Shown one piece after another: positions 1-64,000 of a DNA stretch of 64,000 bases. Positions within the stretch are counted from its first letter, which is position 1. Every line of letters starts with the position of its first letter. The notes beneath the pieces are model-generated. The model worked only from the letters and a program-made list of their open reading frames with translations, made no database searches and had not been told where the DNA came from. Origin of the DNA: Spirogloea muscicola (taxonomy: Eukaryota > Streptophyta > Zygnematophyceae > Spirogloeales > Spirogloeaceae); NCBI GenBank assembly GCA_009602725.1, contig WELB01000139.1:234525-298524 (forward strand), read 5' to 3'. A program made the position numbers and the translations under genes.

Positions 1-300
1 CGCGGCCTCAGCCAGGCGCCCCAGCGCTCCGAGGAAGACCAGCCGGGGGAGAGCGAGGGCCCAACCCAGTCGCGGGTCCAGAGCCCGCCGCCACTCCTGC
101 CTCCAGCGTGCCCAGCAGGACCGGTGGGCGGTGCCAGCCAAGGAGGCACCCACATCGTGCAGGCCTCTCTCTGCACCGGAGCAGCGACCAGTGACACCTT
201 TGCAGAGGCGCCATCGCAGTGAAGGCCCGAAGCGCGCCGCTGCTCCCGCTTGGCTGCTTCTCGAGCCATCAGACGCGACCTCGCAGGAGAGGAGGGCAAG

Positions 301-630
301 ATGGTGAAGGACCTGTCTGTCGCGGAGATTGTGGTCATCTCGGCGCTCTGCGTGGTGCCTGTCGCCATGGGCCTGCTGCTCGTCTTCGTCGCCGTGTGCC
401 AGCGGTCCGGGGACAGCGATGTCAAGTCGTGGCCGTCCGACGGCGACGACGAGCAGGAGCTCACGGGCGATGGCGGCGGAAGGCCGACCAAGCCGCTGCG
501 CAGCGACCAGGTCCTGCCCACCGCCGACTTCGGCGACGATGGAGACCTCGAGGACGGCCGGCGGGGGGCGGGGACGCCCAAGAAGTCCATCACCATGGAG
601 GCCGTCATCCCCGTCATTGGGACTCAATAG
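301..630 (+). CDS. Small single-pass membrane protein, unknown function
   Basis: Open frame of 109 residues. After a short charged N-terminus (MVKDLS) residues about 8-33 form one strongly hydrophobic segment (AEIVVISALCVVPVAMG and on), followed by a polar, acidic, Gly-rich tail ending VIPVIGTQ. This is the look of a single-pass membrane or tail-exposed protein; no family is recognised. The frame is open upstream to an ATG at 250, but that start would add an Arg-rich stretch before the helix, so the ATG at 301, directly before the helix-bearing part, is preferred. Codon use is GC-rich like the other real genes here. It may be the last exon of a longer gene starting left of the window or may splice further, since CATTGGGACTCAATAG at the end is close to a junction-like context. 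Reality of the frame is moderately likely; function unknown. Confidence 0.45.
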   Translation: MVKDLSVAEIVVISALCVVPVAMGLLLVFVAVCQRSGDSDVKSWPSDGDDEQELTGDGGGRPTKPLRSDQVLPTADFGDDGDLEDGRRGAGTPKKSITMEAVIPVIGTQ

Positions 631-1712
631 TGCTCTCCTGGACATAGCTGCCACTTCTATTCTCCTTTACCCACTATGTTTCAGTACTGGAAACCACTTC
701 TGGTTGCTTGCAGTGCTCCCGCGTTAAGAGTCTGTCCCTCACCCTTGTGTCTTGGGAGCAGCAGGAAACGTATTGGAGGAGGCTCACTGGTCGCCGCTTG
801 CCAATATTGCCTCAAGAAGGCACGGCTGCGGCAGCAGATGGGCTCAGCCCTCCTCCCGTTTCCTGCCGCTCCACTCCCCTCTCACAACTGGCAGTATGTC
901 TAGCCCCTGTACTCTACTGGACCAAAGTACCTGAATGTTATGAAATTTTCACGAAGTAATTGCGTTCATTCATTACAATTGTAGCGCCAAAAACATTGTG
1001 ACATTCTGGGGAAACTCTTGCGGTTGCCACCCAAGTGGTACCTTAAAACCAATGTACTTTGACCATGGAAATCGACGCATACAAGGGCTCCTTGTAGGCA
1101 CACTGCCTGCCAGCATTTTGCAGTGAAAGCGCAGCAGGCGCAACATGTAGGGATGCCCCCAGGTTTTGAGTGCACTCTTGCAAGAATGGTTGTCCAGCTG
1201 CTGCCTCCACAGGCATTGAACCCCGGACGTATGAAGCATGGAGCGGACTTCATGGTCACCTAATCTTGTAATTCAAGCAGACATGCCACATGGCTACCTA
1301 CACTAATCACGCCTTAGGCAATGTCCCAAAGATCACAACTCACAAAATGAAGGCTTTTTTGTTCTACTTGCCTGCTATTCTTTGCTGAGCGTAACCAATA
1401 GCCATTTCTTTGTAAAGCAGCAATGTGAATGTACACTGCAGTACTCTAGGTCGTAGATTGCACTTAGCAAGCTACTTCACAATTGTGTAGGACACCTTTC
1501 ATGACTAGCGCCCAACCTTTGGGGCCCACCAACATCATTACACGATGTTCACACAACCCGGATCCCTCCTACCAGTGCCCCCTAGATTACACCTGATTTA
1601 CTGCAAGTCGTCCCTCTTTACAATATGTCGTGCCATATGCAAGGGTAGGCTAGGCTGCCAATGGAGCCCAAAAGTAGGAGCGAAGGGCTGGAGTACAGGA
1701 GGAGGCCTACAT
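631..1712. other. Intergenic, two 3' flanks
   Basis: AT-richer sequence between the small membrane protein and the stop of the minus-strand SDH gene. No gene seen. In the minus sense TGTAAAG lies about 90 bases after the SDH stop (plus-strand 1617-1622 region), a UGUAA-type motif of the kind green algae use for polyadenylation; this is suggestive only. Confidence 0.4.
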
Positions 1713-6866
<5,154 letters not shown>

Positions 6867-7003
6867 GGTGGCGGCCAGCTTCCGACGACGACGACTACAC
6901 CAAAGAGCTCAGGCAGCAGTAGGAAGCCGTCAGGCGCTCCAGGCGTCTCCTCGGTTTAGCCTGGCCAGCTGCTGAAGGGCCTGGCGTCGTCCTCCCGGAC
7001 GTC

Positions 7004-7046
<43 letters not shown>

Positions 7047-7100
7047 GTGGCGCGATTAGTGGAATGACTCTGGCGACGTCACGGGAAAGCGGTATCCTCG
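6867..7100. promoter_or_regulatory. GC-rich region upstream of SDH1 with CGG repeat
   Basis: GC-rich stretch directly upstream of the SDH1 start, holding an uninterrupted (CGG)n tract of about 12 units at 7007-7044. Likely the SDH1 promoter and 5' UTR region by position; no TATA box is obvious. Confidence 0.4.
7007..7044. repeat. (CGG)n microsatellite
   Basis: About twelve perfect CGG trinucleotides in the upstream region of SDH1. Confidence 0.9.
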
Positions 7101-7194
7101 GTGGCCTATTTCCACCCCTCCTCCTTCCCCTCTCCCCGGGCGTCAGATCATCCTACTACCTGGCCCCTCGCCCGTAGAGCCCTCCCTCTCCCCG

Positions 7195-7575
7195 GATCCA
7201 CCCGTAAGCTTCCTGCGAGCCTCGTCCCCGTCCCGGCGGACCTTCTCCAAGGGACATACTTCCAGGAGCGTAGTCTCTCTGATTTGCGGCTGCTTAGCAG
7301 GGGTTACTGAGTAATTTGTAGCTGCTTTCTTTCTTTGTGTGCTGTGGTTTCTTAGCGCTTCCTCTGGCTTCCTCTGGCCCCCTTCTCTCTGACCTGCGAC
7401 TGCTTAGCAGGGGTTACTGAGTGATTACTAGCTGCTTTGTTTCTTCTTGTGTGCTTGTCTTTCTTAGTGCTTCACCTAAGTGCTTCGATTAGCCCCTTTC
7501 TTGAACTGTGTTCATTCTTTTTCTTGGGCTGGCTATTCCAGCCTATATCCTCAATGGGCGAGCCCTTTCTTCTCG
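7195..7575 (+). mobile_element. LINE 3' tail, two stacked 5'-truncated pieces
   Basis: The frame ends at 7310 with the recurring tail peptide FQERSLSDLRLLSRGY and a stop. The same end (LSDL..L[ST]RGY, stop, then GTTACTGAGT) recurs at 7951-8276, 9919, 19115, 22607, 36511, 39945, 44745 and 60650 (+) and around 24774, 37883 and 61010 (-). A second copy of the tail DNA restarts at about 7385. The 3' UTR ends in a hairpin (GGGCTGGC...CCAGCC) and the words ATGGGCGAGC at 7532-7575. Called a LINE tail because the longest copy (37.74-39.17 kb, minus) joins this C-terminus to a reverse transcriptase. Confidence 0.75.
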
Positions 7576-7779
7576 CGTGTAGCCCCATACGTTGCAATGG
7601 CTTTCAAGGAAGACGCTATCAGGAGAGGGCGGTGGCTGTGAGAGGTCCAGCCCAGAATGACGAACTGAACAAAATTCGAAGGGGCCAGCGAAAGCGCTGA
7701 AGCACAGAGGGAATCAAGAAGCTACGAAACACTCAGTAAACCCAGTTAAGCAGCCGATGCGATGGCTTTTGCCTAATCA

Positions 7780-8430
7780 GTGTGTTGGCTTGTCTGCCTT
7801 CAGCGCTTCCCTGGCCTCTTCGAACTTTGTACATTCCTTTGTTCATTCCTTTTCTGAGCAGGTCAATCACAGCCAGCGCCCTCTGATGTTGCTCACCCGC
7901 GGATACCGAGCTTCCCTCTGCATTGTCTCGTGTTTTTGTCGTGTTTTGTAGTTGAGTCCTTTTTCGGCACCTCTTTCTTTGGCTTTGGACATTGTCCATT
8001 TTTTTGGGCTGGCTTTGCCAGCTCCTCTTCTCTCTGGGCGAGCACTTTCTTCTACTGGAAAAGTCTGACTTGGCCTCTCGTCTATACCATGCGAACCGCG
8101 CGCCTCATCTTGCCCAAGTCTTTCGCATGCGCCTGGCGGTATTTCGTTCCAACGTTCCCTTGCCCACGCAGTCCACACGCGCGCAGGACGCGCTCTGGCC
8201 GCCGCCTCCGGGTCTCGGCGGAGTGCCTTCCCTGCATCGAGCTACTCTGACCTGATGTTGCTCACTCGCGGGTACTGAGCTTCCCTAGTGTGTTGTCGTG
8301 TTTGGTAGAGTAGTCCTTTTTCGGCACCTCTTTCTTTGGCTTTGGACTTTGTCCATTGTTTTTGGGCTGGCTTTGCCAGCCCCTCTTCTCTATGGGCGAG
8401 CACTTTCTTCTATCTTGCTAGTCCGTGTGT
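7780..8430 (+). mobile_element. Nested, frameshifted LINE tails with 3' hairpins
   Basis: Two overlapping 3' tails. The frame around 8085-8276 reads LAQVFRMRLAV and, after frameshifts, TDLMLLTRGY and stop, matching the conserved LINE C-terminus (YRMRLSVSLQR...LLTRGY). Hairpin plus ATGGGCGAGC-type ends lie at 8009-8050 and 8360-8410. Pseudogenic. Confidence 0.65.
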
Positions 8431-9240
8431 CCCGTTTCTTTCTTCGTTTCCCTGCGGCGTTCCCTGACGTTATGGGGACAAAATCAAGAAATGCTGAAGG
8501 CTTGCGTCTGTAAGAAAGCCGCGCCCGCCATGGCCTTGGCGACGGCGGCGGCTGCGACGGCGGCGGCGGCGGCGACTGGGGAGCGACCTGACTCGGAGGG
8601 CCCGAAGGTGTTGAGAAGAGCGAAGGGCTGCCTGCCCTCCAGTGTCTTATGACCCGGCCCGACCCGCAGGAAATCGCGGGGAGGCTGAGCTGGTCGGCCA
8701 GCCCGGCAGATAAGCCGCTGACCTGTCAACCAGCGTGTGAGGCCCATGCCATCCTCCCACTCCTAGGTCAAAAGCCCTAGACCTCGTCTACCGCTGTCTG
8801 TGATGAGCATTCCAAGGCGCTCCAGCGCAGCTCCACACAAAACAGCTAGACCTAGACCATATGCAGCTAGCAGTGAAGAGTTTACAAAGTACACTCTTTC
8901 CAACAGCGTCTGCGTGCTGGCCGTGCCGTGGCTGCCGCCTCAGGCTATGTGGGGAGCGACGCCTTTCCACCTTCTCCGATCTGCTTTTGCTGCCGAGAGG
9001 TTGTTAGGCGTCCATTCGAAGAATGTCCATTTGCAGAGGGCATGGAGAGAAGTTCAGAGGTTTGCACAAATTGGACCTCGTCCGTTCCATTTGGGCTGGT
9101 CTGTCATAGCTATCGCCTCACTCTGCAAGAGCTTCTTTTTGTGTTCCAGCTGCTACTTTCTCCGACTCGTGGCTTCTGACGAGACATCTCTGAGCACGCA
9201 CCCTTAGTGCTCTCCATGCTTTCCGGCTCCTCAGGTTTCT
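8431..9240. other. Repeat-poor stretch, no gene recognised
   Basis: Contains an Ala-coding GCG-rich patch near 8530-8575 and otherwise short unsupported frames. I see no conserved protein. Confidence 0.4.
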
Positions 9241-9599
9241 AAACTGTTCTGATGGGCTGGCTTTTCACAGCCCTCGCCCCCTGCTTCTTCTTCTTCTTCC
9301 CCGATCTGGTGCTTTCTGGCCCTTTCTGTCCATTCTTTGGGCTGGCCTCTCACAGCCACCAGTCAATCTGGCCGTGCTTTCTTCTTTCTGACCTTGTGCA
9401 GACTTTATTGAGCTGGCCTTTCACACCATCGCCCCTGTTTAGATAAATAGGAGGACCTTGTCATCCTGTTGTGGGCTGACCCGTTGCAGCTCTCGCCCAT
9501 CCAGACGAGTTACCTCTTCGAGCTGGCATTTCACAGCCAATGCCCCCTGTCGATGAGCTTCTTCCTTCTCCTTGGAGCGGCACTACCATGATCATCCTC

Positions 9600-9919
9600 G
9601 AGGGGACCATCTTTACCCGTGTGCCATGGATATCTATGGAGGCTACGGCGTGAAATGGTCCTCCCTGATCCAGCATCTGGCCCGGCTGGTTGATGCGCGT
9701 CGTCGAAGTCGGGGGGGCAGCTTGGGCCACTCCAGCATTCCGCAGGCCTTAGTTGCATATTATAGAATGCGGCTCTCGCTTAGTTTGCAGCGCTCGCAAG
9801 CATTGGCTCTTCATCAACGTGCAGGGCGCGCTCTAAGTCAGGCCTCCGGCTTTCGTGGCGGCGCTCCAGCTCCCCAAGTTAGCTTGTCAGATTTGTTTGT
9901 GCTCACCCGTGGGTACTAA
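9600..9919 (+). mobile_element. LINE C-terminal fragment
   Basis: Open frame fragment with AMDIYGGYGVKW, then YYRMRLSLSLQRSQALALHQ, RAGRALSQASG and the end LSDLFVLTRGY with stop at 9917-9919. It aligns by eye with the C-terminal part of the RT-bearing element at 37.9-38.2 kb (AVDVHGALGSQW...VYRMRLSVSLQR). 5'-truncated. Confidence 0.75.
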
Positions 9920-9959
9920 TGTCATCTTAGGTACCTTAGATTAGGTCTCCGTATTATGT

Positions 9960-10080
9960 AGCATTGTTTAGTCTGCACTCGACTCTGCCTGAACAATGTA
10001 TTGGCTTGAATTGGCCTCCCTTTCAATTCATGCGCCCCGCGCGCCTTCTCTCTCTTTCCGACCTTGACTATTCTCGTTTG
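9960..10080 (+). repeat. Dispersed repeat with GTATTGGCTTGAATTGGCCTC core
   Basis: A segment running through CTGCCTGAACAATGTATTGG to CATGCGCCCCGCGCGCCTTC is repeated almost exactly at 28327-28420 as an insertion between array copies B and C, and partly, inverted, near 35190-35220. Confidence 0.7.
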
Positions 10081-11419
10081 GCTGGCCTTTCACAGCCGTC
10101 GGCCCCTGAATCAGAGTATCTCCTCTCTTCGTTTCTTTGTGGCAGCTACTTTCCTGACTTGCGGCTGCCGCTAATGGGTTGAGAGGATGTACGTAGTGGT
10201 CACTTGCTGTCGTTTGTGCTTTTCCACTTCCTTTGGACCGCGGACGCGGTTTACCAAGCATGGACAAGTTCGTCGTGCTGGTGGCCGACGTCCATCGAGG
10301 CGTATTGGAACCCAGGCTTTGACCTACTCCAGCGGCTCGCACCTGGAGCAGCGAGGGCAGCAGGCTGCATTGTCTGAAATAGCATGCTGCAGCTTCTGAG
10401 TCTCGACACGGCCCTTTCCTGCTGCTACTACTTGGATGACCTCTCTTCTAGCTTAGCGACTATTGACTAGGACTATTGAGCCCCCGTTTGTCGTAGCCAC
10501 CTGCATTGCTTGGTTTGCGCTCGATGGCCCTTCTAGACCTTGTCAATGCCTTTTGGGCTGCCCTATCACAGCCATCGCCACCTTTCAGAATCTATGTATG
10601 AGAGTTGTATTTTCGTTATTTGGGCTGGATTTTCCACTCGTCGCCTTTGGAAGTGCTTTCATCTCTTTAAGACAGTCAAACAATTAGGCTGGCTGTAACA
10701 GCCATCCCTTGCTTTTGGAGTTGCTTACTTGCCTTGCAAATAGCTTTCTTGAAGTAGCATCTTCTCCCTCAATGCCCACTCGCAATTCGAATTTCACATT
10801 TTACATTTCACAGCATCTTTCACAGGCACTTCACAGCCCCTCCGTCATTTGGCCCTTCGAACTTCTGTCAACTCTTTTCGGGCTGGCTTCTCACAGTCCT
10901 TGCCCACATTGGGAGAGCCACTTCTTTCACAGGCACGTCACAGCCCCCGCCCACGTTGGAAAAGCCACGTTCTTTTCCTTGGACTCGAGCTCACTTGTTC
11001 ATACGCTGTGACCTTTCACCGCCCGGCCAGCATCTCGTCGTGGATCGGCTAATCGAGCGGCGCTCCTGAGCGCGCCAAGTGGCAAATGGGCAGGGTATAG
11101 ACAGACCAACCTGACGAATCAACCAGAACAAATACGGGCCCCCAATCGGCAGAAGGCGCCCTTATCAGTAGGAGTTGAGTGTGTATTTCGAGTAGAGGAG
11201 GGCCTGCGTTGCCAAGTACGAAAAGCAAGCACAATGACAGATGTAAACTACCTGCTGCTAAGATGACCCGCCCAGTAACTACGAGTAACTAGAAAAGCGT
11301 CCATTTATAGAAGTCGTGGAGTGTGGTTCGTGATTTTGCAATATCCGGCCCTTTTGGACTTTGTCCATTCTTCTTGAGCTGGCCTCTCACAGCCATCGCC
11401 ATTATCTTAGGCATGCTCG

Positions 11420-11830
11420 ATAAATTTCACATTGTTGCAATGCAGTATTTGACTTAGAATAACGATAAAGGTAAAGCAGAATTCAAATTACTACTATAAA
11501 GCTCAACTTGTCTCCTATATCTGCACGACATTGTAAGCTCCCATGGAGAGGTCATTTTCGTGTATTTGAAACAAACGAAGGTCAAATGGCCGAGTACAAA
11601 GGCAAGCAGAGAGGGGGCGAGGTCTGAAGGAGCCGGAGTGCGAAGTGTGAGACCAGCCCAAAGATAGGAAGCCCATCCAACGAGAGAAGTGGCACTTCTC
11701 ACGGGGGCGAGGGCTGTGGAAAGCCAGCCCGAAAATGTGGACAAGGTCCGAAGGGGCCAAGAAAGCGCTAAGAGACACAGATAAAGTACGACGCACAAGG
11801 ATCACTTAGCAATTGCTAGTAAATCTGCAC
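11420..11830 (-). mobile_element. Reverse-oriented LINE tail with hairpin
   Basis: In the minus sense this reads a LINE 3' end: ...GCGCTTTCTTGGCCCCTTCGGACC, hairpin CGGGCTGGCTTTCCACAGCC (about 11708-11730), then the shared phrase GTGCCACTTCTC. TATA-like ATATATATAC follows at 11868-11877. Confidence 0.55.
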
Positions 11831-12271
11831 GAGTACTCCACCACGACCCTCTTCTACTAGCAAGTCATATATATACTCATTAAAGTACTAGGAAGTGCGA
11901 CTTCGAAATAAACTACCACTTGATTGTGTTGCGGCCGCTTAGCGAACCCGCCCACGCCGGTAAGTCGCCGACAGGGCCGCCCACCGTCCAGCATCAGTTC
12001 GCTGCTACTATCCTCTCCTCTCTGCAGGCACTAAGCGCTTGCATCGCCTCCCTCTTCCCTCCCTCCTTGCGACCCGCTCTCTCATTGCCGATCTCGACCA
12101 GACCACGCCGTCGCCCCAGAGCCCGTCTCTCCCAATCCGCAGCCCTATCCGTACCTGCGGCAGCGCCTGAAGTGGTACGCAGTTGTGGGCTGCTGTGAGG
12201 AGGGGCGCTGATCTGGCGCCAGTGTAGTCTTCGCCGCCAAGGCCCGGCCGGCTTAAGAGGGCAGGCCCGCC
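11831..12271 (+). promoter_or_regulatory. Upstream region of MPI
   Basis: Shift from AT-rich repeat to GC-rich sequence ahead of the MPI start codon; contains a TATA-like ATATATATAC at 11868 and CT-rich leader sequence at 12005-12070. Promoter or 5' UTR by position only. Confidence 0.3.
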
Positions 12272-14589
12272 ATGCTCCGACTCCGATGCGTCGCACAGAA
12301 CTACGACTGGGGCCTGCTGGGGCCCCACAGCGCGGTGGCCAGCCTCTACGCTCTGGCCAGCCGAGAGCCTGCGAAGCCCGACAAGCCGTATGCGGAGCTG
12401 TGGATGGGCACGCACCCCAGCGGGCCGTCCGTCCTGATCCCATCAGAGGCGGCTGACGGCGTGGAGCCACAGCCCCTCAAGGCCTGGCTGGCGGCGCACC
12501 CCGAGGCCCTTGGCGACGGGGTTCGCGACCGGTGGGGTGGCGATCTGCCCTTCCTCTTCAAGGTACTGGCAGCATACAACCCCGACAGCGCCACCTACAG
12601 CTATCTGCCATGGCAGGATTGGTGAACGATCTCCTGACCGGATGGCCATGGCCAAACCATGGTCCACGAGCATTGCCACTTCCTGCATAACGCATCGTGA
12701 TCAGTGGTGCGCTGCGGTCAGGCTCGTCAGGCCATGGCCCCACAGAAAGTGCAGCCAGACAAATCGGCAATGCTGAAGCGTCCGTGCTGCACGGCCGCCT
12801 TCCTTGCAGGTCCTGTCTGTGGCAAAGGCGCTATCCATCCAGGCGCACCCCAACAAGGTGCTGGCAGAGCGTCTGCACGCTTCTCAACCGCAGCACTACA
12901 AGGACAACAACCACAAGCCGGAGATGGCGCTTGCCCTCACACCCTTCGAGGTGTTGTGCAGCTTCGTCTCCACTGAGGTATGGATACTCATCACAAGTGC
13001 TTTCCTTCCTGGGCACGCAAGCACAGGCATGCAAACGCAAAGACAGACACCCACGGGCTTTGTTGCAAAACCTGCATCATGAGAAGGCGCGCGGTGCGCA
13101 TGAGAGAATCATGACCAGCACCGTAATCCTCATTAGTACCAGTCTGATCTAGCTTTGTGCCGTTATGGTGTCACAGGAGCTGAAGCGCAGCATTGAGACA
13201 GTGCCAGAGCTCCGCAAGGTGCTCGGCGAGAAGGCCTGTGACATGGTGATGAGCGGTCGCCCGTCAGAGAGTGATGCCCTGCGAGAGGCCTTCACGGTTC
13301 TCATGACCAGCGACAAACCAGCGGTGGAGGCCGCCCTCGCTGAGCTGGTTCCCCGCTTGACTGAGGTGCAATAACGGGAAGCAGAGCCCACCCTTGAAAG
13401 CCTATGTGAAAGAGTCCTTTTGACTATTCAGTCCACAAAGTGTTCAATGATGGGAACCATAAATTCCCCCGGGCCTTCGTTGCCTTTGGCACCTCTATTG
13501 TCTTTGCTTTGCTTTGCTTTGCTAATCAATGCTTTGCTTATTGAAATCACCAAGAGAGCCTCCCATCAAACATTCTGCTGCCCCACTTACAACAGTGATC
13601 CTGGTCTGCTCTACCTCGTACACTGACTGCCCACACAGTGATCTTTCTCTTCAAGCAGAAAACCGAGCGGACACCCAAGGAGGACCTTTTGCTGCGCCTT
13701 GAGCGCCAATACCCTGGTGATGTTGGCGTGCTGTCTGCGTGCTTCCTCAACCACCTGATGCTGGAGCCCGGCACAGCTGTCTACCTTGCCGCCAATGAGC
13801 CGCATGCCTACCTCTCTGGCGAGTGCATTGAGTGCATGGCAGCATCTGACAACGTTGTGCGTGCGGGCCTCACCCCCAAGTTCCGCGACACCGAGACGCT
13901 CTGCTCCATGCTGACATACAAGCAGGTAACTATTTTGACGTACTTTTTCATGACAGACAGCATTATCCAGTTGGCAGTAGTCGAATCCGGCACTGGTCAT
14001 GAAAGTCATGGCCCTTGAATGATCAAGTACCTCCACAAAATGTGCCAGGGCCTGCCCGAGATACTGCAGGGCGTCGTGCTCGACAAGTACACAAGCCGCT
14101 ACACGCCACCGTTTGATGAATTCGAAGTTGACCGCATCACCGTGCCTGTCGGCGAGTCATACAAGCTAGCCGCCTCAAGCGGCCCGTCCATCCTCCTCAC
14201 CTTCCAGGTATGTAAGGAGATGCAGCCAGCACACCAGCATGCGGCCAAGCTGTTACGCGCCCAACCTCAGCTGGAATTGCCTAGATGCCTGACTAGTCAA
14301 GCATTGAGCAGAAGGAAAGCTACGCACGTCAGAACATCATTAGAAATCTATTTCCAACTAATGCTCGCTTCAAGTGCGCTTGGTGCTGCAGGGCAATGGT
14401 GCTGCCACTCAGGAGTGGGCTGGCGCGCAGAGTGTGAGCGGCCTGAAGAAGGGCGACATCCTGCTCGTGCCGGCGGGGGCCATACTGGAGCTCTCGGCAG
14501 TGGTGGAGGCTGACGGCGGAGGCGCCGCGCCGCCCGAGGACCCGCTGCAATTGTACCGGGCGCTGGTCAACAGTCGGGCCCTGCAGTAG
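12272..14589 (+). CDS. MPI: Mannose-6-phosphate isomerase, type I
   Basis: Zinc-dependent interconversion of fructose-6-phosphate and mannose-6-phosphate, feeding GDP-mannose, glycan and ascorbate synthesis; cytosolic, no targeting peptide seen. Six exons: 12272-12562, 12810-12977, 13177-13365, 13659-13925, 14049-14207, 14392-14589, giving 423 aa, the usual size. Every exon is a multiple of three, so all five introns are phase 0. The N-terminus [14 protein letters not shown] is typical. Metal and active-site landmarks: SIQAHPNK (Gln about 108, His about 110), [11 protein letters not shown], and the signature [20 protein letters not shown] (His about 265) followed by [13 protein letters not shown]. 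The C-terminal half keeps LPEILQG and [11 protein letters not shown]. Exon 4 is taken from 13659 because earlier AGs put a stop in frame. Intron 3 holds a CTTTG repeat. Confidence 0.95.
13502..13522. repeat. (CTTTG)n microsatellite in MPI intron 3
   Basis: About four perfect CTTTG pentamers, with related words just downstream. Confidence 0.8.
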
Positions 14590-14759
14590 TGGCCTCGCAG
14601 CCGATCGGATAAGGCTTGTCATCACGTCCTCTGAAGCTAGCCCGCATTCACACCGTGCATGCCTGTGAGAGGCCTCTGAACCAGTTTCGATCCTGTGCCT
14701 GATGAGCAAAACCACTACAACTCCTGACCTGCTGATCGCTGAGAGGCTGACGCAGCTCC

Positions 14760-17700
14760 ATGTCCGCCGCTCCTTTCGTCGGCCATTGTGACGGCCAAAG
14801 GCCGAGCGCCGCGAGGAGTTTCGCCAGACCGCGGCCGTCGCCCGCGCTCTCACGGCGTGTGCGCCGTCAGACGAGGCCGCAGGCGGCGGCCGCGCCGAGT
14901 GCCGCCGCGGCCAGCGCCGCGNNNNNNNNNNNNNNNNNNNNNNNNNNNNNNNNNNNNNNNNNNNNNNNNNNNNNNNNNNNNNNNNNNNNNNNNNNNNNNN
15001 NNNNNNNNNNNNNNNNNNNNNNNNNNNNNNNNNNNNNNNNNNNNNNNNNNNNNNNNNNNNNNNNNNNNNNNNNNNNNNNNNNNNNNNNNNNNNNNNNNNN
15101 NNNNNNNNNNNNNNNNNNNNNNNNNNNNNNNNNNNNNNNNNNNNNNNNNNNNNNNNNNNNNNNNNNNNNNNNNNNNNNNNNNNNNNNNNNNNNNNNNNNN
15201 NNNNNNNNNNNNNNNNNNNNNNNNNNNNNNNNNNNNNNNNNNNNNNNNNNNNNNNNNNNNNNNNNNNNNNNNNNNNNNNNNNNNNNNNNNNNNNNNNNNN
15301 NNNNNNNNNNNNNNNNNNNNNNNNNNNNNNNNNNNNNNNNNNNNNNNNNNNNNNNNNNNNNNNNNNNNNNNNNNNNNNNNNNNNNNNNNNNNNNNNNNNN
15401 NNNNNNNNNNNNNNNNNNNNNNNNNNNNNNNNNNNNNNNNNNNNNNNNNNNNNNNNNNNNNNNNNNNNNNNNNNNNNNNNNNNNNNNNNNNNNNNNNNNN
15501 NNNNNNNNNNNNNNNNNNNNNNNNNNNNNNNNNNNNNNNNNNNNNNNNNNNNNNNNNNNNNNNNNNNNNNNNNNNNNNNNNNNNNNNNNNNNNNNNNNNN
15601 NNNNNNNNNNNNNNNNNNNNNNNNNNNNNNNNNNNNNNNNCGGCGGCGGCGGCGGCGCCGAGGCCGCCGAGGCGACGAGGGATGCCTACGTGTACGGGCC
15701 GTACGGGCCGTACGCGTACCGCGCGCGCGTCAAGGGCAAGCTGGTGCGCGGCGACGTCTCGATGCCGCACGCCGTGCACCTCTTCTCCACCATTGCCGAC
15801 GACGCCGGTGCGCCTGCCACCGACCCTGAGCCTAAACCCCTTGATTCTTAAGCCCTGTTCAGGCTCACCTCATCCGCCTCCGGCCTCTGACGAAATTCTA
15901 ATCACTGAACCCCTTCGGACCGGAAACCCCTAAACTCAAAACCCTGACTCTTAAGCCTGAACCCTGACTCCTTAGCACCTTGGTCCTGAGGCCCGACCCC
16001 TAAGCCCCCAACTCTGATCTCGAAGTCAAGCCCCTCTGCCCCGAGCTTTCGCTGTATCATCACCGGCCCCGTTGACTCTTTACTATACTTGGCGCCTTGG
16101 ATGTCGTACCCTGCTCCCCTGAATCCTGGGAGTGACTTTCTCCACCTCGAGCACTGGCCTCCTGAAGCACTGAAAGGCTAACTCTGGTACCGAAGCTTGT
16201 CTGGAGGCACTGAAGCCTCTGGCGCTGAACCCTACATTGCTGGCTGCCCAGAGGTCACCTCGTTGAGATTAGCGCAGGACCAGAAGTAGCCCACTCGAGA
16301 ACTGACACCCGGCAGCGGTCGTGGCCGGGCACGCGGGTAGGGCGGCAGAGCAGGAGGAGGTCAACCGCAACATCATGAAGCAGGCGTATGAGGCGGCGCT
16401 GGACGCCATGGACCCTGGCGACGCCGTTGGCTTCTACTTTGCATTCGTGCGCAATACGCGGAGCCGCGCCTGCCAGGTCCACACCCTCTCCTCTTGGACG
16501 TGCCGCCACGTGCACGACATGCTTCACTTTTCACTTGTTGGGTCATCCTCTGAAAGTCAGGTAGGGGGATAGGTGATGTGAAGTTAGAGAACATATTGGT
16601 GATACGTCTGCCCTACGTGAGCTCTTCTAGTAGCTGCCTTGACACCTAAGTGCCGAATCTGCCTGGTGGAGCTCGCAGTTGCCATGGCAGGAGTGGACTC
16701 TTGTTGCGCAGCTGGCCGCCCAGCCCGCGGATAGGGCAGACGACTTCGACCTGCTGCAGGAGGTGCACCACCTTTTCTGCAGCAAGGCTACAATCGTCAG
16801 CTGTGCTGACTTAGGTGTTCGTGTCCCAGAGTTGCGAGGTTTGACCCTTGGTGAAGGCTAGGGTCCAGGCTCTAGGGCCTTCTCATGAACTTGTGTTTCA
16901 GAGCTTAAGGCCATATCCAAGTTGCGCAGCTCCGTATGCTGATGATGTCATGCCCCTTCTTGTTGGCATCCGCTTTTCCTCTATAGATGGACACGAGGGC
17001 CCGATCGAAGCTTGCGCAGTGCGTGGCATGGTATCGGCCCGACCTTGCCTACGTCAGGAAGCCATCTTTCCAAGTGAGTCCTAGTATATACAACCTTATG
17101 ACTTTGCCACGGTGCTAGATGTTCATTGCACGAGGAAGGTACTGCAGCAAATGAGAGTTCGAATTCTGTAAAAATGACGTGGATGTTAATGGTTCGGGGT
17201 TGTGCAGTAGGAATCTAGTCTCTAGAAATCATTATGGGTTGTTAATGATGAGCTATTGATGAGCTTGCCTTGGCAGTCAAGTCTCAGGGTCGTCAAAGCA
17301 AGTCTGCTACAGGAACCTCGATATCATGGGGTTTAGAAGTTGTGGGGTCTTGGTTCATGATTCAGGACATCTGTCGTCTTGAGTTGCACAGGTGCGCTTT
17401 GAGCCGCAGGATTTATTCTTTGAGACAGTTTTGTCAGAGCTGGATCCTCTGCGGGACGGCAGGCCAGGCGGGGGCCTCTATGCCACACTTCTGGCCACAT
17501 TGGGGCTTCACGTATCCGCGGGACGGGAAGCTGTGCTGGAGACATTCGAGCAGGCTACTGAGGCTGAGCGGATAGCTTGCTTGGGCACGGTCTTTGCTGC
17601 GCTGCCAGTGGATGTCCTAGGGCCGCTTGGACTCCATGGCACGTCCACTCGAGGCACGGCGGAGGCTGGCTGCATGGACCAATCAGAGGATGTCGACAAA

Positions 17701-18072
17701 GACAGCAATTACGAGCAGGCGGCGAGCGATGAGCTCGAGTGGCGAGGGCAGGACGCTGAATTCGCAGAAGCTTCATGGGCTGCTTTCGATGATGCCGGCG
17801 ACGACTCTGGTGATGACGAGCTGGCAGGCCCATCTTTGGCTGACATCCTGCGTGAGGAGGAGGACAGTGACGGGGTAAGCGGTCCTGCCTCTTACAACGA
17901 TGACGATGATGAGGATGACGACGGCGGCAGACTGGCAAACGAGGGGGCTCCAAAAGTAGAGCAGCGTCTGAAGGTTGCCATCTCGCCCTATGATTGTACT
18001 CGCCTGCTCCGTGAGCTCACGCTTGTACGGGCGCAATTTGAAGTTTTGGACACTGTAAGGACTGGTGATTGA
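14760..18072 (+). CDS. Unrecognised multi-exon protein, interrupted by assembly gap
   Basis: Exons inferred from frame and splice sites: (14760 or within the gap)-15807, 16316-16476, 16712-16762, 16987-17073, 17392 to a stop at 18070-18072. Junction phases agree. Before the gap the frame is rich in Ala, Arg and Ser (possible plastid transit peptide); a second frame is also open there, so the start is uncertain. After the gap it reads YVYGPYGPYAYRARVKGKLV, then EEVNRNIMKQAYEAALDAMD, FDLLQEMDTRARSKLAQCVA and WYRPDLAYVRKPSFQ. The last exon starts VRFEPQDLFFETVLSELDPL and turns strongly acidic (DDDDEDDDGG), suggesting a disordered tail. No catalytic motif or known domain is recognised. GTAAGG at 18055 could be a further donor, so the 3' end may differ. 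Confidence 0.5.
14922..15640. other. Assembly gap, 719 N
   Basis: Run of N flanked on both sides by GCC/GGC-rich repeat sequence, the likely cause of the gap. It removes part of the first coding region of the unrecognised gene; true length unknown. Confidence 0.99.
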
Positions 18073-18890
18073 CTTCTCTCAAGCTTTTGGCCCAAATCAT
18101 CTGCTGAAGCTCTCAAGCAATCGTTTTTGACATTTGCAACCACGGCCAACCACCTTGACCCTTTTGCTTGCTACAGCATGCGCACAAAAGCTGTGTGGAT
18201 AGCAAGTGTCTTTCTGGATGCGACTTTTGATGCTGCCTTACAAGCTTCCTGTAATAGCTCATTCCTCAAACAGTCCACAAACTTGCTCCAAGTAAATATA
18301 AGTGGGAGGGAATGAAGCATGTCTGCTGGAGCTAGTAAAAGCCACCGCAATCTTTTGAGGGTCATTACTTTCCTAGATGACAAGAGTACATGCCCATGAC
18401 CGTGGTGTGTTTCCAACGCATAGATAAATTTAATGTATACACATGCGAGAAGTGCGGACTGTTTCTGAGGACTGGGATCCATTAACTTGGAACAGCCCTT
18501 TGGTTCAAGCAGAAGGAGCAAACCAGGTCTTAACAAAGCCAGCAACAATCTGAGCCTACATTCTGCGCCACATTGAGTCATGCTGCGCAGATGTTATAAC
18601 ACCCCACAGGTTTGACGGTCATACTTGCTTGGACAAGCTGCCCTCCATAGCTCCGCTTGCACCAGAGTAAGCTTTGCTGCTGTCACGATGCAAAGAAGCA
18701 TCTCAGGCTGCTCAACACGTAACTGGTACTTCGGGTGTGTCGAATGTGGGGTGCTGGAGAAGCTTTAGCTGCTGCTTAGGCGTGCCTTCAACTCACTGCT
18801 CTCAGTGCGGCGAGTTACCGTTGCGCCTACTTGTATATGCAAGAGGCATGCCAGACAGGCTCCATGCTTGTACGGTGCCAAATACGATAA
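18073..18890. other. Gene 3' flank, nothing recognised
   Basis: Moderate-GC sequence after the unrecognised gene. An acceptor-like CTTGCTACAG at 18168-18177 could open one more exon of that gene, but frame support is weak. No other gene or repeat seen. Confidence 0.35.
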
Positions 18891-18899
18891 TGACTTTGT

Positions 18900-19215
18900 C
18901 GTTACTTGTTGTTTAGCTCGCCCTTCCGGTTCCGTGTTGACGTCTGGTATTATCGCAGCCACGGGCTACCCCTGGCCTGTTTGCAGCGAGCTCAGGCTAA
19001 TGCCTTGCATCAGAAAGCTGGGCGAGCTCTAGTTGGTGACAGAAGGGCTTCGTACCTGACATCTAGTATTCATGCATCGGTTAGCGACCTTTATGTCTTG
19101 ACCCGTGGATTTTGAGCGGGTCAACCTGCTGTAGGTTATGTAGATATTTAGATGTGCTTGCTTGCCTTTGTACTTGGCCATTGGCCTATGTTTGTTTCAA
19201 ATACACGAAATTTTC
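18900..19215 (+). mobile_element. LINE 3' tail
   Basis: Frame LQRAQANALHQKAGRAL ... SVSDLYVLTRGF with stop at 19113-19115, then AGCGGGTCAACCTGCTG and a 3' UTR ending near CAAATACACGAAATTTTCC. The same tail sits inverted at 60920-61180. 5'-truncated. Confidence 0.75.
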
Positions 19216-20330
19216 CTGGCCATTGCAGGCTGTCACCACCTTGCCACTGCGCAGGTTTGGCTTTCAGTGCAGGCCCTGCAGGTGCCTCATGCGTGGCTGC
19301 CCTCGTTGTGTCGCACATCGACATGATGAGCGCCGCCTGAAAATTTCTCAAGCTGCATGGCAGTTGGGAGTGTTCCACGCGTGCACTGGAGGCCTGTATC
19401 ACGTACTTCCATTTCCAGAAATTGCAGCATGGACACTGCATGTTCCTTACACCTCGTGCCTGAAGTCCCAACTACTGTAGACTTGGGCTCAGGAGTTACT
19501 GTTGTGGGTCTACTTTGTACGTTCGGAGTCTCCAATTTGAGTCAGGTTCTGAAATTGTAATGGACGCAGAGAGTTGCATATTGAGGTTGATCTAATTCGA
19601 TTGTAAGGACTTCATGAAGCCTCTAAATCCAAGGAAACAGCGATCTCAAAGACATGAGTCAGATGGGCAAGCCAGAGTTGCCGAGGATATTGCATCACAC
19701 ACAGAAAGGATGTGAAACGCGACATAGGATCCTCATCTCTGCCTCAGGCGAGGAAGCTGTTATCAGGATGCAGCAGCCTTGCCGAGCGAGCTTGGCTGAG
19801 GTTGGCACATAAAGGACTGGACAAGTGACTGGACTGAATGAGGACTTGGGCTCTCGAGGAATGGAGTGTGTTCTGAGTAATGGAGGGCCTGAGTGGCCAA
19901 AAACAATACAAGCACTTCAGGAGGAAAAAGCTTTTGACTTTGAAATTCAGCACAATTTGTTACGAGCATGAAAGAATGGGTTCCAGCTCTGGACAACCAC
20001 TGGGTGCTTGGCGCTTTGCGCAACGCACGGGGGGTGAACGCAAAGGCTCCAAGAATGGTTTGCACACCGTCAATAGCGATGGCAAGAGAGCGAGCGCACA
20101 TGGCCGCAGCCAGCAACAGCAACAGCCTAGCAATGACTGAAAGACAGAGCCTATGGCCCTGTGCTCCTGTCAGCACTTGGCTGCTGGGATGTGGACTAAG
20201 CGGCCTGGCGTGCAGCATGATACGCCTATAGGCGACTTAAACTGATCATTGGGAGATACTTCACTACACCACACTCTACACCATGGAGTTGGGGCTTGGA
20301 TCAAGTATTGGGCCAGCCCAATGGGGCCAG
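19216..20330. other. Intergenic, downstream of array copy A
   Basis: No gene recognised. The piece GTGCTCCTGTCAGCACTTGG at about 20160-20180 resembles the 3' flank of copy B (26380-26400), so the last few hundred bases are shared array flank. Confidence 0.4.
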
Positions 20331-21819
20331 TCACAGGAGAATCTTGCGAGAAGAAGCGCCAGCGTGCTGCCCAGCACGTCTAGTGGTGGTTTTGGTGGTG
20401 CCAAAGCGCGAGAACTTGCAGTCGGTCGCCAGGAGGCCGGATGTGAGGTAGTCCTCGGGTTCGCCGTCGAGGTAGCCATTGCCGTCGGGGCCGGCGACCT
20501 GCCAGACCTGGAGCAGCGGGCTCCACTCGCGCACGTATGCAAAGTGGCGATCCTTCTGGTCGGCCCGGAACGTCTGGCCGAGCACGCCGTGGGGGTTGGA
20601 CGACAGGCCCACGGCTGACACCATGTCCACGGAGAAGTGCACGTATGCATCTGCCGCAGTGCGCAGGTCGGGGACCTCGGGCCGCAGCTTGAGCACCAGG
20701 TCTGCGACGCCCACGACGGAGAGCTCGTAGCGGTCGACGTCGTCGTCGCCGTCCAGGCCGTGGCCAAGGAAGGTGAGCGCCACTGCTGCATCGCGAGTCA
20801 CGAAGCGCTCGCCCTCGGCGAGGCGCACGGCGCGGCCGTCGACGTGGATTGAGTGCATGTAGCCTGCGCCGCGCTCGGGCTCGGCGCCGCCTCGCGCCGC
20901 CAGGACGACAGTGTGGTTGTCGGACAGCACACCGAGCTGCTTGATCCACGAGTACGTGGTGCGGCCTTCAACGCGGCCATCCAGATGCATGTTCACCTGC
21001 AGCCTCTCGTCCGTCACCATGCAGTAGTCGTTTCCGGGCGCGCCTGCAGGAGAGCAAGCAGGACGCGGCAACCAGTCAGCCACATGTTCTTTCGTCGTCG
21101 CGCAGATTATCAATAATCTCAGGCAGCTCAAATCACGTCTGTGCGTTTCCATGAATTTGTAAGCATGTATGATGTTGGTGAAGTGCTCCAAATGACAGGC
21201 CGAGCAGGACGCCAGGTTGCAGCACTGCACATAGAGAGCGTATTGGTGCGTAGAGCTCACCAGTGAAGTCGAAAGCGACAGAGTCGGCGCCGGTGAAGTG
21301 GGGGTCGCCCTTGATGCCGGCACCCTTGCACTTGGTGGAGTCCAGAGACGCGGGCTTGAGGCAGAATGGCCCGACGTTGTACTGCTGCTCCCTGTTACAG
21401 TTGCCGCTGGAGTCCTGAATGTTGTCACCCGTTGTATCGCCGTTGTTGCACGAGCCCACGACGGAGCACGAGGAGCCGGCGGGCGCGGACACCAGCTTGA
21501 CGAAGCAGCCCTGGAACTTGGGCAGGAACGGTGCCAGAAAGTCGAAGAGGACCTCGAAGTAGCCATTGGAGTCCGTGGTGGCGGTGTAGACGGTGGAGGT
21601 CTTGGCGCCGTTGACGAGGCAGTAGGACTGCACGGTGGCGCCCTTGACGTAGGCGTCGCCCTGGCTGGCGTTGTACACGCCCGTCCAGCAGGTGTTGCGG
21701 AAGACGACGCCGGAGCCGTACCAGGTGGCGGTGGCGGGCGCGGCGCCCAGCGCCAGGACCAGCGCCGCGGCCAGCAGCAGCGCGGCGGCGGCGTTCGGGG
21801 CGACGGTGGTGGCGGCCAT
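20331..21819 (-). CDS. Array copy A: secreted Ole e 1-like / root-cap-like protein
   Basis: Two exons (21261-21819 and 20331-21043, one 217-bp phase-1 intron) give 423 aa. A hydrophobic N-terminal signal peptide (LLLAAALVLALGAAPATA) is followed by a Cys-rich domain of the pollen Ole e 1 type: VVFRNTC, a GATVQSYC strand, TDSNGYFEV, GCFVKLVSAP. The usual CxxC first cysteine of the other copies (CNTC) is Arg here. The second half begins GDPHFTGADSVAFDF and continues as a root-cap/LEA-related domain (PF06830-like): DERLQVNMHLDGRV, YSWIKQLGVL, HGVLGQTFR, and YLTSGLL.TDCKFSRF near the end. Family knowledge: such proteins are extracellular or wall proteins of plants; the exact role is unknown, so a wall or matrix role here is inference. 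Start is the ATG opening the signal peptide. Confidence 0.88.
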
Positions 21820-22180
21820 GGCGGGCTTCGCGGCTGTGCTGCAGCTGCGGGCCGGGGTGGGCTGGGGGGGGCTGGCGGGGGAGCTGGTCTGGTGTTTGGG
21901 GGGCGAGGGGGGGGGGGGGCTTATCTATTGGGGCCCCACCGGCCCGCCAGCAGCGCCAGGGTCCCTGCCAGCCGGGCCGGATCACGCTGGGCAGGGTGTA
22001 CTAGCACCAAGCCCCGGGCCCGGGCAGCAGGATCTCGTCCGATTTGCTGCGTCGCCCCTGGACGTTCCCGGAAGACGACGCGCGGGGGCGGGACAGCCCC
22101 CTGGCTCTGCCGTAGCCCCTGGCTGCCATTGGCCGCCGCTGCTGGCGCCAGGGGGCTGGCTGGGAGTGCAAGGCTCCACG
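21820..22180 (-). promoter_or_regulatory. Upstream region of copy A
   Basis: GC-rich leader with a poly-G tract at 21865-21920. In the minus sense a TAGATAAG word (about 21925) sits in the place of GTAGATAAAGG before copy G, a candidate core promoter element. Confidence 0.35.
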
Positions 22181-22199
22181 ACCACGCTCCTTGCTTTTT

Positions 22200-22915
22200 G
22201 CTTGATTGTTCCTTTTGGGCGCCTTCTCTCTACGGGCTGGCCAGTCAATTTGGAAACGCTTTTCTTGGGCTGGCCCACAGCCATTGCCTCACATCGACAT
22301 CTGTTTCTTTCCTTGTTGGCAATAAGACTATGGACGGGCTTTCGTTGGTGGCAGAAGGGCTTAAGATCTGCCGTTCAGTATCGGACAAACGATTAGCGAC
22401 TTCTACTTGCTGGCCCGTCGTCAGTGGGCGGGTCGGCGTAGCAGCGGGTATGTACATTCTACGGATGTGCTTGCCTCGATACTCGGCCACTCAGCCCCTC
22501 CATCAATCAGAAGAGGCTCTATGGCTGCTGCCTCCGGGTCTAGGCGGAGTGCCATTTTCCCGGCTGCGAGTTACTCGGACTTGCTGCTGCTCACCTGTGG
22601 GTACTAAGCTTTCCTTTGCGTCGTCTCGTGTCTAGCTGTGTAGCTTTCCTTTTCGGCACCTTGTTTGGCTCTTTGGATTTTGTCCATTCTGTTTTGGGCT
22701 GGCTTTGCCAGCCCCTCTTCTCTATGGGCGAGCAATTTTTTTCCTGCTTTGCAGCAGGCCTCTCAGCGTCACTTCGATCCTGCTTCTACTGCTGTTTGAA
22801 AGAGAAGTTGTTCTTTTACATGGGACGTTGGCTGAGAAAGGCCAGCCCGAGAATCGTTGACAAGGTCCGCAGGGGCCGGAGAGCACCAATCAAACTGCTG
22901 GGCAATTGGCTATGA
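22200..22915 (+). mobile_element. LINE tails and hairpins
   Basis: Frame ASGSRRSAIFPAASYSDLLLLT.GY with stop at 22605-22607, then a 3' UTR closing with hairpin GGGCTGGCTTTGCCAGCCCC and ATGGGCGAGC at 22695-22735. An opposite-strand hairpin lies at 22835-22885. Confidence 0.65.
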
Positions 22916-22979
22916 CGAATGAGTGCTCAATGACCCCTACTCTACAGCCGCAGGTCGAAGTAGCTAGCTGCTCAAAAGT

Positions 22980-23150
22980 GGCGCCACGTCAAAAAGCAGA
23001 AGCAGCAGCTGAAATGCGGCTTCCCACAGATGCACGGCAAGTGCCTGGGTGCGCAGGAGCGAGACTGAGAGACGCATTTGGCACACTAAGTCAGTGACCT
23101 GGCGCATTAAGGCCGGGCTTCTCGCCCTGCTGCCTTGACGCTTGTGACGC
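22980..23150 (-). mobile_element. LINE C-terminal fragment, frameshifted
   Basis: Minus frame reads QMRLSVSLLRTQALAVHL, clearly the MRLSVSLQR.QALALH segment of the LINE C-terminus, then loses frame. Confidence 0.6.
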
Positions 23151-24560
23151 AAATGGGCGGGGTGACGAAGGGTGCTCAGTAGTCATCCTCCCTTCTCTCG
23201 GCATAGAGCCATGATGCCCGGGACGACGCTACTGCTGCGGGTAGGTCGGTTGCTCAGGACAAAATTGAAGCCGGAGAGTCTGCCTCGGCACAAATGGTGG
23301 CACTCAAAAAAAAAAAAGTTGGATTGACCAAGCTTTCGGCCGTTGCAGCAGCTCATTCTTCCATGGCCAGCAGGACGTACTTCATATTTCACGCCAACAG
23401 TCCCAAGTCCTCACGCACCACAATCGTCTAGAGTGCTTGCCAGCAGAGCCAGCGGGGTCCTTCCCTGTGTGACACTCTCTGCAGCTCTCGACGATATGGT
23501 GCACCTTGAGCCGCGTCCTTGGCGATTGGTGTAAGAGTGATAACCCAAGCACGCAAGCGCAGTCTAAGGACGGGGTATGGGAAAGGGACTGACAATGGCC
23601 TCAAAGCAGCTATGCAGAGCCACTCTTTGGTGGCTCGATACATTTATGTCGACGATGATCTGGAAGCTCGAGGGGCTGCCCAACATCTCATCATCCTCCA
23701 GAAGTGAAATCATACACTTTTCAAAGACTCTGTCTTTGCGCAGTGGGACACTCATGTTCCCAGGATGTTCGAAAAGCAGCTCACCCTGGATAGTCAACGC
23801 AACTTGCGTCTGTGGAACTTCTGGTGACCGGCTTCCTGTGTCAGGCTTTCAGCCGCATGGGTCCGGGTAGAGGGTTCAAGGATTCAAATACAACGCTTTT
23901 GTAAGCCGTGTGCAATGTCTCTATGCGCGGCACGTGCAGTCACGCTCATTGGGATACATCATCGAGAATGTGGAGCACGTCGAAAACAGTCCATAGCCAG
24001 GTTTGATTTGAATACACTCTGTTCGGTCCAATTGCCAAGCTAGCTGCAGCATTTCTTGGTTCCCTGGCCTGATCGCAACTTACGAGTTGCTCTTGCAGCT
24101 GTGTATAGACCGTCAACGCTGATTTCGGCACCAATTTGCTTATATGGCATCAGAACCTGGCCGCAAAGGCATCCCACTTGACCAGAGGTTCAACAGGGAT
24201 CATGCTTCTCTCAGCCAGGAAGGCAGACTAGTGTGCGTTACTTTGGCCGAGAAGACTTCTCTCTTGCAATGAGATCTTGGCAATCCGGGACTCACATTTG
24301 CGACTGCTCTTCCTAGATGTGGATCGGACTAGAGTTGATCTGCACTGATGTTGACTATGTATGGACTGAGATTGAGTCGACCTGGACTGGACCCAAGTGA
24401 GACTGATCAAGGACTGCATATCATTGTATTGCTCTTGTTGTGGACGGGCTCTTCATTAACCCCGTCAACGGCCACGATAGCTTTAGTACAACTGGCTTAG
24501 CTCAATGAGCGTGAACGTCAACGACCACTAGCAGAAGAATTGAAGCTATTCCAAAGGAAG
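23151..24560. other. Unassigned stretch
   Basis: AT-richer, with short open frames on both strands and no recognised protein. Includes an 11-A run at 23308-23318 and a weak primer-binding-like word (GGCATCAGAACCTGG, about 24147-24161) that is not enough to call an LTR element. Confidence 0.3.
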
Positions 24561-25200
24561 AAAGACTCTTCCAGTAGAGGGCGATGGCTGTGATTGGCCA
24601 GCCCAGGAAAAAGGACAACATGCGAAGGCGCCAGAAAGCAGCGCTGGAGCATACAGCGACTTAAGTGGCCACTCTTCCAAGGGGCAGGGGCTGTGAAAAG
24701 CCGGCCAAGAAAGAATGAACAAGGTCCAAAAAGCCGAAAACTTCTCAGCTATGCACGAGACTACAATGGGAGCTTAAGACCCCCGAGTAAGCAGGCGCAA
24801 GTCGGAGTGACTTGCAGCTAGAATAGAGCCACCCCGAGGTGACCCAGAAGTAGCAGCCAAAGCGCGGCCTGCCCGCAAGTGCACTGCGTGAGCCAGTGTA
24901 CGTTGGATGGAAATGGATAGCCGCATGCGGAAGAACTGGGCAGCGGAGCCGCGAAGGATAGAGTCCACAGCAGGAAGGAAGGAAGCAGTGAGGGCTGTGG
25001 ACAGTCAGCCTATTTAATGATGAACAAGGCCCAAATGAGCCAGAAAGCGAAGCGACCAGCGGTCACCTCCGTCGCCATTGCCAGTGCCAGCAGCACGCTG
25101 TCTCGTGCCACAATTCCGCTTTGCGTCGTTCTCCTTGTCCATTCCTTTGGGCTGGCCTCTTCACAGCCACCAGTCAATTTGGCCGCGCAATTCTCCGCTT
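24560..25200. mobile_element. Facing LINE tails and hairpins
   Basis: Minus frame 24968-24774 reads FFRMRLSISIQRTLAHAVHL, RAGRALAATSG and ends SHSDLRLLTRGS with stop, a LINE C-terminus. Hairpin units are at 24575-24620 and 24680-24715 (minus sense) and at 25148-25190 (plus sense, followed by CACCAGTCAATTTGGCCGCG). Confidence 0.65.
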
Positions 25201-26499
25201 GAAGAAGCAGACGTGGATTATCCGCCTGGTGAGGTGCCCAGTCTCCGGGCATCTGTCAATTCAACTTCATACGTCAAGTATATAACATGACAGAATGAGT
25301 CCCTCATGGCATCGTCTCTTCAAGGACAGTTCCCTCTTGGGCATTCCCAAGCATTCCTCAGAACCCCTACTAGCGGTCTCTTAGTAACGGCCTCTCAATG
25401 ACGGTCCACCCCTAACGGAAGCCTTGACAATGTGTCATACTGCGCCACTTCCTGCGGCAGCTTCACGCTGTCTCGCATCATAGATCTCGGTTTGGCCCGC
25501 CCAGTGGTGGCAAGCCTATTCAACCGTCTGTCAAGAGCACTTTTCCACGGCATTGATGTTCCGATGTGTGACATTGTCACAAATACAGCGCAGTGAGCAG
25601 CTTCTGCAGCCTTCTGCGAAATCCCAGGTGCTTATCCACGAGCGGGCCCCTCCTTCATTCCACAAAAGTACAGCGTTCCGTCCATCAGGGTAAGGTGGTG
25701 GAGGACGTGGCGTTCTGCCGCTTCAGCAGCTTTGACGAGCCCCCAACAGTGACCCTTGCTGTTGAGCTGGTCACACAGCAGAAACGTTGCTCCCACTCCA
25801 CCAGTCACGGCTCCTCTGCATCTGCATCCTAAACCTCGGAGGATGTCGTGCATGAAAAGGGCCTTGCCACTCTTGGTGAGGTGTTATGACTTTTGCTGAA
25901 AAATCTTGAATTGAAGTTCTTACGTCATGTACTACGTTGTTGAGTATCCACAACAGACTCTATCCATGGACCCGGACACGATTGATGTACATGTGTGCAC
26001 GACCACAAGTTCGTGTGCAATGAGCCGAACACTGACATCCGACCTTGTACCAGGAAATTGCAGGAAGAGGCTTCCTTACAAATGGTGGACAAATTGGCCA
26101 CATAGAATGTGGTAATAATGTATGATTACTTGGACAATACAGAAAAGCTTTGAAGGGGGGGTATACACAGAAGTCGAGGCCTGCAGTGCAGATGGCGTAC
26201 TGTACATCGAATACGATACAGAGTGCTGGGTAACGAAATGTTGTGATAGCACAGCCCTACTAAAGAGGTGCGAACACAGAAGTCGACAAAGTCAGTGCAC
26301 TGCCTGTGGCAATGGCAGAAGTCTCACTTTGCGTGCTACTGCAGCTGGATGGTGATGGGAGAACAGTGCCACCCGTCACTGTGCTCCGGTCAGCACCGGG
26401 CTGCTAGGAAGCAGGTGGGCAGCTTGCTTGACATGATGCATACGATGGCCTTTGCGCTTTTCGAGTGAGTCGGTTGGCGCACGGCCAAGTCAATGCAAC
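25201..26499. other. Unassigned, includes 3' flank of copy B
   Basis: No gene recognised in about 1.3 kb. The last 150 bases share words with the flank downstream of copy A. Confidence 0.35.
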
Positions 26500-27964
26500 T
26501 TAGACGAGCATCTTGCGAGAGGTCACAGTGGCATGCTGGCCAGCGTGGTGGGTAGCAGCTTTGGCAGCTCCAAAGCGCGAGAACTTGCAGTCGACAGCAA
26601 GGAGATTGGAGGTGGAGTAGTCCTCAGGAACACCGTCGAGGTAGCCGTAGCCATTGGGGCCGGCGACCTGCCAGACCTGGAGCAGCGGGCTCCACTCGCG
26701 CACATATGCAAAGTGGCGGTCCTTCTGGTTTGCCCGGAATGTCTGGCCAAGCACGCCGTGGGGGTTGGATGACAGTCCAACGGCAGACACCATGTTCACA
26801 GAGAAATGCACGTACGCGTCCACGTCAGTGCGCAGGTCGGGGACCTCGGGCCGCAATTTGAGCACCAGATCTACGACGCCCACGACGGAGACCTCGTAGC
26901 GGTCCACATCGTCATCGCCGTCCAGGCCGTGGCCGAGGAAGGTGAGCGCCAATGCTGCGTCGCGAGTCACGAAGCGCTCGCCCACGGCGAGGCGCACGGC
27001 GCGGCCGTCGACGTGGATGGATTGCATGTAGCCTGCGCCGCGCTCGGGCTCGGCGCCGCCTCGCGCTGCCAGGACGACAGTGTGGCCGTCGGACAGCACA
27101 CCGAGCTGCTTGATCCACGAGTACGTGTTGGGGCCCTCGACACGGCCGTCCAGGTGCATATTCACCTGCAGCCTCTCGTCCGTCACCATACAGTAGTCAT
27201 TGCCAGGCGTCCCTGCAGGAGAGTAAGCAGGACAGGGCAACCAGTCAGAGGTTTGCTTACACCACATGGTCCGTGAAGGCATGAAATGTCGTCTCAGCAG
27301 ATGAAACAATTTCTGTATGTCTCCATGGATGTTTGTGCACACATGCCGCACTACTGCCACTGAATAACAGGCCGAGTGTACGCGACATTGCAGCACTGCA
27401 GAAAAAGAGGGTCAGTGAGTGGCTCTCACCGGTAAAATCGAAAGCAATGGAGTCTGCGCCGGTAAAGTGGGGGTCGCCCTTGACGCTGGCACCCTTGCAC
27501 TTGGTGGTATCTAGCGCTGTGGGCTTAAGGCAGAAGGGCCCGACGCTGTACTGCTGCTCCTTGTTGCAGTTACCGTTGGAGTCCTGGATCGTGTTGCCCG
27601 TGTCGCCGTTGCTGCACGAGCCTATGACGGAGCAGGACGAGCCGGAGGGCGCGGACACCAGCTTGACGAAGCAGCCCTGGAACTTGGGCAGGAACGGCGC
27701 CAGAAAGTCGAAGAGGACCTCGAAGTAGCCATTGGAGTCCGTGGTGGCGGTGTAGGTGGTGGCGGTCTTGGCGCCGTCGACGAGGCAGTAGGACTGCACC
27801 GTGGCGCCCTTGACGTAGGCGTCGCCCTGGCTGGCGTTGTACGCGCCCGTCCAGCAGGTGTTGCAGAAGACGACGCCGGAGCCGAACCAGGTCGCGGCGG
27901 CGGGCGCGGCGCCCAGCGCCAGCACCAGCGCCGCGGCCAGCAGCAGCGCGGCGGCGGCGGCCAT
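26500..27964 (-). CDS. Array copy B: secreted Ole e 1-like / root-cap-like protein
   Basis: Exons 27430-27964 and 26500-27212 around a 217-bp phase-1 intron; 415 aa. Same plan as copy A: signal peptide (MAAAAALLLAAALVLALGAA), Cys-rich Ole e 1-like domain with the full CNTC pair, GDPHFTGADSIAFDF at the exon junction, root-cap-like second half with YSWIKQLGVLSDG, HGVLGQTFR and a diverged YSTSNLLAVDCKFSRF. It ends SRKMLV, as copy G does. The frame is open far upstream into GC-rich leader, but the ATG before the hydrophobic core is taken because all full copies start there. Confidence 0.88.
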
Positions 27965-29347
27965 GGCGGCGGGCTGGGAAGGTGGCGCGCGAGCTGGGCC
28001 GGGCTGGGCTGGCCTGGCCGGGCTGCCGGGACGGGAGCTGGCTGCTGGTCGATGGGAGCTGGGGAGGGTGGTTTGGCGCCCTTTCAAGGCCGCCGGGCCC
28101 CGCCGCCTGCCCCCTGGCCCCCTGCCTGCTGCGCCGAGGGGCCCTGGCCAGGCGCGCACAGCCCCCTGCGAGCAGCAGCGGCGCGGCCTGGCCCGGACCC
28201 GCTCCCGCAAGACGACACGCCGCCGAGATCCGGCTCGTGCACGTACCGCCCTGCCGCAGCCCCTGGCTCTGCTGGGCCCCCCCGGGCCCCGGCCCCGCCG
28301 CATGTGCCCCGCCTGGCGTCTGTTCAGTTTGCACTGAACTCTGCCTGAGCAATGTATTGGCTTGAATTGGCCTCTCATTCATTTCATGCGCCCCGCGCGC
28401 CTTCTCTCAGAGCGGCACGTTCTGGGCAAGATGGGCGGGCGCAGGACCTCACCTAGCTCCTCGACCCTTCAACCCGTGTAGCCGGAGGAAGCAGGCTCAA
28501 GGGGTTCAGGGTCGTAACCCCATGGCCGTAATAGCTTATGATACTGCCAACGGCGACTTGGCTCGGAGGTGCTTCGGAGACGGTGAGAGTGGGGTCCAGC
28601 AGGATGAAGATGTTTCGGACTGCTTGCATTGCTACCATTACATCGACCAAAGCCAGCTTGCTCATGTTTTGAAGCACTCACTACTACTTTGTCCTCCTGA
28701 TTACCACTGCCTCATAAGTGCTCTCCTTTATATCTCATCAACACCAATTCTGCAGACAAGCCGACAAGAATCTCCAGCGTCTTGAATTGAAGCTTGAAAG
28801 TGGGGTGGGGTACAAGGGGGGGTGGGGGTACAACAATACCATCCCAACCTGCAAGTCGTAGCCCGCTTCAACTCTTAGACAAAGATGACGACACTGAGCT
28901 ACCCAGATGATATGTACGACTTCGATCTGGGGTATCATGAAGACCTGTGGGCAGAGGCTTGAACCAGAACACATTGGGGCCGAGATAGGTGATGGCACAT
29001 ATCCTCCACACAGGGATGAGACCTGGGTCCGAAGGACAAGGCTGGCAGCATAGGTGACTGATCGTGAAGGCATCAGGATACAACGGCAGATCTCGAGCAG
29101 CCAAAGAGTGATAGATTGACCGGCGCTACTGGGGCTAAGGGGCTCACATCAAGACACAAAGAATCATTCATACACACTAAGTCGACACTAGATAATAAAC
29201 CTTGCAGCTGCAGCCAGACGCTGACAGGAGGACGGTGCAGGCGGGCACTGTGCTCCGGTCCGCGCGAGGCTACTGGGTGGCAGGCTGGCACTGTGGAGCA
29301 GCCTAGTAAGCGTACAGCGCTATCAAAAGTAGCTAATTGCATGACAG
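27965..29347. repeat. Spacer B-C, paralogous to spacer C-D
   Basis: The 1.38-kb spacer matches 30792-32110 nearly end to end: GC-rich leader, the AGCTTATGATACTGCCAACG segment, the G-rich tract, and the flank with GACGCTGACAGGAGGACGG. It marks a tandem duplication of a unit of about 2.8 kb (gene plus spacer). Against spacer C-D it carries an insertion at about 28327-28420. No gene is seen inside; the frames are leader shadows. The gene-proximal 300 bases are the presumed promoter of copy B. Confidence 0.85.
28327..28420 (+). mobile_element. About 90-bp insertion in spacer B-C
   Basis: Spacer C-D reads straight from GTCTGTTCGG to GGCGGCACGTTCTGGG, while here the extra block with TATTGGCTTGAATTGGCCTC sits between the same flanks. 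The block matches 9970-10060. Confidence 0.75.
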
Positions 29348-30791
29348 CTAGATGAGCATCTTGCGGGAGAAGCCATTGGCATGCTTGCCAGCGCGGTGGG
29401 CGGCGGTCTCGCCGAATCGCGAAAATTTGCAGTCGCTGGCGAGGAGGCCAGAGGTGAGGTAGTCCTCGGGAGCACCGTCGAGGTAACCGTTGCCATCTGG
29501 GCCGGCGACCTGCCAGACCTGGAGCAGCGGGCTCCACTCACGCACATACGCAAAGTGGCGGTCCTTTTGGTCCGCACGGAATGTCTGACCGAGCACGCCG
29601 TGAGGGTTGGACGACAGGCCCACGGCGGATACCATGTCCACGGAGAAGTGCACGTACGCGTCTGCCTCGGTGCGCAGCTCAGGGACCTCGGGCCGCAGCT
29701 TGAGCACCAGCGCAGCAACGCCCAAGATGGAGAGCTCATAACGGTCTACGTCGTCATCACCGTCCAGGCCATGGCCGAGGAAGGTGAGCGCTACTGCTGC
29801 GTCGCGCGTCACAAAGCGCTCGCCCTCGGCGAGGCGCACGGCGCGGCCGTCGATGTCGATGGAGTGCATGTAGCCTGTGCCCCGCTCGGGCTCGGCACCG
29901 CCACGTGCTGCCAGGACGACAGTATGGCTACCGGAGAGCACGCCGAGCTGCTTGATCCAAGAGTACGTGTTGGAGCCCTCGATGCGGCCGTCCAGGTGCA
30001 TGTTCACCTGCAGCCTCTCGTCCGTCACCATGCAGTAATCTTTACCGGGCGAGCCTGAGAAGAGGAGGCACAGGATATCGACCAATCAGATTTCTGCTGT
30101 CTCAGGGTCCAAGCAGGTACAAATTAAGAATGTCTGATGAAATACGCCTGTACTTCCACATGTACATACCTGCAAATGCTATCCAATCGCCGAAAAGGCA
30201 GGCGAGCCAAGTTGCAGCATTGCTCCAAAAGAGAGGGGCCGGTGTGAGCAGCTCACCAGTGAAGTCGAAGGCGACGGAGTCGGCGCCGGTGAAGTGGGGG
30301 TCGCCCTTGACGCCGGCGCCCTTGCACTTGGTGGAGTCCAGCGCTGCGGGCTTGAGGCAGAAGGGCCCGACGCTGTACTGCTGCTCCTTGTTGCAGTTGC
30401 CGCTGGAGTCCTGGATGTTGTCGCCCGTGTCGCCGTTGTTGCACGTGCCCACGACGGAGCAGGACGAGCCGGAGGGCGCGGACACCAGCTTGACGAAGCA
30501 GCCCTGGAACTTGGGCAGGAACGGCGCCAGGAAGTCGAAGAGGACCTCGAAGTAGCCGTTGGAGTCCGTTGTGGCGGTGTAGGAGGTGGCGGTCTTGGCG
30601 CCGTTGACGAGGCAGTAGGACTGCACCGTGGCGCCCTTGACGTAGGCGTCGCCCTGGCTGGCGTTGTACGCGCCCGTCCAGCAGGTGTTGCAGAAGACGA
30701 CGCCGGAGCCGTACCAGGTGGCGGCGGCGGGCGCGGCGCCCAGCGCCAGCGCCAGCGCCGCGGCCAGCAGCAGCGGCGCGGCGGCGGCCAT
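29348..30791 (-). CDS. Array copy C: secreted Ole e 1-like / root-cap-like protein
   Basis: Exons 30257-30791 and 29348-30054, intron 202 bp, phase 1; 413 aa. Signal peptide MAAAAPLLLAAALALALGAA; Ole e 1-like domain with VVFCNTCWTG, TDSNGYFEVLFDF, GCFVKLVSAPSGSSC; GDPHFTGADSVAFDFTG at the junction; second half with DERLQVNMHLDGRI, YSWIKQLGVLSG, HGVLGQTFR and YLTSGLLASDCKFSRF. The last exon is slightly shorter than the 713 bp of the other copies because of small deletions near the C-terminus (GETAAHRAGKHANG), a change shared with copy D at sequence level. Closest to D, in line with the paralogous spacers. Confidence 0.88.
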
Positions 30792-32110
30792 GGGGGCGGG
30801 CTGAGAAGGTAGCGCGCGAGCTGGGCCGGGCTGGGCTGGCCTGGCCGGGCTACCGGGACGGGCAGCTGCTGGTCGATGGGAGCTGGGAGAGGGGGGGTTT
30901 GGCGCCCTTTTCTAGGCCGCCGGGCCCCCGCCTGCCCCCTGGCCCCCTGCCTGCTGCGCCAAGGGCGCCTGGCCAGGCGCGCACAGCGCCCTGCGGGCAG
31001 CATGGACGGGGCCGCCGTCCTGCACCGCGGCCTGGCTCGACCCGCTCCCGCAAGACGACGCGCCACCAAGATCCGGCTCTTGCACGTGCCGCCATGCCAG
31101 AGCCCCTGGCTCTGCTGGCTTTGCCCGGGGCCAGGCCCCGCCGCATGTGCCTGCCCGGCGTCTGTTCGGGGCGGCACGTTCTGGGCAAGATGGGCGGGCG
31201 CAGGACCTCGCCCAGCTTCTCGACCCTTTAACCCGTGTAGCCGGAGGAAGCAGGCTCAAGGGTTCAGGGTCGTAACACCATGGCCGTGATAGCTTATGAT
31301 ACTGCCAACGGAGACTTGGCTTGGAGTTGCTTCGGAGACGGTGACAGTGGGGTCCAGCAGGATGAATATGCTTCGGACTGCTTGCATTGCTACCATGCTT
31401 ACATCGACCAAAGCCAGCTTGCTCATGTCTTGAAGGACTCTCTACTACTTTGTCCTCCTGGATACGACTGCCTCATAAGTGCTCTCCTATTATATCTCAT
31501 CAACACCAATCTTCTGCAGACGAGCTGACAAGAATCTGCAGCCTCTGAGCTTGAAGCTTGAAGGGGGGGGTGGGGTACAAGGGGGGGTGGGGTACGACAT
31601 TACCATCTCAACCTGCAAGTCTTAGCCTGCTTCAACTCTTAGACAACAAACATGACAACACTGAGCTACCCAGATGAAATGTACGACTTCGATGTAAAAT
31701 ACCATGAAGACCCTTGGGCAGAGGAGGTTTGAACCAGAAAACGTTGGGGCCGAGATGGGCGATGGCACATCCTACCTCGACACAGGGATGAGACCTGGGT
31801 CCCAAAGGACAAGGCTGGCAGCACAGGTGACTGATTGTGAAGGCATCAGAATGCAATGGCGGACCTCCAGCAGCCAGAAGGTGTTTGATCCAATGGCGCT
31901 ACTGGGCCTAAGGGAGCTCACATCAAGACACAAAGAATCACTCATACACCACTTAAGTCTACACTAAATAAGTGCAGCTGTAGCCAGACGCTGACAGGAG
32001 GACGGTGCAGGCGGGCACTGTGCTCCGGTCCGCGCGAGGCTACTGGGCGGCATTCTGGCAATGTGAACAGCCTAGCAGGCGTGCAGCGCCATCAAAAGTG
32101 GCTAATCTCG
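30792..32110. repeat. Spacer C-D, paralogous to spacer B-C
   Basis: See spacer B-C. Contains a G-rich tract at 31562-31594 matching 28799-28828, and the presumed copy C promoter next to 30791. No gene seen. Confidence 0.85.
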
Positions 32111-33210
32111 TCAGAGCGAGATGAGCATCTTGCGGGAGAAGCCATTGGCATGCTTGCCAGCGCGGTGGGCGGCGGTCTCGCCGAATCGCGAAAACTTGCA
32201 GTCGCTGGCGAGGAGGCCAGAGGTGAGGTAGTCCTCGGGAGCACCGTCGAGGTAACCGTCGCCATCCGGGCCAGCGACCTGCCAGACCTGGAGCAGCGGG
32301 CTCCACTCACGCACGTACGCAAAGTGGCGGTCCTTTTGGTCCGCACGGAATGTCTGACCGAGCACGCCGTGAGGGTTGGACGACAGGCCCATGGCGGACA
32401 CCATGTCCACGGAGAAGTGTACGTACGCGTCTGCCTCGGTGCGCAGCTCAGGGACCTCGGGCCGCAGCTTGAGCACCAACGCAGCAACGCCCAAGATGGA
32501 GAGCTCATAGCGGTCCACATCGTCATCGCCGTCCAGGCCGTGGCCGAGGAAGGTGAGCGCCAATGCTGCGTCGCGAGTCAAGAACCGCTCGCCCTCGGCG
32601 AGGCGCACGGCGCGGCCGTCGACGTGGATGGAGTGCATGTAGCCTGCGCCGCGCTCGGGCTCGGCGCCACCTCGCGCCGCCAGGATGACACTGTGGCCGT
32701 CGGACAGCACACCGAGCTGCTTGATCCACGAGTACGTGTTGGGACCCTCGACACGGCCGTCCAGGTGCATATTCACCTGCAGCCTCTCGTCCGTCACCAT
32801 GCAGTAATCTTTACCGGGCGAGCCTGAGGAGAGCAGGCACAGGACATCGACCCGTCAGATTTCTGCTGTCTCAGGGTCCGAGCAGTTACTAATGCCGAGT
32901 CTCTGATGAAATACGCCTGTACTTCTACATGTACATACCTGCACATGTAGAAGTAAAGAGCAGGCAAGCCAAGTTGCGGACATTGCTCCAAAAGAGAGGG
33001 GCCGGTGTGTGGAGCTCACCAGTGAAGTCGAAGGCGACGGAGTCGGCGCCGGTAAAGTGGGGGTCGCCCTTGACGCCGGCGCCCTTGCACTTGGTGGAGT
33101 CCAGCGCCGCGGGCTTGAGGCAGAAGGGCCCGACGCTGTACTGCTGCTCCTTGTTGCAGTTGCCGTTGGAGTCCTGAATGTTGTCGCCCGTGTCGCCGTT
33201 GTTGCAAGTG
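32111..33210 (-). pseudogene. Array copy D: 5'-truncated by an assembly join
   Basis: The second exon (32111-32823) is intact and ends SRKMLISL; the intron is 32824-33019 (196 bp). The first exon runs from 33020 to 33210 only, keeping the C-terminal part (NKEQQYSVGPFCLKP to VAFDFTG) and stopping at the N at 33211. About 344 bases of exon 1 with the signal peptide and most of the Ole e 1-like domain are missing. Whether the gene is truly broken or only cut by the assembly cannot be told here. Confidence 0.8.
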
Positions 33211-33211
33211 N
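33211..33211. other. Single-N assembly join between inverted copies D and E
   Basis: The sequence jumps within one base from a minus-strand exon 1 of copy D to a plus-strand exon 2 of copy E. Confidence 0.9.
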
Positions 33212-33415
33212 GTGCGTGAGTGGAGCCCGCTGCTCCAGGTCTGGCAGGTTGCCGGCCCCAACGGCTATGGCTTCCTCGACGGCGCGCCAGAGGACTACCT
33301 CACCTCTGGCCTTCTCGCTGCTGACTGCAAATTCTCGCGTTTTGGCGCCACCAAGGCTGCCGCACACCACGCAGGCCAGCGCGCCGCTGTGTCTTCCCGC
33401 AAGATGCTCGCTTAG
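33212..33415 (+). pseudogene. Array copy E: last 67 codons only
   Basis: Reads REWSPLLQVWQVAGPNGYGF, YLTSGLLAADCKFSRFGAT and SRKMLA with stop at 33413-33415. It matches copy F from 41514 on without indels. Everything upstream is absent at the N. Confidence 0.85.
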
Positions 33416-34638
33416 CTGGCCCCATTCAGGCCACTGCAAGTATCGCAAGCTTCAGGTTCTCCATTCATTGCTTAGCGCATGCTAGGCTGCACAGAAGCCG
33501 CCCAGCCAAGTTTTTCCCAGCAGCTTGATGCTGACCGGGGAACATTGCCTACACGCACTGTCCTCTTGTCACCATCCGGCTGAGGTGCTTGCTCTTCGCT
33601 TCTGCCACCACCACTGGTGGTGTACAAGGGTGCATTTGTCTGAACCTAGGGTGCAAGTAGCGCTGTCGCGCCAAGTTCCTCAGAGGTCGTCCAATACCCT
33701 GCTTGTATGTAGGTTGATTACTGTCTCCCCCAGCCAATCTTGACTTCTGGGTAGGCTAAAACTTCTTCTTCGGCCATGTATCTTATACAAATTATTCATA
33801 TAGAAGACTCACTTCAGAAATGTTATGCGTGATTTCAAGCCTCATTGGTAGTCTCTTCTGAAGTACTCGCCCAATCTGAAGCCAACTGCACAATGACATG
33901 CATGTGCTCTCATCCTCGTAAACTTTACTGATGTCATCACAAGGAGTTGTAAGAACCCTGTCATCAAGTATTTGGGCTTCACGACATTTTGACTATTTTG
34001 TATTTGTCTCTAAGTGATGTTGGAGTTACTTCTACTTGCCTGCTGTTGTGGCTTTTATTCAATCCTATGCTCATTAAGAAAGTAAGTGGCCCGTGACAAC
34101 TTGAATTGAACTGCAGACTGACAGATTGTGTACTATTTTACTCAAAAACTTCCCATCGCAACAAACAGATTACCAATCCCACTACTTCCATTGGACTACT
34201 TAGACTCATTAGCAGACTGCTTGGCAGGTTCCTTTATAAATTCTATCCCTGGGCGACATAACACCTCGCAGCAGCACATCAGCACATCAGCACATCCGAG
34301 GTAAATCCCTTCTGGCCGAGTTTCCACTTGGCAAATCTTTCAGCAGTAGAGAAGTCAGAGAAACGAAGAAGCTCGCCCAATTTAAAAAGATGGCTGGTAA
34401 AGGCCAGCCCTAGAAGAGGACAGGTCCCAAGGATCCTATGCTTTGCTCTTAACACCGGGTCACTGGTTCACTCTTTCCCAGAATCAAACGAAGCTGTATA
34501 CGAGACCTGCAGTACAGCGGTATCCGAGGGACCTTTAAGTCTCGCTACCCCCGAGTGTGCTACACAAGCCCAGCCACTCTTTCTTCGTAGCCCTAGTACA
34601 AGATTTGCCCATGAGGCTCCCTTCCAGACTTACGGCAT
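33416..34638 (+). repeat. 3' flank of copy E, paralogous to flank of copy F
   Basis: Matches 41718-42935 over about 1.2 kb (GCAAGTATCGCAAGCTTCAG, CACCACCACTGGTGGTGTAC and on to GCCCATGAGG.TCCCTTCCA). No gene seen. It differs mainly by the hairpin insertion at 34361-34430. Confidence 0.85.
34361..34430 (-). mobile_element. About 70-bp solitary hairpin element
   Basis: Absent from the paralogous flank of copy F, where AGTCAGAAGGATCC is continuous (about 42708-42721). In the minus sense it reads ACCTGTCC.., GGGCTGGCCTTTACCAGCC, then TTGGGCGAGCTTCTTCG, the same module that closes LINE tails. Confidence 0.8.
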
Positions 34639-34689
34639 AGATTTAGGTCTTTAGGCTTAGGTAGCACGAGTCAGCACGTAGAGATTGCA

Positions 34690-35010
34690 TAACTGATGCC
34701 AAAGTACTGGACGGCAAATGTCAAACCCTTCTGCCACCAACTTCAGAAGCTCGACCAGCTTTCTGGTACAAAGCGTGAGCCTGAGCTCGGTGCAAATAGA
34801 CTAATACACGACGGCGCAAAATCGACAGATCTGCTGCCGGCATGCCCATCTCGGCTGGAAGCTCATGTCCCACGTCGTGCATATCCTAGACTGGGGATGT
34901 TCTCACGCAGCTTTTGCAAGCGTGAACCCATGCAGCCAAAAATTTCACTTGAGGCTGATAAGAGATTATCGCTGCAGGCGTCTTTCAGAGTCGTGTTGCA
35001 GCTTTCTCTG
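34690..35010 (-). mobile_element. LINE C-terminal fragment
   Basis: Minus frame reads SSEIFGCMGSRLQKLRENIP and SLGYARRGT, matching the fragment at 61085-61330 (minus, AIDIFGCPRFHTLLQNIADL). A decayed copy of the region just upstream of the MRLS.SLQR block. Confidence 0.6.
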
Positions 35011-35430
35011 CTCTGCACTCGCCACAGCCTGGATAGCCATGTGGGTCGATGCTGACCTCTTGTACGCCTCCAACACAAACACATCGACTAAGGCGCGTGG
35101 ACCTCCGCCAGTTTGTCACTCACATGCCTAGGCATAGAAGCTCTTTCCTAGGAAAGAGAGTCTCATCCAAAAAGGCACATTGATAGGGACGCGTGCGGGG
35201 CGCATGAAATGAGAGAAATGCCAAAGCGAGCCGATACACGAAATATACGGAAGGGAGAGAAGGCTCGCAATGCACATAAAGGGAGGTCAAGCTGAGCCAG
35301 TAGATATATTCAGGCAAAACAAGTGAAACGGATGTATCTAAGCGATGTCAAGCGAGTTCCAGGCATGGTCCTCGACCGTCGGTCTTCATTGCCCAGTCTC
35401 CGCTGATCATGGATTAGCTAGATCCGGCTA
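35011..35430. other. Unassigned, repeat-derived
   Basis: Contains an inverted partial copy of the repeat that has GCGCCCCGCGCGCC-type sequence at 10035 (near 35190-35220). No gene. Confidence 0.35.
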
Positions 35431-35435
35431 GACAC

Positions 35436-36338
35436 GTGAGATGCAGTGGAGAAGGCATGCATGATTGGGAGCATAGCCAAGTGAATGCTGCCCGACTCTG
35501 GCATCCGCAACAGCAGCCGGACTTACAGCGCCTGCGTGCGCTGCCGTCTAGTCTCGTGACACATGACAGCAACATTTCTAAGCTAAAGTGGGCTTGCCCT
35601 TGCTACGTGAACATCAGGAGACTGCAATCAGCGGACCATGTGACTGACTTGATGACCATGACATCGGGGAATCGTGCCGTTCTAGTCCACGGGTACCCCA
35701 CTGGACTTTTGGCATGTTACAGTGCTCTTCTCCTGGGTTCAGTCCTGACAATATGTCATAGGGCTGGCCTTTCACAGGCATTTGTCATTCTTGTGTGGGC
35801 TAGCCTGTTGCAGCCCTCGCCCCCTTCGGAAGAGCTCCTTCAACTTTCACAGGCACCGTGCCAATGTTTCGTAGCTGGCAGTGGATTTGATCAACAAGAT
35901 TCGTTGAACCCTCACAACCCTCTCCCCCTTCTGGAAGAGCCCCCTCTTTCGGAGCTCAAATACGCTGACCATCCGCCGGCAGACAAGTTCTTCCCGTTGG
36001 CCATAGACACCCATGGGGCGCTGGGCGCTCCGTGGCTCGAGCTGCTCACCCAGCTCGCCCGCCACACCATCGCCCGTCGCTTCCATGGGGAGCCTGTAGA
36101 CTTCCCTGCAGCAGGGTCGCTGGCGCAATTGTATCGCATGCGCCTGGCCGTCTCGCTGCAGCGGTCGATGGCCCGTGCGCTGCACCTTCGTGCCGGCCGG
36201 GCTCTTGCTGCTGCCTCTGGCTCTGGCCAGGAGAAAAGCGCGGCCGAATTGACTGGTGGCTGGGAGAAGCCAGCCCAAAAGGAATGGACAAGGTCAAGAG
36301 GAGCCGAATGGCGCAGAAAGCAGGGGACTAAGTGCTAA
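35436..36338 (+). mobile_element. LINE C-terminal fragment within a 300-codon open frame
   Basis: The open frame is chimeric. Its recognisable part, from about 35960, reads PPADKFFPLAIDTHGALGAP, WLELLTQLARHTIARR, SLAQLYRMRLAVSLQRSMAR and ALHLRAGRALAAASGSGQE, the LINE C-terminal domain. Right after it an inverse hairpin unit (GGCTGGGAGAAGCCAGCCC, 36263-36281) interrupts the tail. The first 170 codons show two hairpin units (35760-35830) and are not a real gene. Confidence 0.65.
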
Positions 36339-36442
36339 GACGACAAGGAGGCTCTCAGTAACCTCTAGTCAGCAAGTGCAGGTCAGAATAGCTAGAGGGC
36401 GGGAAGATGTCGCCCTGACGAAACCCGGAGGCAGCCGCCAGG

Positions 36443-36650
36443 GCTAGGGGACCCACTTTCAGGACCCTAGCCTCTCTGATTTGCGGCTGCTTAGCAGGGG
36501 TTACTGAGTGATTTGTAGCTGCTTTCTTTCTTTGTGTGCTTTGTTTCTTAGCGCTTCCTCTGGCCCCCTTCTCGTACTTTCTTCATTCTTTCTTGGGCTG
36601 GCTTTTCCAGCCCCTATCCTCAATGGGCGAGCCCTTCTTCTTCCTCTTTC
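36443..36650 (+). mobile_element. LINE 3' tail with terminal hairpin
   Basis: Starts GGGACCCACTTTCAGGACC, passes LSDLRLLSRGY-coding sequence (CTGATTTGCGGCTGCTTAGC) and ends with hairpin GGGCTGGCTTTTCCAGCCCC and ATGGGCGAGCCCTTCTTC. Nearly the same block is inserted upstream of copy F (39886-40067). Confidence 0.75.
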
Positions 36651-37050
36651 TCTTGAAAACCCCACAGAAGAAAGACGCTTGCACGGAGATGGGGGTGGCT
36701 GGGAGAGGCCAGCCCAGGAAAAAGGCTGAACAAAAAAGTTAAAACCCCACAGAACCTGGAAAGACCACGTAATGCTCTTCTTCTTTCTCTTGGGCTGGCC
36801 AATCGCAGCCATCGCCCTCTATTGGAAGAACAAAGTCCAAGAACTGGAAGATCAAGACTTGCTCTTCCAGTAGAGGGCGATGGCTGCGATTGGCCAGCCC
36901 AAGAGAAAGAAGAAGAGCATTAAGTGGTCTTCTCCAGGTTCTGTGGGGTTTTAACTTTTTTGTTCAGCTTTTTTCCTGGGCTGGCCTCTTCCAGCAACCC
37001 CCATCTCCGTGCAAGCGTCTTTCTTCTGTGGGGTTTTCAAGGGAAAGAGG
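36650..37050. mobile_element. Foldback element, arms about 175 bp
   Basis: The left arm (about 36650-36830: CCCCACAGAAGAAAGACGCT ... GCGATTGGC complement) is the near-perfect reverse complement of the right arm (about 36870-37045). The short spacer holds an inner repeat CTGGAAGATCAAGACTTG..CTTCCAG. The centre sequence is repeated at 37371-37445. Confidence 0.85.
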
Positions 37051-37735
37051 GGGCTCTTCCAAAAGAAGAAGTGGCACTCCCAATGGGGGCAAGGAATGTG
37101 CTCGCCCATAGAGAAGAGTGGCTGGCAAAGCCAGCCCAAAAAGAATGGACAATATCCCAAGCCAAAGAAAGAGGAGCCGAAGAAGACCTACACTACAGTC
37201 CATGCCTTTGGACAAGGACGAAGACATCAGCCAGAGGACGCTCAGTACCCTCTAGTCAGGAGATGCAAGTCGGAGTAGCTAGCCGGGGCAAGGGCTGCGA
37301 AAAGCCAGCCCAAAAACAATTGACAAAGGTTCGAAGGGGCCGAAAAAGCGTGGAAAAGGGGGAGAAGGTTGTGGAAGAATAAAGTCCAAGAACTGGAAGA
37401 TCAAGACTTGTTCTTCCAGTAGAGGGCGATGGCTGCAATTGGCCAGTCCAACAAAAAGAGAATGAACAGGATTCGAAGGGGCCACTTAGAACTTAGAACC
37501 TGGCTTTTTGCGCCTTCCGGCTTCCTTCAGACCTTGTCCAGGCCTTTTTGTTTGGGCAGGCTTCTTTTCTGGGCTGGCTTTTCCAGCCCCTATCCTCAAT
37601 GGGCGAGCACTTTCTTACAGCCACCAGTCAATTTGGAAGCGCTGTTTGAATGGGCCAGAGAAAGAAGAAGGGCTCGCCCATTGAGGATAGGGGCACGAAA
37701 ATGCCAGCCCAAAAAGATGAACAAAGGACGAGAAG
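37051..37735. repeat. Hairpin units in both orientations
   Basis: Units at 37120-37145, 37285-37320, 37430-37450, 37565-37610 and 37660-37710, with GGGCTGG/CCAGCCC arms and the phrases GTGGCACTCCCAATGGGGGC or ATGGGCGAGC. No gene. Confidence 0.65.
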
Positions 37736-37737
37736 GA

Positions 37738-39165
37738 AGAAGTGGCACTCCCAATGGGGGCAAGGGCTGCGAAAAGCCAGCCCAAAAAGAATTCACAAAG
37801 GTTCAGAGGGGCCTAAGAGCGGTGAGCAGCTACAAAGGGGCCTGAGGATGCAATGGTAAAACAGGGGGAGGATGGATCGCTCAATAAGTACGAGTGAGGA
37901 GCCTAAGATCCGACAGACTAGCAGCCGGGAAGCTATCACCCTGACGAAAGCCAGAGCCCGCAGCGAGAGCACGGCCAGCTCGCAGATGCAGAGCGTGGGC
38001 CATGGACCGCTGCAGGGATACAGAGAGGCGCATCCGATATACCTGAGCCCACGAGCCCGCGGCGTTGAAGTCGGCTGGCTCGCGGCGTCTGCGGGACACA
38101 GCCCGCCGCGCAAGCCTAGCCAATAGGTCAAGCCACTGGGACCCAAGAGCCCCGTGCACGTCCACCGCCAAGCGGACGAACTCGTCGGCAGTGGGTGGTC
38201 GGAGTGCTTGGCCGCCTTGCAGCGAGCGGCCTTCGAGGCAGCGTGGCCGGCCCGCGAGGCAGAGAGCCCCAGGTTGGAGCGGTCGACCACATCGGTGGTG
38301 ACTACATCGGCTATGATCCGCGCGCCACCTCCCGGCGTGGACGCCACCAGGTCCACACGACGCGTATGGTGTCCGTCAGCCCTCTCGAGGATGGGCATGA
38401 CCGAGGCGTTCTCCATCCTGGAAAGGCAGCGAGCCAGTCGCCACCTCCTCCACAACCTGCTGCAGCAGGGGCCGCCCATCATGGAGGAAGCGCTGCGCCA
38501 CCGACGTGGCGACCTGTGCCCAACTGCCGAGGAATGCTGGCCTGCAGACGCGCGCGAGCGAGCGGCAGCCGAGGCCGCCCTGGCCAGGGGGCAGTGTGGC
38601 CTGGAGCGTAGCGGCTGACGAGGCAAGGAAGCCATCGTGGCGGATGAGGGCCGCCGCGCCCTCCATGACCCCCGCGTCGATTGTGGTGTAGGCCGCCAGC
38701 ACCGCGGGGCAGGGAGGGGTCGTCCGCGCCAAGTAGTGAGGACGCTGCACAATGCATCGATTGAGCATGGCAAGCGCCAGCTGCATGTCCTGCAGCTCGG
38801 GGAGGCGGGCCACTGGCTGGAGGTGCTCCTGAAGGCGGACGCGCAGTTGCCCGTCGACGAACGCTGGCGTGCCGAACGGGACCCCAAGGATGGTGAGGCC
38901 GCTTGGGGGAGTTTGGCACCCAGGCGGCAGGGGCAAGGCGGCAGGGAGGACATGCGGCGACCACGCGGTACACTTCTCCGGGCGGATGGTCATGCCAAAG
39001 GCGGCCAGCTGCTGCTGGAAGGTGACGGTGGCTGCCGAGACGTCCCCCGGGCTGCCGACGAGCGTGGTGTCGTCGGCGTAGGACGGCAGAAGGACGCCGG
39101 GGTGCGCCGCCGCGGTGGCCCTGAGAGCGCGGCTGTGAGCCAGCGCGAGAAGGGGCCAGGGAAAG
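37738..39165 (-). mobile_element. LINE with reverse transcriptase and endonuclease-like C-terminus, decayed
   Basis: The longest copy in the window. The minus frame 39203-38376 carries the RT catalytic block SYADDTTLVG (39066-39083), then LAAFGMTIRPEKC and a thumb-like region. A frameshift near 38390 leads to RADGHHTRRVDLVASTPGGG, ARIIADVVTTDVVDRS and KAARCKAAKHSDHPLP, where spaced D, D and K resemble a restriction-like (PD-D/ExK) endonuclease. A second shift near 38180 leads to LAVDVHGALGSQWLDLLARL, QVYRMRLSVSLQRSMAHALH and the end LSDLRLLTRTY (stop 37881-37883). The 3' UTR closes with hairpin GGGCTGGCTTTTCGCAGCCC (about 37773-37792). 5'-truncated just before the YADD motif, where it abuts another tail. 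Confidence 0.8.
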
Positions 39166-39420
39166 CTCTGAAGCACACAGTGAATCAAGTAGCCACGACG
39201 CACTCAGTAACCTTCTGTCGCCATTCGGCTCTTCTTGACCTTGTCCATTCCTTTTGGGCTGGCTTCTCCCAGCCACCAGTCAATTCGGCCGCGCTTTTCC
39301 CCCTTCTGTTGAGCGGCCGCAGGTCGGAGAAACTAGTCTCCAGGTAGCGAGTAGCATCGCCGAAGAGGAGAAGGGGCCGCCCATTGAGGATAGGGGCTGG
39401 AAAAGCCAGCCCAAAAAAGA
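39166..39420. repeat. Joined LINE tail ends, opposite orientations
   Basis: Minus-sense LINE 3' sequence (rc of CACTCAGTAACC) meets a plus-sense hairpin unit (GGGCTGGCTTCTCCCAGCC, CACCAGTCAATTCGGCCGCG, 39257-39295) and a minus-sense unit at 39370-39415. No gene. Confidence 0.6.
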
Positions 39421-39489
39421 ATGACCACAGTACAAAGAGCCGAAGAGGGGCTTTCCTTCTTGCTGTTTGCCATGAGAAAGAATCAACTA

Positions 39490-40236
39490 ACTGTAGCTCA
39501 GAGGCGGGCCCCGTTCCGCCGGGTTACGATGGGCACGGCCACAGCACGCGAGCGAGCGCGCACGCAGCGGGGGGCAGGTGTGCATTGGCAAGCACAGGAG
39601 CCCGGGTCTCAACACGACAACATCATCCTGGCGCGTTCCGACCTACTCGGCCAAATCACCGACCAGGGTGCAATCGGCCGCCCAGAGGGGGTGCGGGCAG
39701 GCTCCAGCAGGCGGCTCCTGGCGCAGCTCAGGAAGGGAAGGTGCAGCAGAGCCAGGGACGTCGGCACGTCGTCATGCGAGGACCGTCCAGGGCGGATCCG
39801 CCGGACCGCGACATCGGGGCGTGCGCCAGGGCGGGATGCCGCCCGCTCGGGCTTCATCAGGAACCTCGCACAGACGAGGGAGCTTGGGACCCACTTCCAG
39901 GAGCCCAGCATCTCTGATCTGCGGCTGCTTAGCAGGGGTTACTGAGTGTCTCGTAGCAGCTTTGTTTCTGTTACTTAGCGCTTCCCCTGGCCCCCTTCTC
40001 GTACTCTGTTCATTCTTTTTCGGGCTGGTTGTTCCAGCCCCTATTCTCAACGGGCGAGCACTTTCTTCTGCTGGGTCCAGGCGCCGGAGGCCCCGCAGGA
40101 CGGCGGAGCTGGTAGAAAAAGAAGAAAAAGGCCAACCCGCCCCAACCGGGCCTCATCCAGCGACTCCTCCCCCCCCCCCAACTCGACCAGTCCCCCAGCA
40201 GCCGCAGCCCGCCTCTCTGCTCTCACGACGGCAGCC
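39490..40236 (+). promoter_or_regulatory. Upstream region of copy F, with insertion
   Basis: Shared with the region before copy G (46605-47169): CCCCGTTCCG, CACAAGCACAGG or CAAGCACAGGAGCC, CTCCTGGCGCG and, next to the start, CTCTGCTCTCACGACGGCAG. The two are interrupted at 39886-40067 by a LINE tail. Presumed promoter. Confidence 0.6.
39886..40067 (+). mobile_element. LINE 3' tail inserted in copy F promoter
   Basis: Copy G runs GGGAGCTTCTGCTGG without a break. Here GGGAGCTT is followed by GGGACCCACTTCCAGG, the DLRLLSRGY-coding tail (stop 39943-39945), hairpin GGGCTGGTTGTTCCAGCCCC and GGGCGAGCACTTTCTT before CTGCTGGG resumes. Confidence 0.8.
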
Positions 40237-41717
40237 ATGGCCGCCGCCGCCGCGCCCCGCGCCGCCGCCTCGCTGCTGCTGGCCGCGGCGCTGGCTCTGG
40301 CGCTGGGCGCCGCTCCCGCCGCCGCGACCTGGTACGGCTCCGGCGTCGTCTTCTGCAACACCTGCTGGACGGGCGCGTACAACGCCAGCCAGGGCGACGC
40401 CTACGTCAAGGGCGCCACGGTGCAGTCCTACTGCCTCGTCAACGGCGCCAAGACCGCCACCACCTACACCGCCACCACGGACTCCAATGGCTACTTCGAG
40501 GTCCTCTTCGACTTTCTGGCACCGTTCCTGCCCAAGTTCCAGGGCTGCTTCGTCAAGCTGGTGTCCGCGCCCGCCGGCTCCTCGTGCTCCGTCGTGGGCT
40601 CGTGCAACAACGGCGATACAACGGGTGACAACATTCAGGACTCCAGCGGCAACTGTAACAAGGAGCAGCAGTACAATGTCGGGCCCTTCTGCCTCAAGCC
40701 CGCAGCGCTGGACTCCACCAAGTGCAAGGGCGCTGGCGTCAAGGGCGACCCCCACTTTACCGGCGCGGATTCCGTCGCCTTCGACTTCACCGGTGAGCTT
40801 CGCGCACCGACCCTCTCCTCTGGGCGCTGTGCTGCGCATTGGTGTCCTGCTTTACTTGTGATCGGTGTTGGTGCGTCCGGACATGTGAGTATGACTTCAT
40901 GAAATACGTGCAGAAGTGATTGATGTACTGACTTGAACACGTTTGCAGACACCGAGACAATGCAAACGTCTGGCCGATCACCTGTCCTGCTTGCTCTCCT
41001 GCAGGCGCGCCTGGGAATGACTACTGCATGGTGACGGACGAGAGGCTGCAGGTGAACATGCACCTGGACGGCCGCGTCGAGGGCCCCACCACGTACTCGT
41101 GGATCAAGCAGCTGGGCGTGGTCTTTGACGGCCACACGGTCGTCCTCGCGGCGCGCAACGGCGCCGAGCCTGAGCGCGGCGCGGGCTACATGCGCTCCAT
41201 CCACGTCGACGACCGCGCTGTGCGCCTTGCCGAGGGCGAGCGCTTTGTGACGCGCGACGCCGCTTTGGCACTCACCTTCCTCGGCCATGGCCTGGACGGT
41301 GACGACGACGTCGACCGCTACGAGCTCTCCGTCGTGGGCGTCGCGGACCTGGTGCTCAAGCTGCGGCCCGAGGTCCCTGAGCTCCGCACCGAGCTGGATG
41401 CGTACGTGCACTTCTCCGTGGACATGGTGTCAGCCGTGGGCCTGTCGTCCAACCCCCACGGCGTGCTCGGCCAGACGTTCCGGGTCGACCAGAAGGACCG
41501 CCACTTCGCATATGTGCGTGAGTGGAGCCCGCTGCTCCAGGTCTGGCAGGTTGCCGGCCCCAACGGCTATGGCTTCCTCGACGGCGCGCCAGAGGACTAC
41601 CTCACCTCCGGCCTTCTCGCTGCTGACTGCAAGTTCTCGCGTTTCAGCGCCACCAAGGCTGCCGCTCACCATGCAGGCCAGCGCGCCGCTGTCTCTTCCC
41701 GCAAGATGCTCTCTTAG
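40237..41717 (+). CDS. Array copy F: secreted Ole e 1-like / root-cap-like protein
   Basis: Exons 40237-40792 and 41005-41717, intron 212 bp, phase 1; 422 aa. Residues 1-30 form the signal peptide (SLLLAAALALALGAAPAAA). The Ole e 1-like domain spans about 31-160: VVFCNTCWTGAYNASQGDAY, QSYCLVNG, TDSNGYFEVLFDF, GCFVKLVSAPAGSSC, then CNNGD and NCNKEQQ. GDPHFTGADSVAFDF starts at about residue 170. The root-cap-like domain fills about 190-400 with DERLQVNMHLDGRV, YSWIKQLGVVFDG, HVHFSVDMVSAVGLS-type strand, HGVLGQTFR and YLTSGLLAADCKFSRF. One N-glycosylation sequon (NAS) is kept in all copies. Intact, though its upstream region is split by a LINE tail. Confidence 0.9.
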
Positions 41718-42935
41718 CTGGCCCCACTTGGCCACCGCAAGTATCGCAAGCTTCAGGTTCTTCATTCATTGCTTAGCGTATGCTAGGCTGCACAGAAGCC
41801 GCCCAGCCAAGTTTACCCAGCAGCTTGATGCTGACCGGGGAACATTGCCTACACGCACTGTCCTCTTGTCACCACCCGGCTGAGGTGCTTGCTCTTCGCT
41901 TCTGCCACCACCACTGGTGGTGTACAAGGGTGCGTATTTTTAACCTTGGGGTGCAAGTAGCGCTGTCGCGCCAAGTTCCTTAGAGGTCGTCCAATATCCT
42001 GCTTGGTATGTAGGTTGATTACTGTCTACCCAGCCAATCTTGACTTCTGGGTAGACCGTGACTTCCTCCTTTAACCGTGTATCTTGTACAATATGATTTA
42101 ATGGATCCAGTTATCCGTTCAAGATCTCCTTCCACTATATACCTGTATATATCTGTAAGTCAAGCCTCGTTGGAGGTGTGTTTTGAAGTACACGCCCAGA
42201 TTGCAGCCAACCGCATAATGACATGCATGTGCTCTCAGCATCTTGTTATTCAATGCTGTCAGTCATATAAGGACGTGTAAGAATCTTGTCAACAAGTTAC
42301 TGGGCTTCACGACATTCTGACTTGATTGTATTTGTCTCTGAGTGATGATATTACTTTTATCTGCCCACTGTGGTGGCTTTCATCGAGATTTTCATGCTCG
42401 TTAAGAAAATCTGGCCCGTGGCAACCTGAATCAAACTGCAGACTCACAGCCTTTGAAATGATGTTCTACTCAAAAACCCCCATCGTTGAGAAATCCCATC
42501 GTTGTAAGTAAAAAGCTTACCGACCCCACTACTTCCTCTGGACTAGTCAGACTCATTAGCAGACTAGTCGTCAAATTCCTTGTGTATCGTATCCCTGGGC
42601 AACAAAACACCCCGCAGCAGCAAATCAGCGCTTCAGCACATTAGCACATCAGAGGTAGAACCCTGTTGGCCGAGTTTCCACTAGTCAATATCTTCCGAAA
42701 TGAAAGTAGTCAGAAGGATCCAACGCTCTTCATACGGGGTCACTAGTTCACTCTTCCCCGAAATCCAAGAAATTCAACGAATCTAACGAAGCTGTATACG
42801 AGACCTGCAGTACAGCAATATCCGAGGGAGCTCTAAAGCCCGCCACCCCCCCAAGTGTGCAACACAACCCCAGCCAATCTTCCTTCTTAGCCCCACTCGC
42901 AAGGTCTGCCCATGAGGTTCCCTTCCATATTTACG
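41718..42935 (+). repeat. 3' flank of copy F, paralogous to flank of copy E
   Basis: See flank of E. No gene seen; TGTAAG at about 42277 is a possible UGUAA-type poly(A) signal, also at about 33947 in the E flank. Confidence 0.8.
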
Positions 42936-44600
42936 TTGCATTGGAGTAACCTGCCGCCAGTGTCTCCTGCAGCTATTAAGCGCGCTGCAACCACAAGTTG
43001 CTTACCAAATGCCGGGGTCCCAACTGCGTCTTCGTACAACAAGCACGAGGTCGCATCATTCAGTAGGCATGCTACGTGGCGAAGGCATTCGGGTGAACTT
43101 CAGTTAGCCTTCCATTGGCCTCTCAAGAGCCGACATCATAAGCTTAGTCTGAGCAGGAGCTCTTCATTTGCAGCTTCAGTTGTACTTCTTGACGGCCAAA
43201 ATGTTCCCCTGCGACTAAGACCCACGGTGCTGCTGAGATGGGTTTACAAGCGGCACCGATCTTTCTGCTGCTGCCTATTGCTACCTGAGTACTCGTACAG
43301 GCCTTGCTCACAGTGCTGGCCTTGATTGCAAGATTGATGGTAGACGCATGCAATTGATATGATCGTACCACAATATGTGCGAGCTGATACACTTGGTCTC
43401 TCATGTGACAGTTGTAGCACCTGGAACTCGTAACAGAAGCACACGTCGAAATAAGAGGTTGCTGGTCGAGCTAAGTGCATTGGCACAAGCGAGTTAGGTG
43501 AAGCAGGCAGGCGTACAAGCCTGATCGTAAGGCAAAGCGCCTCAGCCTGCACACTGTGTTCATGTGGTGGGCACAGATAGGCGTACAAGCTTAAGCTTCT
43601 ATAGTTCCTACAGCAGATTGCTATAAGGCAAGTGGCCATTACAATAAGCAAGAGAAGGAATAGCATCGAAAGCGAGCTGCGGCAGAGCACCTTAGCTAAG
43701 TGGACGTGTTTTGTGTTTCTTATTATCTTTTTTCAACATTAACTATTTCAGGACTTGTGAAAGCAGATTGGTCTTCAGCTGTGCTTGAGCTGAGGTGAGC
43801 ACACTGGCGTTTGTGGCAAAGGCTGGTGAGATGTAGCTGCAGCTGGGGGCACAAGCGTGTGTCAGGTCCAGCTAGCAGTCGCTAGTAAGCAGAAGAATTC
43901 GAGCGATGAACGACGTAAAGGGCCACTGGGACCCCTCAGTCTGGCCTCCTGCTCTAAACAGCAAGTGATAGCTGGATGTGCCGCAGGGCGTTGTGACATG
44001 CCCGTGTAACGTGCAATGGTCCAAGGAGAGGACAGGGTGGCTTACCAGGGTGTGGACAGGACTCTCCGAAGAGGTTTCTTTATCCACTCGGCTCCTGCTG
44101 ATTATGCTCATAAACCAAAGCAGTGGCCATTACACGGTCTGACCCCCTAAATCAGTGAGCTGGGAGCCGATATAGTGCGGGCGACCAGAGTCGGGCGCCC
44201 CTTTTCCATGTGGATGTAATTGACTTTGTGCTAAAGTTCCTCCCGTTTACTCCCTCCTGTTACTCAATTTGTCATGGTCGATCTACCAAATCCGCATCTA
44301 GGCACTGAGCCGCGGTCGCCGGTCGTCCCTGGCGCTCCGATCCAGTCCGGCCAGTCCGTCGCCGGCTTGTCGCTTTCGCGGCGTGGAAGAAGCTCTATGG
44401 AAGAGAAGCTCAGTAAAGAGGAGGAGGATGGCTGTGAAAGGCCAGCCCAACAGAGAGCATGGGAAGTGGCGGCAGAGGGTCGTCAGTTGAGGGTGGCCCT
44501 CGTGGGCATCATCCTCGTGCTCCGGCGCCCGTCCGGCGCGAGGAGCGAACCCCAAGCAAAATCTTAAAGCCCTTCATACCTTGACAACAGCTAAGGTCTG
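42936..44600. other. Unassigned; one hairpin unit
   Basis: No conserved protein recognised in 1.6 kb. A minus-sense hairpin unit (GGCTGTGAAAGGCCAGCCC) is at 44430-44448. Confidence 0.4.
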
Positions 44601-44614
44601 AACTCCTTTCTTGT

Positions 44615-44905
44615 CAGAGGTCAATGGCCCGTGCGCTGCACCTGCGTGCCGGCCGAGCCCTCGCTGCTGCCTCTGGCTCTGGCCAGGGGACGTCCTTCCA
44701 GGAACATAGCCTCTCTGACCTGAGACTGCTTAGCAGGGGTTACTGAGTAGTTCGTAGCTGCTTTGTTTCTTCTTGTGCGCTTCTTTCTTAGTGCTTCGCC
44801 TTGGTGCTTCGCCTGGCCCCCTTCTTCTTGGGCTTCTTGTACTCTGCTCATTCTTTTTTGGGCTGGCTGTTCCAGCCCCTATCCTCAATGGGCGAGCTCT
44901 TTCTT
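44615..44905 (+). mobile_element. LINE 3' tail, ends at single N
   Basis: Frame SMARALHLRAGRALAAASGS, then SFQEHSLSDLRLLSRGY with stop at 44743-44745; hairpin GGGCTGGCTGTTCCAGCCCC and ATGGGCGAGCTCTTTCTT at 44860-44905, meeting the N at 44906. Confidence 0.75.
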
Positions 44906-44906
44906 N
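44906..44906. other. Single-N assembly join
   Basis: Separates a LINE tail from the 3' part of 5.8S rRNA. Confidence 0.9.
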
Positions 44907-45050
44907 GGTATGCCCTCGGCCGAGGCCTCGGGCGCAATTTGCGTTCAAAGATTCGATGATTCACGGAATTCTGCAATTCACACTACGTATCGCATTTCGC
45001 TGCGTTCTTCATCGTTGCGAGAGCCAAGATATCCGTTGTTGAGAGTTGTA
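44907..45050 (-). rRNA. 5.8S rRNA, 3' end cut
   Basis: In the minus sense it reads the conserved ACAACTCTCAACAACGGATA, CGATGAAGAACGCAGCGAAA, TGTGAATTGCAGAATTCCGT and TTGAACGCAAATTGCGCCCG. About 144 of roughly 155 nt are present; the end is lost at the N, and ITS2 and 28S are absent. Confidence 0.95.
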
Positions 45051-45464
45051 CTGGGGTTTCACGCGGTCGGCCCCCTCGGGGAGCGTCTCGCAATCGCTTC
45101 ATCTGGTTGGCAGGGTTGGTTTGTGGTTGGGTCAAGTAGCCCCGGGGATGGGCCGGGGACGGCCCCGGAGGGCGCCCAGGTCCTCCCAAGGGGAGGGAAG
45201 TGGGGCGCCGCTCCGACGTCGACGCGACGGCCGACCCGAGTCGCACCGCCGAGCCGCGCGCCGAAGCGACGACAGTGGCGCCCACTTGGCGCCCGCGCCA
45301 CCAGCTCTCCCGCCTGTCGACGGCGGGCCGTGCCGCGTCACCGACGGTGAGGCGTCACGGGTCTGAGAAGCGCCGGCAGCCGCACCTTCCGATGCAGCCC
45401 CTCGGCAGACAGAATGAGTTCGCTGGGTTTGCCACCGACACAAGCGGGTAGCTTGATGTGTGTC
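45051..45464 (-). other. ITS1
   Basis: About 414-bp GC-rich spacer between the 18S 3' end and 5.8S. Confidence 0.9.
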
Positions 45465-46105
45465 AATGATCCTTCCGCAGGTTCACCTACGGAACGGTGA
45501 AAAGCTCTGCGGCATCGCGTCTCTCGTGCTTTCGCGTCTCGCCCGTCTCCGGGCGAGCCCGACTATATCTTAGGCACACCCCCCCGCCACCGGCAGGGGA
45601 GAGAGCACCCATCGCCATCTAGTCTGTGAACCGGTCATCCATTCGCCGCAGCGCGCTCGACGCTGCGGCGGGCAGGACCCGGCTGCGGATCGCCCATCGT
45701 CCCACGCGGTGGTGGGATGCATCTCCGACGTTGTCACCATACCCGAGGTCGTTAGCCTGGCCACCACGCCCTTTCGGGCCGCCGCTTGGTAGTCGGAGCT
45801 TCAGGGAGTCCCCGCAGTTTGACGATGTCGCCCCGCCCACGGCATGTCAGCCATGGATCGGGACCAGCGCTTCGGCCCGGCCATTCTTTTTCACGACGCG
45901 TGAGTCGCGGCCGGACACCCTTTCGGGCCGCTCAAGGCTTCGGTACGTGAAGGCTGGGAAGGATCCCTCGCGCCGCGTCATAAAGTACCCGGCAACCTTG
46001 TTACGACTTCTCCTTCCTCTAAACGATAAGGTTCAATGAACTTCTCACAGCGTCACCAGCGGCGAACCACCGGCGTCGCCGCGATCCGAAAACTTCACCG
46101 GATCG

Positions 46106-46153
<48 letters not shown>

Positions 46154-46154
46154 A

Positions 46155-46202
<48 letters not shown>

Positions 46203-46509
46203 TTAATAATTGCAATAATCTATCCCCATCACGATGAAATTTCAAAAGATTACCCGGACCTTTCGGCCCAGGTTATAAACTCATAGAATTCATCAGTGTA
46301 GCGCGCGTGCGGCCCAGAACATCTAAGGGCATCACAGACCTGTTATTGCCTCAAACTTCCATCGGCTAGACGCCGATAGTCCCTCTAAGAAGTTGGCCAG
46401 GAAGGAGAACCTTCGTGTAACTAGTTAGCAGGCTGAGGTCTGGTTCGTTAACGGAATTAACCAGACAAATCACTCCACCAACTAAGAACGGCCATGCACC
46501 ACCACCCAT
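45465..46509 (-). rRNA. 18S rRNA, 3' third only, with group I intron
   Basis: Exons 45995-46509 (515 nt) and 45465-45494 (30 nt). The minus sense starts ATGGGTGGTGGTGCATGGCC and includes ATTAACGGAATTAACC complement words, GGTGTGTACAAAG complement, GTCGTAACAAGG and the 3' end CGTAGGTGAACCTGCGGAAG, GATCATT. At 46510 the match to 18S stops abruptly and repeat-like sequence follows, so about 70% of the gene is missing at the 5' side. Either an orphan rDNA fragment in the array or an assembly chimera. Confidence 0.93.
45495..45994 (-). other. Group I (IC1-type) intron at 18S site S1506
   Basis: A 500-nt insert sits after AACAAGGT and before TTCCGTAGG, which is position 1506 in E. coli numbering. 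It begins with T and ends with G as group I introns do. Core elements in order in the minus sense: P/Q as AAACTGCGGGGACTCCC, R as TTCACAGACTAGATGGC, S as AAGATATAGTCGGGC. No homing-endonuclease frame fits in it. Self-splicing rRNA introns at this site are common in green algae. Confidence 0.92.
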
Positions 46510-47169
46510 TCGGAAAAGCCCACTTCTTCTACTTCCAATGCTAACCCCACAGAACCTGCAGAAGACCAGGTATAGCTATAGCCCTGACGAGAATCGATTA
46601 TAGCCCAGACGGCGGCCCCGTTCCGTCAAGACACGACTGGCAAGTGAGGCCGCAGGCACGCTTTGCGGCAGCCGGGGCGAAGTGTGGATTCACAAGCACA
46701 GGGGCCCAGAGCACAAGCTCCGACAACCGAACTCCTGGCGCGATCCGACCCGGGCCGCCGCGAGGGGCCTGACCTACTCGTCCGGCCTATCAGTCCAGGC
46801 GCAATCGGCCGCCCGGAAGTGCAGGTAGGCAGTGCAGCAAGCGGCTCCTGGCGCAGCACAGGGACGGCAGAATCAGCGCAGTGCCAGGAAAGCCGGCGCG
46901 CCGGCTTTGGAGGACGTCCGGGTCGGATACGGCAAGTCACAACATGGGAGCCGTCGGCCAGGCGGGATTCGGTTGCCTCGTCCTGGTCGGCCAGAGGTCT
47001 CGCACATGGGAGGGAGCTTCTGCTGGCTTCAGGTGCCGACGGCGCCGGTAGATAAAGGCAAACCAGCTCCCACAACCCAGCCTCGTCCAGCGACTCCCTC
47101 CCCCAGCCCCCCCAGTCGACCAGTCCCCCAGCAGCCGCAGCCCGCCTCTCTGCTCTCACGACGGCAGCC
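46510..47169 (+). promoter_or_regulatory. Upstream region of copy G
   Basis: From about 46605 this matches the region before copy F but lacks the LINE tail. GTAGATAAAGG at 47048-47058, about 115 bases before the ATG, is a TATA-like candidate. Confidence 0.55.
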
Positions 47170-48643
47170 ATGGCCGCCGCCGCCGCGCCCCGCGCCGCCG
47201 CCTCGCTGCTGCTGGCCGCGGCGCTGGCTCTGGCGCTGGGCGCCGCGCCCGCCTCCGCCACCTGGTTCGGCTCCGGCGTCGTCTTCTGCAACACCTGCTG
47301 GACCGGCACGTACAACGCCAGCCAGGGCGACGCCTACGTCAAGGGCGCCACGGTGCAGTCCTACTGCCTCGTCAATGGCGCCAAGACCGCCACCACCTAC
47401 ACCGCCACCACAGACTCCAATGGCTACTTCGAGGTCCTCTTCGACTTTCTGGCGCCGTTCCTGCCCAAGTTCCAGGGCTGCTTCGTCAAGCTGGTGTCCG
47501 CGCCCTCCGGCTCCTCGTGCTCCGTCATAGGCTCGTGCAGCAACGGCGACACGACGGGAGACAACATCCAGGACTCCAGCGGCAACTGTAACAAGGAGCA
47601 GCAGTACAATGTCGGGCCCTTCTGCCTCAAGCCCGCCGCGCTGGACTCCACCAAGTGCAAGGGTGCCGGCGTCAAGGGCGACCCTCACTTCACTGGCGCC
47701 GACTCTGTCGCCTTTGACTTCACCGGTGAGCTTCACGGGCCAAACCACTCTACTACGCGCTTTGCTGCACCTGCCATCCTGCTCGCCTGTTGATAAGCGG
47801 CAATGCAATGACAGATGTGCATACACGTTCATGATAAGTATAGGACGCGGTTTATCGGCTCTTACCTGCACACACATTTGAGTGGAGCAACCTCGCTGAC
47901 TTATCGCCGTCTTTGGTTGCTCTCCTGCAGGTGCGCCCGGTAAGGACTACTGCATGGTCACAGACGAGCGACTGCAGGTGAACATGCACCTGGACGGCCG
48001 CGTGGAGGGCCCCAACACGTACTCGTGGATCAAGCAACTCGGCGTGCTCTCCGGAGGCCACACCGTCGTCATGGCGGCACGCAACGGCGCTGAGCCCGAG
48101 CGCGGCATGGGCTACATGCGCTCCATTCACGTCGACGGGCACACCGTGCGCCTTGCCGAGGGCGAGCGCTTTGTGACGCGCGATGCTGCTTTGGCGCTCA
48201 CCTTCCTCGGCCATGGCCTGGACGGTGATGACGACGTCGACCGCTACGAGCTCTCCGTTGTGGGCGTCGCGGACCTGGTGCTCAAGCTGCGGCCCGAGGT
48301 CCCGGAGCTCCGCACCGAGCTGGATGCGTATGTGCACTTCTCCGTGGACATGGTGTCAGCCGTGGGCCTGTCGTCCAACCCCCACGGCGTGCTCGGCCAG
48401 ACGTTCCGGGCCGACCAGAAGGATCGCCACTTTGCCTACGTGCGCGAGTGGAGCCCGCTGCTCCAGGTCTGGCAGGTCGCTGGACCTGATGGGGAGGGCT
48501 ATCTCGATGGTGCACCTGAGGACTACCTCACCTCCGACCTCCTCGCTTCCGACTGCAAGTTCTCGCGCTTTGGCGCCGCTGAGGCCGCCACCCGCCACAC
48601 TGGCCAGCGTGCCGCCGTTTCCTCCCGTAAGATGCTCGTTTAG
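47170..48643 (+). CDS. Array copy G: secreted Ole e 1-like / root-cap-like protein
   Basis: Exons 47170-47725 and 47931-48643, intron 205 bp, phase 1; 422 aa. Signal peptide as in F, ending APASA; Ole e 1-like domain with VVFCNTCWTGTYNASQGDAY, TDSNGYFEVLFDF, GCFVKLVSAPSGSSC; GDPHFTGADSVAFDF at the junction; second half with GKDYCMVTDERLQVNM, YSWIKQLGVLSGG, HGVLGQTFR and YLTSDLLASDCKFSRF, ending SRKMLV. Its upstream region is the only plus-strand one not split by a retroelement. Confidence 0.9.
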
Positions 48644-50021
48644 AGCAGAGGCGACCATTGAGGGCATCTACTGTCGTTGCTATTGCAAAAGCCTTTGAGC
48701 ACTCCATGGTCTTCAATATGATTCATTTGCTGCAGCCGGCAGCTGTGTGTATTGAGTACTTAGCTCCTTGTTAATTTTAATTTCTTGTCATTGTGGCCAC
48801 AGCTTCGGCCACAATACAGAATTCTTTTAGCAGCTCTCCGATAAGTTCGGCAGCGTGTACCATTTTTTCATTCAAACAGAATCCTTGGTGAAACTGTAGT
48901 CCACGAACTGTAAGCTTGCCAAGCTTGTGCAAATTGAAATGTTGGCTCATTGAGTTTCTGCACAGGTACAGAACCCTGACTGAAAGGCCTCCCAAGCACG
49001 TGCCATGTGTCCTCCATCATGGCTTGCCTGCTTCATTCCTACATTCAGTCGCGAAAGAGATTGACAGCAGCAGCCTTGAAGGCAATAATTGCATCTGAGT
49101 ACACCAGACTTCAGAATCTTACCTATCAAAGCAACGCTCATTGCTGAGGCAGGTGGATTTTCTTCGCCCACAACCATGAGCATGTGCACTAAGCTGGGGC
49201 ACATGAGCAACACCTAAGCGCAGCCTTTGGAGCAAAGAGGCTCTGAGCTCGCCAGAGCTCCAGGAGAGTAACCAATCAAAGATAAGATGAGGCTGTGTAC
49301 CACAAGGGCAGTTATCGGTCTTGTTAACGAGATGGACGGACATCTCTCAACGAGGAGTGTGAGAAGGGTGTTGACGCATGATGGCAGGGTGCTGGTGCTG
49401 AGATTGAGGGTTCGAAAACCGCCAAGGAGTCTAACGCAGACCAGCTCATAAAGAACGGAGAAGGTCCAACAGGTCCAGATAGCACTTTACCACACAGCCA
49501 CGCAAGTGGCTAATACACATGGGCGCTCAGATAGTCAGCAGCCGCAGTCAGAGTAGCTTGCAGTCAGAGTAGCTTGCAGCTGGAAAAGTGTCACCGCGTG
49601 AGAAGCAGCAGCCAAGTAGCGGCTGTGTATGCACTGCATATTCTTGCGAGCAATGAGGCAAGCCTGATAGACATTCCGGAACAACCTGAGCGAGCGGCCC
49701 ATGAAAGAAGAAAGACTAGCTCAAAGGGACCTGCCGGAAAGCACGAACCACACAGCTACTCAAGTAGAAGAAGGGCTCGCCCATAGAGGATATGTACATA
49801 TATATATTTATGTTGAAATGGTTGCTACATAAACCCCTAGTTGTATCCTGCAAGTCTCAGTGACTAGCACCTGCTATTGACGTGCTCCACCCACACCCCC
49901 TTCCGCGTCTCCCTTCTTCGCTTGTAGGCCCCACCAAATCTTTGTCAAAAATTTTTGAGCCCTTGCCCCCATTGGGAGTGCCACTTCTTCTTCCTTTCAT
50001 TATTTATTTGCGTTGTTTGAA
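48644..50021. other. Intergenic with hairpin remnants
   Basis: No gene seen. Contains a direct repeat of AGTCAGAGTAGCTTGCAG (twice within 49548-49580), a minus-sense half hairpin with GGGCTCGCCCATAGAGGAT near 49773, and GCCCCCATTGGGAGTGCCAC at 49966-49985, a phrase shared with LINE tails. Confidence 0.45.
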
Positions 50022-50031
50022 GATCTCTCTC

Positions 50032-50082
<51 letters not shown>

Positions 50083-50083
50083 N

Positions 50084-50137
<54 letters not shown>

Positions 50138-50158
50138 CCTCTCTATCTCCCTCTCTGC
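50022..50158. repeat. (CT)n microsatellite containing one N
   Basis: About 137 bases of nearly pure CT dinucleotides with the N at 50083, so the true length is unresolved. It lies about 110 bases before the ALDH7 start. Confidence 0.95.
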
Positions 50159-50270
50159 TCCCCCCCATGCCAATCACGATCACGAGAGCCTCGGTCGCGT
50201 CAGACGGCGCTGCCAACGTCCCTGTGCACGTCTTCCCACAACGGACGTCGGCAACAAGGCAACCACCAGC

Positions 50271-53200
50271 ATGGCGGCCGGGCGGGGCGGCGGCGGCGGC
50301 GGGGGAGCGTTCGCCGTGCTCGAGCAGCTGGGGCTGGCGGAGCACAACCTGGGCGCCTGCGCAGGCGGCGCCTGGCGCGGCGGGGGCGCCGTCGTCGAGT
50401 CTCGCAGCCCCGCCAGTGACCAGGTCTGGCTCGCAAGGCAGCAGTGAATCGTTAGCAAGGAGCAACGACTGCAGTTTCTGTGCTTCGTTGACGTGCTTGA
50501 GCCGGGGAGGACTGTGTTTGCCTGCTGCCTCCACTGCGTTGCCAGGTCATCGCGCGCGTGGCCGAGGCGTCTGCAGAGGACTATGAGGCGTGCCTGCAGG
50601 CTGCCATGGCGGCGAGGCAACCGTGGATGGAGGTGCCTCTGCTGCCTTAGCCCACGGCTTCTCTATTGAAGTCCACTTTGGCTTATCTGTTCAGATATCC
50701 CTGCTGCTGGGCAGGCACCATTGAAGGCCGTCAGACAGTTATCCTCCAAGACCAGTCCAATAAGGTTGAGTCTTAGCCTTGACCAACAATGAGCCATTAC
50801 CAGCTAATTGAACTTGCAACACGAGCTGGACAAGCAAGAACGCCTGCGTCAGTCAGTCGGCTGTCTTGAGCAGAACCCATGTGTGTCCTTGGACGTTCTC
50901 GCTGGAGCTGCGACCGTGCCATGCTCCGTTGCTCGTGTTGCATCGTCAGCTCGCCTCACCTTGTGACCCTTTTCCTACTGAAACGTCTCCTAGTAACCAA
51001 ATCTGACTTCACAAAGACTTGTATGACCCATTCTTGACCCTGTTTCTGCAAAGACCAACTCTCACTCCAATTCTGAGACTTCAGTCAACCCAATCTTTAC
51101 ATTGACTGTAGTATGTTGCACGCTCATTGTTATGTCTACCAACATACAGAGGCTTCTGCTGATGCTGTTGCGGCCGCATCTGCAGACCCCTGCCCCAAAG
51201 CGGGGCGAGGTCGTGCGACAAATTGGCGAGGCCCTGCGGGTGAACCTGGTGCCGCTGGGCACCCTTGTGTCGCTGGAGATGGGCAAGATCCTCCCTGAGG
51301 GTGTCGGCGAAGTACAGGAGTTCCTAGACATCTGCGACTATGCGGTTGGCCTCAGCCGCTCGCTGTCCGGCTCGGTCATCCCCTCCGAACGTGAGTGCCC
51401 TCCAGCCGGCTAATCAAGTGCCCACAAGCTTAAAGTTGAAGCTGAGACCCTGAAGTGCACTCCACGCCCTATCTCATGACTATTAGTCATGATTTGAAGT
51501 CATGATTTTGCCCTGTATGTCAAGGGCTAACCAGCACAAGCTACTCAGGTCACAGCAATATGCTGTCCAGCAAGATGATGTCAATGACAAAGCAAGAGCT
51601 TCTGAAGTGTACTCTTGCACTAACTTGCATAAGACCAACGGGCTCCTTGGCCGCAGCCGACTTTTGTAATATGACCATCAAAGTCTCAATTCAGTTCTAT
51701 TAGTAAGCAGTTCTTAGGGTTCAGCCAGGGTCCAAGTATTTGGTCGCAATTTAGCTATCAAGTCAGGTATTGAGTCTTTGAAGGAATAGCTCTGATTGCT
51801 AAGGTTTGCTGACACTTGCATGCCTGCTGTGCAGGCCCCAACCACTTCATGATGGAGGTAATTGCTTAAAGCTTCCTGGCTGGCTTACAACCTCCTACAG
51901 CTACTGTAAATCAAGCACTCCTATACTTGCTCTTTCCAACTATCACAAGACAGGCAAATTAGACCTACAACGTTATCTGGAAATGCTCATGCCCACTAAT
52001 GGGAGGTCCCATTAGTGGTTGCTCAATGAGAGCGTATTGGGCTAAGCATCTGCACTGAATGCCCGACAAGAAGAGGGATTTCACCTCCTCATTCTCCATC
52101 TCCATGTGCTTAATGCTAACCTCGTCTTACAAACTGCTATACACAAAGAGTGATCTTGCACTATTCTTTCTGACCTTTCTGGTTGGATCTGCAATGTCTG
52201 TTGTCAGTGGCATTTGCTTTTGTGCTCAAGAACGATGTTGAGTATGTTGGTGCTTGAACAGCATCCTGATGTGTAGGCCTTGATTTCCAGCACTGGAATC
52301 CGCTGGGCATCGTGGGTGTCATCACGGCATTCAACTTCCCATGTGCCGTGCTCGGTGAGATGCACAATGGCACATCTCTAAACGGCTGCAAATATACGAT
52401 TGGTGGACTTCAATCACAAGGCAGCCCAGTCTTCAATTTCCTGACTGATGCCGTTTGCACTGGCTTGCCCGTAGGGTGGAATGCTGCAATAGCTCTTATC
52501 TGCGGCAACGTCATTGTCTGGTGATTGCTGACCTTAACCCTGACTTCTACATTCTGATCTTTGTCAACCTGTAATTTGGATTGTGATTGCACTCCCAAGT
52601 ATGAGGGAGTTGCAAATTATGTAAAACTTCGCAGAGGCATTTCTATGCTGTGGCTTGTTGCTTCATGTTGGCCTGTTTTAGGCAGGCTACTTATGTAGCA
52701 GGCTGCGATACTTGGACGGCCATTGCATGGTCTAAAATGCTCAATCGAGAGCTCTTAGGAAGGGAGCTCCGACAACGCCGCTGGTCACAATTGCAATCAC
52801 AAAGATCATTGACGAAGTCCTGGCGAGGAACAAGCTGCCGAGGGGCATCTTCTCCTGCCTCTGCGGTGGAGCTGACATTGGGGAGCTGATAGCAAAGGAT
52901 GCGCGAATCCCCCTGGTGTCCTTCACGGGAAGTACAAAGGTCAGTTCTCATCACCGTTACATTCATTCCAGTCTTACATCGCTACTTTGCAACTCCAATG
53001 TTGATGTAGGATGTGAGAATGGCTGGTGGCCTACACGTGCTAGATAATTTCTGGGTTTCACTGATGACCTTTGAAAATCCTCGAATCTGCATCATCAGCT
53101 GATGTGTCGAGCCGTTCCCCATCCATACTTTGCAGGTGGGCCAGCTGGTGCAGCAGCAGGTGAGTGCCCGTTTTGGCCGCACGCTGCTGGAGCTGAGTGG

Positions 53201-56200
53201 CAACAACGCCATTGTTGTCATGGATGACGCCGACCTGGCCCTGGCCGTGCGTTCCATCCTCTTTGCCGCGGTTGGCACCGCAGGACAGAGATGTACAAGC
53301 TGTCGCAGACTGGTAAACATCGTTTCAGTCTTCGCATCTGCTGAAGAGATATATATGAAGTAGGTAATAAGCTGCAGATACTGGCACACAGCTTGCACTC
53401 ATGTAGCTATTGCTCGTTAACCTCCTGGAGGTCAGTGGCTCTGTGTTTGAGTTCTTGAATAAGCCGAAAGTGACTTACTAGGCGGAGCACCTGAATAATG
53501 ACTTCGGCTCTTTGGGGTACAAATTATTGAGTGAAGTTTGATGCGTTGCCTCTGTGCAGTACCTACAGGAAGGTATCTATGCCTCAGCACTGGAGAAGCT
53601 GCTCAAGGCCTACGAGCAAGTGAAGCCTGGTGATCCTTTGCAGGATGGGACGCTGCTGGGCCCCCTCCACACCGACCATGCCAAGCGCAGGTTTCTGGAA
53701 GGCATTGAGAGGATCAGAAACCAGGTGATGCCCATGAGTTTATCGTGCTTTCCACTGGTAGCAAAGCACTGCCAGCATTGTCCACGTCCATTGTGGCCAG
53801 TCGTTAGGCAACACGTGCCTGCAAGGTCACTTGGGCTGGCTACTTCTGTTCACATACGTGTTTCTTTTCCATGAGCAACGTGATACTTGGTTCAATTCAT
53901 GCACCTGCATCCACCTGACAGGGAGGGAAAGTCCTGGTGGGCGGTGCGGCAATTGAAAGCGACGGAAATTTCGTGGAGGCGACCATCGTGGAGATCGAGA
54001 GTGATGCGGAGGTGATCAAGGAGGAACTTTTTGCTCCTGTTCTCTTTGTCATGCGCTTTAAGGTGAGTCACTTGCCTGGCAGTAGCCACTTGCATGCAAT
54101 TACACTAAGCATGCCAGGGTTGACTGTGTACCTATGCAAGTTCATTTGGTTCAAGTTGACAAGGATTTGTAACTCACCCTTGAAGTGACTGAAGCTCGTC
54201 AGCGGAGCTGCACAACGTCCTCCGTGACCTGGGGGAGGGCAAAGTCAGCCTTGGACTACCCTTCTTTTGCAAAGCTCATGACCTGCAGCTCCGCATTTGA
54301 GGTCACAGACGCTGGAGGAAGCCATCGAGCTCAACAACTCGGTGTCACAAGGCCTCAGCAGCGCCATCTTCACGCGGAGCTCAGAATACATATTCCACTG
54401 GACTGGGTATGGATGGCCCTCAACTTTGACGCACATTCTGACAATCCACTTGAAGTCAGGTGCAGGATGCACGACGGTCACACCCGTGAGAGGTGCAAGT
54501 GTGTCGCTTGTCCAAGTCCAACAGCTCCCACATCACAGTGCAACATCTGGTATAGGTGGCAGGTGACAGGTGTACATGACTGAGAAAGTATCACGCGGGT
54601 GGTCAGTGGCTCACGGCAGCTCCTAGTGACCGCTGTTAATATAACAGCTTATGTGAGGGGTCACTACATTGGCACACATGAGGCTAGCATGCGATCTGTC
54701 TGGCTGCACATTGGTCGAGAAAGCCGCCAAACGAGCAAGCAAGCAGTGGTGGTGTCTTGAGATGAGGTGGACCCACAGGTTGGAGAGCTTTGACAAGCTG
54801 TCAGCCTGTGAGGTTCTATGAACATCATTGACCATGGTGGGTCCACCTCGGAGACACTGCTTCACAAGTGCTTGCTTGGTCTGGAGGCCTTGTACTCCAC
54901 CTGCCAAGTTGCAAGGTTGAGATTGCAACCTTGGTGGGCGACAGCAGCTCGACCCAGTACCTTCATGACGTACAACAACAGTGCCCATGGGACAGGGGCA
55001 GATGGGTGGCTTGATCAGCAGTGCTGGAGGATCAAGCGGATGTACTTATGTGGTGTTGGCAGGAGTTTATGCTTTCTTCAGCATGTTTCTTCACTTGGCG
55101 ACGAGCTTTCAGGATCTACGCACTGTTTGCGCAACCACCCTGTTGCCATGGTTCAGAGATGCAGCTGTGAAGTCAGGACTGCTTGCCAACGACGGCACGT
55201 TGCAAGCCCTGCAGGCTTGCGACGTGCTCGCAGTCGTCATGCTGCCTTTGAACATGTGGCAGCAAGGTGCCCATGACGGTGCGCAGATCAATGGAGAGTC
55301 TTCGGCCTAGTGACGACCAGTAAATAGTAGCTGCAGAGTATCTCTTCTCTGCAGCTGGCAACACCAAGTACATCCCACCAACGCTCCCTCGGTGCTGTTC
55401 TCTCTGCATACATCTGTCAATGTTTGCATAGGTCTGGCATGTCATGATGTAGGACCAGGCTGGCTGTTTGCAATTCCTGTCGCGGTTGTCAGCTCGTCGG
55501 TCGACGTCCAGAAGCCTCCACACCCCACACTGACTTGAACAGCAGTATGTCATTTACATAGTAACCATCTTGGTCGACGGCATCTGATTGGAAGTAGGCC
55601 AAACGATTAGTGAGACGCTCATAGATGCGCTGCAAAGTGTGCTCAACATGTTGCTGGCCAACAACTACCACACATTACTCGCACGGGGTGTGCATGGGCA
55701 ACTTGCCCCATGAGCAGCTTTGCTTGCTTGGTGCTCATATACTGAGCCCCATGACAAATTGTGCTGATGTTGTATCCCCCCTCTCATGTGACACTCTACG
55801 TCATCAGCTTCTTGGAGCTGCTAAAATACGTCTCCCAATCACGTCGGTTTTCTCAGTCATGGACTAGTGATGACTTGCCTCCTGCTGCAAGATGTCGCAC
55901 TGTGAAGTTAGCTAGCTGCCAGGACAGCCATGCACTTGTCACATTTGCCCTTTTGCTGTTTTGGTCCAGAGTGCTACCTGAATATAGTAGTAGTTAGCGT
56001 GTTCAGTCAAATTGGAATCTATGTGTAGGGTTCCAGCAGCTCTGAATCCTTCAGATCCAATTAGCTGATGTCAAATCCATTATGTAATACAACTAGGTCA
56101 GTACAAAAGTTTCTGGGACTCAGATTGGTTCCAAAGCCCCTAAAAGCAACTGACGGCCCTGGCTGTTGCAGCCCTAGCGGGAGCGACTGTGGCATTGTGA

Positions 56201-56505
56201 ATGTCAACATCCCCACAAACGGTGCGGAGATTGGCGGAGCATTTGGCGGCGAGAAGGCAACGGGTGGCGGCAGGGAGGCCGGCAGTGACAGCTGGAAGCA
56301 GTACATGCGCCGCTCAACCTGGTGCGAGTGCTTATTATAAGACTATTTGTGCAGCTTTTGACCTCTGGGCACGTATCAAGCATCCTGCAACTATAAACAT
56401 GTATCTTAGAGAGCTCATTGGCAGCTTGTGGAGCTTCTCCTGTGCAGCACAATCAACTATGGGAAGGACCTGCCACTGGCACAGGGTATCAACTTTGGCA
56501 GCTAG
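50271..56505 (+). CDS. ALDH7: Aldehyde dehydrogenase family 7 (antiquitin type)
   Basis: NAD-dependent oxidation of aldehydes; family 7 enzymes act on alpha-aminoadipic semialdehyde in lysine breakdown and are stress-linked in plants. Thirteen exons: 50271-50423, 50546-50632, 51186-51390, 51835-51857, 52291-52354, 52475-52520, 52759-52939, 53136-53312, 53560-53724, 53922-54062, 54309-54406, 56172-56321, 56448-56505. Splicing closes the frame at 515 aa, the family size. Motifs: [71 protein letters not shown] (Glu about 272; most members have ELGGNN), [13 protein letters not shown] (catalytic Cys about 306), [64 protein letters not shown]. Start chosen as the only ATG before [12 protein letters not shown]. 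No obvious targeting peptide; cytosolic by default. Confidence 0.95.
54407..56171 (+). other. 1,765-bp intron 11 of ALDH7
   Basis: Much longer than the other introns. Holds an imperfect inverted repeat (54728-54775 against 54838-54882, around GGTGGACCCA/TGGGTCCACC). No recognised protein inside. Confidence 0.6.
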
Positions 56506-56713
56506 CAGATTCCGGCCTTCCGTTTTGGACATTCTCCTCTTAGTAGTGACAATGGTATGATCACACACACGAGGGCCTGATTGTCGGACAAGCCAGCACA
56601 TTATTCCTGGTCCACAATGAACGAAGGCGCCAGAGTCCTGAGGTTGTCTCAAGTGCACCATCTCCTTAGGATAGGCTGCTCCTCCTTGTTGATTGTTCTC
56701 ATTGTCATACTGC

Positions 56714-59700
56714 TCAAGCGAGCCTTCCACCAGGCAGAAAGTATCCCGGATCCAAATGGCTTGGCCTGTTCATCAGCATGCATTCCACCAATTCTGCTGT
56801 AGATAGTGCCTGCAAAGCATCGTAAATGTCACTTGTGCTGATTGTGATTGGCCAGCTATTGACATTGCCACCGATCCCTGCTGACAATATAGCCTGTAAT
56901 GTTAATTGAAGGTTACAAGGCCGCATGATCTGCTAGCTGCATAATGGCTAATAAAATTCACGGCAGGAGATTTAAAAAAGGTGAAACTAGTGGCCCTGCT
57001 GATGAATCTGGATCATGCCAGATGGTGACAAGTCAATATGCTGCTAATTGCAGCAGGCTTGAATATGCATAATTGACTCCTCAGTGGCAATGGTAGCGTT
57101 GCTCTACAGCTTACCTGACAGAGTCCTGACCCTTCATGGCCGGTAGCCAAATAAAGACCAGCGAGCCCTGCGACTGGCCCAATATACGGCCTGCCGTCCA
57201 TGGCTGCACATGAAAGGGTAGCGGTTTGGCAGGCATGGACTGAATTGGACAATGGCATGGTCAAAATTTGTCCAAGAATTGCAAATAATACGAGAACAAG
57301 TGCAACATGGGTCTCGCATTAGAGCGCAGAGCTTGCAGCAATGGAAGTTGCTCGACGGTTAAGCAACTCACAGTATGGACGCAGTCCAGTCCTCACTGCC
57401 CCTGACTTCACGGCGTCTGACAATGACAATTCCCTCAAACCAGGGAGGAAAATAGAGGCCCTGCTAATGATTTTGCCCAGGGTCTCATGCGCCACCGAGG
57501 TGTCGTATCCAGAAAACTCTCTGCTGCTTCCTGTGGTAGAGACCACAGGGGTCCTTCAGTTTCATGATCATACAGCAAAATGGCCACGGGTGTGCTGGCA
57601 ACATAACGTGCAATCATTCTCACAGATTTGTGCAGCTATGCCATCGACGCAGGCATTAGAACCAGAACAGTGATGCTGGTCAATGTAGGTATCAGCTTGC
57701 CCAAAGGAGTTGAGGATGAGTCTGAGTCATGGAACTGAGGCTCCAGACCTTACCGAGAAGACAGCAGCCATTGGGGTCCATCGTGGCTGTCATTGTGATT
57801 GCCACCAGTGGCATTCCATCATGCTGACTGCTGGATGAAGGACCTGCCATGAGCGGCCTCTCACCAGCCGCGTCAATGGCATGGGTTTGCGACGAAGCTG
57901 CATCCATTGAGGGCAGAGTATTTGACCCAGTAGCATAGTTGTTGATGTATTCACACTCCATGAGTCCATGCCGAAGCCTGGGCAGGCAGGGCAGTCCTTG
58001 CAGTGCAAGCAGATGGCCCTGCACGATGTTTGGCCCTTGTCAGAGTCAAGCATTACACTGCCCACAATCTACGCACTAGCGTAAGCAAAGCTTGAGAAGT
58101 TGAGCAATTCTGGGCATGTTGTGCCTTGTCTTGTGCCTCGAATGGAGGAAGCAGCCAAGAGGTTATAAGTTAGGTGCAGGCGAGCACCTTCCGCGGCCTC
58201 ATGGGCAGGACATTGACTGGCATGCCAACGCGCTGGTGCCCTCTTCTGACCAAAAGCTCTGGACTCCAAGCCCCGGCTGCCAAGATGGTACCTTCCGTGG
58301 CGTGGACCACCCTTTTCACAGTTTCCACGCCCCTTATTTCGTCCCCTTGGGCTCTCCTGCAGTCAAAGGATTTGTGGCTTTATTATCAGCGGATTACTGA
58401 TAATGCCTTAAGAAACATGCCAGTAGACACAGTAGCCATGCGTGCTATTGCTTCTTGGACAGAGTTTCTGGTTACCACTTGACTGCTAGCATGGAGGGCT
58501 AACTTCATCTTGACAGCTGACACATGACTGGCTTGTGAGTTGATACATGTCTAGCTGGAGACTCAAATGCTTTATCCAACACCATACGAAGCACCTGCTG
58601 GCAATCTGGTTAAAGGCACGCTCAATGCGCCTGCAGATCTGTAAGAATCTCAGGAAGTGAAGCAGGCCGAAATGGTCTAGTACCTCAGCAACTTAGTCAC
58701 GGTTTCAGAGAATAGTTCGATGTACCTCCCCTCCCGTGCAAAGCTAAAGCACCGCTGAGGAGACACAAAAATTTGCAATCAGCTTCTAGAAGTGAGGCTT
58801 GGCGCATTGGTATGCTGCACATTATACAGATGATAGATGGCAGATGTAATTAGCAAGACCCAGCAGCTACTCACGATTTCGAGTTCACACTGACAAGGGT
58901 CGTCAAATTACTGGCTTTGCACACCACACAAGGTGTTCATTAAGGGGCCATAGGACAACACCTCCCGCAATACAGAGACTGCCGATGCAGCATCAAGCTG
59001 GCTATCTGCTGGAAATAGGGCAGCGCCACCTTCACCGCAGTCCACGGCAGGCTCGGCCTTCTTCAACTCATGGCTATCAAGGAAGGCAGCTTCCACCCCC
59101 TCCGCTGTCATCCTCCTCACTCTTTCACGCAAAGCCGATGCCTCTTCTGCCGTCCTGCCTAGCAGTAAGCTACCTGCACACACAGGCAGCGTGCTGTCTG
59201 TGACACAGCTTACGATGCACGACCTTTTGTGGACTAGAAGTTATTGATGTTAGTCTGAACGAGAGATAGAGCAAGAGAAGACCATGTGCGACCTGAAGCA
59301 CAACCTCTTTGACTTACAACATCCAGCTGTGCCTGGAGAATGAGTTTAGACTGCTAAGGGGAGCCTTGACCGCTGCGCATCTTGCATTTTGTGTCAGTGG
59401 CTTTGACAGCTTGGGCCTTTATCTAGACCATACTGGGGGTCTTGATCAGTTCCTCAAAACCTGACACTGACTGGCGTCAGGATGTGAGCCTGTAGGTGTA
59501 CTTCGCTAAACTTAAGCCCATTGTAGCAGCCATAGCACTAAGGGCGACCCTGACGGCGGCATATCTTATCAGGAGCAATGGGCCTCACTGTGTCATGTGG
59601 GCCACCTGTGCGCCGCCAGCCGAGTGGGTCAGTGCCCCCCACCCCGGCTCTCACGGCCGGGCGCAGCTCGGCGTGCAGCTCCTCCCACAGCTGCTTGCCG

Positions 59701-60476
59701 CGACGCGCCAACAGCCAGCCCGGGGTGCCCGGCTGCCGGTGGCCCAGCCAGATGTAGCCCTGCCCTGCGGCAGATGCACTAGTGAACGGCATCAGCGCAA
59801 TAGCTGCCCGGCATGACGTACGGCAGGCGCTGGCTGCTAGCCTTTGCAATGCAGCAGAGCCACTGTCACTGTGCTAACCATATCTGATGGATGAAATACA
59901 TCCACTGTAAATTCTTGAAGCACATTGCATCTTGCAATGTGCTTCAATATCAATCAATCAATACCAGAATAATCAGCCAACACTTAAAAGCTCATATCGT
60001 CTGGTTATGTTTGCGATCTCGGCGAGGGGTCCGCCAAAAGCACGGCTGCGCTGGCGGTGGGAATCGATCCCTGCACCTGCGCCTGTGGCGCCCGCGCAGG
60101 GGCCGGCAGCGTCGACGAGCGCCACCGAGAGGCGTGTGGCGGCCAGCAGGCGGTGCGCGATGCTGAGGCCGATGATCCCGGCGCCGACGATCACGACGTC
60201 CACCTCCAGCTCGGCCTCGCGCCGCGCGCTGCCCGCAGCCGCCACAGCAGGCGCCGCCGACGCCGTCACTGTCGCCGCGGTCGCAGGCTTGGCCAGCGGA
60301 CCGGCATTCGGCATCCGACCGCCGTCGCGGCCGTTGTTGCGGAGGCTGGCAGCCCGACTTCCGGCATGTGGCGACTGCCAGCAGCGGCGGGCGGAGCTGC
60401 GGCCTCCCTGGCGCTGCAAGGCAGCCCACACATGCACGCCGCCGCGCGGCGCCGCCGCTTGGGGGGGCGCGGCCAT
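56714..60476 (-). CDS. FAD-dependent oxidoreductase, DAO family, probably plastid
   Basis: Nine exons (descending): 60077-60476, 59606-59764, 58962-59173, 58684-58754, 58188-58356, 57754-58018, 57372-57530, 57115-57203, 56714-56809; frame closes at 539 aa. The first 90 residues are rich in Ala, Arg, Ser and Pro and nearly free of acids, a transit-like peptide. VDVVIVGAGIIGLSIAHRLL at about 92-111 is the FAD Rossmann motif. Then GATGAGQGYIWLGHR, TGSLLLGRTAEE, TILAAGAWSPELL, MRPRKGHLLAL, ITMTATMDPNGC.LLGSSREF, TGLRPYSMDGRPYIGPVAGL and LYLATGHEGSGLCQALSTAEL. This order fits the D-amino acid oxidase-like fold of glycine/sarcosine oxidases and, from memory, a plant group of the At5g48440 type. Substrate unknown. 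The frame is open to 60566 but that part is repeat-derived, so the ATG at 60476 is used. Converges on ALDH7 with 208 bases between stops. Confidence 0.9.
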
Positions 60477-60499
60477 GGCGCCGCGCCTGCAGCTTCGAG

Positions 60500-60720
60500 A
60501 CGTGTATTGAGTGATGGAGCGCCTGAGTGGCCAAGTACAGAGAAAGTGGCTTTCCCAAGGGGGCAAGGGCCTCCGGCTACCGTCAGGGCGACGTCTTTCC
60601 GCCGTCTAGCTATTCAGACAGACTTGCATCTTCTGTCTAGAGGTTACTGAGAGTCCCCTTGCTGCTGTCTTAGTACTTGGCACCCAGGATTCTTTTGTCC
60701 TTGTCCATTCCTTTTGGGCT
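60500..60720 (+). mobile_element. LINE 3' tail
   Basis: Frame SFRRLAIQTDLHLLSRGY with stop at 60648-60650, then TTACTGAGAGTCCCC, and a hairpin unit (GGGCTGGCCTCTCCCAGCC, CACCAGTCAATCTGGCCGCG) at 60715-60754. Confidence 0.65.
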
Positions 60721-60754
60721 GGCCTCTCCCAGCCACCAGTCAATCTGGCCGCGC

Positions 60755-61335
60755 TTGCTCGCAAGGGCTGTCAATAGACAGCCCGAAAAAATGCGACAAA
60801 GTACAACGAGGAGAACGAGAGAGAGAGTGGAGGGCGATGGCTGAGATTGGCAAAGAGAGAAGTGGCACTCCCAATGGGGGCAAGGGCTGTGAAAAGAAGA
60901 AGTGGCACTTCCAATGAAACCTGTTTTGTGTATTTCAAACAAACGAGGGCCAATGGTCAAGTACAAAGGCAAGCACATCTCTAGACCTACATAACCTTCA
61001 GCAGATTGACCCGCTCAGTAACCACGGGTCAAAATATAAAGGTCACTAATCTATGCCTAGAATACTAGATGTCAGATATGAAGCCCTTCTGCCACCAACT
61101 AGAGCTCGCCAGCTCTCTGGTGCAAAGCATTAGCCTGAGTGCGCTGCGAACAGGCCGAAACGCGTCGTCGCAAGAACGACAGATATGCAGCTGGCAAGCC
61201 CATCTCAGCCGGAAACACATCTGCTCGTTGTGCATAGCCTAGATCGGCAATATTCTGAAGGAGAGTGTGGAAGCGAGGACAGCCAAAGATGTCGATTGCC
61301 GCTGGCAGGAGCTGATCGCATTGGGGGTAATCGGA
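60755..61335 (-). mobile_element. LINE C-terminus and tail, minus strand
   Basis: Minus sense: AIDIFGCPRFHTLLQNIADL, then SACSQRTQANALHQRAGELV and LTRGY with a stop near 61010; the 3' UTR runs through AAATACACAAAACAGG to phrases CAATGGGGGC/GTGCCACTTCTTC. Same tail as the plus-strand copy at 18.9-19.2 kb. Confidence 0.65.
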
Positions 61336-61379
61336 GTAGTGCTGCAGCTTTCTTTATTCTGCACCGCCAACTGCGTGGC

Positions 61380-61600
61380 CAGCGACGTATGTGGAGGGCG
61401 ATGGCTGGGATTGGCGAAGCCCAGGAAGAGGAATTAACAAAGTTCGAAGTGGTGGGGCCAGAAAAGCGCGAAAGCATACTGCGACTCTAGTGGCCAAGTA
61501 CAAAGTCAAGAACATCGCCAGATATACAGCACCTGCTGCTAATTTGACCCGCTCAGTAACCACGAGTCAGCAAGTAGAGGGAAGGCGTGTGGTGTACTCC
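61380..61600 (-). mobile_element. Second minus-strand LINE tail
   Basis: Minus sense ends ...TACTTGCTGACTCGTGGTTAC (LLTRGY and stop, about 61558-61575), then a decayed 3' UTR to 61390 with a half hairpin (GGCTTCGCCAATCCCAGCC). Confidence 0.6.
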
Positions 61601-62605
61601 GAGATGAGCATTTTACAGCTCGCTCCTGTCAAATGGAGCAGCAACGAGCTTTTGATGCCGCTTCTCTGTTTGTTGTCATAGCAAGTAGCAAACTGACGTA
61701 CTATTACAGCGTCTGGCCAGGGCCAGGAGCTGGTATGCAGCCACCTTCGCATGAACGGTGAATCATTCATATTCTCACTCGAGATGCATGGCAATAAAAA
61801 CTATAAAGCCCCAGTATAGATCCAGATTCCGTACGCAATATTTCTGCAGCGTATGATTTTCAGACCAGATAATGCCACCCCACACAGAAAGTTGCTGCCA
61901 CTTCTGCTCTAGGGAGCATCAAGTGATCTCTCAAGTGGGCTTCGATATTAGCAGAGCCTCATCTGTGGTATGCAACAAGAGCCCAACAGCACAGCCTGCA
62001 ATTTCATCACGCCACATTGGAGGCAGCTGCCTTCAGCAGCCATGCCTGCCACGACGCCCGCGAGACCAAGACTGCTGCCGCCAGTCCCAGTTAAAGACGG
62101 CCCAGCGGAAGTGGAGGGTACCAGGGCAGCAAAATGATTGACCGTTGTCGACCTTCCATGGTCGCGGCTGTCACGATCGGTAAGGCTGCAGGAATTGTGC
62201 ATTGCAGCTACGTCGACGCTATCTTGCAGGGACATGCCACTGCAGAATAAATAGCACAAAAACAGCAATTAACGGCAGGTCGGGTGCCAGGGGAAAGGCT
62301 GGCAGGCCAGCATTGTCGCGGGGCCAACGCTTTGAGGCTCAGAGAGTCAAGAAGCCATCTTGTCCGGCTCCTCCTTCGATGCATGCACGTCAGCCTGCGG
62401 TGACAGCTGAGCCAACGGGACGGGGCAGATCTGAGCTGTGGCAGGCGCTTCGCAGCGTGTCCAATGCTGATATCCAGCTTGCTCAAAGCCCTGCACAAAA
62501 ATCTCAGATCTTCTCAGTACTTTGCCAGATGGCTTAGTCAACATTTATCGCTTGATGATGTTGGCAAATGCATGAGCTTCTGCCAAGGTCAAACACAGAT
62601 GGCCT
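61601..62605. other. Intergenic, 3' flank of GLYAT-like gene
   Basis: No gene recognised in about 1 kb; short frames on both strands lack conserved motifs. Confidence 0.4.
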
Positions 62606-63993
62606 TTAGAAGGGAAGGGCAAGACGGTCCAGCGAGTGGAACAGGTGCAGCGACGCGTCATTGCTGGGGCCGACGTTGCCGTGGGGCGCCCAGCCGAGTG
62701 CAAGGTGGTCTGCAATGACTGCGATGCTGGCAACCTTTGCCAGGCCGCGGCGACGGTGGGCCTGCAAGCAGGTGGACGCCCAACGTTGAGCAGCCGCTCA
62801 GCAAAGGCAACTCTATGTAGCCAACAGTGGACCAGAAATGGTTGGCATTCTCACCTCCTCCACGTGCACGATGCCTATTGACTTGTTTGAGTGTGTGAGC
62901 GCCCAAGCGACAAGCTCCCCAGCGGCTGCCGCATCACTTCTGCCGCTGCCAGCCTTTGGGGCCGTGCGCACACCATAAGCCGGAAGCTTGTGTTGCAGGA
63001 GACGCCTGACGTATGACGAGTCCTTACTGTACTGCCAGTGGCTAGTCACCTGCACCACGAGCTTCGGCGTTGCAAGTTAGAAGTGGGAGTCAGAAGTGGG
63101 AGTTGGGTTCGAGGTTCAAGACTTATACAGTAACAAGTATCGCTGAGAAGTGCCAATGCAAGCGGCAGTGTCTGCTGCAGGAAACGAAGTAGTGAGCACG
63201 TCCGTTGCTCGAAACTGTAACTATAGGGCTTCACGAAGATGGGGATCGAGTGATGGGTTTGGTCGCACAACAGTGCGAAGCATTGCCTGCTCGGCGTCCG
63301 ACTCCTCCAGGACGCCCAGCGTGTAGCCTGCCGGCACCGGCGGCGGCGCGACAGCCTGGCCTGGCGGTAGCACGAGCAGGTGGTAAGGCCAGTCCTGCTT
63401 CACCGCCCCGAGCTTGGCGAGCGCAGCGACGTCGGCCGGGTGAACGCCTGGATCACCGGTTGTCCTGAGCGAGCAATCAGTTCGCTGCACAGTAGCACGA
63501 CATGGGGAGCTAGACGGGCGTTGCAAGGGCTGCGCAGTTGGCGCACCGGCCATCATCCAGCTGCCGTCCATGAGCTGCGGCGAGGCGAAGGCGCGCTCGG
63601 CTGCCTCCGGGGTGGCGCAGGACGACGCCCGGGACGCGCTGTCGACGTAGACGACGGCTTCCGGATCCGGCCACCTGAAAGCAAAGCCGAAACAGAACCT
63701 CCCAACGGTGAGCGTCGTCCCGCCGTGACGCGGCCCTCCATGGCAACGCTATGGCCGCCGCCAGCCGCCGGCGCTGCCGCTGCTGTGCACCTGTCGACGA
63801 GGAAGCGGCCGGCGTTGACAGCGCCGCCGCGGGGCCAGTCCAGGACGACCTCCAGGAGGAGGAGCACCTTGTCTCCCGGCGGGCCGCCGTGTCGCCGCCG
63901 CCGCTCGGCCAGGAGCTCCCGCAGCGCCGGGAGGCGGTCGCGGCCGAGCTCCAGCATCCGGTGCTGGCCGGCTGCGGCCGTCGCGGCCACCAT
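62606..63993 (-). CDS. Glycine-N-acyltransferase-like GNAT protein
   Basis: Four exons (descending): 63791-63993, 63287-63674, 62855-63049, 62606-62761; frame closes at 313 aa. The plan matches GLYAT-type proteins: an N-terminal receptor-like half (MLELGRDRLPALRELLAERR, WPDPEAVVYVDS, DWPYHLLVLPPG, GYTLGVLEESDAEQ) then a C-terminal GNAT fold (VTSHWQYSKDSSYVRRLLQ, GELVAWALTHSNKSIGIVHV, EEAHRRRGLAKVASIAVIAD, HGNVGPSNDASLHLFHSL). RRRGLA is the acetyl/acyl-CoA pyrophosphate loop (R/Q-x-x-G-x-A). Family knowledge: such enzymes transfer an acyl group from acyl-CoA to an amine such as glycine; the acceptor here is unknown. Intron 2 uses a GC donor (GAGCAG|GCAATG); the GT site 30 bases on breaks the frame. 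A stretch in exon 2 (TAQPLQRPSSSPCRATVQR) looks intron-like but no in-phase splice removes it. The start lies 7 bases from the window edge, so a further upstream ATG is possible. Confidence 0.82.
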
Positions 63994-64000
63994 CGGGCCG

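Follow-up and report, generated by a model that had tools for sequence, protein, structure and literature searches.

The window, the 64-kb stretch of Spirogloea muscicola DNA that we analysed, contains the seven copies or part copies of one gene that the initial annotation had counted: five two-exon genes are intact, another is interrupted by a single N at 33211, and the last is a 3' stub. Spliced models of the five intact genes encode proteins of 413-423 aa, in which a hydrophobic leader is followed by an Ole e 1 domain, the stretch GDPHFTGADS(V/I)AFDFTG and a root-cap ("DPH") domain. Copy 1 (20331..21819, minus strand, 423 aa) carries the leader, an Ole e 1 domain without its first Cys and GDPHFTGADSVAFDFT in exon 1 (21819..21261), and the root-cap/DPH domain in exon 2 (21043..20331). 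The same architecture is found, also on the minus strand, in copy 2 (26500..27964; exons 27964..27430 and 27212..26500; 415 aa) and copy 3 (29348..30791; exons 30791..30257 and 30054..29348; 413 aa). Copy 4 (32111..33209, minus strand) lacks its 5' end and retains a partial exon 1 (33209..33020) and exon 2 (32823..32111). It meets copy 5 head to head at a single N (33211..33211); the latter is a plus-strand 3' stub of exon 2 (33212..33415) that reads from VREWSPLLQVWQVAGPNGYG... through ..SSRKMLA and contains a root-cap match (C139:267733-267873). Copies 6 (40237..41717; exons 40237..40792 and 41005..41717) and 7 (47170..48643; exons 47170..47725 and 47931..48643) lie on the plus strand and encode 422 aa each. 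In copy 7, hydropathy places the leader at approximately residues 1-31 (47170..47262, plus strand) and Pfam places the Ole e 1 (PF01190) domain at residues 36-127 (47275..47550, plus strand). Its DPH domain starts at GDPHFTGADSVAFDFT(G) (47677..47725, plus strand), a candidate Asp-Pro self-cleavage site in a stretch that the intron splits after FDFT, and exon 2 supplies what remains of this DPH/root-cap domain, with its HGVLGQTF and YLTSDLLASDCKF (PF06830) stretches.

Introns are visible in six copies, and in each they are GT-AG, phase 1, 196-217 nt long and inserted at the identical codon, between FDFT and G. The protein encoded by exon 2 of the other five copies is 87-90% identical to that of copy 7. 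The first Ole e 1 cysteine is replaced in copy 1 (C to R), whereas the homeologues on contigs C40 and C55 retain it.

Homeologues, selection and assembly

The S. muscicola genome has reportedly undergone triplication, and the main gene types of the array are common to three homeologous contigs, between which array copy number varies. Our homeologue comparison covered 19 loci; with C40_c lost because the splice pattern applied did not detect it, the remaining 18 yielded 13 complete genes. Computed over whole exons rather than single sites, dN/dS was 0.03-0.36 in 14 chosen pairs (exon 1 could be scored in 12 of them and exon 2 in all 14), which points to purifying selection.

We considered it very improbable that assembly had inflated the copy number by stacking haplotypes or homeologues in one contig. 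Positions 30677-33210, the block that holds copy 4, are 99.92% identical to contig C40 over 2534 bp and stop at the single N, and further single Ns occur at 44906 and 50083; however, each of copies 1, 2, 3, 6 and 7 is matched by partners of its own on C40 and C55, with exon-2 identities of 93.9-97.3%, and these five genes are therefore probably real. Copies 4 and 5, judged by their sequence, are probably an assembly chimera or the product of a very recent conversion. The tandem expansion described in the initial annotation was retained; copies 4 and 5 were withdrawn as independent genes.

Identity of the two domains and their fusion

In land plants, Ole e 1 proteins are known above all from pollen. 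A HMMER-type check, as suggested in the initial annotation, placed both PF01190 and PF06830 over cut-off in the spliced proteins of copies 7 and 1, the two of the five whole genes that our Pfam scan covered. The Ole e 1-type domain, recognized previously, scored 46.6 bits in copy 7 and 38.7 bits in copy 1 against a cut-off of 23. A profile built from six Ole e 1 stretches of the S. muscicola genome, two being window copies, retrieved Pla l 1 (4z8w) as its top match among 177,635 PDB sequences (E 1.5e-9, profile positions 3-132) and Lig v 1 as its second (E 3.4e-4); no PDB relatives were found with shallow profiles built from window copies alone. Nine Cys precede GDPH in 12 of the 13 complete window-group genes (window plus homeologues) and eight do so in copy 1, and the group departs from the strict PAC pattern of exactly six conserved Cys given in the available text of PMC7177597, a 2020 survey. 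A by-eye count gave six Cys from VYC to ATC in paralogue L047. AlphaFold models made with the six window copies as input were unusable, with mean pLDDT values of 30 and 35 for the two halves, the latter for the Ole e 1 half. In its accessible portion, PMC7177597 treats Ole e 1/PAC proteins as cell-wall proteins and assumes that the PAC domain binds pectin and O-glycans.

The root-cap-like domain was likewise confirmed: PF06830 matched in two stretches with 27.8 bits (copy 7) and 29.0 bits (copy 1), a narrow margin over the cut-off of 27 in these window copies, and Root_cap was matched by 8 of 8 members of set A3. An NCBIfam scan of exon 2 of copy 7 gave no match. GDPH is invariant among the six window copies that extend over it, and the DPH domain is C-terminal. 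Identity between the window group and the GDPR group of the S. muscicola genome is 26%; we take the latter to be the group that most resembles land-plant root-cap proteins. The earlier reading of a GDPHF motif plus a root-cap region stood, with the refinement that both belong to one published "DPH domain" (PMC10796529), described in the available text of that paper as a family of streptophytes that is predicted to fold as a beta-sandwich and has a DPR variant in grasses. As a separate observation, "giant" open frames of up to 9425 aa adjoin some DPH matches; at the three loci examined (L041, L045 and L080) giant proteins were ruled out, the frames being N runs.

The claim that both domains are fused in one protein was borne out by the intronless paralogue L047, a single open frame of which matched PF06830 (7e-10) and PF01190 (1.6e-6) in Pfam; the fusion is therefore independent of the gene model. 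Two further intronless paralogues, L050 and L051, hold Ole e 1 and DPH stretches in one frame each, and across the S. muscicola genome all Ole e 1 matches at E<=1e-3 (34/34) are followed downstream on the same strand, at a distance of 130-485 nt, by a DPH match. That two adjacent genes or a chance joining of frames mimic a fused protein is scarcely conceivable, since, although the halves occupy separate exons ~200 nt apart in the window, the six copies showing the intron share it in identical form and the two-gene reading was rejected for L047, L050 and L051, where both domains lie in a single frame. The algal host proposed for the fusion agrees with our analysis, in which loci occurring in threes and the presence of GRAS genes, which are not known from chlorophytes, pointed to a streptophyte and probably to S. 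muscicola, the source of the DNA.

In a tree of the S. muscicola DPH domains, Ole e 1 heads occur on either side of the deepest split, a placement that makes an old origin of the fused form probable. We gave up ordering gains and losses of the head on a rooted tree, given the excessive length of the bacterial outgroup branch and the 10 of 15 inner branches left open.

The usual separation of the two domains among land plants, as stated in the initial annotation, is in line with PMC7177597, which in its available text lists no root-cap partner, describes four PAC architectures of which none has a root-cap domain, and traces bona fide Ole e 1-type (PAC) proteins back no further than bryophytes, with related but helical proteins in two chlorophytes and a seven-Cys candidate in Coleochaete. 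The algal form resembles land-plant Ole e 1/PAC proteins (Pla l 1, AtAGP31) in its PF01190 score over cut-off, its top PDB match to Pla l 1, its hydrophobic leader and its richness in Cys, and tandem copies occur in grasses too (PMC7177597, available text); it differs in its C-terminal DPH/root-cap domain and in the nine Cys before GDPH. With streptophyte root-cap/DPH proteins (the maize root-cap glycine-rich protein, Closterium, Ancylonema) it shares the GDPH/GDPR start, an HGVLGQTF-type motif, the C-terminal PF06830 stretch and membership of a large family within one genome, but the window proteins add an N-terminal Ole e 1 partner and form a divergent group. Of 124 pattern matches in prokaryote genomes one proved to be a relative, and of 53 in viral contigs none did. 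This bacterial relative, a GDPHF protein from a Thiothrix MAG (L077), reached E 2e-9 among candidate stretches, with 26% identity in the best segment and coverage of query residues 6-190. It has a KGDPHFVGADGGKYDVQG start, but differs in its bacterial Ig domain and Pro/Thr-rich stretch, and no Root_cap or VWD match was found in it by Pfam at E<=10. A literature search, with most subscription journals outside its coverage, found no work linking Ole e 1 with Zygnematophyceae and none joining root cap, VWD and plant.

Likeness to von Willebrand D domains and the GDPH motif

At the sequence level, the root-cap domain weakly resembles the von Willebrand D (VWD) domain of mucins. An hhalign comparison based on a 110-row set that includes the bacterial row scored 31.4 over 97 collinear columns (hhalign probability 31%), with 120 of 120 column shuffles scoring lower (maximum 19.95). 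Without the signature, the score was 22.09 (hhalign probability 3%), a value reached by 0 of 150 shuffles (maximum 21.23). The VWD family PF00094 scored copy 7 at 12.5 bits (E 0.18), under the cut-off of 22.9, and at E<=10 it matched 4 of 8 members of one set (best 0.085) and 3 of 8 in set A4 (best 0.029). A scan of the S. muscicola genome with PF00094 at E<=1, in itself uninformative, gave no match, and VWD matches in the PDB had single-domain E-values of 11 to 27 at best. The CGLCG(N) cysteines, which belong to the last third of a VWD domain, are absent, with GVLGQ(T/S)(F/Y) or GALGQMF at the compared place, which lies outside the reach of the profile alignment.

The algal GDPH is identical to the known VWD self-cleavage motif. 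Autocatalytic Asp-Pro cleavage requires Asp and His, according to the available text of PMC10880436, and the residues that would fill these roles are present in the six window copies showing the GDPH stretch. VWD proteins with an autocatalytic GDPH (FCGBP, MUC2, MUC5AC, RGMB; ITIH domains) have GDPH-F...DG..F.F.G at the domain start, as do the algal proteins, and are extracellular, as the algal proteins would be. Unlike these proteins, the algal domain falls under the Pfam VWD cut-off and lacks the CGLCGN cysteines, and copies 7 and 1 have no C8 or TIL Pfam match.

A tentative and rather doubtful extension of this likeness would make the plant root-cap/DPH domain a VWD domain akin to the builder of animal mucus. 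The algal GDPH would self-cleave during secretion to give an Ole e 1 head (~14.6 kDa) and a DPH tail (~27.4 kDa) that disulfides would keep together, forming a mucin-like cross-linker of mucilage that binds pectin. Land plants, many with GDPR for GDPH, would have inherited the module and split off the Ole e 1 head to give the pollen Ole e 1/PAC family.

Secretion, function and evolutionary meaning

For the signal peptide of the initial annotation, Kyte-Doolittle hydropathy showed a strong hydrophobic N-terminal leader, which would be a putative cleavable signal. In copy 7 the 15-residue mean peaks at 2.28 in the leader, and no 19-residue mean exceeds 1.13 beyond residue 31. On balance, we lean toward the view that the two-domain proteins encoded by the array are secreted, belong to the zygnematophyte cell wall or mucilage, and cross-link this pectin-rich material. 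PMC10762512 reports that zygnematophytes form a gel-like mucilage. The protein would exit the cell, where its Ole e 1 (PAC-like) head would, in the manner suggested for AtAGP31, bind pectic polysaccharide or O-glycans, and its DPH domain, as a VWD-like beta-sandwich, would mediate assembly, such that both domains would jointly cross-link pectin-rich mucilage or wall. Copies with GDPH may also undergo self-cleavage at the Asp-Pro bond while passing through the secretory pathway, so that two chains joined by disulfides would remain.

Modelled on proposals for an Ancylonema ice-binding protein and wheat DPR genes, the products might instead be stress or cold proteins, in which the DPH beta-sandwich would be a chaperone-like or oligomerising module and Ole e 1 a stabilising head. 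We regard this as unlikely. The available text of PMC10796529 does report an ice-binding protein that carries a DPH domain and three wheat DPR genes with cold-linked peaks; however, its authors put forward the small-heat-shock analogy without direct evidence, no ice-binding domain was matched by Pfam in copies 7 and 1, and Ole e 1/PAC proteins belong to the cell wall in the portion of PMC7177597 available. A role in cell recognition or adhesion during conjugation, in which the duplicated surface-protein array would be analogous to reproductive surface proteins, appears quite improbable. Such a role would fit a tandem array of unequal copy number among homeologous contigs, and pollen is the best-known setting of the land-plant Ole e 1 proteins, but the whole-exon dN/dS values of 0.03-0.36 in the scored pairs give no sign of diversifying selection.

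Returning to secreted wall or mucilage proteins, the algal array places a multicopy Ole e 1 domain in the probable sister lineage of land plants, whereas in the survey, in its available text, bona fide members first appear with the bryophytes (PMC7177597). If the DPH domain is VWD-like and self-cleaving, then one building block would be common to animal mucus and the root mucilage of plants. Taken together, our findings suggest that both domains may already have been jointly active outside the cell before there were pollen or roots. The secreted domains of the pollen and root-cap types may thus have originated as one extracellular algal protein that predated both pollen and roots, a history that can be tested.

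Gene array and domain content of the tandem family

The tandem family lies with copies 1-4 on the minus strand and copies 5-7 on the plus strand. All seven copies or part copies described in the initial annotation were found, yet only five (copies 1, 2, 3, 6 and 7) are intact genes, each encoding a protein of 413-423 aa in two exons. A single N at window position 33211 interrupts copy 4, and copy 5 is a 3' stub across the same N. The block containing copy 4 (30677-33210) matched contig C40 (locus L023) at 99.92% identity over 2534 bp, running up to the N at 33211, a match that probably reflects chimeric assembly or a conversion event of very recent date. Read in this way, the array can safely be counted as five genes and remnants. 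In the six copies showing an intron it is 196-217 nt long, GT-AG and phase 1, splitting the codon after FDFT in GDPHFTGADS(V/I)AFDFT/G (slash, intron).

We observed several other features of the window. A run of 719 N (14922-15640) and single Ns at 33211, 44906 and 50083 are possibly joins; open frames of 339-466 aa at 14.3-15.9 kb pass through the N stretch. The N at 50083 breaks a CT-rich simple repeat (50043-50123), where open frames read Ser-Leu repeats. Around the genes, dispersed repeats of 95 nt (22643, 36542, 37518, 39969 and 44807) and 60 nt (22822, 24681, 36250, 37285, 37757 and 39386) were found; both families (D10 and D13) have a GGGCTGG..CCAGCCC-like core, and D15 and D16 are similar. 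An open frame between copies 5 and 6 (38376-39203, minus strand) matched RVT_1 weakly (E 7.2e-4; 19.8 bits, under the 29.6 cut-off), and is perhaps a retroelement remnant within the array.

The proteins have a hydrophobic leader and two domains. These had been proposed to be an Ole e 1-like domain joined to a root-cap-like domain, and Pfam bore this out in the two spliced genes scanned: in copies 7 and 1, respectively, PF01190 (Ole e 1; 46.6 and 38.7 bits, cut-off 23) was followed by PF06830 (root-cap; 27.8 and 29.0 bits, cut-off 27). The PF06830 match is a narrow pass, split over two stretches, and alignment revealed an insert in this region of the window group relative to the GDPR group, the other large group of the same genome carrying the DPH domain (the C-terminal domain that includes the root-cap region). 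Paralogues elsewhere in the genome hold both domains in one open frame, so the fusion is independent of splicing: L047 is a frame of 605 aa matching PF01190 (1.6e-6) and PF06830 (7e-10), while in L050 and L051 a single frame spans both an Ole e 1 and a DPH stretch. An Ole e 1 profile built from six stretches of three groups was also compared with 177,635 distinct PDB sequences; the top match was the Pla l 1 crystal structure (E 1.5e-9) and the second Lig v 1 (3.4e-4), the third being unrelated (E 1.5). The window family is a real, conserved, secreted-type fusion family.

Linkage of Ole e 1 and DPH domains across the genome

The genome searched comprised 153 Mb in 471 contigs. Each of the 34 PF01190 matches at E<=1e-3 had a DPH/root-cap match 130-485 nt downstream on the same strand, and at E<=10 linkage was found for 36 of 38. 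The 2 matches lacking a DPH domain, C174:94993 (E 0.046) and C116:291486 (E 0.65), were under the cut-off. Because this search scored first-look candidates, one exon at a time, it could overlook an Ole e 1 gene that stands alone and is diverged or split by an intron. A profile made from the genome's own Ole e 1 domains detected further heads upstream of DPH on C27, C236 and C81 (E 3e-12 to 4e-15) and on C309 (2.6e-5). In total, at least 40 of the 76 listed DPH loci carry an Ole e 1 head, the list holding matches that cover the domain start and upstream DNA being covered for part of the loci.

DPH loci carry differing N-termini, indicating that DPH is a shared C-terminal module. Loci on C83, C164 and C279 (L038, L039, L041, L042 and L044) have a leader and a short Gly- or Pro-rich stretch instead of the Ole e 1 head, and resemble the maize glycine-rich root-cap protein; the scanned frame at the N-terminus of the C93 locus had no Pfam match at E<=0.01. 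An 18-row DPH tree has its longest inner branch (99/100) between two sets, one made up of the GDPR group plus the C15 row, the other of the window group with its allies. Ole e 1 heads are present on both sides of this branch, in a tree of which the root and 10 of the 15 inner branches are uncertain.

The family loci occur in threes (C139, the window contig, with C40 and C55; C47/C66/C46; C11/C26/C18). Spirogloea muscicola is a zygnematophyte with a triplicated genome, and the best exon 2 partners of copies 1, 2, 3, 6 and 7 were on C40 and C55 (93.9-97.3%; 18 of 19 loci comparable). The existence of partners on three contigs suggests that the five gene types are older than the triplication. Changes after it are local; for example, C55 has three copy 6-like copies. 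As estimated from coding substitutions, the window genes are under purifying selection, with dN/dS of 0.03-0.36 in 14 chosen pairs (exon 1 scorable in 12, exon 2 in 14). In five tandem paralogue pairs dS was 0.15-0.22 in exon 1 and ~two to three times as high in exon 2 (0.40-0.53), a gap that was absent from homeologue pairs. This difference points to homogenisation of the Ole e 1 half (exon 1) among tandem copies, as if by gene conversion. The genome also has 92 fragment matches to GRAS (PF03514), genes that occur in zygnematophytes and land plants and are not known from chlorophytes.

Comparison of the DPH domain with VWD domains

Eight diverse DPH domains gave weak Pfam matches to VWD (4/8; best E 0.085), staying under the VWD cut-off, and to ITI_HC_C (4/8; best 0.071), and a VWD scan of the genome gave no match. 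Against PDB, the eight-domain profile placed FCGBP, a mucus protein with many VWD domains, first (E 1.8e-4 and 0.0042; next, unrelated, 0.1), and a broader set including a bacterial relative gave 2.1e-6 and 1.7e-4 (next 0.36), values that are sums over several domains, the single-domain E-values being at best 11, 23 and 27. With hhalign, the eight DPH domains scored 29.5 over 21 columns against seven VWD domains, exceeding 200 of 200 column shuffles (maximum 26.65; reversed VWD, 16.1). A set of 110 DPH pieces from 59 of 81 loci, one row of it bacterial, scored 31.4 over 97 columns (maximum of 120 shuffles, 19.95); controls gave 14.5 (reversed DPH), 12.6 (Ole e 1 versus VWD) and 19.4 (DPH versus Ole e 1). 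Deleting the GDPH...FDFTG signature from both sides left 22.1 over 53 columns, which is ~4 standard deviations over the shuffle mean and was reached by 0 of 150 shuffles (maximum 21.2). Since hhalign's own probabilities were low (21%, 31% and 3%), Pfam matches were below the cut-off, the genome scan was empty and DPH domains lack the CGLCG cysteines of VWD domains, we do not class DPH as VWD. The alignments are consistent with a DPH domain that may work like a VWD domain.

The plant root-cap domain may have a bacterial relative in a Thiothrix MAG: the protein at L077:2023-3645 has a GDPHF domain that is 26% identical to the algal one (E 2e-9), together with a bacterial Ig domain and an extended stretch rich in Pro and Thr.

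According to PMC10880436, GDPH in VWD domains is cut between Asp and Pro, cutting is blocked or impaired when Asp or His is mutated, and ITIH proteins have GDPH in VWD-like domains that lack VWD annotation. GDPH was invariant in the six window copies showing the motif, and constant in related-group rows at C11/C26/C18, C83/C164 and C279. In the other large group the motif reads GDPR, with exceptions at C46:490916 (GDPH), L050 (GNPR) and L051 (GD missing), in a survey whose motif pattern misses some DPH loci. Should the putative cleavage take place, it would yield two chains joined by disulfides, an Ole e 1 head of 14.6 kDa and a DPH tail of 27.4 kDa (both for copy 7). Nine cysteines precede GDPH and two follow it in 12 of 13 complete window-group genes; with this odd total, one cysteine could remain unpaired and bond to another molecule. 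Copy 1 has eight and two, Arg (CGC, 21697-21699) replacing the first Ole e 1 cysteine at residue 41, which its C40 and C55 partners retain.

Proposed function and novelty of the fusion

We propose that the fusion protein would be secreted to mucilage or wall, where the Ole e 1 head would bind pectin or O-glycans, as domains of this type (PAC) are assumed to (PMC7177597), and the DPH domain would mediate assembly. Both the VWD idea and this function are proposals.

Both halves have been described. Prochazkova and others (PMC10796529) named the DPH domain, which spans ~280 residues and runs from DPH to where the root-cap part ends, in a protein where it is attached to an ice-binding domain; they give it >2,100 database matches, exclusively streptophyte, a predicted beta-sandwich fold, no clear function, and a DPR variant in grasses. 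PAC domains were defined by Nguyen-Kim and others, whose survey (PMC7177597) mined five streptophyte algae, two of them zygnematophytes, and gives four architectures, none with a root-cap partner; its only algal PAC-related sequences are a Coleochaete candidate with seven Cys and those of two chlorophytes, for which a helical fold is predicted, and its earliest PAC holders are bryophytes. No paper linking Ole e 1 with Zygnematophyceae came up in our literature search, and the same fusion may sit unnoticed in databases for other algae or plants. As far as could be checked, Ole e 1-DPH joins two known plant families in an architecture that is new, hosted by what is probably the sister lineage of land plants.
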